A stretch of DNA of 64,000 nt, taken from Eikenella sp. (GTDB lineage Bacteria; Pseudomonadota; Gammaproteobacteria; Burkholderiales; Neisseriaceae). A program made the translations under genes and the position numbers. The notes below the pieces were generated by a model, which was not told where the DNA came from, ran no database searches, and was given only the letters and a program-made list of their open reading frames with translations. This document shows positions 1 through 64,000 of this stretch, one piece after another. The number at the start of each line of letters is the position of its first letter. The stretch's first letter is position 1. Where the stretch lies: NCBI GenBank assembly GCA_030528345.1, contig JAUMZB010000001.1, forward strand, positions 1-64,000. The letters run 5' to 3'.

Positions 1-2
1 TC

Positions 3-221
3 GCCGATTGCGATTACGATTGCAGCAACATCGATTTGGAAGTGAAGGATGCGGCGGGCAATACCTTGGAAAAAGATTTCGAATCGGACGATGCGCCGAT
101 GTTCGGCATCCGCGCCAAATCGGGCGGCCGGCTGACGGTGGATGTGGTGATGACCGATTGCAACACCAAAGAATGCCGGTTCAGTTCCCAAGTGTTTGAG
201 GGCAGCAAAGACGTCTTCTGA
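3..221 (+). CDS. C-terminal fragment of a hypothetical exported protein
   Basis: The window opens inside this reading frame; 72 residues and the stop are visible, the start lies upstream. The fragment has two cysteine pairs (CDYDC near its start and CNTKEC near its end), acidic patches and alternating beta-type sequence, which fits a periplasmic or outer-membrane-associated domain. I do not recognise the family. It is followed at once by a DUS inverted pair that acts as its terminator. Confidence 0.6.
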   Translation, partial: ADCDYDCSNIDLEVKDAAGNTLEKDFESDDAPMFGIRAKSGGRLTVDVVMTDCNTKECRFSSQVFEGSKDVF

Positions 222-238
222 CGGCGGGCCGACGCCGC

Positions 239-275
239 AGGCTACCTGAAAACGTTTCAGGTAGCCTGATTTTTT
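239..275 (+). terminator. DUS inverted pair acting as terminator
   Basis: AGGCTACCTGAA (239-250) faces TTCAGGTAGCCT (256-267) across a short loop and is followed by a run of T, the usual neisserial arrangement in which paired uptake sequences form an intrinsic terminator. Confidence 0.85.
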
Positions 276-426
276 ACCATCCAAAACCGCTTCAGCCAGC
301 CAATGGCGTCAGGCCTTAACCGGCGGCGCACTCCGGCATCGGGGCGGATAAAAGTTGCGGCGCAAAAACGTGTTCTGCCGTACAATCTCGCCCTGTTTGG
401 ATGGATCGGCGCGGGACGGCATGTTT

Positions 427-589
427 TAGGGCGCATTGTCAGAAAGCGTTGCGGCGGTCTTTGCGGTCAAAAACCATGTCTGCGGCCTTGCACATGCTTG
501 CCGGGTGTCACCCGGCGCCCATTTCCGCCCGACATCCCCGGTTTTTGCCCCGCAAAACCGCTTCGCAAGCTTTCTGACGACACGCCCTA
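427..589. repeat. MITE-like element with ~47-bp imperfect terminal inverted repeats (copy A)
   Basis: The left end (from 429, GGGCGCATTGTCAGAAAGC) is matched by the reverse complement of the right end (GGGCGTGTCGTCAGAAAGC, ending 587), with similarity running about 47 bases inward to CAAAAACC. Both ends are flanked by TA. It fills most of the 276-644 gap, which holds no convincing gene. A diverged relative lies at 14598-14845. Confidence 0.5.
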
Positions 590-644
590 GAATCTGTTCA
601 AAATCTCCGTTTCCGGCCATCCCGCCTTTTAAAGAACGGCAGCA

Positions 645-1757
645 ATGGTTTATCAGAGAAAATTCATCAAAGAAGTGTCGCAAACCGCCATCGGCGTGTT
701 TGTGCTGCTGTTGGCCACCTTGGTTGCGGTACAGGCCGTCAAGTTGCTGGGCAATGCCGCCGGCGGCAATGTGGCGGCCGATGCGGTGGCCACGCTGGTG
801 GCGTTTTGGACTGTGGCGCTGATGCCGCTGGTATTGATTCTGACCGCCTTCATCAGTGCGCTCACCGTTTTGTCACGCTATTGGCGCGACAGCGAAATGG
901 CGGTGTGGCTGTCTTCGGGTTTGTCGCTGTACGGCTGGATCAAGCCCCTGATGGCCTTTGCGGTGCCGTTTGCCGTGTTGACGGCGGTGGTGTCGATGCT
1001 GGTGATGCCGTGGGCGGATGCCCGCAGCCGCGAGTTTGCCGAAGTGTTGAAGCGGCGGCAGGATACTTCCATGGTGCGGCCGGGCGTGTTTCAGGAGTTC
1101 GGCGGCCGCTCGCCGCGCGTGTATTTTGTGGAACAGTTTGATGCCGACAGCGGCGAGGCGGCGAACCTGTTTATCCGCGAGCAGGGCGAAGACGGGCGGG
1201 ATGTTTTGATTACCGCCGTGCGCGGCCGCTTTGCCGAGCAGGAAAACAAACGCACGTTGGCGCTGTTTAACGGCCGCCGCTACAGCGGCGTGCCAGGGCA
1301 GGCCGATTATGACGAGGTGTCTTTTGAGCGCCTGCATCTGATTGTGGGCACCGCACCCAAGTTGGTGCAGCGCGACGTGCACCGCCGTACGGTGCCGACC
1401 GGCGAACTGTTCGGTACCGACAAACCCGAGTTGCGGGGCGAATTGATGTGGCGCCTCACCATGCCTCTGAGCGTGTTGGTGCTGGCTTTTCTGGCGTTGC
1501 CGCTGTCTTATATGAACAACCGCAGCGGCCGCAGCTACAGTCTGCTGATTGCCATCGGCCTGTTCCTGCTTTATCAAAACGGTCTGACTTTGGTGCGGGA
1601 CGGCATCAGCGATGGGCGTCTGCCCTTGTGGTTCGGCCTCACCGTGCCGCATATATTGATGATCGGCCTGAGTGTTTTGCTGCTGCGTATCCGCAGCCGG
1701 CCGGCGCAGCCCTTTTGGCAGGCTGTGAAACAGGCCGTGAAAGTGAGGCGCGCATGA
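645..1757 (+). CDS. lptF: LPS export ABC transporter permease LptF
   Basis: One of the two inner-membrane permeases of the LptB2FGC complex, which extracts lipopolysaccharide from the inner membrane and passes it to the periplasmic bridge. The 370-residue protein has the family layout: two N-terminal membrane spans (residues ~15-75), a third near 100-125, a large periplasmic beta-jellyroll domain (~130-265), then three C-terminal spans. It overlaps lptG by four bases (ATGA), so the two are translationally coupled. The ATG at 645 gives the normal family N-terminus. Confidence 0.95.
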   Translation: MVYQRKFIKEVSQTAIGVFVLLLATLVAVQAVKLLGNAAGGNVAADAVATLVAFWTVALMPLVLILTAFISALTVLSRYWRDSEMAVWLSSGLSLYGWIKPLMAFAVPFAVLTAVVSMLVMPWADARSREFAEVLKRRQDTSMVRPGVFQEFGGRSPRVYFVEQFDADSGEAANLFIREQGEDGRDVLITAVRGRFAEQENKRTLALFNGRRYSGVPGQADYDEVSFERLHLIVGTAPKLVQRDVHRRTVPTGELFGTDKPELRGELMWRLTMPLSVLVLAFLALPLSYMNNRSGRSYSLLIAIGLFLLYQNGLTLVRDGISDGRLPLWFGLTVPHILMIGLSVLLLRIRSRPAQPFWQAVKQAVKVRRA

Positions 1758-2824
1758 AACTGCTCACCCGTTATTTGATGCGCCGGCTGGGCAGCGGCAC
1801 GGTGTATGCCTTGCTGGCTTTATTGGCTTTGTTTTCGTTCTTTGAAGTGGTGAACGCGGTGGAAGACGTCGGCAGGGGCAGCTATACCGCCGGCACCCTG
1901 CTGCTGTATGTGGGCATGCGCCTGTTCGGGCATATGTATACCCTGCTGCCGCTGGCGGTGTTGGTGGGCTGTTTGGCCGCTTTGAGCCAGCTGGCCGCCT
2001 CCAGCGAGCTCACGGTTATCCGCACCAGCGGCGCTTCTTTGCGGCGCATTGCGGCCACCATTGCCGCGGTCGGCCTGCTGGCCGGTGCGGCCGGTTTTGC
2101 TTTGGGCGAATGGGGCGCGCCGTATATGGAGCAGCGCGCCGAGCGTCTGCGTCTGAATGCGATACAGAAAACGGTCAGCTTGGGCGGCAGCGGCCTGTGG
2201 TTCCGCCAGGGGCAGGACAACATCAATGTGCGGGAAATGCTGCCCGACGGGCGCCTGCTCGGTATCCGCATTTACCGCTACGATGTTTCAGGTAGCCTGG
2301 TTTCCGCTTGGCAGGCGGCGGAAGGGCAGGTGAACGACAACGGCACGTGGACGCTCAAGCAGGTGGCGCGCACCGATTTGACGGCCGTGCGCAGCCGCGT
2401 ATCCACCGCCGTGCAAAGCGAATGGACAAGCAGCGTGGATGCCAAACTGCTCAACGTGCTTTTGATCGATGCCGACCAAATGTCCGCCCAAGGCCTGCAT
2501 GCTTATGTCCGCCATTTGGCCGGCAACGGCCAGCAGACGGCGGTTTACCGCACCGCCTTCTGGCGCAAGCTGTTTTACCCCGCCGCCTGCCTGGTGATGG
2601 CTTTGGTGGCGCTGGCCTTCACGCCGCGCAGCACCCGCCACGGCAATATGGGTGTGCGCCTGTTTATCGGCGTCTGCCTGGGGCTGGCTTTCCATTTCGG
2701 GGGCTTGTTGTCCGGCTATATCGCGCAGCTGGCCGCCCTGCCGCCTTTTTTGGCCGCCTTGCTGCCGATTGCCGTTTTCGGTGCGCTGGCAGGGTGGCTG
2801 ATCCGGCGGCAGGAGTTGCGCTAA
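1754..2824 (+). CDS. lptG: LPS export ABC transporter permease LptG
   Basis: The second permease of the LPS exporter, 356 residues, paired with LptF. Start ATG at 1754 overlaps the lptF stop; a longer in-frame extension upstream is only the shadow of lptF. Spans lie near residues 15-35, 55-80 and 95-120, then the periplasmic domain and three C-terminal spans. A DUS (2287-2298) lies inside the periplasmic-domain coding part, reading ...SGSLVSAWQ, showing that the uptake sequence is tolerated in coding DNA. Confidence 0.94.
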   Translation: MKLLTRYLMRRLGSGTVYALLALLALFSFFEVVNAVEDVGRGSYTAGTLLLYVGMRLFGHMYTLLPLAVLVGCLAALSQLAASSELTVIRTSGASLRRIAATIAAVGLLAGAAGFALGEWGAPYMEQRAERLRLNAIQKTVSLGGSGLWFRQGQDNINVREMLPDGRLLGIRIYRYDVSGSLVSAWQAAEGQVNDNGTWTLKQVARTDLTAVRSRVSTAVQSEWTSSVDAKLLNVLLIDADQMSAQGLHAYVRHLAGNGQQTAVYRTAFWRKLFYPAACLVMALVALAFTPRSTRHGNMGVRLFIGVCLGLAFHFGGLLSGYIAQLAALPPFLAALLPIAVFGALAGWLIRRQELR

Positions 2825-2842
2825 ACCGGAATGACAACCCAT

Positions 2843-2879
2843 TTTCAGGTAGCCCGATGCCGCATCGGGCTACCTGAAA
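2843..2879 (+). terminator. DUS-based perfect hairpin after lptG
   Basis: TTCAGGTAGCCC and GGGCTACCTGAA are extended by GATG/CATC arms with a CCG loop, giving an 18-bp perfect stem. There is no clear T run on the plus side, so termination is likely but not certain. The uptake core is the variant with C instead of T at one end. Confidence 0.6.
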
Positions 2880-2920
2880 GCATGGGCGTCAGCCATCGAT
2901 TACATAAGGATCAATCAAAC

Positions 2921-3538
2921 ATGTTTACCGGCATTGTACAAGGCTTGGGCGAGCTGACCGCCGTCCGCCAGGCCGCGCCCGATTTCCGCAGCCATACCGT
3001 GCGCCTGCCGGAAGGCGCGGCCGACGGTTTGCAGATCGGCGCTTCCGTGGCGCACAACGGCTGCTGCCTTACCGTTACCCGCATCAACGGCAAGGAGGCC
3101 GATTTCGACCTGATGGGCGAAACGCTGGCTAAAACCAATTTGGGCGCGTTGCAGGTAGGCGATGCGGTGAACATCGAACGCGCGGCCCGTTTCGGCGACG
3201 AAATCGGCGGCCATGTGATGAGCGGCCACATCATGGCGGTGACCGAGATCACCCGCATCGAGCAAAACGGCCGCAACCACACGGTGTGGTTGCGCCTGCC
3301 CCAAGTCTTGGCACCGTATGTGCTGAGCAAAGGTTTCATCGGTTTGGACGGCTGCAGCCTCACCATCGGCGAAGTGGGAGTTGAGGAGTTTAATGTCTAT
3401 CTGATTCCCGAAACCCTGTCGCGCACCCTGTTCGGCCGCCGGCAGCCGGGCGACAAAATCAATGTGGAGGTGGATGCGCACACGCAGGCCGTGGTGGATA
3501 CCGTGGCCCGCGTTTTGGCGGCGCGGGAGGCGGGCTGA
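2921..3538 (+). CDS. ribE: Riboflavin synthase, alpha subunit
   Basis: Dismutates two 6,7-dimethyl-8-ribityllumazine molecules to riboflavin. The 205-residue protein starts with the invariant MFTGIV and consists of two similar lumazine-binding barrels (about 1-95 and 96-190), the second opened by GHVMSGHI. An ATG at 2921 preceded by AAGGATC is chosen over a longer in-frame extension, which runs back through the DUS hairpin. The TGATG junction couples it to the next gene. Confidence 0.95.
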   Translation: MFTGIVQGLGELTAVRQAAPDFRSHTVRLPEGAADGLQIGASVAHNGCCLTVTRINGKEADFDLMGETLAKTNLGALQVGDAVNIERAARFGDEIGGHVMSGHIMAVTEITRIEQNGRNHTVWLRLPQVLAPYVLSKGFIGLDGCSLTIGEVGVEEFNVYLIPETLSRTLFGRRQPGDKINVEVDAHTQAVVDTVARVLAAREAG

Positions 3539-4140
3539 TGCTGCCGCTGCCGCCCCGGGCGCCCCGCCGCCACGGCCGCCTCAGCCGTCGCATTGCCGCC
3601 ATCTTGTTTCGTCTGCTGGGTTGGCAAGTCAGTGGTGCCGTTCCCGATGTGCCCAAATGCGTGGTCATCGGCGCGCCGCACACCTCGAATTTCGACGGCC
3701 TGTATGCCTTGCCCGCTTTGTTGGCGATAGATCTGAAAATCAGCATTTTGGGCAAACAGAGCCTGTTTGCCGTCCCCGTATTGGCCGGTTTGATGCGCTG
3801 GCTGGGCGTGGTACCGCTCGACCGCAGCAATGCCGGCGGGGTGGCGGCGGCCAGCATCGAAACGTTCCGCCAAAGCGAACGGCTGTTTCTCGGTATCGCA
3901 CCGGAGGGCACGCGCCGCGCGGCCAAGCAGTGGAAAAGCGGCTATTGGCGCATAGCGCGCGGCGCGGGCGTGCCGATTCTGCCGGCGGTATTGGATTACG
4001 GACGCAAAGAAATCCGCTTTCTGCCGCTGTTTTACCCTACTGATGATTTTGCCGCCGACCAGGCGGCATTGGTGGCGCTTTATCACGGCGTGCGCCCCAA
4101 ACGCCCGCACCGTTTGTCGCTGCCCTTGCGCGGCGAATAA
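3538..4140 (+). CDS. PlsC-type acyltransferase family protein
   Basis: A 200-residue lysophospholipid / 1-acylglycerol-phosphate acyltransferase-like protein. The HX4D catalytic motif is seen as HTSNFD (~residues 42-47), a substrate-binding motif as APEGTR (~121-126), followed by the conserved proline-containing VPILPAVLDYG. There is no clear N-terminal membrane span, so it is probably a peripheral cytoplasmic-face enzyme. Start overlaps the ribE stop by one base. The exact acyl acceptor cannot be told from sequence. Confidence 0.85.
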   Translation: MLPLPPRAPRRHGRLSRRIAAILFRLLGWQVSGAVPDVPKCVVIGAPHTSNFDGLYALPALLAIDLKISILGKQSLFAVPVLAGLMRWLGVVPLDRSNAGGVAAASIETFRQSERLFLGIAPEGTRRAAKQWKSGYWRIARGAGVPILPAVLDYGRKEIRFLPLFYPTDDFAADQAALVALYHGVRPKRPHRLSLPLRGE

Positions 4141-4174
4141 GTGTTACCGATTGCTCCGAGGCTACCTGAAACCC

Positions 4175-5023
4175 ATGTCCGCGCCCCTTGTTCCCGATTA
4201 TTTAGACCGCATCCACATCGTTTTAAGCCGCACCAGCCATCCGGCCAACATCGGCGCCGCCGCCCGCGCCATGAAAACCATGGGCTTGAGCCGGCTCACG
4301 CTGGTGTCGCCCAATCTGATGGCCACGCCGATGACGCCGCAGCCGCCGGTGTTCCGTGCAGAAGCCGCGGCGGACTTCCAACTGCCCGAAGAAAGTTTTA
4401 TTCTGGCCTCCGGTGCGGCCGACGTATTGGAAAACGTCCGCATCGCGGCCGATTTGGACGAGGCCTTGGCCGACACCGTCATCAGCTGCGCGCTCACCAG
4501 CCGCCGCCGCGAGTTGAGCGCGCCTTTGCAAACGCCGCGCGAGCTGACGCCCGAATTGCTGCAGGCCGCACAAAACGGTTTTCAGGTAGCCTTGGTGTTC
4601 GGCAACGAAACCTTCGGCCTGAGCATAGACGAAGTGCAGCGCTGCAACCGCCTGCTCACCATCAGCGGCAACCCCGCTTATTTCTCGCTGAATCTGGCGC
4701 AGGCGGTGCAGGTGGTGTGCTACGAAATTTTCAGCCAAACCGGCGTACGCATGACCCAGTTGCAGGCCGAAGCCGCGCCGGCCACCCACGCCCAGGTGGC
4801 GGGCATGGTGGCCCATTTGGAAAGCGTGATGCAGGAATTGGACTTTTTCCGCCGCCGCAACGGCGAGCGCATGATCCGCCGCCTGCACAGCCTGTTTGCC
4901 CGTGCCGAACCGAGTACCGAGGACATCGACCTTTTGCGCGGTTTGTTCCGCACCGTGTCCAAACGCACCGGCCAGTCCGCCGGCCGTACCCCGCCCACCA
5001 ACCCCCGAAAGGACAGGTCATGA
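4175..5023 (+). CDS. trmJ: tRNA (cytidine/uridine-2'-O-)-methyltransferase TrmJ
   Basis: SPOUT-family methyltransferase that 2'-O-methylates position 32 in the anticodon loop of tRNAs. The 282-residue protein shows the N-terminal SRTSHPANIGAAARAM segment, the knot-forming GNETFGLSIDE (~145-155) and the NPAYFSLNLAQAVQVVCYE helix (~168-186). The ATG at 4175 sits just after a DUS (4159-4170); a further DUS lies inside the gene (4581-4592). Its stop overlaps the next start (ATGA). Confidence 0.92.
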   Translation: MSAPLVPDYLDRIHIVLSRTSHPANIGAAARAMKTMGLSRLTLVSPNLMATPMTPQPPVFRAEAAADFQLPEESFILASGAADVLENVRIAADLDEALADTVISCALTSRRRELSAPLQTPRELTPELLQAAQNGFQVALVFGNETFGLSIDEVQRCNRLLTISGNPAYFSLNLAQAVQVVCYEIFSQTGVRMTQLQAEAAPATHAQVAGMVAHLESVMQELDFFRRRNGERMIRRLHSLFARAEPSTEDIDLLRGLFRTVSKRTGQSAGRTPPTNPRKDRS

Positions 5024-5214
5024 CCCAAGAACACCCAAACCACACCTTTGATGTGACGCCTGCCGCCGAAATGGAAGCGGAAGAGCGCGAATTGGTTATC
5101 GACGATTCCGTGGCCGATTTGATGGATTATGCCGACCGGCCGCTCAGCGATGCCGAAATCGAAGCCGAACGGCTGCATTTGTCCGACATCAAACCCCGGC
5201 CGGAAGCGCATTGA
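5020..5214 (+). CDS. Small acidic hypothetical protein
   Basis: A 64-residue ORF overlapping the trmJ stop by four bases, preceded by an AAGGACAGG ribosome site. It is very acidic and rich in Glu/Asp (EAEERELVIDD), without cysteines or membrane spans, and predicted to be mostly helical or disordered. Its tight position between trmJ and the DUF1853 gene supports it being translated. Function unknown. Confidence 0.7.
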   Translation: MTQEHPNHTFDVTPAAEMEAEERELVIDDSVADLMDYADRPLSDAEIEAERLHLSDIKPRPEAH

Positions 5215-5227
5215 ACAGGCGGCAGGC

Positions 5228-6070
5228 ATGAATTACGCGTCGGACGCCCTGTGGTGGCGCCTGCAAGACCCCGCCGTGCGCGATTTGGCCGCCGTCCTCA
5301 CTGCGCCGCCGCTGTGGCACAGCGGCCGCGAAGTGACGGTCGCGGCTTTGCTGGGCAGGCAGGGTTTCCGTTTTCTGTTGGCTTTAGACGACGAACCGCT
5401 GCCGCTGTACCGCCATTTGGCGCAGGAAGCTCCGTTCGGCCGGCGTTTGGGCCGCTACGCCGAGAGTTTGCTGGCATTTTGGCTGGCGCGCGCACCGCAC
5501 AGCGAATTGGTGGCGCGCAATCTGCCGCTGGCGGATGCCGACGGGCGCAGCTTGGGCGAAGCCGACTTTCTCTGCCGCCTCGACGGCACAGCCTGGCATC
5601 TCGAATTGTGCTGCAAATACTACGGCGGCGGCACGGCAGCCGATTTTTGCGGCCTGAACGCGGCCGACCGCTTAAACGAAAAAGCGGATAAGCTGCAACA
5701 ACAGCTGTGTCTGCTGCAACGGCCTGAATTTGCGGCCGCTTATCCGCCGTATGCCGGCCAAGCCTGGCGCAGCGGCAGTGTGGTGCGCGGCGTCGGGTTC
5801 AGCGCCGACGGTGCTTTGCTTGGCGCGCCGCTGAACCCCTACGGCTGGAGCGGCCGCTTGGTGGACGATTGGCGTGCGGTGGAGCTGGCGCCGCAGCAGC
5901 GTTTCTATCCGCTGCCGCGCACGGCCTATCTGGCGCCGGCTCGGGTGGCGCAAACCGAAGTGCTGACGGCCGAAGCCATGGCGGAGCAGGGCGGCGGCTT
6001 GGCGGCCATAGTGGCGTGCCGCCCCGACGGCATGTGGCACGAGGAAGAGCGGCTGATGTGCCGCCGTTGA
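5228..6070 (+). CDS. DUF1853 family protein
   Basis: 280 residues, member of a family of unknown function common in beta- and gamma-proteobacteria. Visible features are the LGEADFLCR and WHLELCCKYY segments; the E-x-D and E-L-x-x-K-Y-Y residues resemble a restriction-endonuclease-like fold, but this is my inference. ATG at 5228 (MNYASDALWW) fits the family start better than the in-frame extension over the previous gene. Last gene of the ribE-trmJ cluster. Confidence 0.8.
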   Translation: MNYASDALWWRLQDPAVRDLAAVLTAPPLWHSGREVTVAALLGRQGFRFLLALDDEPLPLYRHLAQEAPFGRRLGRYAESLLAFWLARAPHSELVARNLPLADADGRSLGEADFLCRLDGTAWHLELCCKYYGGGTAADFCGLNAADRLNEKADKLQQQLCLLQRPEFAAAYPPYAGQAWRSGSVVRGVGFSADGALLGAPLNPYGWSGRLVDDWRAVELAPQQRFYPLPRTAYLAPARVAQTEVLTAEAMAEQGGGLAAIVACRPDGMWHEEERLMCRR

Positions 6071-6110
6071 TGCCCTTAGGGTGCGACCGTCCGCCCAAAT
6101 CCGTGATAAG

Positions 6111-6147
6111 AAACAGCCGAAGCATCTCGCACAATGCTTCGGCTGTT
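6111..6147. terminator. Perfect 15-bp hairpin after the DUF1853 gene
   Basis: AAACAGCCGAAGCAT and its exact complement ATGCTTCGGCTGTTT surround a 7-base loop. A/T tracts at both sides suggest a bidirectional terminator serving the plus-strand cluster and the minus-strand remnant downstream. The rest of 6071-6302 shows nothing recognisable. Confidence 0.7.
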
Positions 6148-6302
6148 TGCCAGGTTTTGTTGACGGTGTCGCGGCATGATTTCAGCGGATGTTGACTGAA
6201 ACACCGCTGCCGTTCTCCATGCCAACCGCCCCGGCCTGCCTGCTCCGGCAGCGGCAGCCGCCCCCTCCTTGGTTTCAAACAGTATGGTGTGCAGGGCGCT
6301 GT

Positions 6303-6697
6303 TTATTTGATGCCGTCCAACCGGGTCTGCCATTCGCCGCAGGTTTGGGCGCGGCTTGCCATCATCAGTTTCACCCGTTCTTTGCTCCGCATATTGACGG
6401 CATCGGCATCATCCGCATCGTTCTGCTTGCGCCATGTGGTCAGGGCGGCGTCGACATTGCCGTCGGCCTGTCGCAACATGGTGTCGAAGCCGCCGCTGTT
6501 GAAAAAATCAAAATGACCGCCGAATTCCCTATGTCCGTTGGGCTTCGGTTTTTGTTTTCCCGCCTCAATTAAGATTGCATGACCGCGCAATACTTGTGCA
6601 CAGCTTGAGGGCAGTTTGCCCTTCCCCGCCCCGTAAGCGCTCAAACAGGCAGCGCTAATGAGGGCGGCTGTGATATTTGTTCATGGGTTTTCCTTTC
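6303..6697 (-). pseudogene. Small lipoprotein-like gene with frameshifted signal peptide
   Basis: An open frame of 113 codons (stop at 6303) encodes a hydrophilic protein with ending CGEWQTRLDGIK. Its frame continues upstream into a typical export signal (ITAALISAAC), but the only ATG with a good ribosome site (GGAAAGG, ATG at 6695-6697) is one base out of frame, and an in-frame TGA overlaps it. The natural protein probably began MNK...ITAALISAAC. A TTG at 6644 could give a cytoplasmic truncated product. Family unknown. Confidence 0.5.
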
Positions 6698-6751
6698 CGC
6701 CATCAAATGGATGGAACGGCCAGCAGAGGCTGCCCGGCCAATCTGATACGC

Positions 6752-6757
6752 TATAAT
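6752..6757 (+). promoter_or_regulatory. -10 element upstream of uvrB
   Basis: Perfect TATAAT 33 bases before the uvrB start; the -35 region (CTGCCC) is poor. No LexA-type operator is evident. Confidence 0.5.
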
Positions 6758-6789
6758 CCGCCGTTATTCAATTGTCCGGGCTACCTGAA

Positions 6790-8820
6790 ATGAAAATCAT
6801 CCAATACGAAAATTCCCCCTTCAAACTCCATCAGCCTTTTCCGCCCGCCGGCGACCAGCCCTCCGCCATTGCCGGCCTGCTCGAAGGGCTTTCAGACGGC
6901 CTCGCTTACCAAACCCTGCTCGGCGTAACCGGCTCGGGCAAAACCTACACCATGGCCAACGTGATTGCCCAAAGCGGCCGCCCCGCCATCATCATGGCGC
7001 ACAACAAAACGCTGGCGGCGCAGCTTTATGCCGAAATGCGCGAGTTTTTCCCCGAAAACGCGGTGGAATACTTCGTTTCCTACTACGACTATTACCAGCC
7101 CGAAGCCTATGTGCCCAGCCGCGACCTGTTTATCGAAAAAGATTCCGCGATTAACGAACACATCGAGCAGATGCGCCTTTCCGCCACCAAAAACCTGATG
7201 ACGCGCAACGACGTGATTATCGTCGCCACCGTGTCCGCCATCTACGGTATCGGCGACCCCACCGAGTATCAACAAATGGTGCTTTCCGTGAAAGAGGGCG
7301 ACACCATAGCCCAGCGCGACATCATCTCCACCCTCGTTTCCATGCAATACGAGCGCGGCGAAATGGATTTCAAACGCGGCTCCTTCCGCGTGCGCGGCGA
7401 CGTGATCGACGTGTATCCCGCCGAAAGCTCCGACAACGCCTTGCGCATCAGCCTGTTTGACGACGAAATCGATCGTCTCGACATCTTCGACCCGCTCACC
7501 GGCAGCAACATCCAGCGCGTCGGCCGCTACACCGTGTTCCCCTCCAGCCACTACGTTACCCCGCGCGACACCGTGCTGCGCGCCTGCGAAAGCATCAAGC
7601 AGGAATTGCGCGAACGCATTGATTTCTTTACCCAAGAAAACCGTCCCGTCGAAACCCAACGCATCGAACAGCGCACCCGCTTCGACCTCGAAATGCTCTA
7701 CGAAATGGGCTTCTGCAAAGGCATCGAAAACTACTCGCGCCACTTTTCCGGCAAAAAAGAAGGCGAACCGCCGCCCACGCTGATGGATTATCTGCCCGAC
7801 AACGCCATCATGTTTATCGACGAAAGCCACGTTACCGTTACCCAAATCGGCGGCATGTACAAAGGCGACGCCAGCCGCAAACAAAACCTCGTCGACTACG
7901 GCTTCCGCCTGCCTTCCGCCCGCGACAACCGCCCGCTCAAATTCCACGAATTTGAAAAAATCATGCCGCAAACCATCTTCGTTTCCGCCACACCTGCCAA
8001 ATACGAAGAAGAACACGCCGGCCAAGTGGTCGAGCAAGTCGTGCGCCCCACCGGCCTTGTTGACCCGCAAATCGAAATCCGCCCCGTCGCCACCCAAGTG
8101 GACGACTTACTCAGCGAAATCAACGACCGCATCGCCAAAGGCGAGCGCGTGCTCGTAACCACCCTCACCAAACGCATGGCCGAACAGCTCACCGACTATT
8201 ACAGCGAACTCGGCATCAAAGTGCGCTACCTGCACAGCGACATAGATACCGTAGAACGCGTTGAAATCATTAGGGATTTACGCCTCGGCCTGTTTGACGT
8301 GCTCGTCGGCATCAACCTCTTGCGCGAAGGCTTGGACATTCCCGAAGTTTCACTCGTCGCCATCTTAGATGCCGACAAAGAAGGCTTCCTGCGCAGCCAC
8401 CGCAGCCTCATCCAAACCATAGGCCGCGCCGCCCGCAATGTGAACGGCGTCGCGATTTTGTACGCCGATAAAATCACCGATTCCATGAAAGCCGCCATCG
8501 ACGAAACCGAACGCCGCCGCGAAAAACAGATTAAATTCAACCAAGAACACGGCATCGTGCCGAAACAGATTAGCAAACAGGTAAAAGACATTATAGACGG
8601 CGTTTACCATGAAGATTCAGGTAGCCCCAAGGGCAAAGGCCGAGCAAAAACCAAAGTGAAAGTGGGCGAAATCCACAGTGAAGAAGACGCGATTAAAGAA
8701 ATCGCACGGCTGGAAAAAGCCATGCAGCAGGCGGCGAGGGATTTGCAGTTTGAAGAAGCGGCAGTGTTAAGGGATAAGATACGGGGGATTAAGGAAGGGT
8801 TGTTGTTTGGGGCGGAGTGA
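6790..8820 (+). CDS. uvrB: Excinuclease ABC subunit B
   Basis: Damage-verifying helicase-like subunit of nucleotide excision repair. The 676-residue protein has Walker A GVTGSGKT (residues 45-52), the damage-probing beta-hairpin with [19 protein letters not shown] as the DE-x-H motif, QTIGRAARN motif VI, and a C-terminal UVR domain that contacts UvrC. The start ATG at 6790 shares its A with a DUS variant (6778-6789); an upstream in-frame TTG would only add the translated DUS. A DUS variant also occurs near codon 610. Confidence 0.97.
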
Positions 8821-8823
8821 TTA

Positions 8824-8829
8824 TATAAT
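8824..8829 (+). promoter_or_regulatory. -10 element of the AT-rich gene
   Basis: TATAAT lies 24 bases before the ATG at 8853, directly after the uvrB stop; AGGGA serves as ribosome site. Composition changes abruptly to AT-rich here. Confidence 0.4.
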
Positions 8830-8852
8830 TTAAAAATTCTAGGGATAAATTA

Positions 8853-9629
8853 ATGGCTACTAAATTTCAAAAAGGTGATAAGGTATTTGTACCAGTTTCT
8901 AGAATTGGTCTGACAAATTTTCCGTATGCTTTTCGAAATACTACTGTTGTAGATATTATAGGTAGAAAAGTTTAGATTGATATAAAAGATGAAAATGGAA
9001 ATGATTATGTTATTAGCTCTAGTTTAGTTAGACATAATTTAGGTATTTTAATATTGGAAATTGGTGATTTAAAAACAGAATTAACTTTATTAGACCCTTT
9101 AACAAAATCGGTTCTACAATATTGCCGATTACTAGTATCAGATGATTATTTAAAATCTTATAAAATTCGTTCTCTTGAAGAATTGAAATTAATTTGGGAA
9201 AAAGAACATAACTTATTTTCTCATATTATATTTATTGGGCATGGTAGTGGAGATGATAATGAAGAAGGAGGAATTATATTTCCTAATAAAAAAATTGCTT
9301 CTCCTTCAGATTTAGCCTCAATTTTTGAGATTAAACATATATCTTCTTCAAATGTAGCAAAGAAAGTTTTTCTCTCTCTATGTTGTAAAACTGCCTATAA
9401 GAAAGTAGCAAAACCATTTTCTCAAAGTAAAATATGTGAATATTTTATTGCGCCACTTCGAAGTGTACATGGTGCAGTAGCATCGCAATATGTTCAAACT
9501 TTTCTTGCTTATAATTTACTTCAAGGGGAAAATGTTCCTATAGCATTTAGACATGCATGTATAACTCCTGATGGTACAGTGTTTAGGCTGTGGGAAAAGG
9601 GACGATTAAGCAAGCGTAGGTTGGGTTGA
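8853..9629 (+). pseudogene. Caspase-like (His-Cys) protease, interrupted by in-frame amber codon
   Basis: A 259-codon frame starting MATKFQKGDKVFVP with a single internal stop, TAG at 8973-8975, after GRKV; one C-to-T change from CAG would explain it. The N-terminal ~65 residues look like a small beta (SH3/KOW-like) domain. The rest has a caspase/CHAT-type dyad: histidine in FIGHGSG and cysteine in FLSLCCKTA, followed by SVHGAVASQYVQTFLAYN. Codon use and GC content are far from the neighbours, indicating recent transfer. Such proteases often act in defence or cell death, but no partner gene is present. The downstream half (from TTG 9054) could still be translated. Confidence 0.65.
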
Positions 9630-9712
9630 AGCGAAGCGTAAACCCAACATTGCCAAACCGGATTGTTTTAATACTTGTTGGGTTACGGCCTGCGGCCTAA
9701 CCCAACCTACGC
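9614..9712. repeat. REP-like palindrome (GTAGGTTGGGTT type)
   Basis: GCGTAGGTTGGGTT at 9614 is mirrored by AACCCAACCTACGC ending 9712, with a second inner pair AACCCAACA / TTGTTGGGTT. This type of interspersed palindrome is widespread in gamma- and beta-proteobacteria. The last codons of the preceding AT-rich gene lie within it. Confidence 0.7.
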
Positions 9713-9850
9713 ATCTTATTTTTCGGATACCCGCAAGCGTTGGCTTGGATCGGGAATTCAACAAAACCGTTAAACCATTTATAAAGCTGGGTTTGACAAC
9801 CCTAGTGATCATTTAAGCCATTGATGGCTGCCTATAATCATAAACTCTAA

Positions 9851-9879
9851 AGGCTACCTGAAAGCGTTTCAGGTAGCCT
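9851..9879. terminator. DUS inverted pair between convergent genes
   Basis: AGGCTACCTGAA (9851-9862) and TTCAGGTAGCCT (9868-9879) form a stem ending in ACTTTATT; serves the minus-strand miaA/RDD pair ending at 9901 and the plus-strand island. 9713-9850 holds nothing else I can identify. Confidence 0.75.
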
Positions 9880-9900
9880 ACTTTATTGGTGCCGCCGGCT

Positions 9901-10398
9901 TTATTCTTTCATCAGGCGGGTGCCGGCGAGGAAGTCGTATAGGAATTGGCGGGAGGGGTGGATTAGGGCGAAGCCCCAGGGCAGGATCCACCACAGGCAG
10001 GCGAGGCCGGCGGCGGTTTTGGGCGGCAGACCGTTGAGGCTGCGCAAGGCCCAGTAGGCCAGCATGGGCAGCATCACCACGCAGATCACGCTCCAGATAA
10101 AGCGGGCGCGCAGTTGGCGCGGGGAGGGGCGGCCGCCGGCGGCGCTGTGCAGCTGCAAACCCCACACCTGCATGGGCAGGGTGCGGCCGCGGCGGCGCCA
10201 GCTGAGGCTGAAATACAGCCACCAGGCGGCGAGAAAAATCAGGCTCACGGCCAGGCGGGCGGCGGCGGGGAAGGGGTGGAGCAGGCTGTTGGCGGCGGCG
10301 GCGGGCAGCAGGGCCACGCAGCTGACGGCGGCCACCAGCAGGCTTTCGTAGCAGAGGGCGGCGAGGCGGCGTTTGAAGGAGGCGGGAGTGGGGTTCAT
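9901..10398 (-). CDS. RDD family membrane protein
   Basis: 165 residues with three to four predicted membrane spans (residues ~13-32, 42-65, 95-118, 125-150) and the RDD-family pattern: an N-terminal [11 protein letters not shown] and the [16 protein letters not shown] loop. The ATG at 10398 overlaps the miaA stop (ATGA), so it is cotranslated with miaA. The function of this family is poorly defined; some members are ion antiporters. Confidence 0.8.
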
Positions 10399-11342
10399 GC
10401 GAAATGCTTCCGGTAAAAGGCGTAAAGGGCGTCGGTGTGTTCGGGCAGGCTGGCTGAAAAGGGATCGATGCTGAAATCGGCGGGCAGCTTGCGCAGCCAG
10501 GTGAGCTGGCGTTTGGCGAGCTGGCGGGTAGCGGCGATGCCTTGTGCGGCGAAGGTGGGCGGGTCGGTGTCGCCGGCCAGATGCTGCCAGGCTTGGCGGT
10601 AGCCAACGCAGCGCATGGCGGGGTGTTCGGCGGTGAGCGCGGGCCATTCGCTTTGCAGGCGGCGCACTTCGTCGAGCAGGCCCTGTTCGAGCATGGCGAG
10701 AAAGCGGCGTTCGATGTTTTGGTGCAGCAGGGCGCGGTTGGCGGGAATCAGGGCAACGGTGCGCAGGGGCAGCGGCGCGGGGGCGGCGGTTTGTTCGGCA
10801 AAGTGTCGGCTCAGGGGCTTGCCGGTAAGCAGAAACACTTCCAAGGCGCGCTCGATGCGTTGGCTGTCGGCCGGTTCGAGGCGGGCGGCGGTGTCGGGGT
10901 CGGCCGCTTGCAGGCGCGCGTAAAGGGCGGCCAGGCCGTGCTGCTGTTTCTGATGTTGCAATTCGGCGCGCAGGGCGGGGTCGGCTTCGGGCAGGTGGTT
11001 GAGGCCGCGGGTAAGGGCGTGGTAATACATCATGGTGCCGCCCACAATCAGCGGCAGGCGGCCGCGGCGGCGGATGTCGGCACACAGGCGCAGGCAGTCG
11101 GCCACGAAATCGGCGGCGCTGTAACTTTCGGTGGGGGGAATGATGTCGATTAAGTGATGGGGCACGGCGGCCTGCTCGGCGGGGTCGGGTTTGGCGGTGC
11201 CGATGTCCATGCCGCGGTAAACCAGGGCGGAGTCGAGGCTGATGATTTCCAGCGGCAGGCGTTCGGCCAGCGAAAGGGACAGCGCGGTTTTGCCGGTGGC
11301 GGTGGGGCCGAGCAGGGCGAGGGTGTGCGGGGTGTCGGACAT
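10395..11342 (-). CDS. miaA: tRNA dimethylallyltransferase
   Basis: Adds a dimethylallyl group to A37 of tRNAs reading UNN codons. The 315-residue protein has the P-loop GPTATGKT (residues 12-19), [27 protein letters not shown] and [10 protein letters not shown]. It lies divergent to nadK with a single DUS (11382-11393) in the shared intergenic region. Confidence 0.95.
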
Positions 11343-11511
11343 GGGCGGAGTAATGGGGGGCGCTGCCGCTGTCGGCAGAGCAGGCTACCTGAAAAGCCGC
11401 CCATTCTACCTTGTCCGGCCGATAAACTGAATCGCTGCTCGGGGCTGGCTTTCAGCTAACCTGAAAATCGGGTACAGTTCGTGCTTTCCCGCCTTTTTGC
11501 ATTCCGCCGCC

Positions 11512-12405
11512 ATGATCCACAGCCAGTTTTCCCGCATCGGCATTGTTACCCGCCCGCAAACGCCGCACATCGCAGAGAGCCTGCGCGAGTTGGCGGCGTT
11601 TTTTCTCGAACAGCGGATTGAGGTGTTTCTTGACGGGGCTTGTGTGGCGGAAGGGCTGCTGCCGGCGGAATTGGCGGCGCGTTGCGGCGTGGTGTCGAAA
11701 GACGATTTGGGCGTGCATTGCGATTTGGTGGTGGTGCTGGGCGGCGACGGCACCTTTCTTTCCGTGGCGCGCAAGCTGGCGCCCTACCGTGTGCCCATGA
11801 TGGGCGTGCACCAAGGGCATTTGGGTTTTCTCACCCATGTGCCGCGCGGCGACATGCTCAACAGCATCGGCAGCATGCTGAGCGGCAAATATTTGCCGGA
11901 AGAACGGATCCTGCTCGAATGCAGCGTGTGGCGCGGACATGAAGAATTGAAAACCTCGCTGGCGCTCAACGACGCGGTAATCAGCCGGGGCGGCATGGGG
12001 CAGATGATTGAATTTGAGGTGTTTATCAATCAGGAGTTTGTGTATACCCAGCGCTCGGACGGCCTGATTGTGGCCACGCCCACCGGTTCGACCGCTTATG
12101 CGCTGGCGGCCGGCGGCCCGATTCTGCAATCCACCCTGCGCGCGCTGACACTGGTGCCGATTTGCCCGCAATCCATGACCAACCGGCCGATTGCGGTGTC
12201 GGACACCTGCGAAATCGAAATCCTCATCACCAAGGCCGGCGATGCCCGCGCCCATTTCGACGGCCAGTCTTATGTGGACATCCACTCGATGGACCGCATT
12301 GTGATCCGCCGCTACCGCAACACCCTGCGCGTGCTGCACCCCACCGACTACCAATACTACAAAACCCTGCGCCAGAAGCTGCATTGGGGCGAACAGCTGG
12401 TGTGA
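11512..12405 (+). CDS. nadK: NAD kinase
   Basis: Phosphorylates NAD to NADP. The 297-residue protein has the catalytic GGDGT (LGGDGTFLSVAR), GVHQGHLGFL, and the NAD-binding TPTGSTAYALAAGGP segment. ATG at 11512 (MIHSQFSRIGIVTRP) matches the family start; an in-frame ATG five codons upstream is less likely. Confidence 0.95.
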   Translation: MIHSQFSRIGIVTRPQTPHIAESLRELAAFFLEQRIEVFLDGACVAEGLLPAELAARCGVVSKDDLGVHCDLVVVLGGDGTFLSVARKLAPYRVPMMGVHQGHLGFLTHVPRGDMLNSIGSMLSGKYLPEERILLECSVWRGHEELKTSLALNDAVISRGGMGQMIEFEVFINQEFVYTQRSDGLIVATPTGSTAYALAAGGPILQSTLRALTLVPICPQSMTNRPIAVSDTCEIEILITKAGDARAHFDGQSYVDIHSMDRIVIRRYRNTLRVLHPTDYQYYKTLRQKLHWGEQLV

Positions 12406-12487
12406 GCGCTGTTGGAAAGTTGCTTTAAAACCCGCGCGGCGGATTTGGCTTGTGCCGTAAAAGGCCGGGCTGAAAAGCAAAGCTTAA

Positions 12488-12532
12488 AGGCTACCTGAAA
12501 ACGTGAAAACCTGTTTTCAGGTAGCCTTTTTT
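12488..12532 (+). terminator. DUS inverted pair after nadK
   Basis: AGGCTACCTGAA (12488-12499) and TTCAGGTAGCCT (12516-12527) with extended AAAAC/GTTTT arms, followed by six T residues: intrinsic terminator. Confidence 0.85.
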
Positions 12533-12577
12533 CCATTTGGGAGCAGGGCAGGGCTGCTTGCCCCTATTCGAAAGCCT

Positions 12578-12716
12578 GAAACCTTTGCAAACCCCTCATC
12601 TGCGGCGCATTTCTGCGTTGTGCGCTGCTCGCTTGCCTACCTGCATGGTATGTCTGCGCTCGCTGCGCTGCTACGCCTTGAAGGGTATCCACATCTGAGG
12701 GGTTTGCAAAGGTCTC
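12578..12716. repeat. 139-bp MITE-like element with ~21-bp terminal inverted repeats
   Basis: Left end GAAACCTTTGCAAACCCCTC; right end is its near-exact inverse (GAGGGGTTTGCAAAGGTCTC). The ends resemble, from memory, termini of IS5-group elements in Neisseriaceae (GAGACCTTTGCAAA). No coding capacity, so a non-autonomous derivative. An internal segment (CATTTCTGCGTTGTGC) recurs at 14540. Confidence 0.6.
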
Positions 12717-12731
12717 AGCCGGTATAGCGGT

Positions 12732-13310
12732 TTAGCCCACGCGGTAAAAGGCCAAGCTGCCGAGCAGATTGGGCAGGGTCTGCACCCGTTTGCCGCCGGC
12801 CATCACGGCGCGTTCGAGGATGCGGATGCCGTTTTTGGCGCACAGGCGCTCGAAGTCGTGCAGGGTGCACCAATGGATGTTGGGCGTGTCGTACCAGTCG
12901 TAAGGCATGCGTTCGCTCACCGGCATGTGGCCGCCCAGCGCGATTTGCAGACGGTTGCGCCAGTAGCCGAAGTTGGGGAAGGAAACAATGGCCTGGTCGG
13001 CCACCCGCGTCAGCTCGTGCAGGATGTTTTCGGTGTTCTGCATGGCTTGGATGGTTTGGCTGAGCACAATGACGTCGAAGCTGTGGTTTTTGAAGTCGCG
13101 CAGGCCTTTTTCGAGATCGGCCTGAATCACGTTCACCCCGCGCGCCACGGCGGCCAGCACGCCGGAGGTATCGATTTCCACGCCGTAGCCGCGGCAGTTT
13201 TTCTGCCGCACCAAGGCGGCGAGCAATTCGCCGCTGCCGCAGCCCAAGTCGAGCACGCGGCTGCCGGCGGGAATCCAGTCGTAAATCAGTTGCAAATCGT
13301 CGCGCAGCAT
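12732..13310 (-). CDS. metW: Methionine biosynthesis protein MetW
   Basis: 192-residue class I methyltransferase-fold protein found next to metX in beta-proteobacteria, with the SAM-binding-like VLDLGCGSGELL (~residues 20-31). It is thought to assist MetX in O-acylhomoserine formation. The start ATG overlaps the metX stop by one base, so the two are coupled. Confidence 0.93.
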   Translation of the reverse strand: MLRDDLQLIYDWIPAGSRVLDLGCGSGELLAALVRQKNCRGYGVEIDTSGVLAAVARGVNVIQADLEKGLRDFKNHSFDVIVLSQTIQAMQNTENILHELTRVADQAIVSFPNFGYWRNRLQIALGGHMPVSERMPYDWYDTPNIHWCTLHDFERLCAKNGIRILERAVMAGGKRVQTLPNLLGSLAFYRVG

Positions 13311-14446
13311 CAGGCAAACTCCTTGGCGATGTTGTCCATATAGGCGGCGACGGCTTTCATATAGGGTTCGTCTTCCATTAAAAACGCATCGTGGCCGTGG
13401 GCGGAGGCCACTTCCACATACTGCACGTCTTTGTCGGCCGCCACCAAGGCGCGCACCAATTCGTGCGAACGCTCGGGGGAAAAGCGCCAGTCGGTGCTGA
13501 AGCTGGCGACAAAAAACTTGGCCTGCGCCTGCCGTAGGGCGGCTTCGAGGTCGTGTTGGAAATCGGCGGCGGGGTCGAAATAATCCAGTGCTTTGGTCAT
13601 CAGCAGGTAGGTGTTGGCATCGAAGCGTTCGGCGAATTTGTCGCCCTGATAGCGCAGGTAGCTTTCCACTTCGAATTCGACGCCGTAGCCGAATTGGAAG
13701 CCGTCGCTGCGCAATTGGCGGCCGAATTTTTCACCCAGGCCGCTTTCGGCCAGATAGGTGATGTGGCCCATCATGCGGGCGATGCGCAGGCCGCGGCGCG
13801 GGATGGTGCCGTGTTCGGCGTAATGGCCCTGGTGGAAATCGGGGTCGGTGATGATGGCTTGGCGGGCGACGTCGTTGAAAGCGATGTTTTGCGTGGAGAG
13901 CTTGGGTGCGGAGGCGATCACCAGGGCATGACGCAGGCGGGCAGGGTAATCGATGGCCCATTGCAGCGCCTGCATGCCGCCGAGGCTGCCGCCCATTACC
14001 GCCGCCCAGGTATCGATGCCGAAATGGTCGGCCAGCATGGCTTGGGTGCGCACCCAGTCTTTCACCGTGACCACGGGGAAATCGGCGCCGTAGGCGCGGC
14101 CGGTTTCGGGGTTGGTGCTCAAGGGGCCGCTGCTGCCGGCGCAGCCGCCCAGATTGTTGAGGCCGACCACGAAAAAGCGCTTGGTGTCCACCGGTTTGCC
14201 GGGGCCGACCATGCTGTCCCACCAGCCGGGGTATTTGTCGTCCGCATGGTGGCGGCCGGCCACGTGGTGGGTGCCGGAGAGGGCGTGGCAGATCAAGACG
14301 GCGTTGGATTTGTCGGCATTGAGTGTGCCGTAGGTTTCGGTAATCAGCTCGAAACACGGCAGGGTGCGGCCGTTTTGCAGGGTAAACGGCTGCTCGAACA
14401 CAATGGTTTGCGGGACAACAATGCCCACGGAGGCGGCTGGCTGCAT
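13310..14446 (-). CDS. metX: Homoserine O-acyltransferase MetX
   Basis: Alpha/beta-hydrolase-fold enzyme acylating homoserine for methionine synthesis. 378 residues from ATG 14446, matching the ~379-residue neisserial homologues; an in-frame ATG eight codons upstream (14470) is the alternative. Nucleophile Ser in [12 protein letters not shown], catalytic His in SAHGHDAFL. Whether it uses acetyl- or succinyl-CoA cannot be settled by eye. Confidence 0.94.
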
Positions 14447-14597
14447 GGCAAGGGCGCGGGAAATCGGCAAAGGGGCTTATTATAGCGGAGAAACGGTGCG
14501 GTCATCAGGCAGAGCGCTTTGTCCAAGCCCGTCTGCAGCACATTTCTGCGTTGTGCCTTGATGACCGGTGGGCACGGTCTGCCGTCGGTCGCCTGCC

Positions 14598-14845
14598 GGG
14601 GTCTGTCGTCACCAAGCGTTTCGGCGGTATTTTTGCTCAAAACCCTCCTCTACGGCGTTAATCCCGTAAGGGGACAATGAAATGCCCGCAAGATGTCCCA
14701 TCTTGCTGCGCCGGCCGGCTTTACCGGCGCAGCGTGTCAAACCGCCCTCTTCGGGTGAGCCCGGCAGTTGCGGGTTTTGCCCCGGTAGCGCGGCGGACTT
14801 GTGAAGCGAAAAAACCGCTTCGCAAGCATGATGACGGCACGTCCC
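14598..14845. repeat. MITE-like element, copy B, with internal hairpins
   Basis: Ends GGGTCTGTCGTCACCAAGCG and, inverted, GGGACGTGCCGTCATCATGC, resembling copy A at 427-589 (both continue into AAAACCGCTTCGCAAGC-type sequence). Inside is a strong GC hairpin at 14711-14730. Just upstream (14503-14572) GGTCATCAGGCA and TGCCTTGATGACC form another palindrome. No gene is evident in 14471-14850. Confidence 0.4.
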
Positions 14846-14849
14846 AATA

Positions 14850-14875
14850 AAAAACACCGCATAAGCGGTGTTTTT
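14850..14875 (-). terminator. rpsU terminator
   Basis: AAAAACACCGC and GCGGTGTTTTT around an ATAA loop, immediately after rpsU; T run follows on the minus strand. Confidence 0.9.
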
Positions 14876-14895
14876 GCTGAACGGCAGGCAGCCGG

Positions 14896-15108
14896 TCAGT
14901 ACATTTTCGGGGGAAGTTGTTGGCTGCGCAGGCGTTTTTGCAGACGTTTGACGGCGGCGGCTTTTTTGCGTTTGCGCTCGGTGGTGGGTTTTTCGTAGGC
15001 TTCGCGGGCACGCAGCTCGGTCAGCAGGCCGGTTTTTTCGATGGCGCGTTTGAAACGGCGCATGGCAACTTCAAAAGGTTCGTTTTCTTTGACACGGATA
15101 GAAGGCAT
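14896..15108 (-). CDS. rpsU: 30S ribosomal protein bS21
   Basis: 70-residue basic protein ([20 protein letters not shown]...), full length for bS21, which sits near the 3' end of 16S rRNA and aids initiation. AAGGA ribosome site nine bases before the ATG. Flanked by its own terminator. The upstream leader contains an unusually long anti-Shine-Dalgarno complement (see 15226-15235). Confidence 0.97.
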
Positions 15109-15225
15109 TTTGTTTTCCTTAAATAATGAAATAGGTTTGCCGGCCGGTGCGGCTTGGCGCGGCGGCCGAAGTTTTTGGGCGTACGGGTGGGCGGATTGCC
15201 CGGCGGTACGTGCGCCTTGAGGAAC

Positions 15226-15235
15226 ATCACCTCCT
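15226..15235 (-). promoter_or_regulatory. Ten-base perfect Shine-Dalgarno complement in rpsU leader
   Basis: AGGAGGTGAT on the minus strand, complementary over 10 bases to the 3' end of 16S rRNA, about 118 bases before the rpsU ATG. A GTG/ATG within or just after it opens a short frame ([16 protein letters not shown]...) that runs across the rpsU start in another frame. Could be a leader peptide or an autoregulatory site for bS21. The rest of 15109-15368 shows no gene. Confidence 0.45.
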
Positions 15236-15368
15236 AACCGGAGCCGTGCCGCGGGTAGGCAGGGCTGAAAAATCGTGGTGTGGCGGCCCGAGCTGGGACG
15301 CGCATGCGAAAGGGCGGGATTATCTTCGTAGTGCGGCCGATTTGTCAAGCAAAAGCAGCGGTTTGTTT

Positions 15369-16415
15369 TCAGGTAGCCAAACCGGCGGCCAGACGGGCGA
15401 CAATCTCGGCGGTGCGGCCTGTTTGTGCCAGCGCGGCATTTTGGCCGCACCAGAAGGCGGAGAAGTCTGTATTGCCCTGCTGTTCGGCTGCGTTTCTCAA
15501 GAGGGCGGAGGCGGTGCCGGCCAGCGGGAAAGGCAGGGCGGCCGGGTGGATGGGGCCGAGTTCGCGGGTGAGGCGGTTGGGCAGGCCGCGGGCGAAGCCG
15601 CCGCTGATGAGGTTGGTGACCACGGTGGCGTCGGCGCCGGCACGGCTGGTCAGAGCCTGGCGGTGGGCGGGCGAGGTGGCGGCTTCGTCTGCCAAGAGGA
15701 AGGCGGTGCCGGCCTGGACGGCGCGGGCGCCCAAGGCGAAGGCGGCGCGGACGGTGTCGGCATCGCTGATGCCGCCGGCGGCAATGACCGGCAAATCGAC
15801 GGCGCGGCGGATATTGGGCAGCAGGGCGAAGGTGCCGCTTTGGCTGTTGGTGTCGCGGTGCAGGAACATGCCGCGATGGCCCCCGGCTTCCCAGCCTTGG
15901 GCGATGACGGCGTCGGCGCCGTGCGCGGCCAGCCAGCGGGCTTCGGCAACGGTGGTGGCGCTGGAGAGGATTTTGGCGCCGGTGGCTTTGACGGCGGCGA
16001 GCAGCCTCGGTTCGGGCAGGCCGAAATGGAAGCTGACCACGGGTGGGCGGAAGGCTTCGATGATTTGGAGGGCGGATTCGTCAAACGGGCGGCGGCCGCT
16101 GCCGGCGGGCAGGTTGTCCGTACTGAGGCCGAAGGCATCGAAATAGGGTTTCAGCAGGGCCAGCCAAGCATGGTGCTGTTCGGCCGAGGGGGCAGCGGGA
16201 CGGTGGGCGAAGAAGTTGACGTTGTAAACGGCTTGGCCGACGGCCGATCGGATGCTGCCCAACTCGGCTTGCAGCTGCTCGGGCGTGAGCATGGCGGCGG
16301 GCAGGGAACCCATGATGCCGGCCCGGCAGGCGGCAATGGCCAAATCGGCGTTTTGTACGCCGGCCATCGGAGCTTGGATGATGGGGTGGCGTAGGGCGGC
16401 GAGTAGGGTGCGCAT
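15369..16415 (-). CDS. Nitronate monooxygenase (2-nitropropane dioxygenase family)
   Basis: FMN-dependent TIM-barrel enzyme oxidising nitronates such as propionate-3-nitronate. 348 residues with [11 protein letters not shown] at the N-terminus, [17 protein letters not shown] (~residues 160-176, catalytic His), [14 protein letters not shown] and [12 protein letters not shown] for phosphate binding. The stop codon is formed by a DUS-like sequence (GGCTACCTGA reads A-T-stop). A single DUS (16463-16474) lies upstream. Confidence 0.9.
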
Positions 16416-16488
16416 AAGGGGCTTCTGCAGTGTGTGCTTGCTTGAAATGGGGCGGACGGGCTTTCAGGTAGCCTGTGGCTCGGCGGGC

Positions 16489-17355
16489 TTAGCCGGCCAC
16501 CCGTTCGTGCGGTTTGCGGCCGGCCCAATCGCAGACAAACTGCCAGGCGGTGCGGCCGGAGCGGTTGCCGCGCAGCAGAGACCAGTTGAGGGCGGCTTGG
16601 CGGGCGGTGTCGTCGAACACAATGCCTTCGGCTTCGAGCCAGTTGGCCACGGCGGCGAGGTAGTCGTTTTGGTCGAAGGGGTAGAAGCCGAGCCACAGGC
16701 CGAAGCGGTCGGAGAGGGAGACTTTTTCTTCTACGGCTTCTTTGGGATGCACTTCGCCGCGCCCGCCGGTGTGGGCGGTGTTGTCGGCCATGTATTCGGG
16801 CATCAGGTGGCGGCGGTTGGAGGTGGCGTAGACCAAGACGTTGTCGGCGCGTCGGGAGAGGCCGCCGTCGAGCGCGGTTTTGAGGGCTTTGTAGCCGTCT
16901 TCGCCGTCTTCGAAGGAGAGGTCGTCGCAGAAGACGATGAATTTTTCGGGGCGTTTTTCCAATAGGGCGAGCAGGGCGGGCAGGGTGGCGAGGTCGTGTT
17001 TGTCCACCTCGATCAGGCGCAGGCCGCGCCCGGCGTATTCGTGGAGCAGGGCTTTGATGAGGGAGGATTTGCCGGTGCCGCGCGAGCCGGTGAGCAGCGC
17101 GTTGTTGGCCGGCCGGCTGTCGAGGAACTGCTCGGTATTGCGCACCAGACGCTGCATTTGCGCATCGATGGCGCTGAGCCTTTTGAGGGGGAAGGTGTGC
17201 GGGCGGGGCAGGGCGGTGAGCAGGCCGCCGTTGCCGTAGCGCTGCCAGCGGAAGGCGAGGGCCTGCCAGTTTGGCTCGCGGTTTTCCGGCGGCAGGATTT
17301 GGTCGAGGCGGCGCAAAACGGAGGCGGCCAGCTTGAGGAAGGCTTTGGGTTTCAT
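16489..17355 (-). CDS. DUF815 family AAA+ ATPase
   Basis: 288 residues. Walker A GSRGTGKSS (~residues 90-98), Walker B FIVFCDDLSFE (~138-148), sensor-1 LVYATSNRRHLMPE (~171-184), arginine-containing SDRFGLWLGFYPFDQ. Widely conserved in proteobacteria, role undefined. A DUS lies before it (17373-17384) and another after it (16463-16474). Confidence 0.88.
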   Translation of the reverse strand: MKPKAFLKLAASVLRRLDQILPPENREPNWQALAFRWQRYGNGGLLTALPRPHTFPLKRLSAIDAQMQRLVRNTEQFLDSRPANNALLTGSRGTGKSSLIKALLHEYAGRGLRLIEVDKHDLATLPALLALLEKRPEKFIVFCDDLSFEDGEDGYKALKTALDGGLSRRADNVLVYATSNRRHLMPEYMADNTAHTGGRGEVHPKEAVEEKVSLSDRFGLWLGFYPFDQNDYLAAVANWLEAEGIVFDDTARQAALNWSLLRGNRSGRTAWQFVCDWAGRKPHERVAG

Positions 17356-17483
17356 CGGGGTCTCCGGCGGGTTTCAGGTAGCCTGAGTGGGGGAGGCTCG
17401 GTATTTGACAGGGTGTTTCGTGTCTCAGAGCCGAGCCGCCGCCGAATGTTCAGCGAGGCTCAAGGCCTTTATAAATAAGGAAC

Positions 17484-18707
17484 TCAGAATGATCTGCGGA
17501 TCAAATTGCTGCCGGAAGCGCCGTTTTCAGGCAGCGTGGTTGCGGTTTCCTCTTCCGGCCCGTCTTCCACAATGGCAAGGGCGTCGAGATTGGCGGCGCT
17601 GCCGCCGCCTTGTTTGCTGTTGAGCTGGATGTTCAGGCGCAAATCGTTGACGGAGTCGGCGTTTTTCAGGGCGTCGTCGTAGGAGATGAGGCCGGCTTCG
17701 TAGAGCTCGAACAGGGATTGGTCGAAGGTTTGCATGCCGATGTCGCGTGAGCGGGCCATGATTTCTTTGACGGCGTGGATGTCGCCGCTGAGGATGAGTT
17801 CGGCAATCAGCGGGGAGTTGAGCAGCACTTCCACCGCCGCCACGCGGCCTTGGCCGCCTTTTTTCGGCACCAGACGCTGGGAAATAAAGCCTTTCAGGTT
17901 GAGGGAAAGGTCGTTGAGCAGTTGGGTTCGGCGCTCTTCGGGGAAGAAGTTGATGATGCGGTCGAGTGCCTGGTTGGCGCTGTTGGCGTGCAGGGTGGCC
18001 ATGCACAAATGGCCGGTTTCGGCGAAGGCCAGGGCGTAATCCATGGTTTCGCGGTCGCGGATTTCGCCGATCAGGATGACGTCGGGCGCCTGGCGCAGGG
18101 TGTTTTTGAGGGCGGCAAACCAGTTGTCGGTGTCCACGCCCACTTCGCGCTGGGTGATGATGCAGTTTTTGTGCGGATGCACGAATTCGATGGGGTCTTC
18201 GATGGTGATGATGTGGCCGTGGCTGTGGCGGTTGCGGTAGTCGATGAGGGCGGCCAGCGAGGTGGATTTGCCGGAGCCGGTGCCGCCGACGAAAATCACC
18301 AGGCCGCGTTTTTCCATCACCACGTTTTTCAACACCGGCGGCAGATTGAGGCCTTCGAAGGCGGGGATGTCGCTGGTGATGACGCGGCATACTAGGGCGA
18401 CGGCGCCGCGCTGCACCATGGCGTTGATGCGGAAGCGGGACACGCCGGCCAGGCTGATGGCGAAGTTGCATTCTTTGGTGTCGTCGAATTCCTGCGCCTG
18501 TTTGTCGTCCATCAGGGCGCGGGCGATGAGGGCGGCATGCTCGGCGGTGAGCGGCTTGTCGGTAATCGGGGTGAGTTTGCCGTCCAGCTTCATGGCGGGC
18601 GGGAAGCCGGCGGTGATGAAGAGGTCGGAACCTTTGCGCTGCACAAGGTGGTGGAGCAGGCTGTGGATGAATTTTTTCATCTCTTCGTTGTAGGCGGGAA
18701 TGGTCAT
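17484..18707 (-). CDS. pilU: Type IV pilus retraction ATPase PilU
   Basis: PilT-paralogue hexameric ATPase that assists pilus retraction at the inner-membrane base. 407 residues from ATG 18707 (MTIPAYNEEMKKFIHSLL); the frame extends upstream only as a shadow of the recombinase gene. Walker A GGTGSGKST, Asp box ITIEDPIEFVH, Walker B VILIGEIRDRETM and His box HLCMATLHANSA are all present. In a competent neisserial organism this links with the DUS repeats. Confidence 0.95.
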   Translation of the reverse strand: MTIPAYNEEMKKFIHSLLHHLVQRKGSDLFITAGFPPAMKLDGKLTPITDKPLTAEHAALIARALMDDKQAQEFDDTKECNFAISLAGVSRFRINAMVQRGAVALVCRVITSDIPAFEGLNLPPVLKNVVMEKRGLVIFVGGTGSGKSTSLAALIDYRNRHSHGHIITIEDPIEFVHPHKNCIITQREVGVDTDNWFAALKNTLRQAPDVILIGEIRDRETMDYALAFAETGHLCMATLHANSANQALDRIINFFPEERRTQLLNDLSLNLKGFISQRLVPKKGGQGRVAAVEVLLNSPLIAELILSGDIHAVKEIMARSRDIGMQTFDQSLFELYEAGLISYDDALKNADSVNDLRLNIQLNSKQGGGSAANLDALAIVEDGPEEETATTLPENGASGSNLIRRSF

Positions 18708-18766
18708 GAGTGTTTTCCGTTGGCTGGTTTTAGTGATGGAATGGCCGGCTGCGGCCGAGGCGGGAT

Positions 18767-19810
18767 TCAGCTGTCTTTGACGGCATTGGCGTGCAGCTCG
18801 GCCAGTTTTTCGGCGTCTTGCTGGCGCTGGCCGGGCAGGGTTTTCAGGTAGATGCGGGTGGTTTTGGGGTCGGCGTGGCCTTGTTCGTCTTGAATGGTTT
18901 CGGTGGAGGCGCCGGCCATATAGCGGTGGGTGGTGTTGGTGTGGCGCAGCCAGTGGGTGCTCATGTTGATGAGTTGGATGCGGATGGGATCGTCGTCGCA
19001 GTCGGCAAGGGCGGCTTCGCGGCATTCGTGCACCATCAGGCCGATGGCGCGGGGGGTGAGGCGGCGGCTTTTGTCGCCTTTGAGCGGAATGATCAGGCCG
19101 AAGTTTTCCCGGCTGTCGGGCAGTTCGGGCAGCCCGAGGGCGGTGCGGTATTGTTTGAGCTCCTGCAGCAAGACGCTGTGGATGCTGACGTGGCGTACTT
19201 TGTTGCGTTTGCCCAGCACGCGCAGCGTCCAACGGCCGTTGCGGTATTGCAGGTCGCTCATGGAGGCTTTGGCCACTTCTTCGCGGCGCATGCCGGTGTG
19301 ATAGACGAGGGCGAACAGCCAGCGGTCGCGCACTTTGACGGCGGTTTGCCGGCTGTTGGCGGCGGGGCGGGCGGTGAGCCATTTCCACAGCCAGATCCAG
19401 GCGTCTAAATCGAGGAATTTGGTGGGTATTTCTTCTTGCGGCACGGCGGGCAGGGGGGTGAGTTTGACCACGTTGCGGCCGGTGTAGCCCAAGTCGCAGA
19501 GGTATTGGTACATTTGGTTGAGCACGCGCCGGCTGTACATGACGGTGCTGGGCTTGGCGGCTTTGTCGTGCTCGAGGTGGTGCAGATAGCGGCCGATGTC
19601 TTGGATGCTGAGGTCGCGCAGGGTTTTGCCTTCACCGGCGGCCCAGTTGAGCAGTTTTTCGGCTTCGCGTTTGTAGGCGGCAAAGGTGTGCGGGGAGCGG
19701 CGGCCGCGGGCGTACAGCCACTGCATCACGGCCTGGATGTCTTCGTCGGGCAGGCTGTGGTGCGCGGGTGCGGGGTTGAGGGGCGGCTGGGGCATCGGGT
19801 TTGCAGGCAT
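18767..19810 (-). CDS. Tyrosine recombinase (phage integrase family)
   Basis: 347 residues. N-terminal SAM-like core-binding domain (~20-110) and catalytic domain with Arg in TGMRREEVAKAS, HWLRHT (H-x-x-R), GHADPKTTRIYL (His and nucleophilic Tyr). Longer than XerC/XerD and without an adjacent element, so it is likely a chromosomal recombinase of unknown target rather than a prophage integrase. Same strand as pilU, 59 bases upstream of it. Confidence 0.88.
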   Translation of the reverse strand: MPANPMPQPPLNPAPAHHSLPDEDIQAVMQWLYARGRRSPHTFAAYKREAEKLLNWAAGEGKTLRDLSIQDIGRYLHHLEHDKAAKPSTVMYSRRVLNQMYQYLCDLGYTGRNVVKLTPLPAVPQEEIPTKFLDLDAWIWLWKWLTARPAANSRQTAVKVRDRWLFALVYHTGMRREEVAKASMSDLQYRNGRWTLRVLGKRNKVRHVSIHSVLLQELKQYRTALGLPELPDSRENFGLIIPLKGDKSRRLTPRAIGLMVHECREAALADCDDDPIRIQLINMSTHWLRHTNTTHRYMAGASTETIQDEQGHADPKTTRIYLKTLPGQRQQDAEKLAELHANAVKDS

Positions 19811-19854
19811 GGTTATCGGAACAGGGTTTCAGGTAGCCTGATTCGGCCGGTTGT

Positions 19855-20637
19855 TTAGCGGCACCATTGCCAATCGCTGCCGGGAGCGGTGGCGGCGGCT
19901 TTGAGCATGGCGGGAAAATCCAAGCCGTAGCGTTCGGTCAGTTTGCCGGCGCGTTTTTTCAGCGCATCGCGCGATTGCAGCGGCAGGTGTTGGAAGGCCA
20001 ATACGGCCACGTTGCCGTGCGTTTCGGCCGGCACGCACAACACCTGTCCGTCGAACACGCGGCACAGGCGCGCCAGAAAGGCGGAATAGCGTTTGTCGCC
20101 CTGCCACCAGTTGGTAACGAACACACCGTGTCCGCTCAGGGCGGTGCGGCAGTCGGCAAAAAAAGGCTCGCCCACCAACTCGTCGATGATCTGCTCGCCG
20201 TCGAAACCGTCCACCAGCAGCACGTCGGTGCTGCCGCGCAGGATTTTGACGTATTCGGCGCCGTCGGCTTCCACAATGTCGAATTGAGGCCCTTCAAACG
20301 GCAGCTCGAACAGGCTGCGCGCGACGTTGATTACTTGAGGGTTGATTTCCACTGCGGTTTGACGGGTGTCGGGCAGATAGGCGTCGATCCAGCGGGCGAA
20401 AGAACCGCCGCCCAAGCCGATTTGGGTGATGTGCGCCGGGGCGTCGGCAAACAGCAGCCAGGCCATCATGGCGCGGCTGTAAGAGAGTACCAATTCGGCG
20501 GGGGCGTCCAAATTCATCGAACTTTGGACGGTGTCGCTGCCCAAATGCAGGGAGCGGATGTTGCCGCTTTCCGAAATGCCGACTTCGGGCAGGGCGAAGC
20601 GGGCCGGACGCAGGCGGCGGTAGGGGTGTCGGGACAT
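19855..20637 (-). CDS. Spermidine synthase-like protein
   Basis: 260-residue Rossmann methyltransferase-fold protein of the polyamine aminopropyltransferase group: ITQIGLGGGSFARWI (~70-84), AVEINPQVINVARSLF, DVLLVDGFDG. It lacks the N-terminal beta-domain and some putrescine-site residues of true SpeE, so the substrate is uncertain. A DUS (19828-19839) follows it. Confidence 0.8.
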   Translation of the reverse strand: MSRHPYRRLRPARFALPEVGISESGNIRSLHLGSDTVQSSMNLDAPAELVLSYSRAMMAWLLFADAPAHITQIGLGGGSFARWIDAYLPDTRQTAVEINPQVINVARSLFELPFEGPQFDIVEADGAEYVKILRGSTDVLLVDGFDGEQIIDELVGEPFFADCRTALSGHGVFVTNWWQGDKRYSAFLARLCRVFDGQVLCVPAETHGNVAVLAFQHLPLQSRDALKKRAGKLTERYGLDFPAMLKAAATAPGSDWQWCR

Positions 20638-20733
20638 AATCGGCAGCCGTGGAAAAGTGGCGTGATTTTAGCACAGGCGGAGCCGTGCGGCGCTTGAAGC
20701 GGCTTTCAGGTAGCCTTTGGGGGGAAAGGCGCG

Positions 20734-20739
20734 TATAAT
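20734..20739 (+). promoter_or_regulatory. ssrA -10 element
   Basis: TATAAT 16 bases before the tmRNA 5' end. A DUS (20705-20716) occupies the -35 region, so the promoter is probably of extended or weak -35 type. Confidence 0.65.
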
Positions 20740-20754
20740 CGCGCTTTCCTATCT

Positions 20755-21116
20755 GGGGGCGATCTTGGTTTCGACGGGGGTTGCGAAGCAGATGCGGGCA
20801 TACCGGGGTCTCAGATTCCCGTAAAACACTGAATCAAAATAGTCGCAAACGACGAAACTTACGCACTGGCCGCCTAAGGCCTGCCGTTGCAGCAGTTGGT
20901 CAATGGGCTGTGTGGCGCAAGCCACCGCAACGTCATCTTACATTGACTGGTTTTCTGTCGGGTTACTTGGCAGGAAATAAGACTTAAGGTAACTGGCTCC
21001 CAAACAGCCTGTCTGTCGGCGGAATGGGGGCGAGATTTTAAGTAGGCAAGACTAAGTATGTAGAACGCTTTGTAGAGGACTTTCGGACGGGGGTTCGATT
21101 CCCCCCGCCTCCACCA
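20755..21116 (+). ncRNA. ssrA: Transfer-messenger RNA
   Basis: 362-nt tmRNA that rescues stalled ribosomes. 5' GGGGGCG pairs with CGCCUCC before the 3' ACCA. The TTCGACGGGGGTTGCGAAGC start and GGGGTTCGATTCCCC T-arm are typical. The tag frame runs 20845-20877: resume codon GCA, peptide ANDETYALAA, stop TAA, the neisserial tag. Confidence 0.97.
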
Positions 21117-21215
21117 TAATTGAATGGAAATATCCATGATTTTGATATTTTGAACGGCTTCTCGGTACGCGGACGGTGCATATTGCCGGCGCGAACGGCA
21201 GAGGGCTCAAACCAA

Positions 21216-21251
21216 GGGGCTGCCCGATAAGCAATCGGGCAGCCCGTTTTT
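21216..21251 (+). terminator. Intrinsic terminator downstream of ssrA
   Basis: GGGCTGCCCGAT and ATCGGGCAGCCC around AAGCA, followed by five T residues. Confidence 0.85.
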
Positions 21252-21314
21252 ACGTCTGCCGTACGTTTACCTCTGGAAAAACGGTGCGGAGGGTTTGCTT
21301 CCGGCCCTGTTCCT

Positions 21315-21875
21315 TTACCAGTAAGTTACAAACGGGGTCAGATCGGTGTTTTTGGGTTTGGCTACTTCGTCTTTGGCGGTGCCGATCATCAGCAGGCCGA
21401 TGATTTTGTCTTTTTCGCCGCAGTGGCAGGCGGTGCGCAATAGGGGGCTGTTGCTCCACAGGCCGGTGATCCACACGCTGTCGAAGCCTTGGGCTTTGGC
21501 GGCCAGTTGGGCGGCATAGGCGGCGCAGGCGGCGCTGAGCAGTTGTTCCCATTCCGGCTTGGGTGCGGACGTCTTGAAATTGGGTTGTGAGATGACGGCG
21601 ATGACCAAGGGTGCCATGTGGCTGACCCGCTCGGCTTTGCGCATAGAATCTTCGCCGAAGTTGAGTTGGGTAACGGTATCGGCGAGCAGGGTGCGGAATT
21701 TCTGCAGGGCGGCCTCGCCTTGGATGACCACGAAACGCCACGGGGTGAGGTGGCCGTGGTCGGGTACTTGGGTGGCGGCCTGCAGGATGTGTTCCAGCTG
21801 TGCGGCGTCGGGCGCGGGCAGACCGAGCTGTTTGGTGGAGCGGCGGGTGGTGAGGAGTTGCAGGGTGGGGTTCAT
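21315..21875 (-). CDS. YdjA-like nitroreductase
   Basis: 186-residue FMN-dependent NAD(P)H nitroreductase. RRSTKQL near the N-terminus binds the FMN phosphate; VPDHGHLTPWRFVVIQG is the family signature; the C-terminal GLLMIGTAKDE completes the fold. Physiological substrate unknown. Single gene with a DUS inverted pair upstream. Confidence 0.9.
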   Translation of the reverse strand: MNPTLQLLTTRRSTKQLGLPAPDAAQLEHILQAATQVPDHGHLTPWRFVVIQGEAALQKFRTLLADTVTQLNFGEDSMRKAERVSHMAPLVIAVISQPNFKTSAPKPEWEQLLSAACAAYAAQLAAKAQGFDSVWITGLWSNSPLLRTACHCGEKDKIIGLLMIGTAKDEVAKPKNTDLTPFVTYW

Positions 21876-21914
21876 GCGGTGTGGCCTTTCCGTTGATGTG
21901 CGGTGGGCGGGAGC

Positions 21915-21943
21915 AGGCTACCTGAAACCGTTTCAGGTAGCCT
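21915..21943. terminator. DUS inverted pair
   Basis: AGGCTACCTGAA (21915-21926) facing TTCAGGTAGCCT (21932-21943), between the end of ispG and the nitroreductase start; terminates the rlmN-pilW-rodZ-ispG unit. Confidence 0.75.
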
Positions 21944-22041
21944 GTTCGGAATAATGGATTGTTTGAACGCAATCAGGGCGCAGGTGCTTGGACGGCGGTT
22001 GCCGATGGTTTGTCTGCCTGTTCGGGCGTTTGGCGGAAAGA

Positions 22042-23310
22042 TCAGGCCGAGCGGATGGGGATGACTTTTGAGACGCGCCGCTTCTTGCCGCCTTCGCCGT
22101 AGTTGGTTTCCACGTATTCCTGCACGATGGCGAGGAATTCGGCGGCCATATTGTCGCCTTTGAGGGTGACTTTGCGCTCGCCGTCCACATAAACCGGAGC
22201 CACCGGGGTTTCGCCGGTGCCGGGCAGGCTGATGCCGATGTCGGCCAGCTTGCTCTCGCCGGGGCCGTTGACCACGCAGCCCATCACGGCCACGTTGAGG
22301 CTTTCCACGCCGGGGTATTGCAGGCGCCACACGGCCATTTGCGTGCGCAGGTAGTGCTGGATGTCGCGCGCCAACTCTTGAAAGACGGTGCTGGTGGTGC
22401 GGCCGCAGCCGGGACAGGCGGTCACCATCGGGGTGAAGGAGCGCAGCCCCATGGTTTGCAGGATTTCCTGCGCCACCACCACTTCCTGCGTGCGCGGGCT
22501 GCCGGGTTCGGGTGTCAGCGAAATGCGGATGGTGTCGCCGATGCCTTCCTGCAGCAAAACGGCCAGTGCGGCGGTGGAGGCGACGATGCCTTTGCTGCCC
22601 ATGCCCGCTTCGGTCAGGCCAAGATGCAGGGGGTAGGCGCAGCGGCTGCCGAGTTCGCGGTACACCTGAATCAGGTCTTGGACGGCGCTGACTTTGCACG
22701 ACAGGATGATTTTGTTTTCAGGTAGCCCCAAGTCCACCGCTTTTTGCGCGGACTCCAATGCGGAAACAATCAGCGCTTCCTTCATCACGGCTTCGGGCGT
22801 TTTGGGTTGGGCGGCGGCCAGGTTGGCGTCCATCATCCGTTTGGCCAGGCTCTGATCCAGCGAGCCCCAGTTGACGCCGATGCGCACGGCTTTGCCGTTT
22901 TCGGCGGCGGTGCGGATCATATAGGCGAATTTTTCGTCGCCCTTGGCGCCTTTGCCCACATTGCCGGGGTTGATGCGGTATTTCGACAGGGCTTTGCCGC
23001 ATTCGGGAAACTCGGCCAGCAGGCGTTCGCCGTTGAAATGAAAGTCGCCTACCAAGGGGGTGTTGCAGCCCATGTCGTCGAGACGGCTGCGGATTTCCGC
23101 CACTTTGGCCGCGGCTTCGGGGCTGTTGACGGTGATGCGCACCATTTCCGAGCCGGCATCGGCCAGCTCTTTTACCTGTTGGGCGGTGGCGGCGGCATCG
23201 GCGGTGTCGGTATTGGTCATCGACTGCACCAGCACCGGTGCTTCGGAGCCGACGGTGAGGTGGTCGATCTGCACTTGGTGGGTGGCGCGGCGTGTGGTGG
23301 GTGTGTTCAT
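22042..23310 (-). CDS. ispG: 4-hydroxy-3-methylbut-2-enyl diphosphate synthase
   Basis: Penultimate step of the MEP isoprenoid pathway; 4Fe-4S enzyme. 422 residues: N-terminal TIM barrel with [15 protein letters not shown], and the C-terminal iron-sulphur domain with [13 protein letters not shown] and a third Cys in [11 protein letters not shown]. Follows rodZ by 15 bases as in many proteobacteria. Confidence 0.96.
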
Positions 23311-23325
23311 GCTGGGTCGGGTGGC

Positions 23326-24228
23326 TTAGGGGTGGGCGGCCGGGGCGTCGGTGTTGAAGGCGGCGGTTTTGTTGTCGCGCATGTGGTCGGCCACATTGAT
23401 GTCGCGGCCGCTGTAGCTCACGCTGCTGCCGCGGGCAAAGCCGATGCGCACATGATAGGGGCCGCTGCCGGAATAACGGTGTTCGCTGTTGGCCGGCACG
23501 ATTTTGCTGATCAGCATATTGCCGTCTTTATCGGTGACGGTGAGGAAGGAGCGGAAGCGCAGCTTGATGGCCAGCTCGCCGGGGGCGGTAGTCAGGCCGG
23601 CAGCGGCATCGGTTGCGCCGGATGCGGCCGGTGCGGAGGCCTGCCCGGCCGGATCGGCCTGCGCAGGCGCTGAAGCGGCGGCATCGGAAGCCTGCTGCAT
23701 GGGCAGAACTTGGACGTTACCGCCTTCCAGATTCGGCGGCAGCACGGCCGGGGCGGCTTCTTCGCTTTGCGCTTCCTGACGTTGCGTGTCGCTGTGCGAT
23801 TTGCTTTGCCACAGATAGACGCCGCCCACAATCAAGGCCAAAGCGGTCATGCCGATGATCCATTTCGGGAAGGGTTTTTGAATCGGCGCCTGGTGGTAGG
23901 TCATCGGGGCGAGGCTTTCGGCGGCACTTTTTTTCGGCGCGGGCGCGATGCCTTGGGTTTGGAAGGCAATCTGTTCCAAGTAGTTGTTGAGTACGGTTTC
24001 GTCCAAATTCAGGTAGCGTCCGTAACTGCGCAGAAAGCCGCGCACGAAGACCGGCTCGGGCAGTTTGCCGAAATCGGCGTTTTCCAAGGCCTCCACTTGG
24101 CGGGCGGGCAGTTTCAGGTGTTCGGAGACGTCGCCGATGGAAAGGAGGTTTTGTTCACGGGTGTGGCGCAGCAGTCGGCCGAGTTCTTCGGCGGCGCTCG
24201 GGGTGTCGGTGTGGGGAACATCACTCAT
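23326..24228 (-). CDS. rodZ: Cytoskeletal protein RodZ-like
   Basis: 300 residues: an N-terminal HTH_25 domain (~14-85) that contacts MreB, one membrane span (~123-140, WIIGMTALALIVGGVYLW), an Ala/Pro-rich periplasmic linker and a C-terminal DUF4115 beta-domain. Overlaps pilW by four bases. Involved in cell shape of rod-like cells; presence suits a rod-shaped member of the family. Confidence 0.9.
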   Translation of the reverse strand: MSDVPHTDTPSAAEELGRLLRHTREQNLLSIGDVSEHLKLPARQVEALENADFGKLPEPVFVRGFLRSYGRYLNLDETVLNNYLEQIAFQTQGIAPAPKKSAAESLAPMTYHQAPIQKPFPKWIIGMTALALIVGGVYLWQSKSHSDTQRQEAQSEEAAPAVLPPNLEGGNVQVLPMQQASDAAASAPAQADPAGQASAPAASGATDAAAGLTTAPGELAIKLRFRSFLTVTDKDGNMLISKIVPANSEHRYSGSGPYHVRIGFARGSSVSYSGRDINVADHMRDNKTAAFNTDAPAAHP

Positions 24229-24998
24229 TGAACTTTTCCTGTGGTGATTTCCTGCAGTTCAGGAGAATAGGGGTGGTGGGTGCGCAGTTGCGCTTCGTAT
24301 TCGTAGGCCGCCTGGGTTTGACCCATGGCGCGGGCGATTTTCCAGCCCAGCAGCAGATCGTCGGGCCCCAATACGTTGACTTTGCTTTGGTATTGGCGGA
24401 ATTGGCGGTCGGCTTCGCCGGTTTTGCCTTCCAAAAAGGCCACGCGGGCGAGCTCTTTTTGGGGGGGCACAAAGTCCGGAGCGGTGGAGAGGGCGCGCTG
24501 CAGATAGGAGGTGGCCAGATTGTATTGGCCCAAGCGGGCGCTGCAGATGCCTTTGTTCATGTAGGCGATCTGCGGGCTGGGATAGGTGGGGTCGGCCAGG
24601 GCGCGGTCGAAATAAGCCATGGCTTCGTTGGGGCGGTTGCCGCCGTTGCAGAGGAACCAGCCGTAATTGTTGTTGATTTCGGCGCTGTCGGGCTTGAGGG
24701 CCAAGGCGCGCTGGAAGCTTTCCTGGGTTTTGTCCGGCACTTTGAGGAACTGGTAGATGGCGGCGCGCACCAGCCAGGCGTTTTCGTTGCGCGGCTGCAG
24801 GGTGAGGGCTTCTTCGATGGCGGCCACCGCGTCGCGGTAGGAGCCGGCATTCATGTATTCGATGGCGAGTTGGATTTTAATGGCCGCCACTTCTTCCGGG
24901 CGGTTGCGTTCTTCTTTCTGGCCGGTGTGGATGGTGATGCCGGCGCAGCCGGAGAGCAGGGAGGCGGTGATGAGGGCGGCGCCCAGAAGCTTTTTCAT
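24225..24998 (-). CDS. pilW: Type IV pilus biogenesis/stability lipoprotein PilW (PilF)
   Basis: 257-residue TPR lipoprotein needed for stability or assembly of the PilQ secretin. Signal peptide with lipobox LLSGC (Cys18), then about six TPR units (e.g. AIEYMNAGSYRDAVAAIEEAL). Three bases downstream of rlmN, overlapping rodZ: a four-gene operon. Confidence 0.93.
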   Translation of the reverse strand: MKKLLGAALITASLLSGCAGITIHTGQKEERNRPEEVAAIKIQLAIEYMNAGSYRDAVAAIEEALTLQPRNENAWLVRAAIYQFLKVPDKTQESFQRALALKPDSAEINNNYGWFLCNGGNRPNEAMAYFDRALADPTYPSPQIAYMNKGICSARLGQYNLATSYLQRALSTAPDFVPPQKELARVAFLEGKTGEADRQFRQYQSKVNVLGPDDLLLGWKIARAMGQTQAAYEYEAQLRTHHPYSPELQEITTGKVQ

Positions 24999-25001
24999 GA
25001 C

Positions 25002-26093
<1,092 letters not shown>

Positions 26094-26172
26094 ACGCGGG
26101 GAAACGGCGGGGGTGGGTCTTTGTATCTGGAATCTGTTGCCGGTGCAAGTCCCCATACAAAGAAAACCCGAA

Positions 26173-26201
26173 AGGCTACCTGAAGCGTGTTCAGGTAGCC
26201 T
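26173..26201 (-). terminator. DUS inverted pair after ndk
   Basis: AGGCTACCTGAA (26173-26184) and TTCAGGTAGCCT (26190-26201) between ndk and rlmN, likely terminating ndk. Confidence 0.75.
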
Positions 26202-26217
26202 GTTGGTGCCATCGGGT

Positions 26218-26643
26218 TTAGCGGGGGCAGATTTCGCCTTCGGGGAAGAAAAAGGCGATTTCGATGGCCGCGTTTTCCAAGCTGTCTGAGCCGTGGACGG
26301 CATTGGCGTCGATGGATTCGGCAAAGTCTGCACGGATGGTGCCGGCGGCGGCTTCTTTGGGGTTGGTGGCGCCCATCAGCTCGCGGTTTTTGGCCACGGC
26401 GTTTTCGCCTTCCAATACTTGGATCATCACCGGGCCGCTGGTCATGAAGGCCACCAATTCGCCGAAGAAGGGGCGTTCTTTGTGTACGGCGTAAAAGCCT
26501 TCGGCTTCGGCTTGGCTCAGGTGTTTCATTTTGGCGGCCACGATTTTCAGGCCGTTGTTTTCGAAGCGGCTGTAGATTTGGCCGATGACGTTTTTGGCGA
26601 CGGCATCGGGTTTGATGATGGAAATGGTGCGTTCGATGGCCAT
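26218..26643 (-). CDS. ndk: Nucleoside diphosphate kinase
   Basis: 141 residues, full length. Transfers phosphate between NTPs and NDPs through catalytic His in NAVHGSDS (~residue 117). [12 protein letters not shown] start and C-terminal [14 protein letters not shown] are typical. Its upstream side borders the prophage insertion. Confidence 0.97.
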
Positions 26644-26799
26644 TGGGCATAACTCCTTATTCAATCGGTTTATCGGGCGGAAAAATTCATGCGGGCGGCA
26701 TTCTAGCAAGTTTTTCCGGCTTTGGCTTGCGGGGAAACGGAAATTTTCATCTGCAAACCGTGCGGCGGCGGGGTATGGGGAATGCGGCACAAAGCAGGC

Positions 26800-26827
26800 A
26801 GGCTACCTGAAAACGGGTTTCAGGTAG
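26800..26827. repeat. Half-destroyed DUS pair at the prophage junction
   Basis: An intact DUS (26800-26811) faces TTCAGGTAG (26819-26827), the first nine bases of a second DUS; the last three (CCT) are replaced by TGT of the prophage end. Every other pair here is complete, so insertion explains the loss. Confidence 0.8.
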
Positions 26828-26836
26828 TGTAAGGCG

Positions 26837-26854
26837 GCGGCGGCTTTTGCAACG
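26837..26854. repeat. Prophage end repeat 1 (candidate transposase-binding site)
   Basis: GCGGCGGCTTTTGCAACG, repeated exactly 22 bp further in. Two phased repeats near the terminus are what MuA-type end sites look like. Confidence 0.7.
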
Positions 26855-26858
26855 GCTA

Positions 26859-26876
26859 GCGGCGGCTTTTGCAACG
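26859..26876. repeat. Prophage end repeat 2 (candidate transposase-binding site)
   Basis: Exact second copy of the 18-mer at 26837, offset by two helical turns. Confidence 0.7.
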
Positions 26877-26915
26877 CATGAAGTTAATATTTGCAGTAGC
26901 TTTTACACCACTTAA

Positions 26916-26952
26916 TCCCCGTTTATAAAGCCATTAAACGGGGATTATTTTA
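26916..26952 (-). terminator. Terminator at the prophage right end
   Basis: AATCCCCGTTTA and TAAACGGGGATT around a short loop with A/T-rich flanks, immediately after the formyltransferase-like gene; probably terminates the modification operon. Confidence 0.8.
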
Positions 26953-27531
26953 TTAGCCTAATGCCGCAAGCTTACCGCTGCCGAATGCCGGCTCCCACGT
27001 TGCCAATTCGGCGGACTGTGGGGTCAGGGTCAGGTTACCTGACCCTACCCGTAACAGCAGTTCGGCAAACAGGCACAGCCCCATTGGGGCGAGTTTTTGT
27101 CGCCACAGAGTTTCGACTGTGTCGTCCGGTGCGATGTGGCACCAGTCCTGTACTGCAATCGGCCCTGTGTCGGCGCCGTCGTCCAATTGGTAGACGGTGC
27201 CGCCGGTAACCGCCTCGCGCATATGCAGCGCCCAGCGCACGGCGTCGCGCCCCCGATGGCGGGGCAGTAGTGACGGATGGTAGCCGAATGCGCCGTATTT
27301 GGCCTTAGCCCGTGTTGCGTGGCCGACAAACACATGGGCGTGTGCGCACAGGATAATGTCGCAGTCGGGCAGTCTGTCTTGCGGCAGATTGGGAATGCCG
27401 GACTCTGCTGCCGATTGCGCCAATCTGTCTCCGTGCGGGGCGGAAACGGCCGATACCGTGTGGCCTTGCTGTTGGCAGTTGGCCAGCAGTGATGCGGCCA
27501 GCCATTTTTGACCGATGATGACTATCCTCAC
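26953..27531 (-). CDS. Formyltransferase-fold protein of the mom-position cassette
   Basis: 192 residues with a formyltransferase (Fmt/PurN) N-terminal fold: MRIVIIGQKWLAASLL, GYHPSLLPRHRGRDAVRW (~85-102) and VYQLDDGADTGPIAVQ with the catalytic Asp. The usual Asn two residues before the His of HPSLLP is Gly here, and the C-terminal tRNA-binding domain of Fmt is absent, so it is not a methionyl-tRNA formyltransferase in the ordinary sense. Overlaps the ABC/GNAT gene by four bases. Likely takes part in DNA-base modification (inference from context). Confidence 0.75.
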   Translation of the reverse strand: MRIVIIGQKWLAASLLANCQQQGHTVSAVSAPHGDRLAQSAAESGIPNLPQDRLPDCDIILCAHAHVFVGHATRAKAKYGAFGYHPSLLPRHRGRDAVRWALHMREAVTGGTVYQLDDGADTGPIAVQDWCHIAPDDTVETLWRQKLAPMGLCLFAELLLRVGSGNLTLTPQSAELATWEPAFGSGKLAALG

Positions 27532-28655
27532 TCGCCGCCTCCCAAATAGCGGAAGCCCTGCACCGCCCGGAAATGGCCGCCGTAGCCGGAGCCGCTGCTG
27601 ATTTTATTGGGGCCGCCGCGTTTTTTTACTGACTTGGCCAGGCTGTCCCGACAACGTGATTTATTGTCTCCGTACAGGCGGGCGGATACCTGTGTCCACT
27701 TACTGTCCCGGCGCAGTGCGGCGGCCAAACCGGGGTGGGAAGTATGAAACAGGGTACGCAATGGCAGGCCGTAGCGGTTGTTGCCGCGCAACCACATCTC
27801 ACAGCAGCCGTTGAGAAAGCGCATCCCGACGCCCGCGCCCTGCCACTCGGGCATCACCACCAAACGGCAGGCTCTGGCCTCTACCAAGCCGGGACGGGTG
27901 CTGAAAGCGATATGGGCGACCGGCTGGCCGTTGATCAGCCCCATGTAGTGGGTGGCGGCCATCATGGGCGGCAGCGTCAAATAGTGATGCGGCTCAAACA
28001 ATCGCCAGTCGGCTTGTTTGCACTGGTATATCTCCAAGTCGTAGCTCGGTCGGCGCCGAAGCCACCCCCATTGGAAAGAGCCGGCCCCGGTATCCAACAC
28101 CCAATCCGGGCTTACCCAGTCCAGAATGTCGTAGTGGCAAGACAGCAGCACCACCTGCTTGCCGGGATGGCGCCGCCAGCTTTTGGCGAATGCACCGGCC
28201 CCCACTTGGGCAATTTGGCGGTCTACTACCGAACTAAACTCGTCCACCACCGCAGAATCGGGCGCCTCGGCAATCAGACGGGCCAGTGTGGCACGGAAGC
28301 GCTCGCCGTTGCTTAATACGGCATAGGGCCGCAGCCAAGCGGGCACATCGCCCAAGCCAACCGAAGACAAAGCAGCGGTTACCGCATCAAAATCGCCGTC
28401 TGGGGCGATGGCATCTACAATGGGGCGGTTGGCCGGCCATTTGGGCTCATACAATTGGCCGAGCGCCTTGCCGATGCTGGTTTTGCCGGAACCGGACGGG
28501 CCGATCACCACACCAATTTGCCACGGCCGGTCGTCCAATGGCAGATCGGCTGACAGGCGGAAATCCGCCCCGCTCTCTACATTAAACAGAGATTTGACCC
28601 GTGCCGCTCGGTAGCTTTGGTAGTCGGCGCAATGGTTATGAATGTTGACCATCAT
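27528..28655 (-). CDS. ABC-type ATPase fused to GNAT acetyltransferase domain
   Basis: 375 residues. ABC half: Walker A GPSGSGKTS (~residues 48-56), signature LSNGERFRATLARL, Walker B with DSAVVDEFSSVVDR, H-loop LLSCHYD. C-terminal half: a GNAT fold with RLVVMPEWQGAGVGMRFLN (acetyl-CoA loop Q-x-x-G-x-G). No membrane spans, so not a transporter. This architecture matches COG2401. Situated where Mu carries mom, whose product also has a GNAT-like fold, so a role in DNA modification is inferred. ATG 28655 overlaps the preceding gene. Confidence 0.8.
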   Translation of the reverse strand: MMVNIHNHCADYQSYRAARVKSLFNVESGADFRLSADLPLDDRPWQIGVVIGPSGSGKTSIGKALGQLYEPKWPANRPIVDAIAPDGDFDAVTAALSSVGLGDVPAWLRPYAVLSNGERFRATLARLIAEAPDSAVVDEFSSVVDRQIAQVGAGAFAKSWRRHPGKQVVLLSCHYDILDWVSPDWVLDTGAGSFQWGWLRRRPSYDLEIYQCKQADWRLFEPHHYLTLPPMMAATHYMGLINGQPVAHIAFSTRPGLVEARACRLVVMPEWQGAGVGMRFLNGCCEMWLRGNNRYGLPLRTLFHTSHPGLAAALRRDSKWTQVSARLYGDNKSRCRDSLAKSVKKRGGPNKISSGSGYGGHFRAVQGFRYLGGGE

Positions 28656-28804
28656 ACGGCCACCACCTTGAGCCGATAGCCCTGTTTTTTGAGTTGGGCG
28701 TAGGTCTCCATTTGATGCTGCTCTGACGAGCAGATAATGATGATGCCGTATTGTTGGCGGTATTTGAAACCGTTTTTGCCCGGCGCTTTTTTGGTTGGGT
28801 GCAT
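28652..28804 (-). CDS. 50-aa basic protein of the modification cassette
   Basis: MHPTKKAPGKNGFKYRQQYG..., very basic N-terminus followed by an IIIICSSEQHQMETYAQLKKQGYRLKVVAV segment predicted as beta-alpha-beta. A perfect AGGAGG lies before the ATG, and the stop overlaps the next start (ATGA). Unknown family; the position suggests a cofactor or DNA-binding partner of the ABC/GNAT protein. Confidence 0.75.
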   Translation of the reverse strand: MHPTKKAPGKNGFKYRQQYGIIIICSSEQHQMETYAQLKKQGYRLKVVAV

Positions 28805-28879
28805 AGTACCTCCTAAAATGGTGCGCGGGGCACGCGGGATAAGGTACGCAAGGCACACAAAAAACAGACGAACAGGCGT

Positions 28880-29014
28880 TTAAACGGCCTGAAATTGGTT
28901 GTAGCGGCCGCAACGGCGGCAGCGGATGGATAGGGTGTAGCTGCCTTTGGCTTCGGCCAGTTTGCGGCCGCAGTTTTGGCAGCGCAGCTCACGGTAAACG
29001 GTTTGGTGTTGCAT
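28880..29014 (-). CDS. com: Com family zinc-finger translational regulator
   Basis: 44 residues, MQHQTVYRELRCQNCGRKLAEA..., with Cys pairs CQNC (12/15) and CRRC (32/35) forming one zinc ribbon. Mu Com binds mom mRNA and opens its translation start; this gene stands in the same place relative to the prophage end, which identifies the downstream genes as the mom-equivalent operon. AAGGA ribosome site. Too short to be noticed by length alone. Confidence 0.85.
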   Translation of the reverse strand: MQHQTVYRELRCQNCGRKLAEAKGSYTLSIRCRRCGRYNQFQAV

Positions 29015-29061
29015 TTTGCAGAATCCTTGTCATTGCTGGTAGAATCCGCCCGCCCTCGAGG

Positions 29062-29073
29062 GTGGCGGCCTTG
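29062..29073 (-). promoter_or_regulatory. Degenerate late-promoter dyad before com
   Basis: On the minus strand CAAGGCCGCCAC keeps the AGGCCGC core of the phage late-promoter dyad, and AGCAAT lies at exactly the -10 distance. The TGA/TCA half-sites are lost, so it is weak evidence. Confidence 0.25.
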
Positions 29074-29103
29074 GGCCAATGCAGGCTCGCTCTGCTTGGC
29101 TGG

Positions 29104-29132
29104 CGTAACCGGTGGTACCAACACCGGTTACG
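29104..29132. promoter_or_regulatory. 11-bp hairpin in the com leader region
   Basis: CGTAACCGGTG / CACCGGTTACG around a 7-base loop, followed by a second hairpin CCCCGCC/GGCGGGG at 29157-29173 whose T run faces the plus strand. They fill 29015-29180 upstream of com; role unknown. Confidence 0.5.
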
Positions 29133-29180
29133 TCGCCGTCTTTACTACTTCGTTACGCCCCGCCCTTCGGCGGGGTTTTG

Positions 29181-29576
29181 TTATGTCCGGCGGCCGCGTT
29201 GGACGATGGCCGCCAAATCGTTGGGGCTGAAACGCCAGCTTTCAGGTAGCCCGATCACTGCGCCGGGCCAGTCGTAGGCTTGGCCGTGGGTGGCGGCGTA
29301 GTGGGCTTGCAGGTCGCGGGCGAGGCTTTCGCGGCTGCTGATGGGGATTAAATCCCATTTGTCGGCCGGCAGCGGCATGGTCTTATGGCGCACGCCGCCG
29401 TCGCGCACGGAGGCTGAATAGCAGCCGTATTGGCCGCCGCCCAAATGGGTAACGAGCTCGCAATGGCTGTAGGGGCCGCGCGTCATCACGCGGGTGAGCC
29501 AATCGGAGGTGCGGGCGATGAGGTCGCGGGGGCGGCGGACGGTTTTGCGGCCGCGATACAAGGCCAAATAGATCAT
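29181..29576 (-). CDS. YiiX/NlpC-like permuted amidase fold protein, apparently C-terminally short
   Basis: 131 residues. MIYLALYRGRKT and GPYSHCELV (conserved His) mark a permuted papain-like fold common at the end of Mu-like tail gene blocks. The usual cysteine in a late W-F-C-S-E motif is absent; the protein ends SWRFSPNDLAAIVQRGRRT. A DUS variant lies in the coding part just before this end. Overlaps the fibre assembly gene by four bases. Confidence 0.55.
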   Translation of the reverse strand: MIYLALYRGRKTVRRPRDLIARTSDWLTRVMTRGPYSHCELVTHLGGGQYGCYSASVRDGGVRHKTMPLPADKWDLIPISSRESLARDLQAHYAATHGQAYDWPGAVIGLPESWRFSPNDLAAIVQRGRRT

Positions 29577-30325
29577 GAGCCGCCCCCTTGCAGTTGCTCG
29601 GCCACCCCGGCCACGGCGGCCAGGATCTCTTCGGTGCGCGCGCTCACGGCCTCGACGCTGTCGAGCGACTGCAACTCAAATTTGCGCATGCGCAGGGTGG
29701 CCAGTTGGTCGAGCGCGGCGTGCAGCATCTCGGCCTGCTGCAAGATGATGCCGGTGGCCTGCTGGGGCGTCAGGCCGGCGGGGGTGGCGTAGGCGGCCAC
29801 TTGGCTGGGCACGTCGCCTGCGTAGCCGCCCTCGGCATAGGCGCGGGCTTGGGCCTCCCTCAATTCATATTCCGCCCTAAAGCGCAACAGGGGCTGGGCG
29901 ACGCCGTAGACGGCGGCATTGATGCGCTCCGCCTGGTCGGCGCGGTGGGCGACTAAGTGCTCGGCGGCTTTGGCGGGGTTGAGCGTCCACGCTTGGCCGT
30001 CCCAATCGTGGCAGGCATCGGGCGGGGCTTGGGTGGTAACGCCCTCGGGCAGCGCGCCCACGGTGTCGATAATGCGGGGCTGGCCGGTGGCGGTGTCGTA
30101 CACGGTTTGGCCGCGATGGTCGGGCAGGTGTTGCCAGCCGCTGCCGTCCCATTTGGCCACCTGGCCTGCTCGGGTTTCGGGCGGGGCGGTATCAATACAG
30201 CCGCCGGGAATCAGATAGCTGCCGTCGCGGGCATACACGTCCAGTTCGGCCTCGGTTTGGCCGAGGTAGAGGCCGTCGGCGTCGAGTTGGCACACGGGTT
30301 TGGTCCATTGGATTTGCTGGGTCAT
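29573..30325 (-). CDS. Tail fibre assembly-like protein
   Basis: 250 residues: beta-rich N-terminus (KPVCQLDADGLYLGQTEAELD), a W-rich middle, and a C-terminal helical region with ...AVYGVAQPLLRFRAEYELREAQA typical of phage tail-fibre chaperones. Directly downstream of the fibre gene, separated by a full DUS (30337-30348). Confidence 0.75.
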   Translation of the reverse strand: MTQQIQWTKPVCQLDADGLYLGQTEAELDVYARDGSYLIPGGCIDTAPPETRAGQVAKWDGSGWQHLPDHRGQTVYDTATGQPRIIDTVGALPEGVTTQAPPDACHDWDGQAWTLNPAKAAEHLVAHRADQAERINAAVYGVAQPLLRFRAEYELREAQARAYAEGGYAGDVPSQVAAYATPAGLTPQQATGIILQQAEMLHAALDQLATLRMRKFELQSLDSVEAVSARTEEILAAVAGVAEQLQGGGS

Positions 30326-30350
30326 AGATTTGTCCTTTCAGGTAGCCTGA

Positions 30351-31673
30351 TTAGATTTTGATGCAGGCCAATAAGGCCACGTTGCGGGGGCGGTTTTCGG
30401 CGGCGGTGGGCACGGCGCGGCTGGCGTCGAGCAACAACGGTGCGAAATTGATGGCTCTGGCATCTTGAGACCAAGAGATATTGGCGGCGGTGTCGGGGAT
30501 TTTTTGGCTGCCGATATGCAAGGCGCTATTGGCCGGCACACGTCCGCGCACTTGGCTCATGATGCTGTCGTTGACGTCGGCGTCCATGCCGTAGAGATAC
30601 TCGCCGGTGATGTTGCGGATGGCGTCGCCCTGCGTCGAGCCGATGGCGCGTCCTCTGTCCACGCTGCGGCCGTCGTCCCAGCCGCGCACAAACTCGCCGC
30701 GCAGGTCGGGCAGGTTAAACGTGGTGCTGCCGTTGCCGGTGCCGTAGCGGGTGCCGATGGCGGCAAACAAGGGGGCATAGGTGGTGCGCGAGACGGCGGC
30801 GCCGTTGGCTTTGAGCCAGCCGGCGGGGGCGGTGGCACCGGCGAAATACATCACCGTGCCCGGCGGGGCGGCTTGCAGCACATCGGTGCGGCCGGCGGCA
30901 TCGGTGATGCCGTAGTGCGCCAGCGTGGTGCCCTGAGTGGCGAGGGTGCCGGCGCGGTCGGGCAGATAGAGGATGTCGCCGCCGGCGGTTTGGCCTCGCC
31001 CGCGGCGGATAAAGTAGTGCCGGCTGCCGGAGGACTCCAGCCACAGATCGCTGTTGCCGAGCGTGGATTGCAGAGCCAACGAAGGATACTCCCGGCCTTT
31101 GATGGTCAGCCGGCCGCCGATGAGCTCTTGATTGCCGGCGATGCCGTAATGGGCAAAGGTAGTGCCTTTGGTAGCCAGTTTGTGGTTGGTGCTGCCCACG
31201 CGCAGATAAGCATTGGCGTCGTCGGCAAACAGGCTGGATATGTGCTGGCCGTCCTCGCCGAAGGTGGATAGGGTTGTCCAGCGTGCCGAGCCGCCGGCAA
31301 ATTTGCCGTTGAATACGGCACCGTAATTGCCCTGGCCGGCCGCGCGCTCGTAATTGCCCATGACGAGCTGCTGATAGTTGCTGTTGCGGCCGTCGCCCAG
31401 CTTGAGCTCGCCGGCGTTGGCGAGGTTTTTGCCGTTGAGGTCGACGTGTTTCGTGGCGCCGGTGTAGGGGACGGCACCGGCGGCCATCAGGGCGCGGATG
31501 GCTTGCAGCAGTTGGGCGCTGTTGTGGCGGTCGGGGCTGATGCCGGCGGCGGTGAGCACGGCTTGCAGCTCGGCCTGCACTTGGTTGAGCCACCAAGCCG
31601 GCAAAATGGTGCCCAATTCGCTGACACCGTCGCCGTCGTGGAATAATTTATCTTGCGTATCAATGGGGTGCAT
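30351..31673 (-). CDS. Tail fibre protein with tail-collar domain
   Basis: 440 residues. N-terminus DTQDKLFHDGDGVSELGTILPAWWLNQVQAELQAVL attaches to the baseplate; middle has repeated GTT(F/L)AHYGI segments; C-terminal collar domain PPGTVMYFAGATAPAGWLKANG and FNLPDLRGEFVRGWDDGR. Host-recognition protein; only one fibre gene and no invertible segment are seen. Confidence 0.9.
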   Translation of the reverse strand: MHPIDTQDKLFHDGDGVSELGTILPAWWLNQVQAELQAVLTAAGISPDRHNSAQLLQAIRALMAAGAVPYTGATKHVDLNGKNLANAGELKLGDGRNSNYQQLVMGNYERAAGQGNYGAVFNGKFAGGSARWTTLSTFGEDGQHISSLFADDANAYLRVGSTNHKLATKGTTFAHYGIAGNQELIGGRLTIKGREYPSLALQSTLGNSDLWLESSGSRHYFIRRGRGQTAGGDILYLPDRAGTLATQGTTLAHYGITDAAGRTDVLQAAPPGTVMYFAGATAPAGWLKANGAAVSRTTYAPLFAAIGTRYGTGNGSTTFNLPDLRGEFVRGWDDGRSVDRGRAIGSTQGDAIRNITGEYLYGMDADVNDSIMSQVRGRVPANSALHIGSQKIPDTAANISWSQDARAINFAPLLLDASRAVPTAAENRPRNVALLACIKI

Positions 31674-31682
31674 GGCTATCCC

Positions 31683-32249
31683 TTATCGGTAGGTAAATCG
31701 GATGGCGGTGTGGGCGGGCTTGAGCTCGTTAAACATGTTCTCAATCACGGCGTCGCTGTAATCGCTCAAGCGGCTGCCGGCGGCGCTGCTGCCGGCGCGG
31801 AAACGCCACACGGTTTGCCGGCTGGCGGCCACGTCCACCCACCACACCCACATGATGTCCTCTCTGGCCAAACGGTGGCCGGCTCGGTTGACGCCCGCCC
31901 TAAAGGGCTGCGGCTCGCTGATGCGGATGGTGTAGCCGGCCGCGGCGGCCAGCGCGGTAAAGTAGGGGATGCTCAAGCCGCCGGTGGCGTTGAGCTTGGC
32001 CAGTACGTCGGCCACGCGGCGGGCGTAGTTGCCCGGCTGCGGCGGCGTGATGGCCAGCAACTGCTCCCAGCACGGCAGGTAGCCTGCGGCTGCGGGGGCG
32101 TAGCAGGCATCCAGCACGCGCCCGGCGTGGTGTTGCAAGCGGCGGAAACCCTCGGCTTCCGCATGCCGCTGCGCGGCTTGGCCGGCGGCGGCGGTGTCGT
32201 AGCTGACCGGCGGAAAACATTGGGCCAGCAAGGCGGCGTAATCGCTCAT
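31683..32249 (-). CDS. Mu gp48-like (YmfQ/DUF2313) tail protein
   Basis: 188 residues, MSDYAALLAQCFPPVSYD, with the family features LPCWEQLL and C-terminal ADVAAS-type FRAGSSAAGSRL. Sits between baseplate J-like gp47 and the fibre as in Mu. ATG overlaps the gp47 stop. Confidence 0.88.
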   Translation of the reverse strand: MSDYAALLAQCFPPVSYDTAAAGQAAQRHAEAEGFRRLQHHAGRVLDACYAPAAAGYLPCWEQLLAITPPQPGNYARRVADVLAKLNATGGLSIPYFTALAAAAGYTIRISEPQPFRAGVNRAGHRLAREDIMWVWWVDVAASRQTVWRFRAGSSAAGSRLSDYSDAVIENMFNELKPAHTAIRFTYR

Positions 32250-33298
32250 AAGGTGCCCAACTCCAACCCGCCAAAGGTCAGCCATTGCAGCTGCGGCGTA
32301 ACGGTGGCCTCGGTATTGTCGGCCGGCGTACTCACTACGCGGTCGCGCACGCCGGCGGCTAAAGTCACCACGCCCTCGATATGGCTCTTGTAGACCGCCT
32401 CGCCGGGCTTGAGTTTGGCAAAGTAATCGCGTAATGCTTGCTCGATTTGTGCCTTAACCGCCGGCAGGGCGTAGCCCGGCAGCAGGGATACCTGCGCCCG
32501 CACCGCCACCGGCACCGCCGTGGGCGAGAGCACCAGCGAGTGCTTGGCCGCTACCGGGCGGCGCTCGTCGATATAGTCCTGCACCGCCTGCACCACTTGC
32601 GGCGAGGGTAGGCCGGCAGCGGTGAGCACGACCACGTCCACCGTGCCCAAGCCGCGGCGCAGCGGGTACACAAACGCCTGCTCCACGCCCGGCACCTCCA
32701 TTGCCCAGCGGTAGTAGTCGTGGGCATTGCCGCCGGCGGGCGGACGGCGTAAGCGAGACAGCAGACGCGCCAACAGGGCGGCATCGCCCTCGGTATCGGT
32801 GCCCCCGATCATCTGCACCACGGTGGCTTCCGCCTCGGCGCCGGCGGGGGCGCTTTGCAGGCGTACCACGGTGTGTGCGGGCAGGTTGTAGGCCGCACCC
32901 ACGGCCACCGCTTGGCAGGGCAGCTCGGCCGTACCACCGCTGATCACCGCCTCTTGCAGGGTGCGGTAGAGGCGGCCTTCGTATTGCAAGGTGAGCCCCA
33001 ACGGCAGGCGGGTGCCCGCCTTGCCGCGCACGCTTACCCGGCCGCCCGCGGCGGCGCCCGGCTTGCGCCGGATGCCGTATAGGGCGCAATGGCGCTCCAA
33101 ATAGGCGGGGTCGGCGGTATGGGCAAAGGCTTGGCGCAACACCCACTCTTGGTGCTGGTATTGGCCTTCCGCCAGCGCCGCCAAAGCGGTGGCACGGGCG
33201 TGGTTGTCGCTGCCGGGGTGCACGTGGGCGGCCGGCGCCATGTTTTGCAGGTCGCGCAGGTATTGCTCGCGGATCTGCTCCAAGTTGTACGTGTTCAT
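32246..33298 (-). CDS. Baseplate J-like protein (Mu gp47)
   Basis: 350 residues: baseplate wedge protein with HPGSDNHARATALAALAEGQYQHQEW, GGTDTEGDAALLARLLSRLRRPPAGGNAHDYYRWA and PSPQVVQAVQDYIDERRPV. ATG 33298 chosen over an extension into gp46. Overlaps gp46 stop by four bases. Confidence 0.92.
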   Translation of the reverse strand: MNTYNLEQIREQYLRDLQNMAPAAHVHPGSDNHARATALAALAEGQYQHQEWVLRQAFAHTADPAYLERHCALYGIRRKPGAAAGGRVSVRGKAGTRLPLGLTLQYEGRLYRTLQEAVISGGTAELPCQAVAVGAAYNLPAHTVVRLQSAPAGAEAEATVVQMIGGTDTEGDAALLARLLSRLRRPPAGGNAHDYYRWAMEVPGVEQAFVYPLRRGLGTVDVVVLTAAGLPSPQVVQAVQDYIDERRPVAAKHSLVLSPTAVPVAVRAQVSLLPGYALPAVKAQIEQALRDYFAKLKPGEAVYKSHIEGVVTLAAGVRDRVVSTPADNTEATVTPQLQWLTFGGLELGTL

Positions 33299-33648
33299 GC
33301 CAGCGCCACCTCGTAATCCAAATTGACCGCGCGGCCGCCGGGATCGACTGCGGCCACATGCAGCTTGAGCCAGCCCGGCCGCAACAGGGCGGCGGCCACC
33401 TGCACCGAGCGGGCGCGACCGGCGGCGAGCATGGGCTGCAAAGCCTGTTCGGCGTATTGGCGCGCCAACACCTCTATGCGTTTGAGGTGTTTTTGCCGCC
33501 GCAGCTCGTGCAGGCGGCTGCCCAAGGCAGGGTCGCCCCAATAACTGCCCAGCGGCGTCATCAGGCGGATATAGGTCTCGTTTTCCAGCCCGGTAACGGA
33601 CTGGTTGGCCACATAATCGCCGGCATAGGGGTCAAGCAAAGCGTCCAT
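33295..33648 (-). CDS. Mu gp46-like baseplate protein
   Basis: 117-residue GpW/gp25-type wedge protein: YAGDYVANQSVTGLENETYIRLMTPLGSYWGDPALGSRLHEL. No ribosome site; instead the predicted start of the late transcript coincides with the ATG (see promoter), implying leaderless translation. Confidence 0.88.
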   Translation of the reverse strand: MDALLDPYAGDYVANQSVTGLENETYIRLMTPLGSYWGDPALGSRLHELRRQKHLKRIEVLARQYAEQALQPMLAAGRARSVQVAAALLRPGWLKLHVAAVDPGGRAVNLDYEVALA

Positions 33649-33697
33649 ACCCCTATTGTGGGATATGGACGCTGGTTTATCCGTTTGAGCGGCCTCA
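33649..33697 (-). promoter_or_regulatory. Mor/C-type late promoter before gp46
   Basis: Dyad TGA-GGCCGC-TCA (33686-33697) with flanking CCCGG / ACGG, and -10 CACAAT (33655-33660) 31 bases from the dyad centre. Predicted +1 at 33648, the A of the ATG. In read-through RNA a 10-bp stem (AGCGTCCATA / TATGGACGCT) would hide the start codon. Confidence 0.7.
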
Positions 33698-33704
33698 CCG
33701 GGTT

Positions 33705-34322
33705 TTACCCGCCGCCCTCAACAATGGTTTGCGCCTGCACTTTTTGCGCGGTAACGGTTTGCGCCCGCACCATGCCGCTGGTGGTGTAGTCGCCCTCAAT
33801 CTGACGGATGTCGCCCTCAAAGCTGGCCCCGCTGCCGCCCTTAACCGCCATGCCGCCGTTGCCGTTGATTTGGCCGGCCGCTGTAATCTTGCTGCTGCAA
33901 TCTACATTGGGCGCGTCGATATTGACCCCGCCGGGGGCATTGATGTTGAGCACCTCGCAGTCGATGTCGATGATGCGGCCGCGCTTGAGCACGATTTTGG
34001 CGCCGTCTATGTTGTAGACCGCGGTCTCGCCCTCTTGCAGATTGGTGATGCGGTAAGCGCCGTTGGTGGTGGTGACAATAATGCCGTGGCTGGTTTTGCC
34101 GCCCAAAGGCACCACCACGCAATCGCTGCCGGCGGGCGGGTGGGCGGTAAAGCCGTATTGTTCGGCGTGCTCCAAATCCTGCACCGTCTCGCCGTCCAAG
34201 CCCTCCAGCTGGATGCGCTGCACCCCGCCGGCCGAATCGGTGCGGCGCACCTTGCCGCGAAAAGCCTGCCGCAACGCACCAAAAGCGCGCTTAATGCGGT
34301 TATCCACCTGTTTGGCGTCCAT
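33705..34322 (-). CDS. Mu gp45-like baseplate spike/assembly protein
   Basis: 205 residues: N-terminal OB-like FRGKVRRTDSAGGVQRIQLEG, central VVPLGGKTSHGIIV, then a C-terminal beta-helix (KIVLKRGRIIDIDCEVLNINAPGGV...). Forms the membrane-piercing spike. ATG 34322 (MDAKQVDNRIKRAF). Confidence 0.9.
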   Translation of the reverse strand: MDAKQVDNRIKRAFGALRQAFRGKVRRTDSAGGVQRIQLEGLDGETVQDLEHAEQYGFTAHPPAGSDCVVVPLGGKTSHGIIVTTTNGAYRITNLQEGETAVYNIDGAKIVLKRGRIIDIDCEVLNINAPGGVNIDAPNVDCSSKITAAGQINGNGGMAVKGGSGASFEGDIRQIEGDYTTSGMVRAQTVTAQKVQAQTIVEGGG

Positions 34323-34344
34323 CAAATACCTCGTTAATGCCCGT

Positions 34345-35460
34345 TTAAATGGTCTGTAACTGCTTCTCGGCACGCCTGCTGTTGCGGCGGCGGCCGCTGC
34401 GCCGGCGGCGCTGGCCGTTGCCCTGCTGCCCCTGCCGTTTGGGCGGGTCGGCGTCCAATACCCAAGCGCCGTCCTCTTTGAGGGTGAGCACGGTGTGGGT
34501 GGGCTGGCCGCGGCCGCCGGTAAACTTGCGCGCCATCAAAAAATAGATGGCGTCCAAACCGTCCGGCTCGCTCATCACGCGGATGCGCTGGCCGGGCTGC
34601 CACAGCACGCCCTCATCGTTGCGGTGGCCCTTAACTGTGGCCGTAATGGTGAGCGCCTCCAAGCGGCCGTCGGCCAGCCGCTTTTTGGCCTTGCGCTCGG
34701 CCTCGGCCTTGTCGTCCACATCGGCCTCCACCACAATCAGCGGCCGGTGCAGCTTAATGCCCTCGTCTTTGGCGGTGGCGCGGATATTGTGCTGGCCGCT
34801 GTGGCTCTGCCCCAACACCGTGACCTCGCTGTAACGCGGCGACAAATCGCGCTCTACCTCCAGCCGCTCAATATTGTTGCCGCGCCCGTCCAGCCGCAAA
34901 ATCAAATCCGCCACCGGCGGTGCGGTGTAATCGGGGCCGCCCACCACCAAGGTGCCGTCCGGCTCCACCCACGGCCACAGGCCGTTGGCCTCGGCATACT
35001 GCACCAGCGCATCCCATGCGCGGCTGCCCGGCTCAATCTGCACCTTGTGCGTGCGTTGGGTGCGGGCGGCGTCGATACGGATTTTGCTCAACCCCAAGGG
35101 CTTAACGATTTTGTCGATGATTTGCAGCAGGTCCATGTCCTGCGCGTCAAATATGGGGCAGGAGCAGTCCAACAGCACGGCCGCCTCGTCGCGGCCGCTG
35201 ATGGTGAGGGTTTTGCCGCCCTTTTCGGTGAGCGTGTCCACCCGGTCGATACGGCCGGAGAGCACCGTATCGCTGCCGACGCGCACTTGCACCTTATCCC
35301 CCGGCTGCACCGCATCGGGCTTGGCGTCCACCGGGCGGCCAAGGGTCACGGCAAAATCGTCGGCCGGCGTGAGCAGGTCGCTGTCGATGTCGTAATCCGT
35401 CCACTGGCTGCGGGTTTTGCCGTTGATCAGCAGGGAGACGGTGTTATCGGGCGTAGGCAT
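34345..35460 (-). CDS. Baseplate hub protein (Mu gp44)
   Basis: 371 residues, late-control-D fold: VSLLINGKTRSQWTDYDIDSDL start, ISGRDEAAVLLDCSCPIFD and VEPDGTLVVGGPDY. C-terminus is a basic, low-complexity tail (RQGQQGNGQRRRRSGRRR). Overlaps gp43 by 17 bases. Confidence 0.9.
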   Translation of the reverse strand: MPTPDNTVSLLINGKTRSQWTDYDIDSDLLTPADDFAVTLGRPVDAKPDAVQPGDKVQVRVGSDTVLSGRIDRVDTLTEKGGKTLTISGRDEAAVLLDCSCPIFDAQDMDLLQIIDKIVKPLGLSKIRIDAARTQRTHKVQIEPGSRAWDALVQYAEANGLWPWVEPDGTLVVGGPDYTAPPVADLILRLDGRGNNIERLEVERDLSPRYSEVTVLGQSHSGQHNIRATAKDEGIKLHRPLIVVEADVDDKAEAERKAKKRLADGRLEALTITATVKGHRNDEGVLWQPGQRIRVMSEPDGLDAIYFLMARKFTGGRGQPTHTVLTLKEDGAWVLDADPPKRQGQQGNGQRRRRSGRRRNSRRAEKQLQTI

Positions 35461-36814
35461 GGATCAGGCTCCCGCGCGGCACAAAATTGGGATGGCGGAT
35501 CTGCGGATTGAGGCGCACCAGCTCGGCTTGGCGGCGGTGGTCGCCGTACCACGCAAACGCCAGCAGATGCAGGCTGGTATCGGCGTGCGCCACTTTTTGC
35601 ACCAAGGGCGGGCGCAGATTGATGACGGCCAGCGCCTGCTTTTGCAGGGTGTGGGCGGTACGGCGCACGCTTTGCGCCAGCTCGGCGGTGTGTTCCAGAT
35701 ACGGGCGTGCGGGCAGCAGGCCCGCCGCCTCAAAGCGCTGATACACGCCCTCGGGGGGCTGCGCCGGCTCTTGGTAGAGGTCGAGCAGGTGGCCGGCCAT
35801 CTCAGCGGCCTTGTCCGGGTTGGCCAGTATCATGCCGCAGATGCGCTGGGCGGTGAGGCTGCGCATCAATGCCTCGCGGCTGTCGGCCAACACCTGCGAC
35901 ACCTCGCGCGGGGTCAATACCGGCTGCTCCAGCTCCAAGGCCAACAGGTCGGCCGCCTCGGCAGCCAAGTTGGCGGCGCCGACGGTGGCAATCAGCCCGC
36001 ACAGCACCGCCACATCTTCCACCCGCGCGCCTTGGTGGTCTATCGGGGCGCGGTTGCCGGCATCAATCAGGCTGCTGTGCACTTGGCGCGGGATGTCGGC
36101 CGTGCGGCGGGTGGCGCCCACCAAATCGCGCCAGCCGTCCAGCGTTTTGCCGCCGCGCCGATGCAGGCCGGCCAGCCCGCCAAACACCGACAGCAGCTCC
36201 GTCATCAACACGCGCGGGCTGTTGATTAAGTCCAGGCTACCTGAAAACACGCCGTTAATCTGGCCGTACAACACGCCCACCGCCGTCAGCGCGGCGGCGT
36301 GAAAGGCATTCCAACGGCGCTGCTGGCCGCGGATGCCGGCCAGCGCCTTGTTAAACACCTCAAAGCCCTGCCAAGCGGCCAGATCGGCAAAATGGTCGAT
36401 CTCGTCGGCCATCGCCAAAGGCAGCTCCTGCGCAAAAAACGGCGCCGCCGCCACGCTCTGCCGGAAACTGATGCGGATGGTGGCGTAATCCGGGCTGTCC
36501 TCATGATGTCCCACTTCAAAATCGGCCACCACGCAATCGGGCACGCTGCCGTAAATGGGGTGCACCAGCTCGCCGGCGCCGCCCTCCCGCAACACCTGAA
36601 TCAGCTTTTGCAGGCGGCCCTCGTAGTCGTCGCCGTAGAGCACGGCGGTGATGTCCATCGTCAGCGCCTCGCAGCCGGTATCCTCAATGTCGGAGCCGTC
36701 CACAAAGGGGTAGCTGTGCTCGGCCAGCGCGTGCACGCCGCGCAGGGCGTCCTCGGTGGCCTCAAACGGCACACCCTTGTAGCTGGCATCCAGTAGGGTA
36801 TCTTGCCAAGACAT
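35444..36814 (-). CDS. DNA circularisation / tail protein (Mu gp43, N)
   Basis: 456 residues beginning SWQDTLLDASYKGVPFEATEDALRG, the DNA_circ_N signature; long helical middle. Acts between tape measure and hub. A full DUS (36234-36245) lies in the coding sequence. Two bases from the tape measure start. Confidence 0.9.
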   Translation of the reverse strand: MSWQDTLLDASYKGVPFEATEDALRGVHALAEHSYPFVDGSDIEDTGCEALTMDITAVLYGDDYEGRLQKLIQVLREGGAGELVHPIYGSVPDCVVADFEVGHHEDSPDYATIRISFRQSVAAAPFFAQELPLAMADEIDHFADLAAWQGFEVFNKALAGIRGQQRRWNAFHAAALTAVGVLYGQINGVFSGSLDLINSPRVLMTELLSVFGGLAGLHRRGGKTLDGWRDLVGATRRTADIPRQVHSSLIDAGNRAPIDHQGARVEDVAVLCGLIATVGAANLAAEAADLLALELEQPVLTPREVSQVLADSREALMRSLTAQRICGMILANPDKAAEMAGHLLDLYQEPAQPPEGVYQRFEAAGLLPARPYLEHTAELAQSVRRTAHTLQKQALAVINLRPPLVQKVAHADTSLHLLAFAWYGDHRRQAELVRLNPQIRHPNFVPRGSLIHAYAR

Positions 36815-36815
36815 A

Positions 36816-39062
36816 TCAATTCCTCCGGCCGTCGCGGGCGGCGGCTTGGTTGAGATAGGCGGCGATGTTGCCGTTTTGCACCGTTACCGTAATCGGGATG
36901 GGCGTGCCGGCCGCGGTGAGCATACGCGCGGCGGCGGCGCCCACCTTTTCGGCCGCCTCGTTGAGCTGTTGGGCGGCGGTCTGGTTGTCGGCCACCGCCT
37001 GCATATATTGGTCGCCGGCCTGCTGGTAGGTATCTACCGCCAAGCCGAATTGCGCCATGATTTGCGCCATCTCGGGGTCGCCCGCGGCGGGGTCTTTGCC
37101 CTGGCCGCGCATATGATCCACGTAGGCGCGGGCGTGGCTAGGGCTAAGCCCTGCGCGGCGGCGCAGCGCTTGGCCCTCAACGTCGCCGCGCAGATAATCG
37201 GAGATAGGATTCAGCCAGGCGGTGTGCTTGCGTATGGCCTCGGCACGCTCGCCGTATTTGTCGCGCTCGCCTGCCCATTGGGTAACGTCATACATGGCGC
37301 TCAAAGGCAGCGTGGCCCAAGCCAACGCCCCCAACGTGCCCCCGCGCGGCATCATCCGCGACCAGCGGCTGCCTTGGGCGGCCGTCTGTGCCGTGGCCGC
37401 CGCTTGGGTGGCTGTGGCCGCAGCACGCGCGGACGCTGATGCAGCCGTTGCGCCACCGGTTATGCCGCGCAGCATGGCGCCGGTGCCCCACATGGCTGCC
37501 CCCGCCCCCGCCACATGGCCGGCACCAGTGGCCGCCTGTGCCGCCTCCGGATTTTGGCGCGCCCAGTCGGAGAGCGCCTGCGCCCCGTCGGCCAGCTTGT
37601 CGGTGGCCGCGTTAAAGGCGCCGTACTCGGCATCGCGCAGCGTGACCTTAGCTTGCTCCGCCTTAAAACCGGAGCCCAAAGCAACAAGCTCATACGCGCC
37701 ATTCACGGCGCCGGCAGCGTTTGCCTGCCCCTCCCTCAACCGCTCATCTGCTTGCGGGTTATTGATAAGCGGCAATAGAGCCATTAAGGCTTGGCGATCG
37801 CTAATCAGTTGGCCGACGGCGGTGCCGTCCACCAGCGCTTTTTGGCTTTCCAGCAGCGCCATTTTTGCCTCGTCTCCTTGGGCGGCATTGAGCTTTTCCA
37901 CCAATTCCCGGCTGCGCGGGTCTTTATTAATTATTTCCCGCACAATATCCACCAGCGCATCCAGCGAGTTCATTCCGGCGGCCTGTCGCTTATTCATGCT
38001 GGCTGTAAAATCAAAGCCTTTTTGCCCGTTAATGGTGATGCCTCGGGCTTTGGTGATGGTCTCGGGGCTGTATAACTTGGACAACAAGTTGACCAGATTA
38101 TTGCCCGCCTCATCGGCGCTGCCTGCCGTCATAAACGCTAATTGGTTGGCATTAAGCAGGGCTGAAATATTATCCAGCGTCAAGGCCGATCCGCCATTTT
38201 TCATGGCGGCGAATTGTTGCGGCATCCAACGCACCATATTTTTAAACTCAAAACCGCCGTCCACACCGGATTGCACGGCTCGGTCAAGCAGAGCCGGTAT
38301 ATCACTCTCTGCCAAACCGTTTTGGATTGCCTTGCTGACCAAATCTGCCACCTCGGATGCGTCGGCATCGGCGGCGGCAGCGGTACGCATCACCTGCGGC
38401 AATAAGCGCAATACAGACTCATCACTCATCGCACCGCTGGCAGTCATTGTATTCATGGCGGCCAGCGCTTCTTCGTGGGTTCGCCCGCCGGCGTGGGCGG
38501 CGGTGCTGACCGATTGGTGGATTTTTGCCATGCCCGCCTGTTTTTCGGCCAAACTTTTGCCGGCATACATGGTATTGGTGGCGTGGCGCAGCGCGGTGTC
38601 GTAATCCATGGTGCGGCGTACCGGCTGCGCCATCACATAAGCGCCGGCCGTCAGGGCTGCGCCGGCCGTAACCGCGCCGCCCACCAAACGGCGGCCGCCA
38701 CTTACCGCCCGCTGCCAGCGGTTGCTTTGTGCCACGCCTTGCCCCAGCTCGTTATTGAGCTGGCGGATTTTGTTGCGCGTGGCCTCGGCCGCCCGCGCCA
38801 GCTCGCGTTGCGAGAGGGTGCCGGAGCGTGCCAGATAGTCGTAGCTGCGCTGGGTGGCCGTAATCTCGCGGCGGATCATTTGCTCTGATCGGATACCGAT
38901 ATGCTGGTAGGCCATCTGCGAATAACGACGCTGCCGTTCGGTTTGTACGGCCGCCCGCGCCTGCTCCTGCGCCGTGCGCCGGGTCTCCCCGGCCAAACGG
39001 CGCAGCCCTTGACTGGCTTGATCTCTAAAACGGGCAATCAGCTCGACAATGTTTTTGCTCAT
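36816..39062 (-). CDS. Tail tape measure protein (Mu gp42)
   Basis: 748 residues. N-terminal coiled coil (~1-120), two Ala/Gly hydrophobic stretches near 135-155 and 535-575, TP901-type central region (HQSVSTAAHAGGRTHEEALAAMNTM). Sets tail length. ATG 39062 overlaps the chaperone frame stop. Confidence 0.9.
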   Translation of the reverse strand: MSKNIVELIARFRDQASQGLRRLAGETRRTAQEQARAAVQTERQRRYSQMAYQHIGIRSEQMIRREITATQRSYDYLARSGTLSQRELARAAEATRNKIRQLNNELGQGVAQSNRWQRAVSGGRRLVGGAVTAGAALTAGAYVMAQPVRRTMDYDTALRHATNTMYAGKSLAEKQAGMAKIHQSVSTAAHAGGRTHEEALAAMNTMTASGAMSDESVLRLLPQVMRTAAAADADASEVADLVSKAIQNGLAESDIPALLDRAVQSGVDGGFEFKNMVRWMPQQFAAMKNGGSALTLDNISALLNANQLAFMTAGSADEAGNNLVNLLSKLYSPETITKARGITINGQKGFDFTASMNKRQAAGMNSLDALVDIVREIINKDPRSRELVEKLNAAQGDEAKMALLESQKALVDGTAVGQLISDRQALMALLPLINNPQADERLREGQANAAGAVNGAYELVALGSGFKAEQAKVTLRDAEYGAFNAATDKLADGAQALSDWARQNPEAAQAATGAGHVAGAGAAMWGTGAMLRGITGGATAASASARAAATATQAAATAQTAAQGSRWSRMMPRGGTLGALAWATLPLSAMYDVTQWAGERDKYGERAEAIRKHTAWLNPISDYLRGDVEGQALRRRAGLSPSHARAYVDHMRGQGKDPAAGDPEMAQIMAQFGLAVDTYQQAGDQYMQAVADNQTAAQQLNEAAEKVGAAAARMLTAAGTPIPITVTVQNGNIAAYLNQAAARDGRRN

Positions 39063-39660
39063 TTTTTGCGCCTTTTGCTCACATAAGTGGTGGTATGAGA
39101 CCCGGCCGGCACGGATGCCGGCGCGGGCGGGGCGGGGATAAGGGGCGGTGTCGGAAACAGTGGCCGGCGCGCGCGTTGGATAATATCGGCCTGCCGCACA
39201 AAGGCAGACAGCTCGGGCAGGCTCATGGCCTGCACCCGGCTCTCGGGCAGCCCGAATTGCCCGAGCATCAAGACGGCGTGGCAGTAGTAGTCGGGCGGTG
39301 CCGCTTTTTTGCCAGCAGCTCTTTGGCCAGATACAGCACATCCATATCGTCGGCAATCAGATGGTCGGCCAGATAAGCGCCGGTGATCGCTTCGGGCGGC
39401 ACACCGCCCAAGCGGACAAACGAGCGCGCCTGCCGCTCCATCGCCAGCTCAAAGCCGGAGAGGCCGGCGGCAATCGCCATATCGTCGCGCACCGTTAAGA
39501 GGCGCAGCTCAAAATCGTGGTGGTATTGCCCCTCATACTCAACGCCGTATTTCAGGCTACCTGAAACGGTGCGGCCGTCGGCGGAAACGGCCAAGCCGTA
39601 CTCGGCGGCGGCCTGCTCCAATTGGTTATCGGGGGCGGGGGCGGTGTTTTTTGCGGACAT
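39059..39660 (-). CDS. Tail assembly chaperone, -1 frameshift product
   Basis: The frame starting at 39660 meets the heptamer A-AAA-AAG at 39310-39304. A -1 shift there continues as AAPPDYYCHAVLMLGQFGLPESR... to a stop at 39059, giving about 200 residues. The downstream frame has no good start of its own, and the joined protein matches the Mu-like gp41 layout, so a lambda G/GT-type programmed frameshift is strongly suggested. Confidence 0.75.
39268..39660 (-). CDS. Tail assembly chaperone, unshifted product (gp41-like)
   Basis: 130 residues, MSAKNTAPAPDNQLEQAAAEYG...; ends KKRHRPTTTATPS in the zero frame just after the slippery site. Carries a full DUS (39553-39564) in its coding part. SD (AAAGG) lies in the 3' arm of the leader hairpin. 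Confidence 0.85.
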   Translation of the reverse strand: MSAKNTAPAPDNQLEQAAAEYGLAVSADGRTVSGSLKYGVEYEGQYHHDFELRLLTVRDDMAIAAGLSGFELAMERQARSFVRLGGVPPEAITGAYLADHLIADDMDVLYLAKELLAKKRHRPTTTATPS

Positions 39661-39664
39661 AAAT

Positions 39665-39751
39665 AAAGCCTTTAAACGCAGGTTAAACCAAACAATAAGA
39701 GAGGTTTAATTGTCGTTTAAAGGCTTTCGGGCAGCCGCTTGAGCGGTTTCA
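39665..39751 (-). promoter_or_regulatory. Mor/C-type late promoter with overlapping hairpin before gp41
   Basis: Dyad TGA-AACCGC-TCA at 39740-39751, -10 GACAAT (39709-39714), predicted +1 at 39702. A 14-bp stem (39665-39678 with 39714-39727) followed by T-rich sequence would terminate or sequester read-through RNA; the promoter starts downstream of its 5' arm. Confidence 0.7.
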
Positions 39752-39758
39752 GCGGGTA

Positions 39759-39938
39759 TCAGCCATCCAGCGATTCAAACCGCTCAATCTGGCGCGAGAG
39801 CTGCTCGGCAATCAGCAGCAGATTGCAGGCGGCCAAATCGGGTCGGTGCTGATAGGCGGTGAGGTTTTCCGCCACATAAAGCAGCGCGTCGCGGGTGGTG
39901 CAGAACTCTACGGCCAAATCCTGTTTGGGGGTATACAT
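39759..39938 (-). CDS. 59-aa phage protein
   Basis: MYTPKQDLAVEFCTTRDALLYVAENL...LAACNLLLIAEQLSRQIERFESLDG, helical, of the kind found in phage/plasmid accessory blocks (DUF3077-like, uncertain). Three bases downstream of rha; part of the inserted block between tube and chaperone genes. Confidence 0.65.
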   Translation of the reverse strand: MYTPKQDLAVEFCTTRDALLYVAENLTAYQHRPDLAACNLLLIAEQLSRQIERFESLDG

Positions 39939-39941
39939 GGC

Positions 39942-40544
39942 TTAATCCTCCAAAGGCAAAGCTTGTTGGGCGCGCTTGGCCAGCATTTGGGCGCGGCCGC
40001 GTTTGCCGCGCGCGCTCAATACCGGATCGGGCGTATAGGCCACCAATTGCAGCCCGGCCAGCTTTTTCAGGCGGTGCGCCACGCTGCCGGGCGCCAAATC
40101 CAAGAGCTTGCCGATTTCGCTGAGGGTGAGCCCTTTTTCGTAGTAGGCGATCAGGCGCGCCTCCAGCGGCGCGGCTTGGATAAAGGCGGCTTTGTATTTT
40201 TGCAGCAGTGCCGTATCCACCGCCTGTACACCGTGCAACTCCGCCTCCATCGCATTAAAAGCGGCGATGTACTTTTCCTTCCACACCGCAGCGGCATGGC
40301 CGGTAAAGCCCATGCACAGGAAAACGAAACCGTCGCGGGTGATTTCGTACATCGGCATTTGTTTGTTTTGGGAGGTGGTGTAAGAGGATAATCCAAAATT
40401 GGATTCTCTAAACTTCTGTGAACATTCGATATTTTCAATATCACGTAAAACGTGGGCGTGCTTTTTATTGAAGTGGTTCGAAATATCCAAAGAGGTGGTA
40501 ATCAAACGATCGCCGGAATGGCGTACCAGAGGTTGGGATGTCAT
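39942..40544 (-). CDS. Rha family phage regulatory protein
   Basis: 200 residues. N-terminal Rha domain (LVRHSGDRLITTSLDISNHFNKKHAHVLRDIENI, ...YEITRDGFVFLCMGFTG) and a C-terminal HTH (LTLSEIGKLLDLAPGSVAHRLKKL). Rha proteins modulate phage growth under host IHF control in other phages. Unusual inside a tail gene block. Confidence 0.88.
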   Translation of the reverse strand: MTSQPLVRHSGDRLITTSLDISNHFNKKHAHVLRDIENIECSQKFRESNFGLSSYTTSQNKQMPMYEITRDGFVFLCMGFTGHAAAVWKEKYIAAFNAMEAELHGVQAVDTALLQKYKAAFIQAAPLEARLIAYYEKGLTLSEIGKLLDLAPGSVAHRLKKLAGLQLVAYTPDPVLSARGKRGRAQMLAKRAQQALPLED

Positions 40545-40559
40545 TTTGTGATTTCCTTT

Positions 40560-40800
40560 GGGTTAAAGGCCCCGTTTTGAGCGGGGTTGGCGGGGGCTCA
40601 AAAGACGTCACAAATCGTCCGGAGTTATTTCCACAAGGGTGTTGTATTCCTCACACCCCCGCCATAGAAAAAGGTACTACTGTTTTTTTGCACCGCGAGG
40701 CGTGGGAGCGCGGCAGATGCGGGCGCAAAAAATCCACGTAACGCCGTGGCCGCGTTTGTGATATAGGCTTTTGAGACCCGCGCCTATCTTATACCGATGC
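40560..40800 (-). ncRNA. Structured leader upstream of rha, candidate C4-type antisense RNA region
   Basis: Contains hairpins CCCCGCTCAAAACGGGG, GGGTGTGAGGAATACAACACCC and GCAAGAAAAACTTGC, plus GGCCACGGCGTTACGTGG. Comparable leader segments precede rha/ant genes in lambdoid and P1-type phages, where C4 RNA represses antirepressor translation. Recognition is by pattern memory only. Confidence 0.35.
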
Positions 40801-40850
40801 AAAAGCCCCTGCAAGTTTTTCTTGCAAGGGCGGGTCGCACAACGTTTTCG

Positions 40851-41798
40851 TTAAAAAACATCACGGCTTATCTTGATTCGGGTCCAATCCCCCGGATAGT
40901 AGGGCGGAAGCAAATTATCCGGCAGGGCATCGCGGCATTGTTCGATAACCCATTGGGACGTGCCTTCCCAATGATCCCAGCCCGGCTCAATCACGATAAT
41001 TTCCTGTAGCGTCAAATCCGGGCACATCTCCCGAAGCTCATCGGCTTCTTCTATAACCGGCAGATTCTCAAAAGTATGCGCAATGCTCCGATGGATTAAC
41101 TCAATCATGGCATGCTTGTTATAACGGATGCGGTTTGCTTCCAATTCCTGCCACCTGTCGGCCACAGCGTCTTCCAAATCCTCTGCCACCAAGTGCTGCT
41201 GCGCCATTTGTTCGACACCGGCGCGATTGGTCGGTACTTTTTCCAGCCCTTTGTTTTTCAGGATTCTGCGTATATCGTGCATTTTCACAAAGGTTAAGGC
41301 TGCATTGAGGCTGGCCGGCCTGCGTACTGCTTGGCGCTCAATATTCACCCATGCGTTCGGCCATTTGCCTGCGGCTTCAAATCTTCTGCGCCATTCTTCA
41401 AACCAAAGCCATGTCCAATCCGCCAACATCAGCTCGCCTTCTAAAATGTTTTGGCATAATCTGTCTTCGTTGGCGAGTAATGCGGGCAGATATTCGCTAC
41501 AGATGCGCTCCTTTAAGGATTGATCGCATTCGATGCGGTTAAAAATATGCCAATAGGCTTCGTAAGCGTGTTCTTCTCGCGCCTTTGGGGGTGTTGGTGT
41601 TCTTTGCTGTACAGCGGCGGTAGGTCTCGGTGCTGATGCCGATACGGATACGGCTTGCGAGGCACCCGCCAACTGGTTTGTTGGCTTTTCTTGTTCCCGC
41701 TCCATGCGGTTTTTTTCGATAAGATGCTGTGCCTTGACGGCTTTATATACCGCCACAATACCGATAAGCAGCCAAACAAGAAACAGCCATATCATCAT
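40851..41798 (-). CDS. Membrane-anchored hypothetical protein (phage accessory gene)
   Basis: 315 residues: one N-terminal span (IWLFLVWLLIGIVAVYKAV), a short charged and Pro/Ser-rich linker (~30-75), then a soluble helical domain rich in Trp and acidic residues (LMLADWTWLWFEEWRRRFE). Lower GC than neighbours. No homology recognised. Lies between tail tube and rha genes, where Mu has none, so a lysogenic-conversion or exclusion function is possible. Confidence 0.7.
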   Translation of the reverse strand: MMIWLFLVWLLIGIVAVYKAVKAQHLIEKNRMEREQEKPTNQLAGASQAVSVSASAPRPTAAVQQRTPTPPKAREEHAYEAYWHIFNRIECDQSLKERICSEYLPALLANEDRLCQNILEGELMLADWTWLWFEEWRRRFEAAGKWPNAWVNIERQAVRRPASLNAALTFVKMHDIRRILKNKGLEKVPTNRAGVEQMAQQHLVAEDLEDAVADRWQELEANRIRYNKHAMIELIHRSIAHTFENLPVIEEADELREMCPDLTLQEIIVIEPGWDHWEGTSQWVIEQCRDALPDNLLPPYYPGDWTRIKISRDVF

Positions 41799-41872
41799 AA
41801 TCTCCTGAAAAACAAAGCCCTGCCAAATCGGCAGGGCTGCAATATTAACGCATCTTAACGCTTTCAGATAGC

Positions 41873-42247
41873 CTACTCGGTCACTTTGCGCACCGCAAAG
41901 CCGGTGATGTCCACCACCAACTCGTTGTCCACGGTGTAGGTTTTGCCCACCTCGGTCACGCAAAAGCCCAGGTAGCTTTCGGCCGGTGCGCCCTTGATGT
42001 CGGGCACGCTGGTGATTTTGGCGTCTTCGATGTCGCCCCAATTGACCACGGTGCCGTCGGTGGGCACCACGGCGGTGATGCTGATGTCGTATTGGCCCAC
42101 GCCGCGGCAAAAGCCCTTGGTGCGGCGGGTACGGCTCATCACTTTTACCGGCTTGCGGCCGGTGCTGTCCTTAACGTCCAGCTTGGTGATGTCTACCTCG
42201 GCGGCGTCCACATACAGCGTGATGCTGCCTACATACTCTGTTGCCAT
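41873..42247 (-). CDS. Tail tube protein (Mu gp40, M)
   Basis: 124 residues, MATEYVGSITLYVDAAEVDITKLDVKDSTGRKPVKVM, beta-barrel tube subunit of the contractile tail; follows the sheath gene. AAGGAGCC ribosome site. Confidence 0.93.
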   Translation of the reverse strand: MATEYVGSITLYVDAAEVDITKLDVKDSTGRKPVKVMSRTRRTKGFCRGVGQYDISITAVVPTDGTVVNWGDIEDAKITSVPDIKGAPAESYLGFCVTEVGKTYTVDNELVVDITGFAVRKVTE

Positions 42248-42259
42248 TGTTTAGGCTCC

Positions 42260-43684
42260 TTATAAATATAAGTCCATCACCATGCCCACCACATGCAGGC
42301 CGTTGACCACGTCGGCCGGGATGCGGCAATTGAGCATGCCGGTGTTTTGCAGGTCGCGCTCCACAATCAGCTTGGGCAGATTGGGCTCCACCTGCTCTAA
42401 GATCTCCAGTTCCTCGCAGCGCATCAACACGTCGATCAGCTCGCTGCGCACGCGCGGCGGGGTTTTGTCGGAGAGCTTGTCGCGCGGGAAACGCAGGGCA
42501 ATGCGCTGGATGCACGCCTTGGAGACGTAGATCAGGGTGCGCACGGTGGTCACGTCCAGCAGGCTCTCATCGGGCGTGCCGTTGGCGCTTTGGGTGTAAG
42601 TGGTGATGGCGCGCACGATTTGGGCGCGGCTGCCGTCGGGGCTGGTCTCTATCGGTGCCACGCCGTTGTAGAGGGCGTTTTCTTGCTCGGTGCGCATGGT
42701 TTTGTCGCGGCTCTCGCACACGCCGATGCCGGAAAGCGCCAGCGTATTCAGCGGGCGGGCGGGGTCTTCTTCGCTGGCCATCACCGCCGCAAAAGCAGCC
42801 GCCAGCTCGCACGGCAGGCTGGGGCTGCCGCGATACCAGGCGCACACCATCTGGCCGTGGTTAAGCTTGCCCGCCTGCGTGGTGGCGGCAGAAAGGCTGC
42901 CGCTGTCGCCGTAAATGCCGATGGCCCAGCGTTTTTCCATTGGGCTGCCCACTGTCTCCAAGTGGGTGCGCAGCTTGGCCAGATTGGCCTCGTCGCGTAT
43001 GCCGCAGGCAATGATGTCGTGCCCCTCGGCCACAATGGCGGTAAGCGCGGGCTGAATATCCGGGTTGGCGTCGCCGCCCGTCATCTCGCCCACTTGGGCG
43101 GTGAGGCCGGCAGCGGTGCTGCTTACACGGATGCGGATGCTGTTGCCCTCGCTGCCCTTGTTTTTGGCGGTAAGCGTCACGGTGCCGCCGCTGGCGGTGG
43201 CGCTCACCGGCAATTCCGGTTTGGCATCCATCGCGGCCTTGAGTGCCGCGGCCACTGTGTCGGCGCTGTCGCCGGCGGCCACGCCCAAGGTCAGGGTGTC
43301 GGCATTGGCCACGCTCACGCGCAACACGCCTTGCGTGGTGGCGGGGCCGCCCAGCGCAATGCTGCCGCTGGCGGCCACGCCGCCGCTGTGGTCGGCCAGC
43401 GTAATCAGGCTCAAGGCGGCGTAGGGATAAGCCTTGATGGCGGCCGCGGCCATCAAATGCGCCTGGCTGCCCGCGCCGCAGCGCTCGGCCACTTCGGCCG
43501 CGGAAAACACATCGGCCAAGGCGGAGACCTCGCCCAAATCGGCGGTGTGCTGGGCAATCAGCACCACGCGCTGGCGGTTGGTGGGCAGATTGCGCACGGC
43601 CAGCTTGGTGTTCCACTCGGCGTACACGCCGGGTTTGCGCGTGGAGGCGGGGATTTTGTCAAAAGTGATGTTTTTACTTGCCAT
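42260..43684 (-). CDS. Tail sheath protein (Mu gp39, L)
   Basis: 474 residues: ITFDKIPASTRKPGVYAEWNT N-terminal tube-contact arm, a central variable beta domain, and conserved C-terminal LIYVSKACIQRIALRFPRDKL and GMLNCRIPADVVNGLHVVGMV. Contractile sheath. Confidence 0.95.
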   Translation of the reverse strand: MASKNITFDKIPASTRKPGVYAEWNTKLAVRNLPTNRQRVVLIAQHTADLGEVSALADVFSAAEVAERCGAGSQAHLMAAAAIKAYPYAALSLITLADHSGGVAASGSIALGGPATTQGVLRVSVANADTLTLGVAAGDSADTVAAALKAAMDAKPELPVSATASGGTVTLTAKNKGSEGNSIRIRVSSTAAGLTAQVGEMTGGDANPDIQPALTAIVAEGHDIIACGIRDEANLAKLRTHLETVGSPMEKRWAIGIYGDSGSLSAATTQAGKLNHGQMVCAWYRGSPSLPCELAAAFAAVMASEEDPARPLNTLALSGIGVCESRDKTMRTEQENALYNGVAPIETSPDGSRAQIVRAITTYTQSANGTPDESLLDVTTVRTLIYVSKACIQRIALRFPRDKLSDKTPPRVRSELIDVLMRCEELEILEQVEPNLPKLIVERDLQNTGMLNCRIPADVVNGLHVVGMVMDLYL

Positions 43685-43874
43685 TTTTTGCAGCTCCTTT
43701 TTGCGGGGCGGCTTCGGCCTCGGCGGTGACGCGCACCAAATCGCCGTAGTCGAGGCAGCGCAGGTAGTAGGCGGTTGCCGCCACGGCCACCGGTTCGGCG
43801 TCGGTGATGTAGCGGTGCGGCTGGCCGTCCATCGGCACTTTCAGGCCGGGGGCGGCGCGTACCCATAAGCTCAT
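43674..43874 (-). CDS. Mu gp38-like small protein (DUF2635)
   Basis: 66 residues, MSLWVRAAPGLKVPMDGQPHRYI...; conserved small gene before the sheath, overlapping its start by 11 bases. Function unknown. Confidence 0.85.
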   Translation of the reverse strand: MSLWVRAAPGLKVPMDGQPHRYITDAEPVAVAATAYYLRCLDYGDLVRVTAEAEAAPQKGAAKNGK

Positions 43875-43883
43875 GGTTGGCTC

Positions 43884-44531
43884 CTATCTGAGGGGGACTT
43901 CCGCCTCCACGGCGGGGTCGGGTTGCTCGGGCGGGCTGTGCACCTTAAGGCGTATGCCCGTTAAATCGGGATCGGGCGGGCTCAAAGCGCCGCTGTAATC
44001 CACAAAAACTTGGTCGGGGTGTTGCGGGTCGGTCGGCGCTTGCGGCCAAGCGCCGTTGGGCAGCAGCTCCTCATACCAGTGGGTGGTAAATTCGCAAGAA
44101 AATACGCTCATGGCCACGCCGCGTTCCAAGCGCCCGTTAAACAGGGTGCGCACCGCGCCGGGTTGCAGATAATCGCAGGGCAAGCCCAAATCCTGCCGGG
44201 TGAGCAGGCGGCGCACGGCGTAAATCAGGTCGTAGCTGCCTATCTCCCAGCGTGAGGGGCCGCCGCTGCGGCTGGCCGCCTCGCTGCGGTAGGAGCGCGC
44301 GGCGCACATCACCACAAACTTAGCCTCAACCTTGTATTTACCGCGGTCGGTGTGGGCCGCCCCGGTTTTGGGTATGCCGCCAAAGGTCACCCATACCGCC
44401 GGCATCTGCTGCACCACTTGATACAGCCCCTCGTCGTCCAGCTCGCCGCCGTAGCTGTGCACGCCGCTCACCAGCTGGCCCAAGCCTTGGCGCAGGCGCT
44501 CGATGATGGCGGCCTCAATAGACGCTATCAC
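43884..44531 (-). CDS. Mu gp37-like tail completion protein
   Basis: 215 residues from GTG 44531 (MIASIEAAIIERLRQGLGQ), chosen because AAGG precedes it and homologues begin here; an ATG ten codons upstream lies deep in gp36. Conserved VHSYGGELDDE and PAVWVTFGG. Confidence 0.85.
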   Translation of the reverse strand: MIASIEAAIIERLRQGLGQLVSGVHSYGGELDDEGLYQVVQQMPAVWVTFGGIPKTGAAHTDRGKYKVEAKFVVMCAARSYRSEAASRSGGPSRWEIGSYDLIYAVRRLLTRQDLGLPCDYLQPGAVRTLFNGRLERGVAMSVFSCEFTTHWYEELLPNGAWPQAPTDPQHPDQVFVDYSGALSPPDPDLTGIRLKVHSPPEQPDPAVEAEVPLR

Positions 44532-44934
44532 GGCCAAATACCTTGTCGGAGGGGCTGACAAACAGCACCGTGTTGTCGGTGGCCGGCGCGGTGTCGGCGG
44601 GCAGGCCGCTTAATGATGCCTGGCCTTTGGCCACCATTTTCAGGTAGCCTGTGGCGGCCTCGTAGCGGCTTTGCACGTCGTCGGTAAGCTGGCGCATGCC
44701 GGTGGCCAAGCGGTAGCGGGCGATGTCGCAGCAATACACCGTGAGGATACGCGGCACCTTGGCAAACGGGCGGGTGTAGCGGTTGAGATAGCCGTCTATC
44801 TCGGCGGTGGCGTCGTCCAAAGCCATTTGCGCGGCGGCGCGGTCGATTTGGCCGCTGCGCACCAAGTCGGTGAGCTGCACCATCACGCTCTCGCCAAAGC
44901 GGGTCACCATATCCTCAACGGTGGCATAGCTCAT
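44515..44934 (-). CDS. Mu gp36-like protein (DUF1320)
   Basis: 139 residues: YATVEDMVTRFGESVMVQLTD, AEIDGYLNRYTRPFAKVPRILTVYCCDIARYRL. Head-tail connector family. A full DUS (44639-44650) is translated here as GYLK. Overlaps both neighbours. Confidence 0.9.
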   Translation of the reverse strand: MSYATVEDMVTRFGESVMVQLTDLVRSGQIDRAAAQMALDDATAEIDGYLNRYTRPFAKVPRILTVYCCDIARYRLATGMRQLTDDVQSRYEAATGYLKMVAKGQASLSGLPADTAPATDNTVLFVSPSDKVFGRDSVY

Positions 44935-45293
44935 GCGGCAGGCTCCTCTGCCACCAGCGCCACGCCTTGGGCCACCAAATGCGGCTCGGCCAGCAGGCGC
45001 TGCCAATTGGGCTCGCTCAAGTCTTTGCGCTCAACCAAGCGCCACGCGCGGCCAAACTCCAAGCCGCAGCGGAAAAAACGCTCGGCGGTGCGGGTTTTGA
45101 CCAAGACGGCCTCGGCGTCTTCCGCCGGCGGCTCGCCGCTGGGCTGCGGCATCAAGGGCGTGGCTTCCGGCGGCGGCGCGGCTTTTTCGGCGTCGTCCGG
45201 GGCAATATCAGCTTGGGCGGCTTGGTCGGGTGTGGCTTTGACTTCTGCGGCGGCTTCGGCTGCCGGGGTGGGATTCGCTTTTTTGCGGGTCAT
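44931..45293 (-). CDS. Mu gp35-like protein (HI1506 family)
   Basis: 120 residues: Ala/Pro/Glu-rich N-terminal half and a conserved C-terminal part ERFFRCGLEFGRAWRLVERKDLSEPNWQRLLAEPHL. Follows the capsid gene after a DUS terminator. Confidence 0.85.
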   Translation of the reverse strand: MTRKKANPTPAAEAAAEVKATPDQAAQADIAPDDAEKAAPPPEATPLMPQPSGEPPAEDAEAVLVKTRTAERFFRCGLEFGRAWRLVERKDLSEPNWQRLLAEPHLVAQGVALVAEEPAA

Positions 45294-45305
45294 ATTTTTC
45301 TCCTA

Positions 45306-45343
45306 TTCAGGTAGCCCTAAACGCCGTTTAAAGGCTACCTGAA
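45306..45343. terminator. DUS pair between capsid and gp35 genes
   Basis: TTCAGGTAGCCC (45306-45317) and AGGCTACCTGAA (45332-45343), with ACGCC-GTTTAAAGG spacer. An acquired host-type hairpin inside the phage late operon, perhaps lowering expression after the capsid gene. Confidence 0.7.
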
Positions 45344-45350
45344 AGCGGGT

Positions 45351-46253
45351 TTACAACAGCCAGGGCGATACCAGCACCTTGGCTTTGCCCTTGTGCACAT
45401 TGCTCTTGCCGGCATCGGTGCGCTCGGCCTCCAAAATGGCCTTAGCAGCGTCCTCCAAAGTAGGCGGCACCAAAAGCACGGTCGGGCGGATGGCCAGCGG
45501 GCGGCCGCCGTCGGCTTTTTGCGTCAGCATGCCGGTGTAGACCTTGGCAAAATTGTCCGGAGTCAGCTCTTCGCTGGATTTGGCCGCCATTTGCCAAAAG
45601 CCCACGCCCACGTTGTAGCGCCCGTCCACGCCGTAGCGGTACTCGTTTCGCATAAACACGTTTTCGTCGGTGTCGGCGGTCATGGCGGTAAACTTGGCCT
45701 GTTTACGCTCTTGGAAAATAAACGGTTTCAGGGCGCGGCTGGTATCCAGCAAATACCAAGCGGTGCCGCTGCCGGTGTAGAGATTGCTGACGATGGTTTT
45801 GTTACCGGTGCCGTCCACTTTTTCCGCTACCGGATGGTCGGTATCAAAAAAGTTTTGGCCGTCGTAGCACAAGGTGGCGTGGGCGTTTTTAATCAGGCCA
45901 AATACCAGCTCGTCGGGATGCACTGCGGTGGCACGGCCCATCTCGGTAAACAAGGGCGCGTAGATGCCGAGGTTGTCGTCCTCGATGTCGTTGCGGTTGA
46001 CCTTAATGGAGCTCTCGTAGTGCTTGTTGGCGATGGCGTAGGCATGTGCCTGCATGTCGTTAAACACACGGTCACCCACCCACTCGCGAAAGCCCGGCCA
46101 TTGGCCCAGCCAGCCGTAAGTATTGCTGGCGGTGGAAGACGGCACCACGGTGGCCAGATCGCGAAACTGGCTCTCGGCCATTTGCAGGCCGTCCTGGAAG
46201 TTTTTGGCAAAGCCCGTTTTCAGGGCTTGCAGGGACTGGGGAGTGATAATCAT
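45351..46253 (-). CDS. Major capsid protein (Mu gp34, T)
   Basis: 300 residues: MIITPQSLQALKTGFAKNFQDGLQMAESQFRDLATVVPSST-type N-terminus of the Mu head protein family and conserved DGQNFFDTDHPV. ATG overlaps the protease/scaffold stop. Confidence 0.95.
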   Translation of the reverse strand: MIITPQSLQALKTGFAKNFQDGLQMAESQFRDLATVVPSSTASNTYGWLGQWPGFREWVGDRVFNDMQAHAYAIANKHYESSIKVNRNDIEDDNLGIYAPLFTEMGRATAVHPDELVFGLIKNAHATLCYDGQNFFDTDHPVAEKVDGTGNKTIVSNLYTGSGTAWYLLDTSRALKPFIFQERKQAKFTAMTADTDENVFMRNEYRYGVDGRYNVGVGFWQMAAKSSEELTPDNFAKVYTGMLTQKADGGRPLAIRPTVLLVPPTLEDAAKAILEAERTDAGKSNVHKGKAKVLVSPWLL

Positions 46254-46852
46254 GCGGTTGCCTCCTTGGCTTGGGCGTAGTCATCGGGGGAGATATTGAG
46301 CGCGGCCGCCACGGCTGCCTCTTCCGCGCTCAGGCCGGCTTTGCCGGCAGCGGGGGCAATGCCGCCGCTTTGCATGGCGCTCAAGGCGGCCAGCGGCTGG
46401 GCGGTGGCCAAAAAGTCGGCCAGCGCCTGCGGGTGGGTTTTGCCGAGGTTTTCCGCCCACGCTTTTTGCGCGGGCAGCAAGCGGCCGTCGGAGAGGGCGG
46501 CGGTAATCAGCGCCGTGGTCTTGTCGGCTTGCTGTTGCGCCAGTTGCTGGCTCAAGGCCGCCACCTGTTGCTGCAAGCCTTTGAGCGCGTCCATCGGCAC
46601 CATCTCTTGCGTGGCGGCGGCGGTTTGGGCAGCGCCCGGTTCTGCGGGCGGCGCGGGATCGGCTTGGCCCTCGCCTTTGTCGCCGTCTTTTTTGTCGGCG
46701 GCCTTATCAGCCGCCTTATCGGCCAACAGCTCGGCCAAGGGCTTGCCGCCCGATGCGGTTTTGAGCTGCTCCAATGCCGCCAGCTGCTCCGCCTCGGTGG
46801 CGGTTTCCGGCAGATTAAGCAGCGCGAGCATCTGCTTTAACGCTTCATTCAT
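46250..46852 (-). CDS. Scaffold protein from internal start (Mu Z-like)
   Basis: In-frame ATG at 46852 with GAAGGA just upstream yields a 200-residue scaffold (MNEALKQMLALLNLPETATEAEQ...) as in Mu, where Z is read from within I. Confidence 0.7.
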   Translation of the reverse strand: MNEALKQMLALLNLPETATEAEQLAALEQLKTASGGKPLAELLADKAADKAADKKDGDKGEGQADPAPPAEPGAAQTAAATQEMVPMDALKGLQQQVAALSQQLAQQQADKTTALITAALSDGRLLPAQKAWAENLGKTHPQALADFLATAQPLAALSAMQSGGIAPAAGKAGLSAEEAAVAAALNISPDDYAQAKEATA

Positions 46853-47380
46853 GGTTTTTTCCTTCGGGTTGGTTGCGGGGGTCACAAACAGCTTGGAGGC
46901 GGCGGCCAGCGCCACCGGGTCTAAATTGTCCAGCGCGGGAGTATTGGTCAGGGCCGGCGGCAGCAAGGCCGTCACCTCGCCGGTGGGCAAATATTGAAAT
47001 ACCGGCGAGATATAACGGTATTCGCCTTCGGCAATCCGCTTTTTGGCGGCGGCCGTCCACTCCACCTCCGCAAACAGGCCTTTGCCCTCCACCCACTCCA
47101 AGCGGCTGATCCAGCCGGAAGCGGGGTTGGGTTGGCCGTTTTGAGCCGTGTTAAGGGTTTGGTGCTCGTAGTCCACCATCAGGCGCACCGGGCGGTTGTT
47201 GAGTGCAGCCATCAGCGGCGCGGCCAGCTCGGCCGTCATGCGCCAAAACGGCGCATCAAACGGGCGGCCGTCGGAGGCGCGAAACTCGCCGGCAGGCAGC
47301 AGTTGGATACGGTTGGCTGCGCCGTTAAGCTCCACGGCACAGGCGGCAACCAGCGGAGGATGGGGGGTCTGTCTGCTCAT
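46250..47380 (-). CDS. Prohead protease / scaffold precursor (Mu gp32, I)
   Basis: 376 residues. N-terminal protease half (RPVRLMVDYEHQTLN with catalytic His, GLFAEVEWTAAAKKRI, YRYISPVFQY) and a C-terminal Gln/Ala-rich coiled-coil scaffold. The ATG coincides with the +1 predicted from its late promoter, so a leaderless message is expected. Confidence 0.92.
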   Translation of the reverse strand: MSRQTPHPPLVAACAVELNGAANRIQLLPAGEFRASDGRPFDAPFWRMTAELAAPLMAALNNRPVRLMVDYEHQTLNTAQNGQPNPASGWISRLEWVEGKGLFAEVEWTAAAKKRIAEGEYRYISPVFQYLPTGEVTALLPPALTNTPALDNLDPVALAAASKLFVTPATNPKEKTMNEALKQMLALLNLPETATEAEQLAALEQLKTASGGKPLAELLADKAADKAADKKDGDKGEGQADPAPPAEPGAAQTAAATQEMVPMDALKGLQQQVAALSQQLAQQQADKTTALITAALSDGRLLPAQKAWAENLGKTHPQALADFLATAQPLAALSAMQSGGIAPAAGKAGLSAEEAAVAAALNISPDDYAQAKEATA

Positions 47381-47429
47381 GGCCGCATTGTCGCGGCGGC
47401 GGCCGGATGCAGCCGGTTGAGCGGCCTCA
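47381..47429 (-). promoter_or_regulatory. Mor/C-type late promoter before protease/scaffold gene
   Basis: Dyad TGA-GGCCGC-TCA (47418-47429), -10 GACAAT (47387-47392), predicted +1 at 47380, the A of the ATG. A weaker 6-bp stem GGCCGC/GCGGCC abuts the start codon. Positional equivalent of Mu PI. Confidence 0.7.
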
Positions 47430-47547
47430 CCCGGCAGCGTAATCGGCAGGAGGATAGGCAGACGCGGGCGGGAGTGCTTTAAAGAGCCTTTAAAGAGGCG
47501 TTTTTAGAGGGGTTGGCGGAGCGTGCAATACCCAAGCCTATCCGGCA

Positions 47548-47575
47548 CAAAAAAACGCCCGTTTAGGGCGTTTTT
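47548..47575 (-). terminator. Terminator after gpG
   Basis: AAAAACGCCC / GGGCGTTTTT with GTTTA loop and a T run on the minus strand; closes the unit upstream of the protease promoter. Confidence 0.9.
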
Positions 47576-47608
47576 GGAGCGGAAGCAGAATCAGATAGGC
47601 GGCTGGTC

Positions 47609-48163
47609 TCAAATAGTGGCCAGATAATCGCTGACGGTCGCCACCAAATCGGCCTCATCCTCGGGCGTGAGCACCATAAACGGGCGGGCGGGGATTTTGC
47701 TGCCGGGGTGGTTGACCTTTTTGACCGGATACATACCGGTTGCCCATGCCAAGGCTTTTTTGTTGCGCGGGTAAATCACATGGGCTGCTGTTTGCCCGCC
47801 GAAATTGTGGATGGCGGCATAAACCACATTGGTGCCCACCACCGCGCTGTCGTTGTCGCTCTGCTCAGTGATGCTGTTGCGCAGCCTGCCGGTGTTTTGC
47901 AGGATTTTGCCGCCGACCACCTTTTTGTTGTATCGCGCTTGTGAGACGCGCCCGTGTTTGGTAAGTGCTCCTGCGCGTGACAGCCAGCTGCCGGTTTTCA
48001 GGCCGGCCCATTCCGGGCGACCCTGTGCGTTGAAATTATCGTCCACCGCGCGGTGCAGGCGGGTGGCCACCGAGCGCATCAGCGGCGCGCGGTGGGTCAG
48101 CTTGTCGGCAGCGTCGTCAAGCGCCTGCTGCACGGCGTCGGTGTTGATTTGTATCTCAATCAT
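47609..48163 (-). CDS. Virion morphogenesis protein (Mu gpG)
   Basis: 184 residues: IQINTDAVQQALDDAADKL, NFGGQTAAHVIYPRNKKALAW, IPARPFMVLTPEDEADLV. Tail-to-head joining family. No ribosome site is evident; TAAGTATATATT lies directly before the ATG. Confidence 0.9.
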   Translation of the reverse strand: MIEIQINTDAVQQALDDAADKLTHRAPLMRSVATRLHRAVDDNFNAQGRPEWAGLKTGSWLSRAGALTKHGRVSQARYNKKVVGGKILQNTGRLRNSITEQSDNDSAVVGTNVVYAAIHNFGGQTAAHVIYPRNKKALAWATGMYPVKKVNHPGSKIPARPFMVLTPEDEADLVATVSDYLATI

Positions 48164-48180
48164 AATATATACTTAAGCCA

Positions 48181-48275
48181 AAGAGTGATGCACCCGGGTT
48201 ACCAACTGGAAAGGGAACGTCCGCATAAGCGCCGTGTGATCCTGTTCGAATCAGGCAAAGGGCGCATCACTTTTT
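48181..48275. other. Structured palindromic segment between gp30 and gpG
   Basis: AGTGATGC (48184) pairs with GCATCACT (48264), extended by A/T. Inside are CCTG-TTCGAAT-CAGG, a T-arm-like hairpin, and GCGCC/GGCGC. It does not fold into a full tRNA: the T-arm is eight bases from the outer stem and the D-arm lacks GG. Confidence 0.4.
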
Positions 48276-49643
48276 CCAGATTAAATCGTATTGGTGCAAA
48301 TTATAAATTTGACGCCCTACAACAATAGAGCCGGTGTTGACCATATTGGTGGTTACCCGCTCTTTTTTATTGCTCACCGGATGACGGGTTTTTAACTCGT
48401 AATCCAATGTCACCACCAATTTTCCGTTTTGCCCCGGTAAATCGTAAATAAACAGCAGGCCGTCTTGCTGGCCGGGATTGTTGGACTTTGCCAAACGTAT
48501 TTCATCGGGCGCGGCCAAATGCTCGGGCAGCCGCTCCCAAAAGTCTATCGGTAGGGGTTGCTGTTTTTTATCCCGCCAAGCGTGCCACAGCCGCTCGTCA
48601 TTGATGGACACCACCGCCGTCTGCGGCATCAACTGCCGTGCCGCCAGCGCATCCAACACCGGCAAGGGCAAGACGCCCACGTGCATAAACTGGCCACTGG
48701 CATAGCCGTCGGCCTGTGCCTTGGCCACCATCTGTGTCATCTGCGCCACCAGCGAGCGCATGGTTTCCGGCCGCTTGAGCGTTTCGCCCACCGCCATGCT
48801 GGCCACCCTCGGAGGCAAATCCACCGCCCGCTGCAATTGCAACTGCCCCAGCTGCGCCAGATGGCGGCGGCCCACATTGCCGTCAAAGCCTCGGTCGGCG
48901 GTAAAGCGGCTGCCGTCCGGCAGGCGCAGCGCCTTGGCCGGCACGCTGTCGCCCCGCTTGTTGATGATGATGTGGGTGTCCTCAATCTGCCCGCGGCTGT
49001 CATTGGCTGCAAGGCCGCGCCTGTCCAGATCGCGTTGGCTGTAGGCGGTTACCGTGCAGCGGCAGTTGTAGCCGTTTGGCGGATAAAACGCATCCCAAAA
49101 CGCATCGTCGATGTGATAGACCAAGCCGTGCAGGGCACGGTGGCGCGGGCGGGTGCGGCTGTCCATCACGGCGGTGTATTGCAGATAAGGCATATGGGCT
49201 TTGTTATCCTGCAGCTCCTGCCAGCGCCCGGCCATAAAGGCGCTCTGCATATTGGTGCGATACACGGTTTCCAAGCGGGCGCGGGTCAGCCCCGTGCCCG
49301 CCACCTCGCCGCTGGCGGTGTCCACCAAGTCGCCCGCCTGGTCGAGCTGCAGCCCCTTGGCGCCAAACCGGGCGGCCACATCGTCGCGCCACGCGGCAAA
49401 CGGCTTGCCTTGGCGGGCGGCATCGGCCATGGCCTGATGCAGCTCGCCCACCAAATCCTGCCGATAGAGGCCGGCCACCGTCTGCGCTTTGGCGGCCGCC
49501 TCCTGCGCCCGTTGCGGCCAATCGGCCGGCACCGTGTAGCCCAGCGTCTCAAAATAACGCACCGCTCGCTCGGGCGTGAGCGTAAACGCATAGCCCAAAT
49601 CCGCCTTATTGCCCACCCATCTGCCCCCATAGGTCGGCCACAA
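48267..49643 (-). CDS. Head morphogenesis protein (Mu gp30, F) with extra C-terminal domain
   Basis: 458 residues. MuF domain: VYRTNMQSAFMAGRWQELQ, MDSRTRPRHRALHGLV, AFYPPNGYNCRCTVTAYS. The last ~130 residues (GLLFIYDLPGQNGKLVVTLDY...) form an added beta-rich domain, possibly a BECR-type nuclease as in other polyvalent MuF proteins. ATG 49643 overlaps the portal end by 38 bases; a GTG at 49616 is the alternative start. Confidence 0.85.
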   Translation of the reverse strand: MWPTYGGRWVGNKADLGYAFTLTPERAVRYFETLGYTVPADWPQRAQEAAAKAQTVAGLYRQDLVGELHQAMADAARQGKPFAAWRDDVAARFGAKGLQLDQAGDLVDTASGEVAGTGLTRARLETVYRTNMQSAFMAGRWQELQDNKAHMPYLQYTAVMDSRTRPRHRALHGLVYHIDDAFWDAFYPPNGYNCRCTVTAYSQRDLDRRGLAANDSRGQIEDTHIIINKRGDSVPAKALRLPDGSRFTADRGFDGNVGRRHLAQLGQLQLQRAVDLPPRVASMAVGETLKRPETMRSLVAQMTQMVAKAQADGYASGQFMHVGVLPLPVLDALAARQLMPQTAVVSINDERLWHAWRDKKQQPLPIDFWERLPEHLAAPDEIRLAKSNNPGQQDGLLFIYDLPGQNGKLVVTLDYELKTRHPVSNKKERVTTNMVNTGSIVVGRQIYNLHQYDLIWKK

Positions 49644-51201
49644 ACAGCACGCGGCCCAAAGCCTCTTGCAGCTGGGCGGTATCCAACAGCGGCCATGCCG
49701 CCTCCAAGGCGCGGGCGGCCTCCTCGTAGCTCTGCCCCTGCGCCACCGCCTGCCCCAGCGATTTAATCAGCGGCTCCAGCTGGGCGGGCAAATCCGCCGC
49801 CGCCAAATAACGGTCTGCGCCCGTATCCAAAGCGGCCTGATCCGGGTAGATGATCTCGCCGTGGCGGCTTAAGGCTACCTGACGATAATGGGCGGAGGCC
49901 GCCGCAGTATTGCCCTTGGCGCGCACCTCGGGCGGCAAGACCATATCCGGACGCGGCAGGCTCAACACCGGCTCGCCCTCGGCCGCCTGCGGTATCGCCA
50001 GCTTGTCGTGCGCCCACTCCAAAGGGATTTGCATGCCCAGGCCCACCAACTCCGGCAGGCTCTCGGCATACATCGCCATGTCCTCCGGCTCGCGCGAGTC
50101 AAACTCAAAATAAGGGATACGGGCAGGGTCAAGCGCACCCTTATTGATTTGCAGCAGCGGCCAAATCAGCTGGCGCGTGATGGTGGCGGCCAGCTGCTTG
50201 GCGTCCGACACCAAGAGATCGTGACGCACCTCGTTGTGCACATTGCCCAGCGCGTGGGTGCTGGTTTTGCCGTCCGCTTGGCTGGTGAGCGTGCCGCCCA
50301 AAATCACTTTGGATTGCGTCCGCTCACACCATTCTGTCATTGCCATAAAGGTGTCGCCGCTGCCGTTGGCCGCATTGAGCATCTCCAGCAGCATGGTCTC
50401 CGGGATAATGCCGGCGGCGTTGTGGCCTATGCCGGCCAAGGCGCGCAGCAGGGTGCGCTTGTCCTCGTCGCTGGCGCCGGCCGGGTATTTGCCCAGCCGC
50501 ACCGGCAGGCCGTAAATCTCTAAAAACTCCGCCAAATCGCGCACCGAGTAATTTTTAAACAGGTAGGGCCAAGCCAGCGTGCGCATCAGCCCGCCGCGCG
50601 CCAAAAAGCCGCTGCGCGCCTGATGGCGGTGCACCATCCAGCCCAACGGCCATAAATCCTGCGGCGGCTGGCCGTCCACGCCCAAAAGGCGCACGGTGTC
50701 GTCTTTGAGCGTAAACCAGCCCTGCGGGCGGTGGACAAACTGTTCCGGCAGCCACAGGCCGCCGGTCTGCCGCCAGCCAATCTCCACCGCGGCAAAGCCG
50801 TGGCCGAGGGCGTCGAGCAGGTCAAACATGAGCGCCTCAAAATCGTCCAGCCCGGCCAGCCACTCGCCCACTTCTTCGGTCAGCGCCTTTTCTGCGGCCG
50901 AGGCGTTTTTGGGCGCGACCACGCGCCAGTCCAAACCCATCAGCGCCCGCTTACGTTTGCTCATCTCGGCAAAGATATGGCCGTCTTTTTCTTCCATGTC
51001 CGCAAACAGGGCGGACTGGGCGGCGATGTCGCCCTCTTCGGCCGCCTGCAAAATCTGATGCAGTTTAAGCGGCGTCAGCCCCTTGCTGGGGTGCTCGGCA
51101 AAGGTGCCGTGGCGCGCCATCAGCGCCGCAGACTGGCTGCCGCTTTTGGGTGAGTGTTGTTTGCCGCCTTTTGCGGCATTTTTGTCATTTTTTGAGGCCA
51201 T
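49606..51201 (-). CDS. Portal protein (Mu gp29, DUF935)
   Basis: 531 residues: RHGTFAEHPSKGLTPLKLHQILQAAEEGD, MSKRKRALMGLDWRVVAP, WPYLFKNYSVRDLAEFLEIYGLPVRLGKYP. Portal vertex for DNA packaging. No ribosome site precedes the ATG; a terminator T run does instead. Confidence 0.93.
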   Translation of the reverse strand: MASKNDKNAAKGGKQHSPKSGSQSAALMARHGTFAEHPSKGLTPLKLHQILQAAEEGDIAAQSALFADMEEKDGHIFAEMSKRKRALMGLDWRVVAPKNASAAEKALTEEVGEWLAGLDDFEALMFDLLDALGHGFAAVEIGWRQTGGLWLPEQFVHRPQGWFTLKDDTVRLLGVDGQPPQDLWPLGWMVHRHQARSGFLARGGLMRTLAWPYLFKNYSVRDLAEFLEIYGLPVRLGKYPAGASDEDKRTLLRALAGIGHNAAGIIPETMLLEMLNAANGSGDTFMAMTEWCERTQSKVILGGTLTSQADGKTSTHALGNVHNEVRHDLLVSDAKQLAATITRQLIWPLLQINKGALDPARIPYFEFDSREPEDMAMYAESLPELVGLGMQIPLEWAHDKLAIPQAAEGEPVLSLPRPDMVLPPEVRAKGNTAAASAHYRQVALSRHGEIIYPDQAALDTGADRYLAAADLPAQLEPLIKSLGQAVAQGQSYEEAARALEAAWPLLDTAQLQEALGRVLFVADLWGQMGGQ

Positions 51202-51280
51202 AAAAAATCAGGGCAAGATGCGGTTAATCTTGCCCTGATTATCTGTTGCGCCGTTTCCGCCAGCCGTTTGAACCGCTTCA
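51202..51280 (-). promoter_or_regulatory. Mor/C-type late promoter overlapping a terminator before portal gene
   Basis: Dyad TGA-AGCGGT-TCA (51269-51280), -10 GATAAT (51238-51243), predicted +1 at 51231. A 13-bp perfect stem (51207-51219 with 51227-51239) plus six T residues ends right at the ATG. Transcripts from upstream should terminate; those from this promoter lack most of the 5' arm. Confidence 0.75.
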
Positions 51281-51478
51281 GCGGGGGCGCTGCGGCAGCC
51301 GCCAGCACATCCGCCGCTCGTCAAACAGCAGCTCGCCATCGGCACGCATCCGGTTCAGCTCCTGCCACACCGCCAACCAAGACGGCCGCGGCCGCAACCG
51401 CCCCAAGCCGTCCTGCCAAATCACCGAGGCGGTACACCAGTCGCGGTACACCAAAAAATGCCGTATCCGCTCGCGCAT
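51278..51478 (-). CDS. 66-aa phage protein between terminase and portal genes
   Basis: MRERIRHFLVYRDWCTASVIWQDGLGRLRPRPSW..., basic and Trp/Arg-rich. TGATG overlap with the terminase stop shows coupling. Function unknown. Its stop overlaps the next late-promoter dyad. Confidence 0.7.
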   Translation of the reverse strand: MRERIRHFLVYRDWCTASVIWQDGLGRLRPRPSWLAVWQELNRMRADGELLFDERRMCWRLPQRPR

Positions 51479-53112
51479 CACCACGCCCCGCCGCCAAAAG
51501 ACAGTACGCCGTCGCCGCCACCGCCCTCCCGGCGCGGCACCGGAATATAGTCCACCGCGCCAAAGCCGCTGGTGGCCAGCATCCACAGCATGTGCAGTGC
51601 GTCCGGGCCGTCGTCGTGGTCGGCCATCGGAAAATGCCGCAGCTGCTCAATCAGCGTGCTTTGGCTGGCGTGCAGGCGGATCAGGCCGTTGGCCATATGC
51701 GGCTGCAGGCTCTCAATCCGCAACAGTTTGTCGCTCACCGGCTTGATGCCGCGCGCCGGCACCGGCACGCCCGCCGCCGCCCCACGCTTGACCAGCTCGG
51801 TCTTGAGAAACTCCTGAAACTGCACCGTCTCAATACCCCACAGCAGGCAGCGGTACTCTTTTTGCAAGGCAATCACGTCCTCGATAATGCGGTCGGGCAG
51901 GCGCTTGCGGATGCGCGCCTCCACCACATCGAGCACGCCGGTCTGGCGGTTAAAGCCGCCCACCAAGATGGCGGACGGGTCGCGGCTGGCACCGGCCTTG
52001 CCCAAGCTGGGGTCGCAGGCTCCGTAAAATACCCACTTGTCGTCACGCTGCACCCAAAAGCACAGGCTCTCGGCAAACGGCGCGGCATCGCCGGACACCG
52101 GGTCGTTTTGATACTCGCTGTCAAAGGTAGCGTGGCCGTCGCGGGCGCGGATTTTCATTAAGGCGAGCACCCCGCGCGCCGCCCAAGAGGTCTGCGCCCC
52201 GGCCTCCATCTCGGCCTGATGGGCTTGGTAGTAGGCATCGGCCACCGCCTCGCCGTCGTTGCGGTACAACTCCTCCCAGCGCTCCCACAAATCCATGCGG
52301 TCGGGCCAGCGTAACATCGCCTTAAATTTAACCGTCGTCCAAAACGGATTTTTCAGCGTGCGCGCCAGCACGCTGTCGTAGTGCAAAATGGTGCCGATAT
52401 ACACCACATCATATTTTTGCCCCACGCCGCCCAAAGGCAGCACGGTTTTGGTGAGCCACGCATTAAGCTTGTCGCGTTGTTCCGGGCTGCGCACCTGCTC
52501 GTCGTTCTCGATGTCGTCCAAAATCGTCAGGTCGGGGCGGTAGGGGCCGTGGCGCAGGCCGCGCAGCTTTTTGCCGGAGCCGGCCACCTGCACCTTAATA
52601 TCGCCGGCGGTAACAATGGTGCCTGCCTGCCACACCCGCCCTTGGCCCACCGCCTCTGGAAAGTCGGTGCGTAAACGCGGGTTAAACTCCAGCTCTGCCT
52701 TAATCGCCTCCAGCATTGGATAGGCCTGATCAATGCTGTCCATCACAATCACGATATAGTGCTTGCGCCCGGTCACAATGCACCACAGGCTAAACAGCTG
52801 CGTCACCTTCGTAGATTTGCCCTCGCCGCGTGGCGCACCGATACCGTCATGCTCACCCTTTTCCGATGCCAAGATTTCAGGTAGCCTGCGGTATAGATAG
52901 CGGTGCAGATCGGATTTTTCGGCCGCCCGAACATAGTGCGGGAAATAGGTGTGCACAAAGTATTCATATCCATGCACCCGGTCGAACACCTTGGCGCGCC
53001 GCTCGGCAATCGCCGCCGGAGAAGGGTCAAAACCCACCACCTCCGCTTCGATGATTTGGCGCAGCTGGTCGGAGAGCGCGGACAGCCCCTTAAAAAAATC
53101 TTTATTTTTCAT
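51478..53112 (-). CDS. Terminase large subunit (Mu gp28)
   Basis: 544 residues. ATPase with GAPRGEGKST (Walker A, ~93-102) and LTILDDIEND (Walker B), coupled to an RNase H-like nuclease (YGACDPSLGK, ...WGIETVQFQEFL, DDGPDALHMLW). Headful packaging motor. A full DUS (52876-52887) is in the coding sequence. Confidence 0.95.
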   Translation of the reverse strand: MKNKDFFKGLSALSDQLRQIIEAEVVGFDPSPAAIAERRAKVFDRVHGYEYFVHTYFPHYVRAAEKSDLHRYLYRRLPEILASEKGEHDGIGAPRGEGKSTKVTQLFSLWCIVTGRKHYIVIVMDSIDQAYPMLEAIKAELEFNPRLRTDFPEAVGQGRVWQAGTIVTAGDIKVQVAGSGKKLRGLRHGPYRPDLTILDDIENDEQVRSPEQRDKLNAWLTKTVLPLGGVGQKYDVVYIGTILHYDSVLARTLKNPFWTTVKFKAMLRWPDRMDLWERWEELYRNDGEAVADAYYQAHQAEMEAGAQTSWAARGVLALMKIRARDGHATFDSEYQNDPVSGDAAPFAESLCFWVQRDDKWVFYGACDPSLGKAGASRDPSAILVGGFNRQTGVLDVVEARIRKRLPDRIIEDVIALQKEYRCLLWGIETVQFQEFLKTELVKRGAAAGVPVPARGIKPVSDKLLRIESLQPHMANGLIRLHASQSTLIEQLRHFPMADHDDGPDALHMLWMLATSGFGAVDYIPVPRREGGGGDGVLSFGGGAW

Positions 53113-53120
53113 AGGAAAAT

Positions 53121-53669
53121 ATGAACGGAAATGTTATTTGGCTATCTCGTGATATCCAGAAAATGGTACTTCTCGCTCTAGCACAGCGCTATCCCAGAGT
53201 TATTACGGCAAGCGTAATGTTTGACCTTTTCCCCCCACTTGAAGATCATGTCAAAATGGATGATTTGGTAAATAATATTATGTATTTAGAAGAACATGGT
53301 CTTTTAAGGAGAGTAGACTTCCACGGCGAGCCGGTTCCCTTTTACAACTTGATGAATGCTCATAATGATTTTTATGTAGCCACAGTAAAGGGTATTGATT
53401 TCATACAAAAAGACGGTGGGCTTTCCGCTATTTTTGGTGTACAAACTATTAAATTTCACGCAGATACAATCAGCGACTTAAAATCCTTACTGATGTTCAA
53501 ACTAGAACAAGCAAATATTTCTGAAGATGATAAAAATAAGATTACTGCCAAATTAAGTGAATACGGAGACGAAGCAGCCAAGCATCTATTAACTAAACTG
53601 TTAGATGCTGGGATAGAAAAGCTCCCCGCATTACTTGGCACACTTGGCATTGCAGGCTTGTTCAATTAA
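53121..53669 (+). CDS. Plus-strand accessory gene (winged-helix-like hypothetical protein)
   Basis: 182 residues on the strand opposite to all other phage genes, with AT-richer composition. N-terminal ~80 residues look like a winged helix (KMVLLALAQRYPRVITASVMF...YLEEHGLLRRVDF), followed by a helical linker and a hydrophobic C-terminus LPALLGTLGIAGLF. AGGAAAATATG start. Ends tail-to-tail with the DUF1804 gene (4-base overlap). A lysogenically expressed moron is likely; function unknown. Confidence 0.75.
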   Translation: MNGNVIWLSRDIQKMVLLALAQRYPRVITASVMFDLFPPLEDHVKMDDLVNNIMYLEEHGLLRRVDFHGEPVPFYNLMNAHNDFYVATVKGIDFIQKDGGLSAIFGVQTIKFHADTISDLKSLLMFKLEQANISEDDKNKITAKLSEYGDEAAKHLLTKLLDAGIEKLPALLGTLGIAGLFN

Positions 53670-54166
53670 CCAAACCGCTTTTCGACCTCCGCCCCAAACG
53701 GCTCCAGCACGTCCACCAGTGCCGCCAAATGTTTGGGGTGTTTTTGCGCCACGTGCTCGGCCAGCATCTCCAACACCTGCAGCGCCGTCGCCAGCTGACT
53801 GGTTTCCGGCAAAATCTTGGCGTTGGCGGCCACGGTCTTGTTAAACGCATCGGCCAAGCTGGATAAGAGCTTGACCTTTTCCACCGGCGAGAGCTCGGCA
53901 TCCACCTGCAGCAGCTCCATCGTGTGGTTGTACTGCTGCAAAAAGCCCGCCATCATCGCCCGGCCGAGGTCCTCAATCTTGCCGCCGGCCAGCGTGTAGG
54001 CGGCGCGCAGCTTGTCCCAATCGTCGCCTTTGGCCTTGGCCTGCTCGCGCCAGCGCCGCGCCGTGGCTTGAGTGATGCCGCACATCAGCGCAGCAGTCTC
54101 CAAGCTCTGGTTGCCGCTCACATAGAGCTGGCGCAGCTTGTCGCGGGTCTCTTGCGGGTGCGCCAT
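53666..54166 (-). CDS. DUF1804 family, terminase small subunit-like
   Basis: 166 residues: HPQETRDKLRQLYVSGNQSLETAALMCGITQATARRWREQAK (HTH) and DDWDKLRAAYTLAGGKIEDLGRAMM, LPETSQLATALQVLE. Position before the large terminase suits DNA recognition for packaging. Confidence 0.88.
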   Translation of the reverse strand: MAHPQETRDKLRQLYVSGNQSLETAALMCGITQATARRWREQAKAKGDDWDKLRAAYTLAGGKIEDLGRAMMAGFLQQYNHTMELLQVDAELSPVEKVKLLSSLADAFNKTVAANAKILPETSQLATALQVLEMLAEHVAQKHPKHLAALVDVLEPFGAEVEKRFG

Positions 54167-54168
54167 GA

Positions 54169-54399
54169 TTACAATCCAAACTTGGCCTTAATCATCAGGA
54201 TGCCGGTGGTCACAATGCCGCCCATCACGCCGCCGCTGGCCGCGCCGGCCACCATTGCCGTGCGGCGGCAGTCGGCGTGGATTTGCTGCAGCTGGCCGTC
54301 CATGCGCTCCTGATTTTTAATGGTTTGGTCTTGCTTTTCACGGATTTCCAACAGCAGGGCCATTACTGGGTCTTGCCGGGGCATATCGTGTTTTTGCAT
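54169..54399 (-). CDS. Small phage membrane protein
   Basis: 76 residues: amphipathic N-terminal helix (LLLEIREKQDQTIKNQERMD) and one Gly/Ala-rich span near the C-terminus (AMVAGAASGGVMGGIVTTGILMI). May be a holin-like or tail-associated protein; uncertain. Confidence 0.7.
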   Translation of the reverse strand: MQKHDMPRQDPVMALLLEIREKQDQTIKNQERMDGQLQQIHADCRRTAMVAGAASGGVMGGIVTTGILMIKAKFGL

Positions 54400-54400
54400 C

Positions 54401-54670
54401 TTATTTGTCCGCCTTTCTGTCTAACTTTTCGTTGACCTTGGCCAGGTCGGTTTTGATCTCTTTCAATAACGACAGCACCTCGCCTTTGTGGTCGCGGGCA
54501 TCGCCCTTGGTTTGGTAGTCTTTTTCCACCGCGTGCAGGCGCTCGCGCAAGGCGCGGCGCTCGTTTTCGGCCTCCTTAAAGCGGTCGGCCAAGGCGCGGA
54601 TGTAATACCACAGCAGCGCCATTAAAAAGCTCATTGCGCCGCCGAATACGGTCTCAATTGTCAGGGGCAT
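54401..54670 (-). CDS. Mu gp25-like protein (DUF2730)
   Basis: 89 residues: N-terminal membrane span (VFGGAMSFLMALLWYYI) followed by a long charged coiled coil. Conserved in Mu-like phages between lysis and terminase genes. Confidence 0.8.
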   Translation of the reverse strand: MPLTIETVFGGAMSFLMALLWYYIRALADRFKEAENERRALRERLHAVEKDYQTKGDARDHKGEVLSLLKEIKTDLAKVNEKLDRKADK

Positions 54671-54876
54671 TACGGCCAGCCCTCCTCAAAATAGGTTTGA
54701 CACAATACGCAGCGCGTACAGCCCGGCACCGCTTCCTGCCGCTCGGGCGGGATGGGCGCGCCGCAATCCTCACAATGGCTGCGGCGGTAGTGGCCGCCCA
54801 GCTGCCCGCGCGTATGCTGCAGGGCGGCTTCGCGGTGGCCGGCCTCCACCTCGGACGCTAAATCCATCTGGTCCAT
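54670..54876 (-). CDS. TraR/DksA-type zinc finger protein
   Basis: 68 residues with CEDCGAPIPPERQEAVPGCTRCVLC, the four-Cys finger. TraR-like proteins bind RNA polymerase through the secondary channel and mimic DksA-ppGpp; here probably tunes host transcription late in infection. One-base overlaps with both neighbours. Confidence 0.88.
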   Translation of the reverse strand: MDQMDLASEVEAGHREAALQHTRGQLGGHYRRSHCEDCGAPIPPERQEAVPGCTRCVLCQTYFEEGWP

Positions 54877-55160
54877 CAGCGCCCCTCCTGCCCCTGGTCA
54901 TACCAGCGCTGCCAGCCGTCGAGCTGCGCCTCCAGCTTGCCTACATACGCGCCAAACTCGGCGGCATGCGAGAGCAGGTCGGCCGGGCTGCCCGATGCCG
55001 GCGGCAGCGGCCGCAGGGGCGACACCAACAGCGCAGCTGGCGCCGGCGGCATCACCGGCATCTCCACCGTGTGCACCGGCGCATCAGTAGCCGAGGGCGC
55101 GCCGGTAGAGGCGCAGGCTGTCAGGGCCGAGGCCGCCAACACAAGCACCAGCTTTTGCAT
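54876..55160 (-). CDS. Rz1-like outer-membrane spanin lipoprotein
   Basis: 94 residues: signal peptide MQKLVLVLAASALTAC with lipobox LTAC, then Pro/Ala-rich sequence. Its start lies inside the Rz gene in another frame, the classical nested Rz/Rz1 arrangement. Disrupts the outer membrane in the last lysis step. Confidence 0.8.
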   Translation of the reverse strand: MQKLVLVLAASALTACASTGAPSATDAPVHTVEMPVMPPAPAALLVSPLRPLPPASGSPADLLSHAAEFGAYVGKLEAQLDGWQRWYDQGQEGR

Positions 55161-55491
55161 CCGATTGCACAACATTGGGTATCTCCTGTTTCAGGTAGCC
55201 CGCTTGACCATCCAAACGGGCATAGGTATGCGCCAGCTTTTGGCTTTGCACTTGGGCAAAGTCATGCCAGCGCTGTTTTTCGGCGGTGGCGGCCGCCAAT
55301 TGGGCACGGTAGGCCAGCTCCGCAACCAGCTGCTTTTGCCGCCACTCCGCCTTAACCGCCGCCATCTCGGCTTCGGCCGCCGTGTCGCGCTTCAGGTAGC
55401 CTGCACGGTAGGCCAGCGCGGCCACCAGCAACACCACCCACAGCGGCCACAAACGGCGCAGCCAAAACCAAACACTACTCCACGGCATCAC
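55084..55491 (-). CDS. Rz-like inner-membrane spanin
   Basis: 135 residues: N-terminal span (LWPLWVVLLVAALAYRAGYL) and a periplasmic coiled coil (EAEMAAVKAEWRQKQLVAELAYRAQLAAATAEK). Two DUS copies (55391-55402 full, ~55190 variant) are both translated as GYLK. Confidence 0.8.
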   Translation of the reverse strand: MMPWSSVWFWLRRLWPLWVVLLVAALAYRAGYLKRDTAAEAEMAAVKAEWRQKQLVAELAYRAQLAAATAEKQRWHDFAQVQSQKLAHTYARLDGQAGYLKQEIPNVVQSDAKAGACVGGLGPDSLRLYRRALGY

Positions 55492-55726
55492 GCTCTCCCT
55501 GCTTGATGGCCGCTACCTGCGGCACTGCGGCAATGCCGCGCTTAATCAGGGCGTAACCGCCCACCATCGCGCCGTATGCCCACCATGCCCACTCCGGCGT
55601 GTCGGGCATCACGGCAAATTTGTAGGTCATCACGCCGGCCGCCACATTGGCCCACAGCTTGGTGTGGCTGATTTGGCCGGTAGCCGGATTGCTGATGAGT
55701 CCCGCCAGCCAATTAACCATGCTCAC
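55475..55726 (-). CDS. Holin-like phage membrane protein
   Basis: 83 residues with two weak spans (KLWANVAAGVMTYKFAVM and WAWWAYGAMVGGYALIKRG). GTG start overlaps the endolysin stop (GTGA). Position between endolysin and spanins suits a holin. Confidence 0.7.
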   Translation of the reverse strand: MSMVNWLAGLISNPATGQISHTKLWANVAAGVMTYKFAVMPDTPEWAWWAYGAMVGGYALIKRGIAAVPQVAAIKQGERDAVE

Positions 55727-56232
55727 ACCTCATTGCGGCTGTAACCGCCCTGATGCGCCAACACCGGCAAGTTGTAGCGGCTTTTGTGCGGCATGCCGCT
55801 ACCGTTGGGGTACACCGGCCACACAAACGCCACCGCCCGCGACCGCTCAAATTTGGCAATGCTGACCTTATTGCCCTGGTTGCCGCCCAAAATCAGCAGA
55901 TTGCCTGCACGGTCACGGCCAACCACAAAACCCACATGCCCGCCGCCTTTGCGGCCGAATACCGCAATACAGCCGTAGGCCGGCGCCTTGAGGCGCACGC
56001 CGGCATCTACCCACGCCAAGGCGCGATACCAGTGCTTGGGCAAGGCGCGCCCGGCATGGCGGCAACAATGCGCCACAAACGTGCCGCACCAAGGGGTCTC
56101 GTCATCCCGCCACCACGCCTTGAGCGTATTGAGCCAGTGGGTGATGGTCGGATTGTGGTTTTTGCCCGGCACCTCGGCCAAGCCCTCGTATCGTCTCGCC
56201 TCGATAATCCAAGGCAAATCTGTAAAAACCAT
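55723..56232 (-). CDS. Endolysin, CHAP/NlpC-like cysteine amidase (TIGR02594 type)
   Basis: 169 residues. ARRYEGLAEVPGKNHNPTITHW, catalytic Cys in DETPWCGTFVAHCC and His in GGGHVGFVVG. No signal peptide, so export by holin. First gene of the late region, directly after the Mor-type activator. Confidence 0.88.
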   Translation of the reverse strand: MVFTDLPWIIEARRYEGLAEVPGKNHNPTITHWLNTLKAWWRDDETPWCGTFVAHCCRHAGRALPKHWYRALAWVDAGVRLKAPAYGCIAVFGRKGGGHVGFVVGRDRAGNLLILGGNQGNKVSIAKFERSRAVAFVWPVYPNGSGMPHKSRYNLPVLAHQGGYSRNEV

Positions 56233-56307
56233 AAAAAAAATCCCAAGTCGTCAAACTTGGGATGATTATTGGGTAAGCCGCCGCCGACAGCCGTTTGAGC
56301 CGCCTCA
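56233..56307 (-). promoter_or_regulatory. Mor/C-type late promoter overlapping a terminator before endolysin
   Basis: Dyad TGA-GGCGGC-TCA (56296-56307), -10 AATAAT (56265-56270), predicted +1 at 56258. A hairpin ATCCCAAG/CTTGGGAT (56240-56263) with eight T residues ends at the ATG; +1 falls in its loop. Equivalent of Mu Plys. Confidence 0.75.
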
Positions 56308-56312
56308 CCCGG

Positions 56313-56783
56313 TCAAAACAGGCTGTCCTGCACGTCTGCCGCTTGGGTCTGGTCGGTGCGGTTGAGGATGTCCCACACCGTGCGGTCGGTCAGGCGGTGG
56401 CTGGCGGCCAGATTTTGCACCGCCCAAAACGCCGTCATGCCGTCTTTGCCGGTGAGCTCGTCAAACTGGCGGCGGATTTTGCGGTCGCGCAGCTCGCGTA
56501 CCGCCCGCTCGCACTTGGGCAGCCACAGCTTTTCGCGGTCGCCGAACTGCTCGCACAGCTTGTCCGCCGCCCGCTCGCCCACCACCTCGGCCAGCGCCGC
56601 ATGGGTGGCCCGCCCCAGCTTGCGCACATTTTTGGAGACGGGAAACGTGGTGCCGCCGTAGGCGCGCAGCAGCGCAAGCGTCGGCTCCGCCCCAATCAGC
56701 GTCACCATCTCCAGCACGCTGCCCGGCAGCAGATGGCGCACCGCCGCAAAGTCCCGCTCGTCATACTCGTCAAACGCTGCCAT
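56313..56783 (-). CDS. Mor transcription activator family protein
   Basis: 156 residues: helical dimerisation region (FAAVRHLLPGSVLEMVTLIG) and C-terminal HTH (LAASHRLTDRTVWDILNRT). Mor and C of Mu bind dyads centred near -43.5 and recruit RNA polymerase. Located like Mu C directly before the lysis gene, so it is the likely activator of the five late promoters. Overlaps the gp16-like gene by 14 bases. Confidence 0.88.
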   Translation of the reverse strand: MAAFDEYDERDFAAVRHLLPGSVLEMVTLIGAEPTLALLRAYGGTTFPVSKNVRKLGRATHAALAEVVGERAADKLCEQFGDREKLWLPKCERAVRELRDRKIRRQFDELTGKDGMTAFWAVQNLAASHRLTDRTVWDILNRTDQTQAADVQDSLF

Positions 56784-57195
56784 GCCGCACCTCCCGTTTG
56801 CGGTTGGCGTAGATTTGCAGCGCCGCCACCAGCTTGTGCAGCTTGTCGTCCGGCAGCCAGTGCACCTGGTCCACGCCAAACATGCGCTTGGCCATGCCGT
56901 GGGCGTAGGCCCAGGTCAGCCCGTTGTCGAGCAGCAGCGCCTCCACCTTGCGGATCATCGCATCCGCCGAGCCGCGCGGGCTGGGGCGGCGGCCGAGATT
57001 GGGCCGCGCCGGCTGAAAACCCTGCCGCCCCATTGCCGTCAGCACCTTTTCCAGCTCGCGCAGCCCCATTTGGGCGCAGGAGTTTTTGCCGGTTTCGCGC
57101 AGCAACAGCGCGCGGTAAGTGTCGTCGTCCAAACCAAGCTGCGTCTTGCCTATATGGATTTTGGCCTTCAGGCCGTTTAGATTTTTTCGCATCAT
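56770..57195 (-). CDS. gp16-like protein (DUF1018)
   Basis: 141 residues: LKAKIHIGKTQLGLDDDTYRALLLRETGKNS, SADAMIRKVEALLLDNGLTWAYAHGMAKRMF. Conserved early gene of Mu-like phages, unknown function. Start at ATG 57195 or the next codon. Confidence 0.88.
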   Translation of the reverse strand: MMRKNLNGLKAKIHIGKTQLGLDDDTYRALLLRETGKNSCAQMGLRELEKVLTAMGRQGFQPARPNLGRRPSPRGSADAMIRKVEALLLDNGLTWAYAHGMAKRMFGVDQVHWLPDDKLHKLVAALQIYANRKREVRHGSV

Positions 57196-57326
57196 CGCTC
57201 CCGATTCTGTTAAAATACAAGTCTCTGTTTTGTTTTCCGTGGCCGCTGATGCTTGTGCGTTGGCGGCGCTTTTTTTGCAAACCGCAAACTGGAGCGGGCT
57301 GGGTGCAACCCGCTCGGATTTGAGGT

Positions 57327-57605
57327 TTAGGCCGGTTTGACGAGCTCTTTCAGGTTTTTTGCCGCGCGGAAGCGCACCTTGCGTTTGGCCGGGATGTCCA
57401 CCGGTGCGCCGGTGGCCGGATTGCGGCCGGTACGGGCGGGCAGATCGGTTACGTCAAACGTGCCCAAACCCGGCAAAACCACCTTGCCGGAGCGCAACAG
57501 CCCTTCTTTTACCGCCAACAGGGTGGCATCCAAGGCAATGCCGGCATCGGCCTTGCTGATTTTGGCGTTGTCCGCGATAGCGGCGATTAATTCTGATTTA
57601 GTCAT
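57327..57605 (-). CDS. Phage-encoded HU family DNA-binding protein
   Basis: 92 residues, MTKSELIAAIADNAKISKADAG...VVLPGLGTFDVTDLPARTGRNPATG, with the arm motif RNPATG. Could supply the HU/IHF needed for the transpososome or nucleoid compaction. The 57196-57326 gap shows nothing else. Confidence 0.92.
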   Translation of the reverse strand: MTKSELIAAIADNAKISKADAGIALDATLLAVKEGLLRSGKVVLPGLGTFDVTDLPARTGRNPATGAPVDIPAKRKVRFRAAKNLKELVKPA

Positions 57606-57617
57606 GGTGCTTACTCC

Positions 57618-57749
57618 TTAAAAAATTTTTTCCGTGATTTGTTCTGCTTCCTCTTCCGAGTAGCCGCGCTCGGCGGCAAACCCGACGAAGAGTGCAAAGT
57701 TTTCGCCCAAAAAATCGCGAATCAACAGTTTTTCGTCTTCTTCCAACAT
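57618..57749 (-). CDS. 43-aa acidic protein
   Basis: MLEEDEKLLIRDFLGENFALFVGFAAERGYSEEEAEQITEKIF, preceded by a weak purine stretch and followed after 12 bases by the HU gene. Helical; unknown function. Confidence 0.6.
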   Translation of the reverse strand: MLEEDEKLLIRDFLGENFALFVGFAAERGYSEEEAEQITEKIF

Positions 57750-57810
57750 GGTTTAATCTCTTGTTTAAAGGGTTTTAAAAGCGGCAAACCGTGCCGCGCG
57801 GGTTAGGCTG

Positions 57811-58005
57811 CTATCCGAGCAAGTGCTGCAAAACAGGCTCGGACGGAATAACAATCACGCCCAAAAGGGCAATCAACCAAATCCACAATATCACCTTGTT
57901 ATCGTGCGCTTCGGGAATGACTAAAATCACAGCCGCCAGCAGCCAAAAAACGATATTGCACAGGATGTCGAGATTGTGGATCACCTCAATTAGCCAGAGA
58001 TTCAT
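57811..58005 (-). CDS. 64-aa two-span membrane protein
   Basis: MNLWLIEVIHNLDILCNIVFWLLAAVILVIPEAH...; two hydrophobic segments (15-35 and 42-58). Overlaps the preceding gene by 20 bases. Could be an accessory or superinfection-exclusion protein; unknown. Confidence 0.6.
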   Translation of the reverse strand: MNLWLIEVIHNLDILCNIVFWLLAAVILVIPEAHDNKVILWIWLIALLGVIVIPSEPVLQHLLG

Positions 58006-58234
58006 GGCCCGCCTCATCTTGTCGGTCGATACCGGCCGCCTGCGCCAGCTTAAAAATGTCCTCCCATCCCAGCAAAAACCGTTTGCCGGTTGCGGTGTTT
58101 TCGACGATCGGCTCGTATCTTGTATTAACCTGCATTTGGTATCTCATGCCGCCCATCTCGGCTTGGGCGACATCCGTCCTGATTAACAGGGCATTTGGCG
58201 GGAGCATTTGCCCGTAGTGTGCATTTTGTGCCAT
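57986..58234 (-). CDS. 82-aa phage early protein
   Basis: MAQNAHYGQMLPPNALLIRTDVAQAEMGGMRYQMQ..., start one base after the gam stop. Soluble, mixed alpha/beta; unknown. Confidence 0.65.
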   Translation of the reverse strand: MAQNAHYGQMLPPNALLIRTDVAQAEMGGMRYQMQVNTRYEPIVENTATGKRFLLGWEDIFKLAQAAGIDRQDEAGHESLAN

Positions 58235-58235
58235 C

Positions 58236-58775
58236 TCACACCCCCGCCAAATCCGGGTCGGTGGGCTCCACCACAAAATCCTCCACCCCGCTCACAATGC
58301 GGATGCCGGGCACTTTGCCGTCGGCAAACAGTTCCGCTTCGTTCAGGATGGCCTCTTTGTTGAGGTCCTCTTTCACCCGCACAAAGCGCACCAGATCAAC
58401 CTTTTCTTTCAGGTAGGCGATGATGGCGTCCTTGCCGGTAAATTTGACGCTGGGCGGGTTGATGCGCCATTTGGCGAGCCCGGTTACAAAATCCACTGTT
58501 TTGGTTTTTCCGCCTTGAGTCAGCTCCTGGCGGTTGGCCTCGCAAAATGCCTGCACGCCGGCGGTGAGGGCTTTGATTTCCGCTTCATACGGGGCGGCCA
58601 AATCGCGGTATTCCTGCTCGATTGCCGCCTGCTTATCGCCCATCTCGGCCGACAGGCGTTTCACTTCGCGGGACAGGTCGCCGATGCGGCGGATATGTGC
58701 CGCAGCCTGGGATTTGTCTTGTGCCGCCACCGTCAGGGCGGGCACTTTGGTGCGGGTTTTGGTCGTTTTAGCCAT
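58236..58775 (-). CDS. gam: Host-nuclease inhibitor Gam
   Basis: 179 residues. DNA-end-binding Ku-like protein protecting phage DNA from exonucleases: helical AAAHIRRIGDLSREVKRLSAEMGDKQAAIE, then VDFVTGLAKWRINPPSV and IRIVSGVEDFVVEP. Confidence 0.93.
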   Translation of the reverse strand: MAKTTKTRTKVPALTVAAQDKSQAAAHIRRIGDLSREVKRLSAEMGDKQAAIEQEYRDLAAPYEAEIKALTAGVQAFCEANRQELTQGGKTKTVDFVTGLAKWRINPPSVKFTGKDAIIAYLKEKVDLVRFVRVKEDLNKEAILNEAELFADGKVPGIRIVSGVEDFVVEPTDPDLAGV

Positions 58776-58777
58776 GT

Positions 58778-59161
58778 TTACAATCCTTTCAATAGGCTTT
58801 TTTGGATGATTTGATAGATTTGTTTCAGATTTTCTTTGCCCCGGGCCTCCTGCTCCGGGGTGGTGTGGTATTGATAAGCGAGCAGCTTGGGCTCGGGCCT
58901 GGGCGGCAGGCGCTCAATCAGCATTTTGGGCGGCGGCCAGCGCTCGGTGTCGGAGATAAGTTTCGCAAAGGCGGCTTGTATCCGCCCCTGGTCTTGTTGC
59001 TCATCCCACCCAATCGGCAGAGCCATCAGCGCCTCTATCCAAACAACAGCCACCAATTCAATGCCTTCTTCGGGCGGCGCACCTTGCAGGCGCAGCATCA
59101 TCAGTTTTTGCAGCCCGCGCACAATCTCGTTATTGACAAAATCGGGAACGGGTTTATCCAC
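58778..59161 (-). CDS. Phage early protein of unknown function
   Basis: 127 residues; FVNNEIVRGLQKLMMLRLQGAPPEEGIELVAVVWIEAL and ERWPPPKMLIERLPPRP. Resembles small early-operon proteins of Neisseria Mu-like phages. Overlaps its upstream neighbour by eight bases. Confidence 0.75.
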   Translation of the reverse strand: MDKPVPDFVNNEIVRGLQKLMMLRLQGAPPEEGIELVAVVWIEALMALPIGWDEQQDQGRIQAAFAKLISDTERWPPPKMLIERLPPRPEPKLLAYQYHTTPEQEARGKENLKQIYQIIQKSLLKGL

Positions 59162-59639
59162 GCAACATAGCCTCCAGCTTGGCTACCGCATTCACCGTTT
59201 TGCTGGTCGGTGCAGGGGGGCTGGCCACTGCCTGCTCGGCTGCCGGCATCGGCACTGCCTCGCCTTGCCATTTGCTGATCACCTCCAGCAGGTAGCCGTG
59301 GGACTTGAGCGGGGTGACCAAATTGCCGTTGTCGCGGGCGGCCAGCACCTCGCCAAAGGCATAAGCCCAAGCGGCGGGCGGTGCCGGATAGCTTTTGCCA
59401 CCCCGCTGGATTTGCCCGGCCTGCATCATCGGCAGCAACTCCGCCATCAGCCTGGCCATGCGCGGCTGGGAGAGAGAGGATTTTTGCGTCGGCCGAAACA
59501 GGCCGAGGTAGCGCACCAGCCCGGTGCTCATCGGCCCGCCGATTTGCGCCACCGCCCATAACGACTGCCGCGCCTCCTCGTGGGCAATCAGCGCGTCTAG
59601 GGAGTTTTCCGCCCCGCAGCATGGACAACGGGTTTTCAT
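59154..59639 (-). CDS. Early phage protein with N-terminal zinc ribbon
   Basis: 161 residues starting MKTRCPCCGAENSLDALIAHEEAR (CPCC half-ribbon), then a helical middle and Ala/Pro-rich C-terminus. Common in Neisseriaceae prophages; function unknown, nucleic-acid contact likely. Confidence 0.75.
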   Translation of the reverse strand: MKTRCPCCGAENSLDALIAHEEARQSLWAVAQIGGPMSTGLVRYLGLFRPTQKSSLSQPRMARLMAELLPMMQAGQIQRGGKSYPAPPAAWAYAFGEVLAARDNGNLVTPLKSHGYLLEVISKWQGEAVPMPAAEQAVASPPAPTSKTVNAVAKLEAMLRG

Positions 59640-59902
59640 GCCTGCTCTCCGATTTGGTCGATTTGCCGGCGGTACTCATCAAGGTCAAACGCCATGCCCA
59701 TTGCCTCAACGGTTAGGCGGCCAATCTTTTCCAATCGCACGGTGTCGGGGTGGGAGATAAGGGTCAGGCTGTTGGTCGGCACAACACGGATGCTTTCTGT
59801 GTCGCTCCATAAAACACCGCTTTCTTCGGCGTTGCTCCAAAATACGATGCCGCTGTCGTGCATATCGTGTACGGCATCACCAAATCTAAATTCCTGCGCC
59901 AT
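59636..59902 (-). CDS. 88-aa early phage protein
   Basis: MAQEFRFGDAVHDMHDSGIVFWSNAEESGVLWSDTESIRVV..., beta-rich small domain similar in look to KOW/SH3 adapters. Overlaps the zinc-ribbon gene (ATGA). Confidence 0.65.
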   Translation of the reverse strand: MAQEFRFGDAVHDMHDSGIVFWSNAEESGVLWSDTESIRVVPTNSLTLISHPDTVRLEKIGRLTVEAMGMAFDLDEYRRQIDQIGEQA

Positions 59903-59903
59903 C

Positions 59904-60590
59904 TCAAGCCCCCAATCTTTTCAGTTCTTCCCCGCCGCCCATCGCATGGTGCAACCGGGCGTCTTTGCCTTTTTGATGTCCCAAAAAGCGGTCGAGATTT
60001 CCCGCCTGCTTGGCGTGTCCGCCGGGCGTGCTCTCGCGGGTTTTCATTGTTGTCACCCCCAAGCTTTCGCCAAACTGCTGCAACAGCGCCTGCTCGCGTT
60101 CGCCGTTGGCAAATTTGCCCACTTTGCGGTGCACCGCCCAAATCCAGCCCTTGCAAAACTCGTCCGCCCGGTAGGTTTTGTTTTTGGCCAACCGCACCCG
60201 CTTGAGCACGGTGGCCATATAGTCTTTGCGCGCGGCCTTAACTTGGCGCAACAGCACATCGTAGGCATACGCCGCCAGCTCGGCCTTGTTGTCCACGCCG
60301 TAGTAGCGGATACGCGGCTCTCGCCAATCCCCGCCCAAATACCAAGCGCACCCAAACGCCCCTGCCACCGTATTGGCCAGCATCGCCTGCCAGCCCGGCA
60401 TCTTGGCCGCCGTGCGGCCGGCGCAGCTGTGCTCGCGGATGTCCGACAACGCCACCTCCGCATCGCTGATGCCGTGTTGCCGCATCAATGCCTGCGCCTG
60501 CTTCAGCGCCTGCGCCGCCTCGTGCTCGTTGGCCGATTGCGACAAAGCCAAACACTTCTTGATCTTTTCTAAAGCTTTTTCCTTATCCAC
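59904..60590 (-). CDS. DUF2786 family protein
   Basis: 228 residues: ALEKIKKCLALSQSANEHEAAQALKQAQALMRQHGISDAEV is the DUF2786 signature, followed by a C-terminal part (DNKAELAAYAYDVLLRQVKAARKDYM). Frequent in Mu-like early operons; biochemical role unknown. Confidence 0.88.
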   Translation of the reverse strand: MDKEKALEKIKKCLALSQSANEHEAAQALKQAQALMRQHGISDAEVALSDIREHSCAGRTAAKMPGWQAMLANTVAGAFGCAWYLGGDWREPRIRYYGVDNKAELAAYAYDVLLRQVKAARKDYMATVLKRVRLAKNKTYRADEFCKGWIWAVHRKVGKFANGEREQALLQQFGESLGVTTMKTRESTPGGHAKQAGNLDRFLGHQKGKDARLHHAMGGGEELKRLGA

Positions 60591-60609
60591 TGTTCACCTC
60601 CCCAAAGAG

Positions 60610-61188
60610 TCAAAAATCCGACCGCCACGGCTCAATGTGCGTTTGCCCGGCGGCAATCATGATGGCCTGCAGATCAAAATGCTCGGCCGCCGCGGCTTCC
60701 TGCAAAGCCGTCAGCCGTTTGCCGCCCTCGGCTTTCAGCCGCGCCAATTCGGCCAGCTTTTCTTCGCCCAGCCGCTGCCGCAGCCATTCCGCCGCCTCGG
60801 CGATGTCCTTACTAAACCAGTAGTTGTGGCAGTGATGGCACAAGGCAGCGGCGTTGTCCGGGTGGTAGCGGATGGCATGGTGCCGCCGGCTGTAGTGGTG
60901 GCTGCACTGCAAACCGGTGTCACCCGGCGCATACTGCTTGCCGCACTTCTCGCAGCGGTAGCCCGCCCGGGCGCGCACCGCCCGCGAAAACGCGGCATCG
61001 GCAGCATTCAGCGTCCAGCCCTCGCGGTAGGTTTTTCCTTCTTTGAGCAAGCCGTCGATAATCCGCACTGTGTCGCTCAAGAGGTCGTAGAGGGCGGGCT
61101 GATACTTTTTGGCATCCCGCCGCCACGTCTTGATTTGGTTCAAATGGGCATCCACCGGGTCGGTGTCTTTAACTGTGATCACGGCCAT
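60610..61188 (-). CDS. HNH/NinG-like protein
   Basis: 192 residues with a zinc-bound CEKCGKQYAPGDTGLQCSHHYSRRHHAIRYHPDNAAALCHHCHNY core (Cys and His ligands of an HNH-type fold). May nick DNA or process recombination intermediates, as proposed for NinG/Rap. Confidence 0.82.
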   Translation of the reverse strand: MAVITVKDTDPVDAHLNQIKTWRRDAKKYQPALYDLLSDTVRIIDGLLKEGKTYREGWTLNAADAAFSRAVRARAGYRCEKCGKQYAPGDTGLQCSHHYSRRHHAIRYHPDNAAALCHHCHNYWFSKDIAEAAEWLRQRLGEEKLAELARLKAEGGKRLTALQEAAAAEHFDLQAIMIAAGQTHIEPWRSDF

Positions 61189-61189
61189 C

Positions 61190-61915
61190 TCACGCCTCCA
61201 TCGCCAAAAACTGATTCACAAACCCCACCACCCGCAGCATCTGCGCGCGGCTCAAAGTCATTTCGGTGCGGCCGCCGGCCTTGCGGATCACAAACGAGCC
61301 GTCCAAAAATCCGCCCACATTGATTTCCTCCGCCCAGTAGGGCTTCTCGTTGGCATTGGCCTGCAGCGGCAACATCGGCACCGCTACGGTTTCTTCCTGC
61401 TGCTGTACCGCCGCCGGCTTGGGTTCAGGCTTTGGTTTCAGGGCTTCTTCCGCCGGCTCGGTGCCGGCCAATACCCAGTGTCCGCGCCCTAGATTGACCA
61501 GCACGCCCGCTTTTTTCAGGTCGGTCAGCACATCGCCCATATTGCTGATGTGCGGCATGGCCTCTTTCAAATCCTTGGGCGACAGTTGTTGGCCGGGGCG
61601 GTCGCGGAAATAAGCGGCTACCTGTTTACGCTGGGTCGGCACGGTAAACATCATGCCCTTTACCTCTACTTTGGCTTCAGGTGTCGCCTGCTCCGCCGCC
61701 CGCCGCTGTGCCCACCATTCGCGCGACCAGTACAAGGTGCTGCCTGCAACGGTTTCGCTGTCGATAATGCCCAGCTCCTCCATTTTCACCACCGCGTCAG
61801 TGAGCAATTCACCGCTGATGCCGCTGGCCGTGGCAATGGCTTCCAGCGACATATTTCCGCCGTGCCGCATCACTTCGCTAATGCGGCCGATGGCCTGCTT
61901 TATCTTGTCTTCCAT
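61190..61915 (-). CDS. Early phage regulatory protein with winged-helix domains
   Basis: 241 residues from ATG 61915 (MEDKIKQAIGRISEVMRHGG). Two winged-helix-like units (MSLEAIATASGISGELLTDAVVKMEELGII and LSPKDLKEAMPHISNMGDVLTDLKKAGVLVNLG), a Pro/Glu linker, and a C-terminal SFVIRKAGGRTEMTLSRAQM segment. Specific role unknown. Confidence 0.75.
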   Translation of the reverse strand: MEDKIKQAIGRISEVMRHGGNMSLEAIATASGISGELLTDAVVKMEELGIIDSETVAGSTLYWSREWWAQRRAAEQATPEAKVEVKGMMFTVPTQRKQVAAYFRDRPGQQLSPKDLKEAMPHISNMGDVLTDLKKAGVLVNLGRGHWVLAGTEPAEEALKPKPEPKPAAVQQQEETVAVPMLPLQANANEKPYWAEEINVGGFLDGSFVIRKAGGRTEMTLSRAQMLRVVGFVNQFLAMEA

Positions 61916-61969
61916 TTTTACGTTTCCTTTTATTTCAATATCTTGCAAAAATCACAAGGCAAAAATTTT

Positions 61970-62125
61970 TTAATCTCCCGTTTTTTTAACGGTCGATTGC
62001 TTGCGTGCTGCGGCCATCTCTCTAATCTGCTGCTGTCGCTGCATCTGCCGTATCCGCTGCCGCGCCCGGTAGGCCGCGATTTCGGCACCGCTAAAACAGC
62101 GCCCTCGGTTTGGGTTGTATTTCAT
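61970..62125 (-). CDS. 51-aa basic phage protein
   Basis: MKYNPNRGRCFSGAEIAAYRARQRIRQMQRQQQIREMAAARK...; arginine/glutamine-rich helix, probably nucleic-acid binding. Overlaps the next upstream gene by four bases. Confidence 0.65.
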   Translation of the reverse strand: MKYNPNRGRCFSGAEIAAYRARQRIRQMQRQQQIREMAAARKQSTVKKTGD

Positions 62126-62376
62126 TGCTCTGCCCCCTGTTCGTCCGCCGGCTCATACACCACGCCGGCCATGCGCTCTAAATCATCCATCTGGGCATAC
62201 ACCGCCCGCAGTTTGGAGATTTCCGTCTCCCACGGCTCCGGCGGCAATACCTCCGCCGTCATCGGCACCGGCTCCGGCTCCGGCCCACAGGCGGTCGGGA
62301 TCACGCTCAAGCCCAGCCCAATCAACAGCGCGCCCACCGGGCGTGCTGCCCATAGTCTTAATGTTTCCGCTCTCAT
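62122..62376 (-). CDS. 84-aa phage protein with N-terminal hydrophobic segment
   Basis: PVGALLIGLGLSVIPTACG resembles a signal/lipobox ending in Cys, followed by an acidic soluble part. Possible small lipoprotein; unknown. Confidence 0.6.
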   Translation of the reverse strand: MRAETLRLWAARPVGALLIGLGLSVIPTACGPEPEPVPMTAEVLPPEPWETEISKLRAVYAQMDDLERMAGVVYEPADEQGAEQ

Positions 62377-62388
62377 TGCCCGCTCCCC

Positions 62389-63279
62389 TTAATGGATCAA
62401 CATTTCCGCAAACCGGCGCACCATTTCCGCATCCGCCGCCTGCCGGTTCATCCGGCTCAAACGCACCATCCCGCGCACCAACTTGTCCAAGCGCCGCGCA
62501 TTACCCGCCGCTGCCCGCACTAGTTCGGCCACCGTGTCCGCATCCGCCTCCGGCATCGCTGTGCCGGCAATCATGCCCAAGTCGGCATCGGGGATGGCGT
62601 CGCCCAAATCCAGCCTAAACGCCACCCGGCTGTAAAGTTGCTTCAGCTCGCCGTTTTTGCCGCGCAGATTCACCAGCAGGCGCGGCATACCGGCCAACAC
62701 CAAGCCCACGCCCGCTTTGTCGTGCACCCGGCGCAAACACTCCAAAGCCCGCAACGGCAGGTTTTCCGCTTCGTCCACCAAGATAATGCGACCGCTGTCT
62801 TTAAGCTTATTAATCACGCCGTCCATCAGCTCTCCCAAATTGCCGCGCGTATCCGAGCCCAGCATCTGCGCCAGCTTTTGCAACAACACTTTAGCGGTAT
62901 AGGTCGGGTCGGTATCCAGCAGCAACGCATCCGGGTTGTCTGCCTTATAGGCATTCAGGGCACGGGTTTTGCCCAAGCCGGCCTGCCCGTAGAGCACTAC
63001 CGCCTCGCCCTCCAAGTGCGCCAAGCGCAGCACATCACGCACCCGTTTGGCCGTAGGGGTATAAACATATGCCACCGTCAGCTTGCTGCCGGCCGCCTTT
63101 TCGCGCTGCTTGGCCAAAAACGCCTCCACCGCCTTTTCTACCGCCGCCACATCGCCGGCATATTTGCCTTTCAGGTATTGGTTGACCACCGGAGCTGTTA
63201 CGCCGATGGCGCGGGCTACGGCAGATTGCGTGGTGCCGGTTTGGCTGATATAGTCTTGCAAATCCTGTTGAATGCTCAT
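62389..63279 (-). CDS. Mu B-type transposition ATPase
   Basis: 296 residues. N-terminal HTH (TTQSAVARAIGVTAPVVNQYLKGKY), AAA+ domain with GQAGLGKTRA (Walker A) and RIILVDEAENL (Walker B), C-terminal DNA-binding helices. Selects target DNA and activates MuA; gives target immunity. Confidence 0.95.
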   Translation of the reverse strand: MSIQQDLQDYISQTGTTQSAVARAIGVTAPVVNQYLKGKYAGDVAAVEKAVEAFLAKQREKAAGSKLTVAYVYTPTAKRVRDVLRLAHLEGEAVVLYGQAGLGKTRALNAYKADNPDALLLDTDPTYTAKVLLQKLAQMLGSDTRGNLGELMDGVINKLKDSGRIILVDEAENLPLRALECLRRVHDKAGVGLVLAGMPRLLVNLRGKNGELKQLYSRVAFRLDLGDAIPDADLGMIAGTAMPEADADTVAELVRAAAGNARRLDKLVRGMVRLSRMNRQAADAEMVRRFAEMLIH

Positions 63280-63341
63280 TTTTTAATCCTTAAAAAGGGT
63301 TGTCAGGGTTTCAGGTAGCCTGTTGCCGCAGGCTGCCTGTT

Positions 63342-64000
63342 TTATTGCCCGCCGTGTTCGCGCTCCCACGCCTCGCGGTCGGATTCAAATAAAAACAACG
63401 GTTTTTTCTGTGTCGGCACCGGCTCGTATTCCGCCGCGCCGTTGCCCACCAACAAGCCGAAGTCCGGCTGCTGTTCGATACTGCGGCGGGTTTCCGCCTC
63501 GGCTAAGCGGATCATGTTCTCCGCCCGTTTGAGCTTGCCGCCTTTGCGGCGGGCATCCAGCCGGTCGCGTACCGTAACCGGCATCGCCGCCCGCTTATTG
63601 CCGTCCACCAGCGCCTTGCACAAAAAGCGCCCATCCATGTCGTACACATACACCGCAGAAGCGTCGTCGTAGTCGTAAGCCACCCGCACCGCCTCGCCGT
63701 GGTGCTCTGCCAAATCCACCGCAAAATAACGATTGGTAAACAGCTCAATCTCCCCGCGAAACACCTTACGGATTTCCTGCGGCCGAAACATCGTCTCCAA
63801 TTCCTGCGGCGCCAGCCAATCGGCTACCAAGTTTTCCTGCGCCATGCGCAAGTCGCGGTATTCCAGCGGCGTGTAGTGGCTGCCGTCCGCCTTTTTCGGC
63901 AACCCGCCGTGCGGGCGGTTGTTGTAGTCGGCAATACACTGCATCACATCCGTCCGGAATTGCTCCCAGCGCGGCAATTTGGCCTTGTAGCGCTGCTGCT
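63342..64000 (-). CDS. Mu A-type transposase, C-terminal part
   Basis: About 219 residues are visible; the start lies beyond the window. ADYNNRPHGGLPKK closes the DDE integrase core and is followed by the beta-barrel and C-terminal MuB/ClpX-contacting region (KRAENMIRLAEAETRRSIEQQ...). The catalytic DDE residues are outside. A full DUS (63310-63321) lies between it and muB. Confidence 0.92.
   Translation of the reverse strand, partial: QQRYKAKLPRWEQFRTDVMQCIADYNNRPHGGLPKKADGSHYTPLEYRDLRMAQENLVADWLAPQELETMFRPQEIRKVFRGEIELFTNRYFAVDLAEHHGEAVRVAYDYDDASAVYVYDMDGRFLCKALVDGNKRAAMPVTVRDRLDARRKGGKLKRAENMIRLAEAETRRSIEQQPDFGLLVGNGAAEYEPVPTQKKPLFLFESDREAWEREHGGQ

What the first reader, a model, noticed from the sequence alone, without database searches (positions are those of the whole stretch)
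33649..56307. Five phage late promoters share a dyad at fixed distance from a NANAAT -10: an apparent Mor/C regulon
Seen directly: before gp46, gp41, protease/scaffold, portal and endolysin there is a dyad CCS-NN-TGA-N6-TCA-NN-CGG (at 33686, 39740, 47418, 51269, 56296) and, 31 bases from its centre in all five cases, CACAAT, GACAAT, GACAAT, GATAAT or AATAAT. No -35 box is present. Known: Mu Mor and C bind dyads centred near -43.5 and need no -35. A Mor-family gene (56313-56783) precedes the endolysin promoter. Inference: this single activator drives all late units, with a recognition sequence unlike that of Mu.
Basis: partly seen in the sequence, partly recalled or inferred. Interest (0 to 1): 0.85.

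Follow-up and report, generated by a model that had tools for sequence, protein, structure and literature searches.

The report
Late promoters that disarm read-through hairpins
In this Mu-like prophage and dozens of relatives, each late gene block has a start switch set inside a small RNA hairpin, so messages that run in from upstream should be silenced or stopped while messages begun at the switch itself should be free of the hairpin, which would keep lysis and capsid genes off until the right moment.

Summary
Exactly five CCSNNTGAN6TCANNCGG dyads exist in the 2.1-Mb genome. All lie at late-unit heads of one Mu-like Eikenella-type prophage, each with NANAAT 31.5 bp from the dyad centre, and the genome holds one Mor-family gene. 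The dyad is not the host uptake sequence. Related phages keep the geometry: aligned on the protease (gene I) start codon, the dyad is centred at -43.5 (Mu Mor's published position) and the -10 lies at -12..-7.

Two larger features appeared. (1) Gene I, and gp46 here and in SuMu, starts exactly at the predicted +1 without a Shine-Dalgarno: leaderless mRNA (59 non-redundant phages; -10 in register 85% versus 11% of control genes). The internal scaffold start keeps a Shine-Dalgarno-like sequence. (2) Nearly every such promoter lies inside an inverted repeat whose arm falls at or just upstream of +1. Read-through RNA would form a terminator or hide the start codon; Mor-started RNA lacks one arm. 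The stems covary within phages (swap tests p<0.001), peak sharply at +1, and occur at Mu's own Pm, Plys and PI.

The logic is that of T4 lysozyme, used regulon-wide. There are no RNA data; function is inferred.

The parts
56313..56783 (-). Mor-family late activator, 156 aa from ATG (open frame extends to 56879 with TTG)
   Evidence: Pfam PF08765 1.9e-11, PHROG 836 4.4e-36; the only PF08765 hit in the genome
56291..56312 (-). Dyad (Mor site) of endolysin promoter Plys
56265..56270 (-). -10 AATAAT of Plys; predicted +1 at 56258
56240..56263 (-). Terminator-like hairpin straddling +1 of Plys (5' arm about -5..+5, 3' arm +10..+19, then T-run and ATG 56232)
   Evidence: RNAfold and reading
55723..56232 (-). 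Endolysin (CHAP domain)
51264..51285 (-). Dyad of portal promoter
51238..51243 (-). -10 GATAAT of portal promoter; predicted +1 at 51231
51206..51240 (-). 13-bp terminator hairpin straddling +1 (5' arm -9..+4, 3' arm +14..+26, then T-run and ATG 51201)
49606..51201 (-). Portal protein gene (Portal_Mu)
47413..47434 (-). Dyad of protease (gene I) promoter
47387..47392 (-). -10 GACAAT of PI; predicted +1 = 47380 = A of the ATG (leaderless)
47381..47404 (-). Inverted repeat GGCCGC...GCGGCC with the -10 in its loop, 3' arm at -6..-1 abutting the ATG
   Evidence: weaker here than in relatives
46250..47380 (-). Head maturation protease gene I, predicted leaderless start
   Evidence: Pfam Mu-like_Pro 2.3e-92; start aligned with relatives
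46250..46852 (-). Internal scaffold (Z) reading start with SD-like AAGGA, codon 177 of gene I
39735..39756 (-). Dyad of gp41 promoter
39709..39714 (-). -10 GACAAT of gp41 promoter; predicted +1 at 39702
39665..39727 (-). Double-stem terminator-like structure enclosing the -10 and +1 (outer AAAGCCTTTAAACG/CGTTTAAAGGCTTT, inner TTAAACC/GGTTTAA)
39268..39660 (-). gp41-like tail assembly chaperone gene
   Evidence: PHROG 508 4.1e-25
33681..33702 (-). Dyad of gp46 promoter
33655..33660 (-). -10 CACAAT of gp46 promoter; predicted +1 = 33648 = A of the ATG (leaderless)
33640..33673 (-). 14-bp hairpin with the -10 in the loop and the AUG in the 3' arm; AUG unpaired probability 0.00 in read-through RNA, 0.65 in own RNA
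33295..33648 (-). gp46 baseplate gene, predicted leaderless
   Evidence: Pfam GP46 6.5e-17

Best explanation
The five sites are Mor-type activator-dependent late promoters. A Mor-family dimer binds TGA-N6-TCA centred at -43.5 in place of a -35 box, and host RNA polymerase starts 6-7 nt after the NANNNT -10. Each start site is placed inside an inverted repeat so that only the promoter's own RNA escapes it. Transcripts reading in from the co-directional upstream genes form the hairpin, which either terminates them just before the gene (lys, portal, gp41 here) or buries the start codon or ribosome site (gp46 and, in most relatives, lys and gene I). RNA started at +1 lacks one arm and is expressed. 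Gene I and gp46 are transcribed leaderless, with AUG as the first codon at +1, while the scaffold inside gene I keeps its own Shine-Dalgarno-like start, which would favour scaffold over protease. Shown by sequence: sites, spacing, start-codon register, lack of SD, stem covariation and stem position. Inferred: Mor binding, the actual RNA ends, termination and translational silencing.
For: Five-of-five sites, unique in the genome, and one Mor gene. In 59 non-redundant relatives aligned on the gene I ATG, the dyad is centred at -43.5 and A/T peaks fall at -11/-7. The -10 is in register in 85% versus 11% of 547 control gene starts, and an SD of 4 nt or more occurs in 10% versus 59%. Gene I repeat: 17 of 59 perfect 6/6 stems versus mean 2.6, maximum 9 in 3000 partner swaps. 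Other Mor promoters: mean stem score 20.6 versus 11.7 swapped (5000 permutations, maximum 14.9), 5' arm mostly starting at -6/-7. The stem signal peaks at -3..+1 and is flat elsewhere from -60 to +40. In Mu itself Pm, Plys and PI score 21, 21.5 and 18 against a background where 6.6% reach 17. In SuMu all three GGAAN4TTCC sites read on the + strand have the same 37-base offset and head amidase, protease and gp46, with gp46 again leaderless and a 32.5-score stem over +1 at the amidase. DMS3 gene I in frame starts at the predicted +1/+2, 126 nt upstream of the annotated start; B3 shows the same. Internal scaffold start with an SD-like sequence in most sequences checked. Folding of read-through and own RNA.
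Against: No RNA 5' ends, binding or expression data were available. The promoter matrix was trained on gene I sites, so the list of other promoters is not independent of it, although the hairpins were not part of it. About two fifths of gene I starts have only 4 or fewer of 6 pairs, and for the window's own gene I folding does not predict that the AUG is buried (0.65 versus 0.68 unpaired). Mu's -10 boxes were assigned by spacing, not from the mapped ends. Some starts fall at +2 rather than +1.
Confidence: 0.74

Rival explanations
1. The Mor promoters are real, but the hairpins are only ordinary terminators of the preceding genes (and chance GC-rich repeats) that happen to lie in short intergenic gaps next to the promoters.
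For: Several have T-runs (window lys, portal, gp41), and compact phage genomes pack terminators and promoters together. In some relatives a plain terminator lies between dyad and -10 (L008-L015), and Mu has one at Pm.
Against: The 5' arm falls at -7..+4 in most independent phages and the stem signal is confined to that register. Many have no T-run but pair over the SD or AUG (L011, L092, L105, L134, L165, L160). Gene I repeats enclose the -10 and abut the AUG. Relatives with a spacer terminator carry a second stem over +1.
Confidence: 0.15
2. The repeat acts on DNA: a palindrome around the -10 eases melting or binds a second regulator, and is not an RNA device.
For: At gene I the -10 sits in the loop of the repeat; Mu C is reported to act at the isomerisation step at Plys, PI and PP and to unwind DNA at Pmom (PMC4461284).
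Against: At lys/portal-type promoters the -10 is outside or in one arm, so a common DNA role does not fit. Arm sequences differ completely between phages, and G-U pairs occur (e.g. L053 GGCTGC/GTGGCC).
Confidence: 0.08
3. The dyads are variants of the Neisseriaceae DNA uptake sequence or inverted uptake-sequence terminators.
For: The same pattern picks up inverted GCCGTCTGAA repeats in the Neisseria-like genus of the family.
Against: The host's own uptake word is GGCTACCTGAA. The five dyads are prophage-only and at fixed spacing to a -10, and they recur in phages of unrelated hosts.
Confidence: 0.01

Closest known systems
Phage Mu middle and late promoters (Pm by Mor; Plys, PI, PP, Pmom by C)
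   Same: Mor-family activator, dyad centred at -43.5, recognisable -10, no -35 (PMC4390567, PMC4287176); the start-site hairpin is visible in Mu Pm, Plys and PI
   Different: One activator instead of two; dyad core TGA-N6-TCA instead of Mu's sites; more late units (portal, gp41, gp46); leaderless gene I, whereas Mu gene I has a leader
T4 gene e (lysozyme), soc, 49 and I-TevI read-through control
   Same: Early read-through RNA hides the ribosome site; RNA from a late promoter inside the 5' arm lacks the structure and is translated (PMC3014915)
   Different: Here nearly every promoter of an activator regulon has it, in terminator, AUG-hiding and leaderless forms
IS10 fold-back protection of transposase (from memory)
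   Same: Inverted repeat silences transcripts entering from outside, not those from the inside promoter
   Different: Not a transposon end; linked to an activator regulon
Leaderless mRNAs with a -10 next to the start codon (e.g. Deinococcus-Thermus, PMC12340547)
   Same: -10 about 6 nt before the AUG, no SD
   Different: Phage late gene under an activator, conserved at one gene across many phages

Membership tests
Mor/C-activated promoters | Mor-family activator encoded by the phage | tested here: met
   PF08765 above cut-off; single copy
Mor/C-activated promoters | Dyad centred at -43.5 with a -10 and no -35 | tested here: met
   31.5 bp centre-to-hexamer at all five; -43.5 from the gene I ATG in relatives
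Mor/C-activated promoters | Same half-site sequence as Mu Mor or C | tested here: not met
   TGA-N6-TCA versus Mu's AT-rich half-sites; half-sites vary between phages
Mor/C-activated promoters | Activator binding and activator-dependent transcription | not testable with these tools
   needs footprinting or in vitro transcription
T4 gene e type read-through control | Late start site lies inside or just after the 5' arm, so own RNA lacks it | tested here: met
T4 gene e type read-through control | Hairpin hides SD or AUG in read-through RNA | tested here: inconclusive
   Clear for window gp46 and many relatives; window lys, portal and gp41 look like terminators; window gene I unclear
T4 gene e type read-through control | Reduced translation of read-through RNA | not testable with these tools
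   needs reporters or ribosome profiling
Leaderless mRNA | Start codon at +1 and no Shine-Dalgarno | tested here: met
   Predicted from promoter register and SD statistics
Leaderless mRNA | Mapped RNA 5' end at the start codon | not testable with these tools
   no RNA data held
Neisserial DNA uptake sequence | Matches the host's dominant uptake word | tested here: not met
   host word GGCTACCTGAA

The most novel reading that the evidence does not exclude
Start-site hairpins that silence read-through RNA are a general, so far unreported, layer of late-gene timing throughout the Mu-like phages including Mu itself, and the capsid protease gene is expressed from a leaderless mRNA so that leaderless versus Shine-Dalgarno initiation sets the protease-to-scaffold ratio.
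Probability: 0.6. Interest if true: 0.82.

Novelty: new variant of a known kind. Interest (0 to 1): 0.72.

Why it matters
If true, Mu, one of the most studied phages, carries an unnoticed RNA layer that keeps lysis and capsid genes silent until the activator fires, and it can be tested with existing Mu and DMS3 strains. It would also give a well-conserved leaderless late mRNA in proteobacterial phages, explain why the capsid protease start is misannotated (DMS3, B3), and offer a motif (activator dyad plus start-site hairpin) for finding late promoters in unannotated Mu-like prophages.

Tried and rejected
Uptake-sequence origin of the dyad: rejected from the host's own uptake word. Repeat search in DMS3 without a model: only coding-sequence noise. 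Sequence search of solved structures with the Mor protein: no meaningful hit. PF10123 search over the order: useful, but distant families with fused proteins gave no comparable start. KS10 upstream palindrome GAACCATTT..AAATGGTTC considered as the dyad and dropped, because TGAAATGGTTCA within it has the right spacing (31.5 by hand count). Rhodobacter RcapMu shows hairpins before protease and endolysin, but no promoter register was assigned. Papers: no description found of leaderless or read-through-silenced late genes in Mu-like phages, but only open-access text was searchable.

Full report
WHAT WAS CHECKED. All are read right to left, like the late genes. The dyad alone occurs at five places in the 2.1-Mb genome, all in this prophage. 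The Mor-family gene is real and single. The five units begin with gp46 (PF07409), a gp41-like tail chaperone, the Mu-like protease, the Mu-like portal and a CHAP endolysin.

CONFOUNDER. The host belongs to the Neisseriaceae, where inverted uptake sequences make very similar patterns. The dominant word of this window is GGCTACCTGAA, the Eikenella uptake dialect, so the dyad is something else.

RELATIVES. The Mor protein and then the protease were used to fetch related phages. Close relatives (L048-L054, L057) carry three or four of the same promoters within the stretch held, with the same spacing. Distant ones keep TGA-N6-TCA with -10 boxes TATTCT, TATGCT, CACACT and so on at the same offset. 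When 59 non-redundant gene I starts are aligned on the ATG, the only strong columns are TGAA-CCCC-TTCA centred at -43.5, A at -11, T at -7, and G/C-rich -6..-1. Mu Mor binds a 16-bp dyad centred at -43.5 in Pm (PMC4390567). The promoter rule and the start codon therefore agree that +1 is the A of the ATG.

LEADERLESS GENE I. In 85% of the 59, a .A...T hexamer lies 0-2 nt from the expected place versus 11% of 547 other gene starts in the same phages; SD matches of 4 nt or more are 10% versus 59%. The N-termini align with each other and with Mu I. Database starts for DMS3 (19163) and B3 (a CTG at 19857) miss these codons. Inside gene I, at codon 171-202, most sequences checked have a start codon preceded by AGGAG, AAGGA, GAGGA or the like, the scaffold start known as gene Z in Mu. 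In this window gp46 is leaderless by the same rule, and so is gp46 of Haemophilus phage SuMu, whose dyad (GGAA-N4-TTCC) is different.

HAIRPINS AROUND THE START SITE. At gene I an inverted repeat encloses the -10 and abuts the ATG. Perfect 6-bp stems occur in 17 of 59, against a mean of 2.6 and a maximum of 9 when the two arms are taken from different phages. At the other Mor promoters (27 non-redundant sites), the stem joins the -7..+4 segment to a segment just upstream of the gene. Own stems average 20.6, swapped 11.7, and no permutation exceeds 14.9. A sliding test shows the signal only when the 5' arm is centred at -6..+1. The 3' arm is followed by a T-run in some (window portal and lys, L048, L049, L053, L120, L127) and covers the SD or ATG in others (L011, L090, L092, L105, L134, L160, L165). 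The AT-rich distant phage L056 has the same design at two sites, and a third can be read by eye with the -10 inside the 5' arm.

MU ITSELF. Taking -10 boxes at the expected spacing, Pm, Plys and PI have stems scoring 21, 21.5 and 18. Those of Pm and Plys reach the start codon of the first gene (TCATCATGGG; TGATGGCGG); that of PI ends just upstream of the SD. Random Mu positions reach 17 in 6.6%. Pmom scores only 16.5, and its product is known to be controlled separately by Com (own knowledge).

HOW IT MOST LIKELY WORKS. Late genes of these phages all point the same way as the early genes, so read-through is expected. The hairpin forms only in RNA that comes from upstream. RNA started at the Mor promoter lacks one arm. 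Folding the window's RNAs illustrates this: at gp46 the AUG is fully paired in read-through RNA and free in own RNA; at portal a 13-bp terminator is reduced to a weak 5-bp stem. The same logic is established for T4 gene e, soc, 49 and I-TevI (PMC3014915). What differs here is its use at nearly all promoters of an activator regulon, plus the leaderless form. Phages with two Mor-family genes (L120, L127, L132, L162) show two site flavours (CCAC- and GTGC/CTGC-TGAACC), fitting a Mor-to-C cascade.

LIMITS. Nothing here measures RNA or protein. The window's own gene I repeat is among the weaker ones and folding does not bury its AUG. Site selection used a matrix from gene I promoters. The literature check covered open-access text only.

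Noticed in passing
L046 (DMS3) 10212-10608: An unannotated 115-aa reading frame (PHROG 3648) starts at 10261, exactly at +1 of a second Mor-type site (TGAACCCCTTCC, -10 CACGAT, hairpin CCGCC/GGCGG): another predicted leaderless gene.
   Followed up: partly
L046 19037-20134; L168 (B3) 19887; L170 (KS10) 18177: Annotated protease starts (19163, CTG 19857, TTG 18120) appear wrong; the likely starts lack an SD and sit at the predicted +1 or +2.
   Followed up: yes
L120, L127, L132, L162: Phages with two Mor-family genes have two flavours of site flank (CCAC- versus GTGC/CTGC-), suggesting how Mor and C sites are told apart.
   Followed up: partly
L091 1972, 9871, 15662; L146; L150 391, 9854; L163; L109: Mu-like phages with other dyads (TTTTGCCC-N2-GTTCAAAA; GGTCCTGGTTCCCAAT; GTCCCAGGGAC) at similar spacing, most with repeats around the start site.
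   Followed up: partly
window 39942-40544, minus strand: A Rha-like or antirepressor-type regulator gene (PHROG 995, 8.6e-49) sits among tail genes just upstream of the gp41 promoter.
   Followed up: no
window 56232, 51201, 39660: Endolysin, portal and gp41 have no Shine-Dalgarno; the terminator's U-run directly precedes the AUG and may serve as a U-rich ribosome entry site.
   Followed up: no
L171 (RcapMu) 22439 and 14017: Hairpins (GTCCGTC/GACGGAC; CGCGCGT/ACGCGCG) lie directly before protease and endolysin, but no promoter register was assigned.
   Followed up: no
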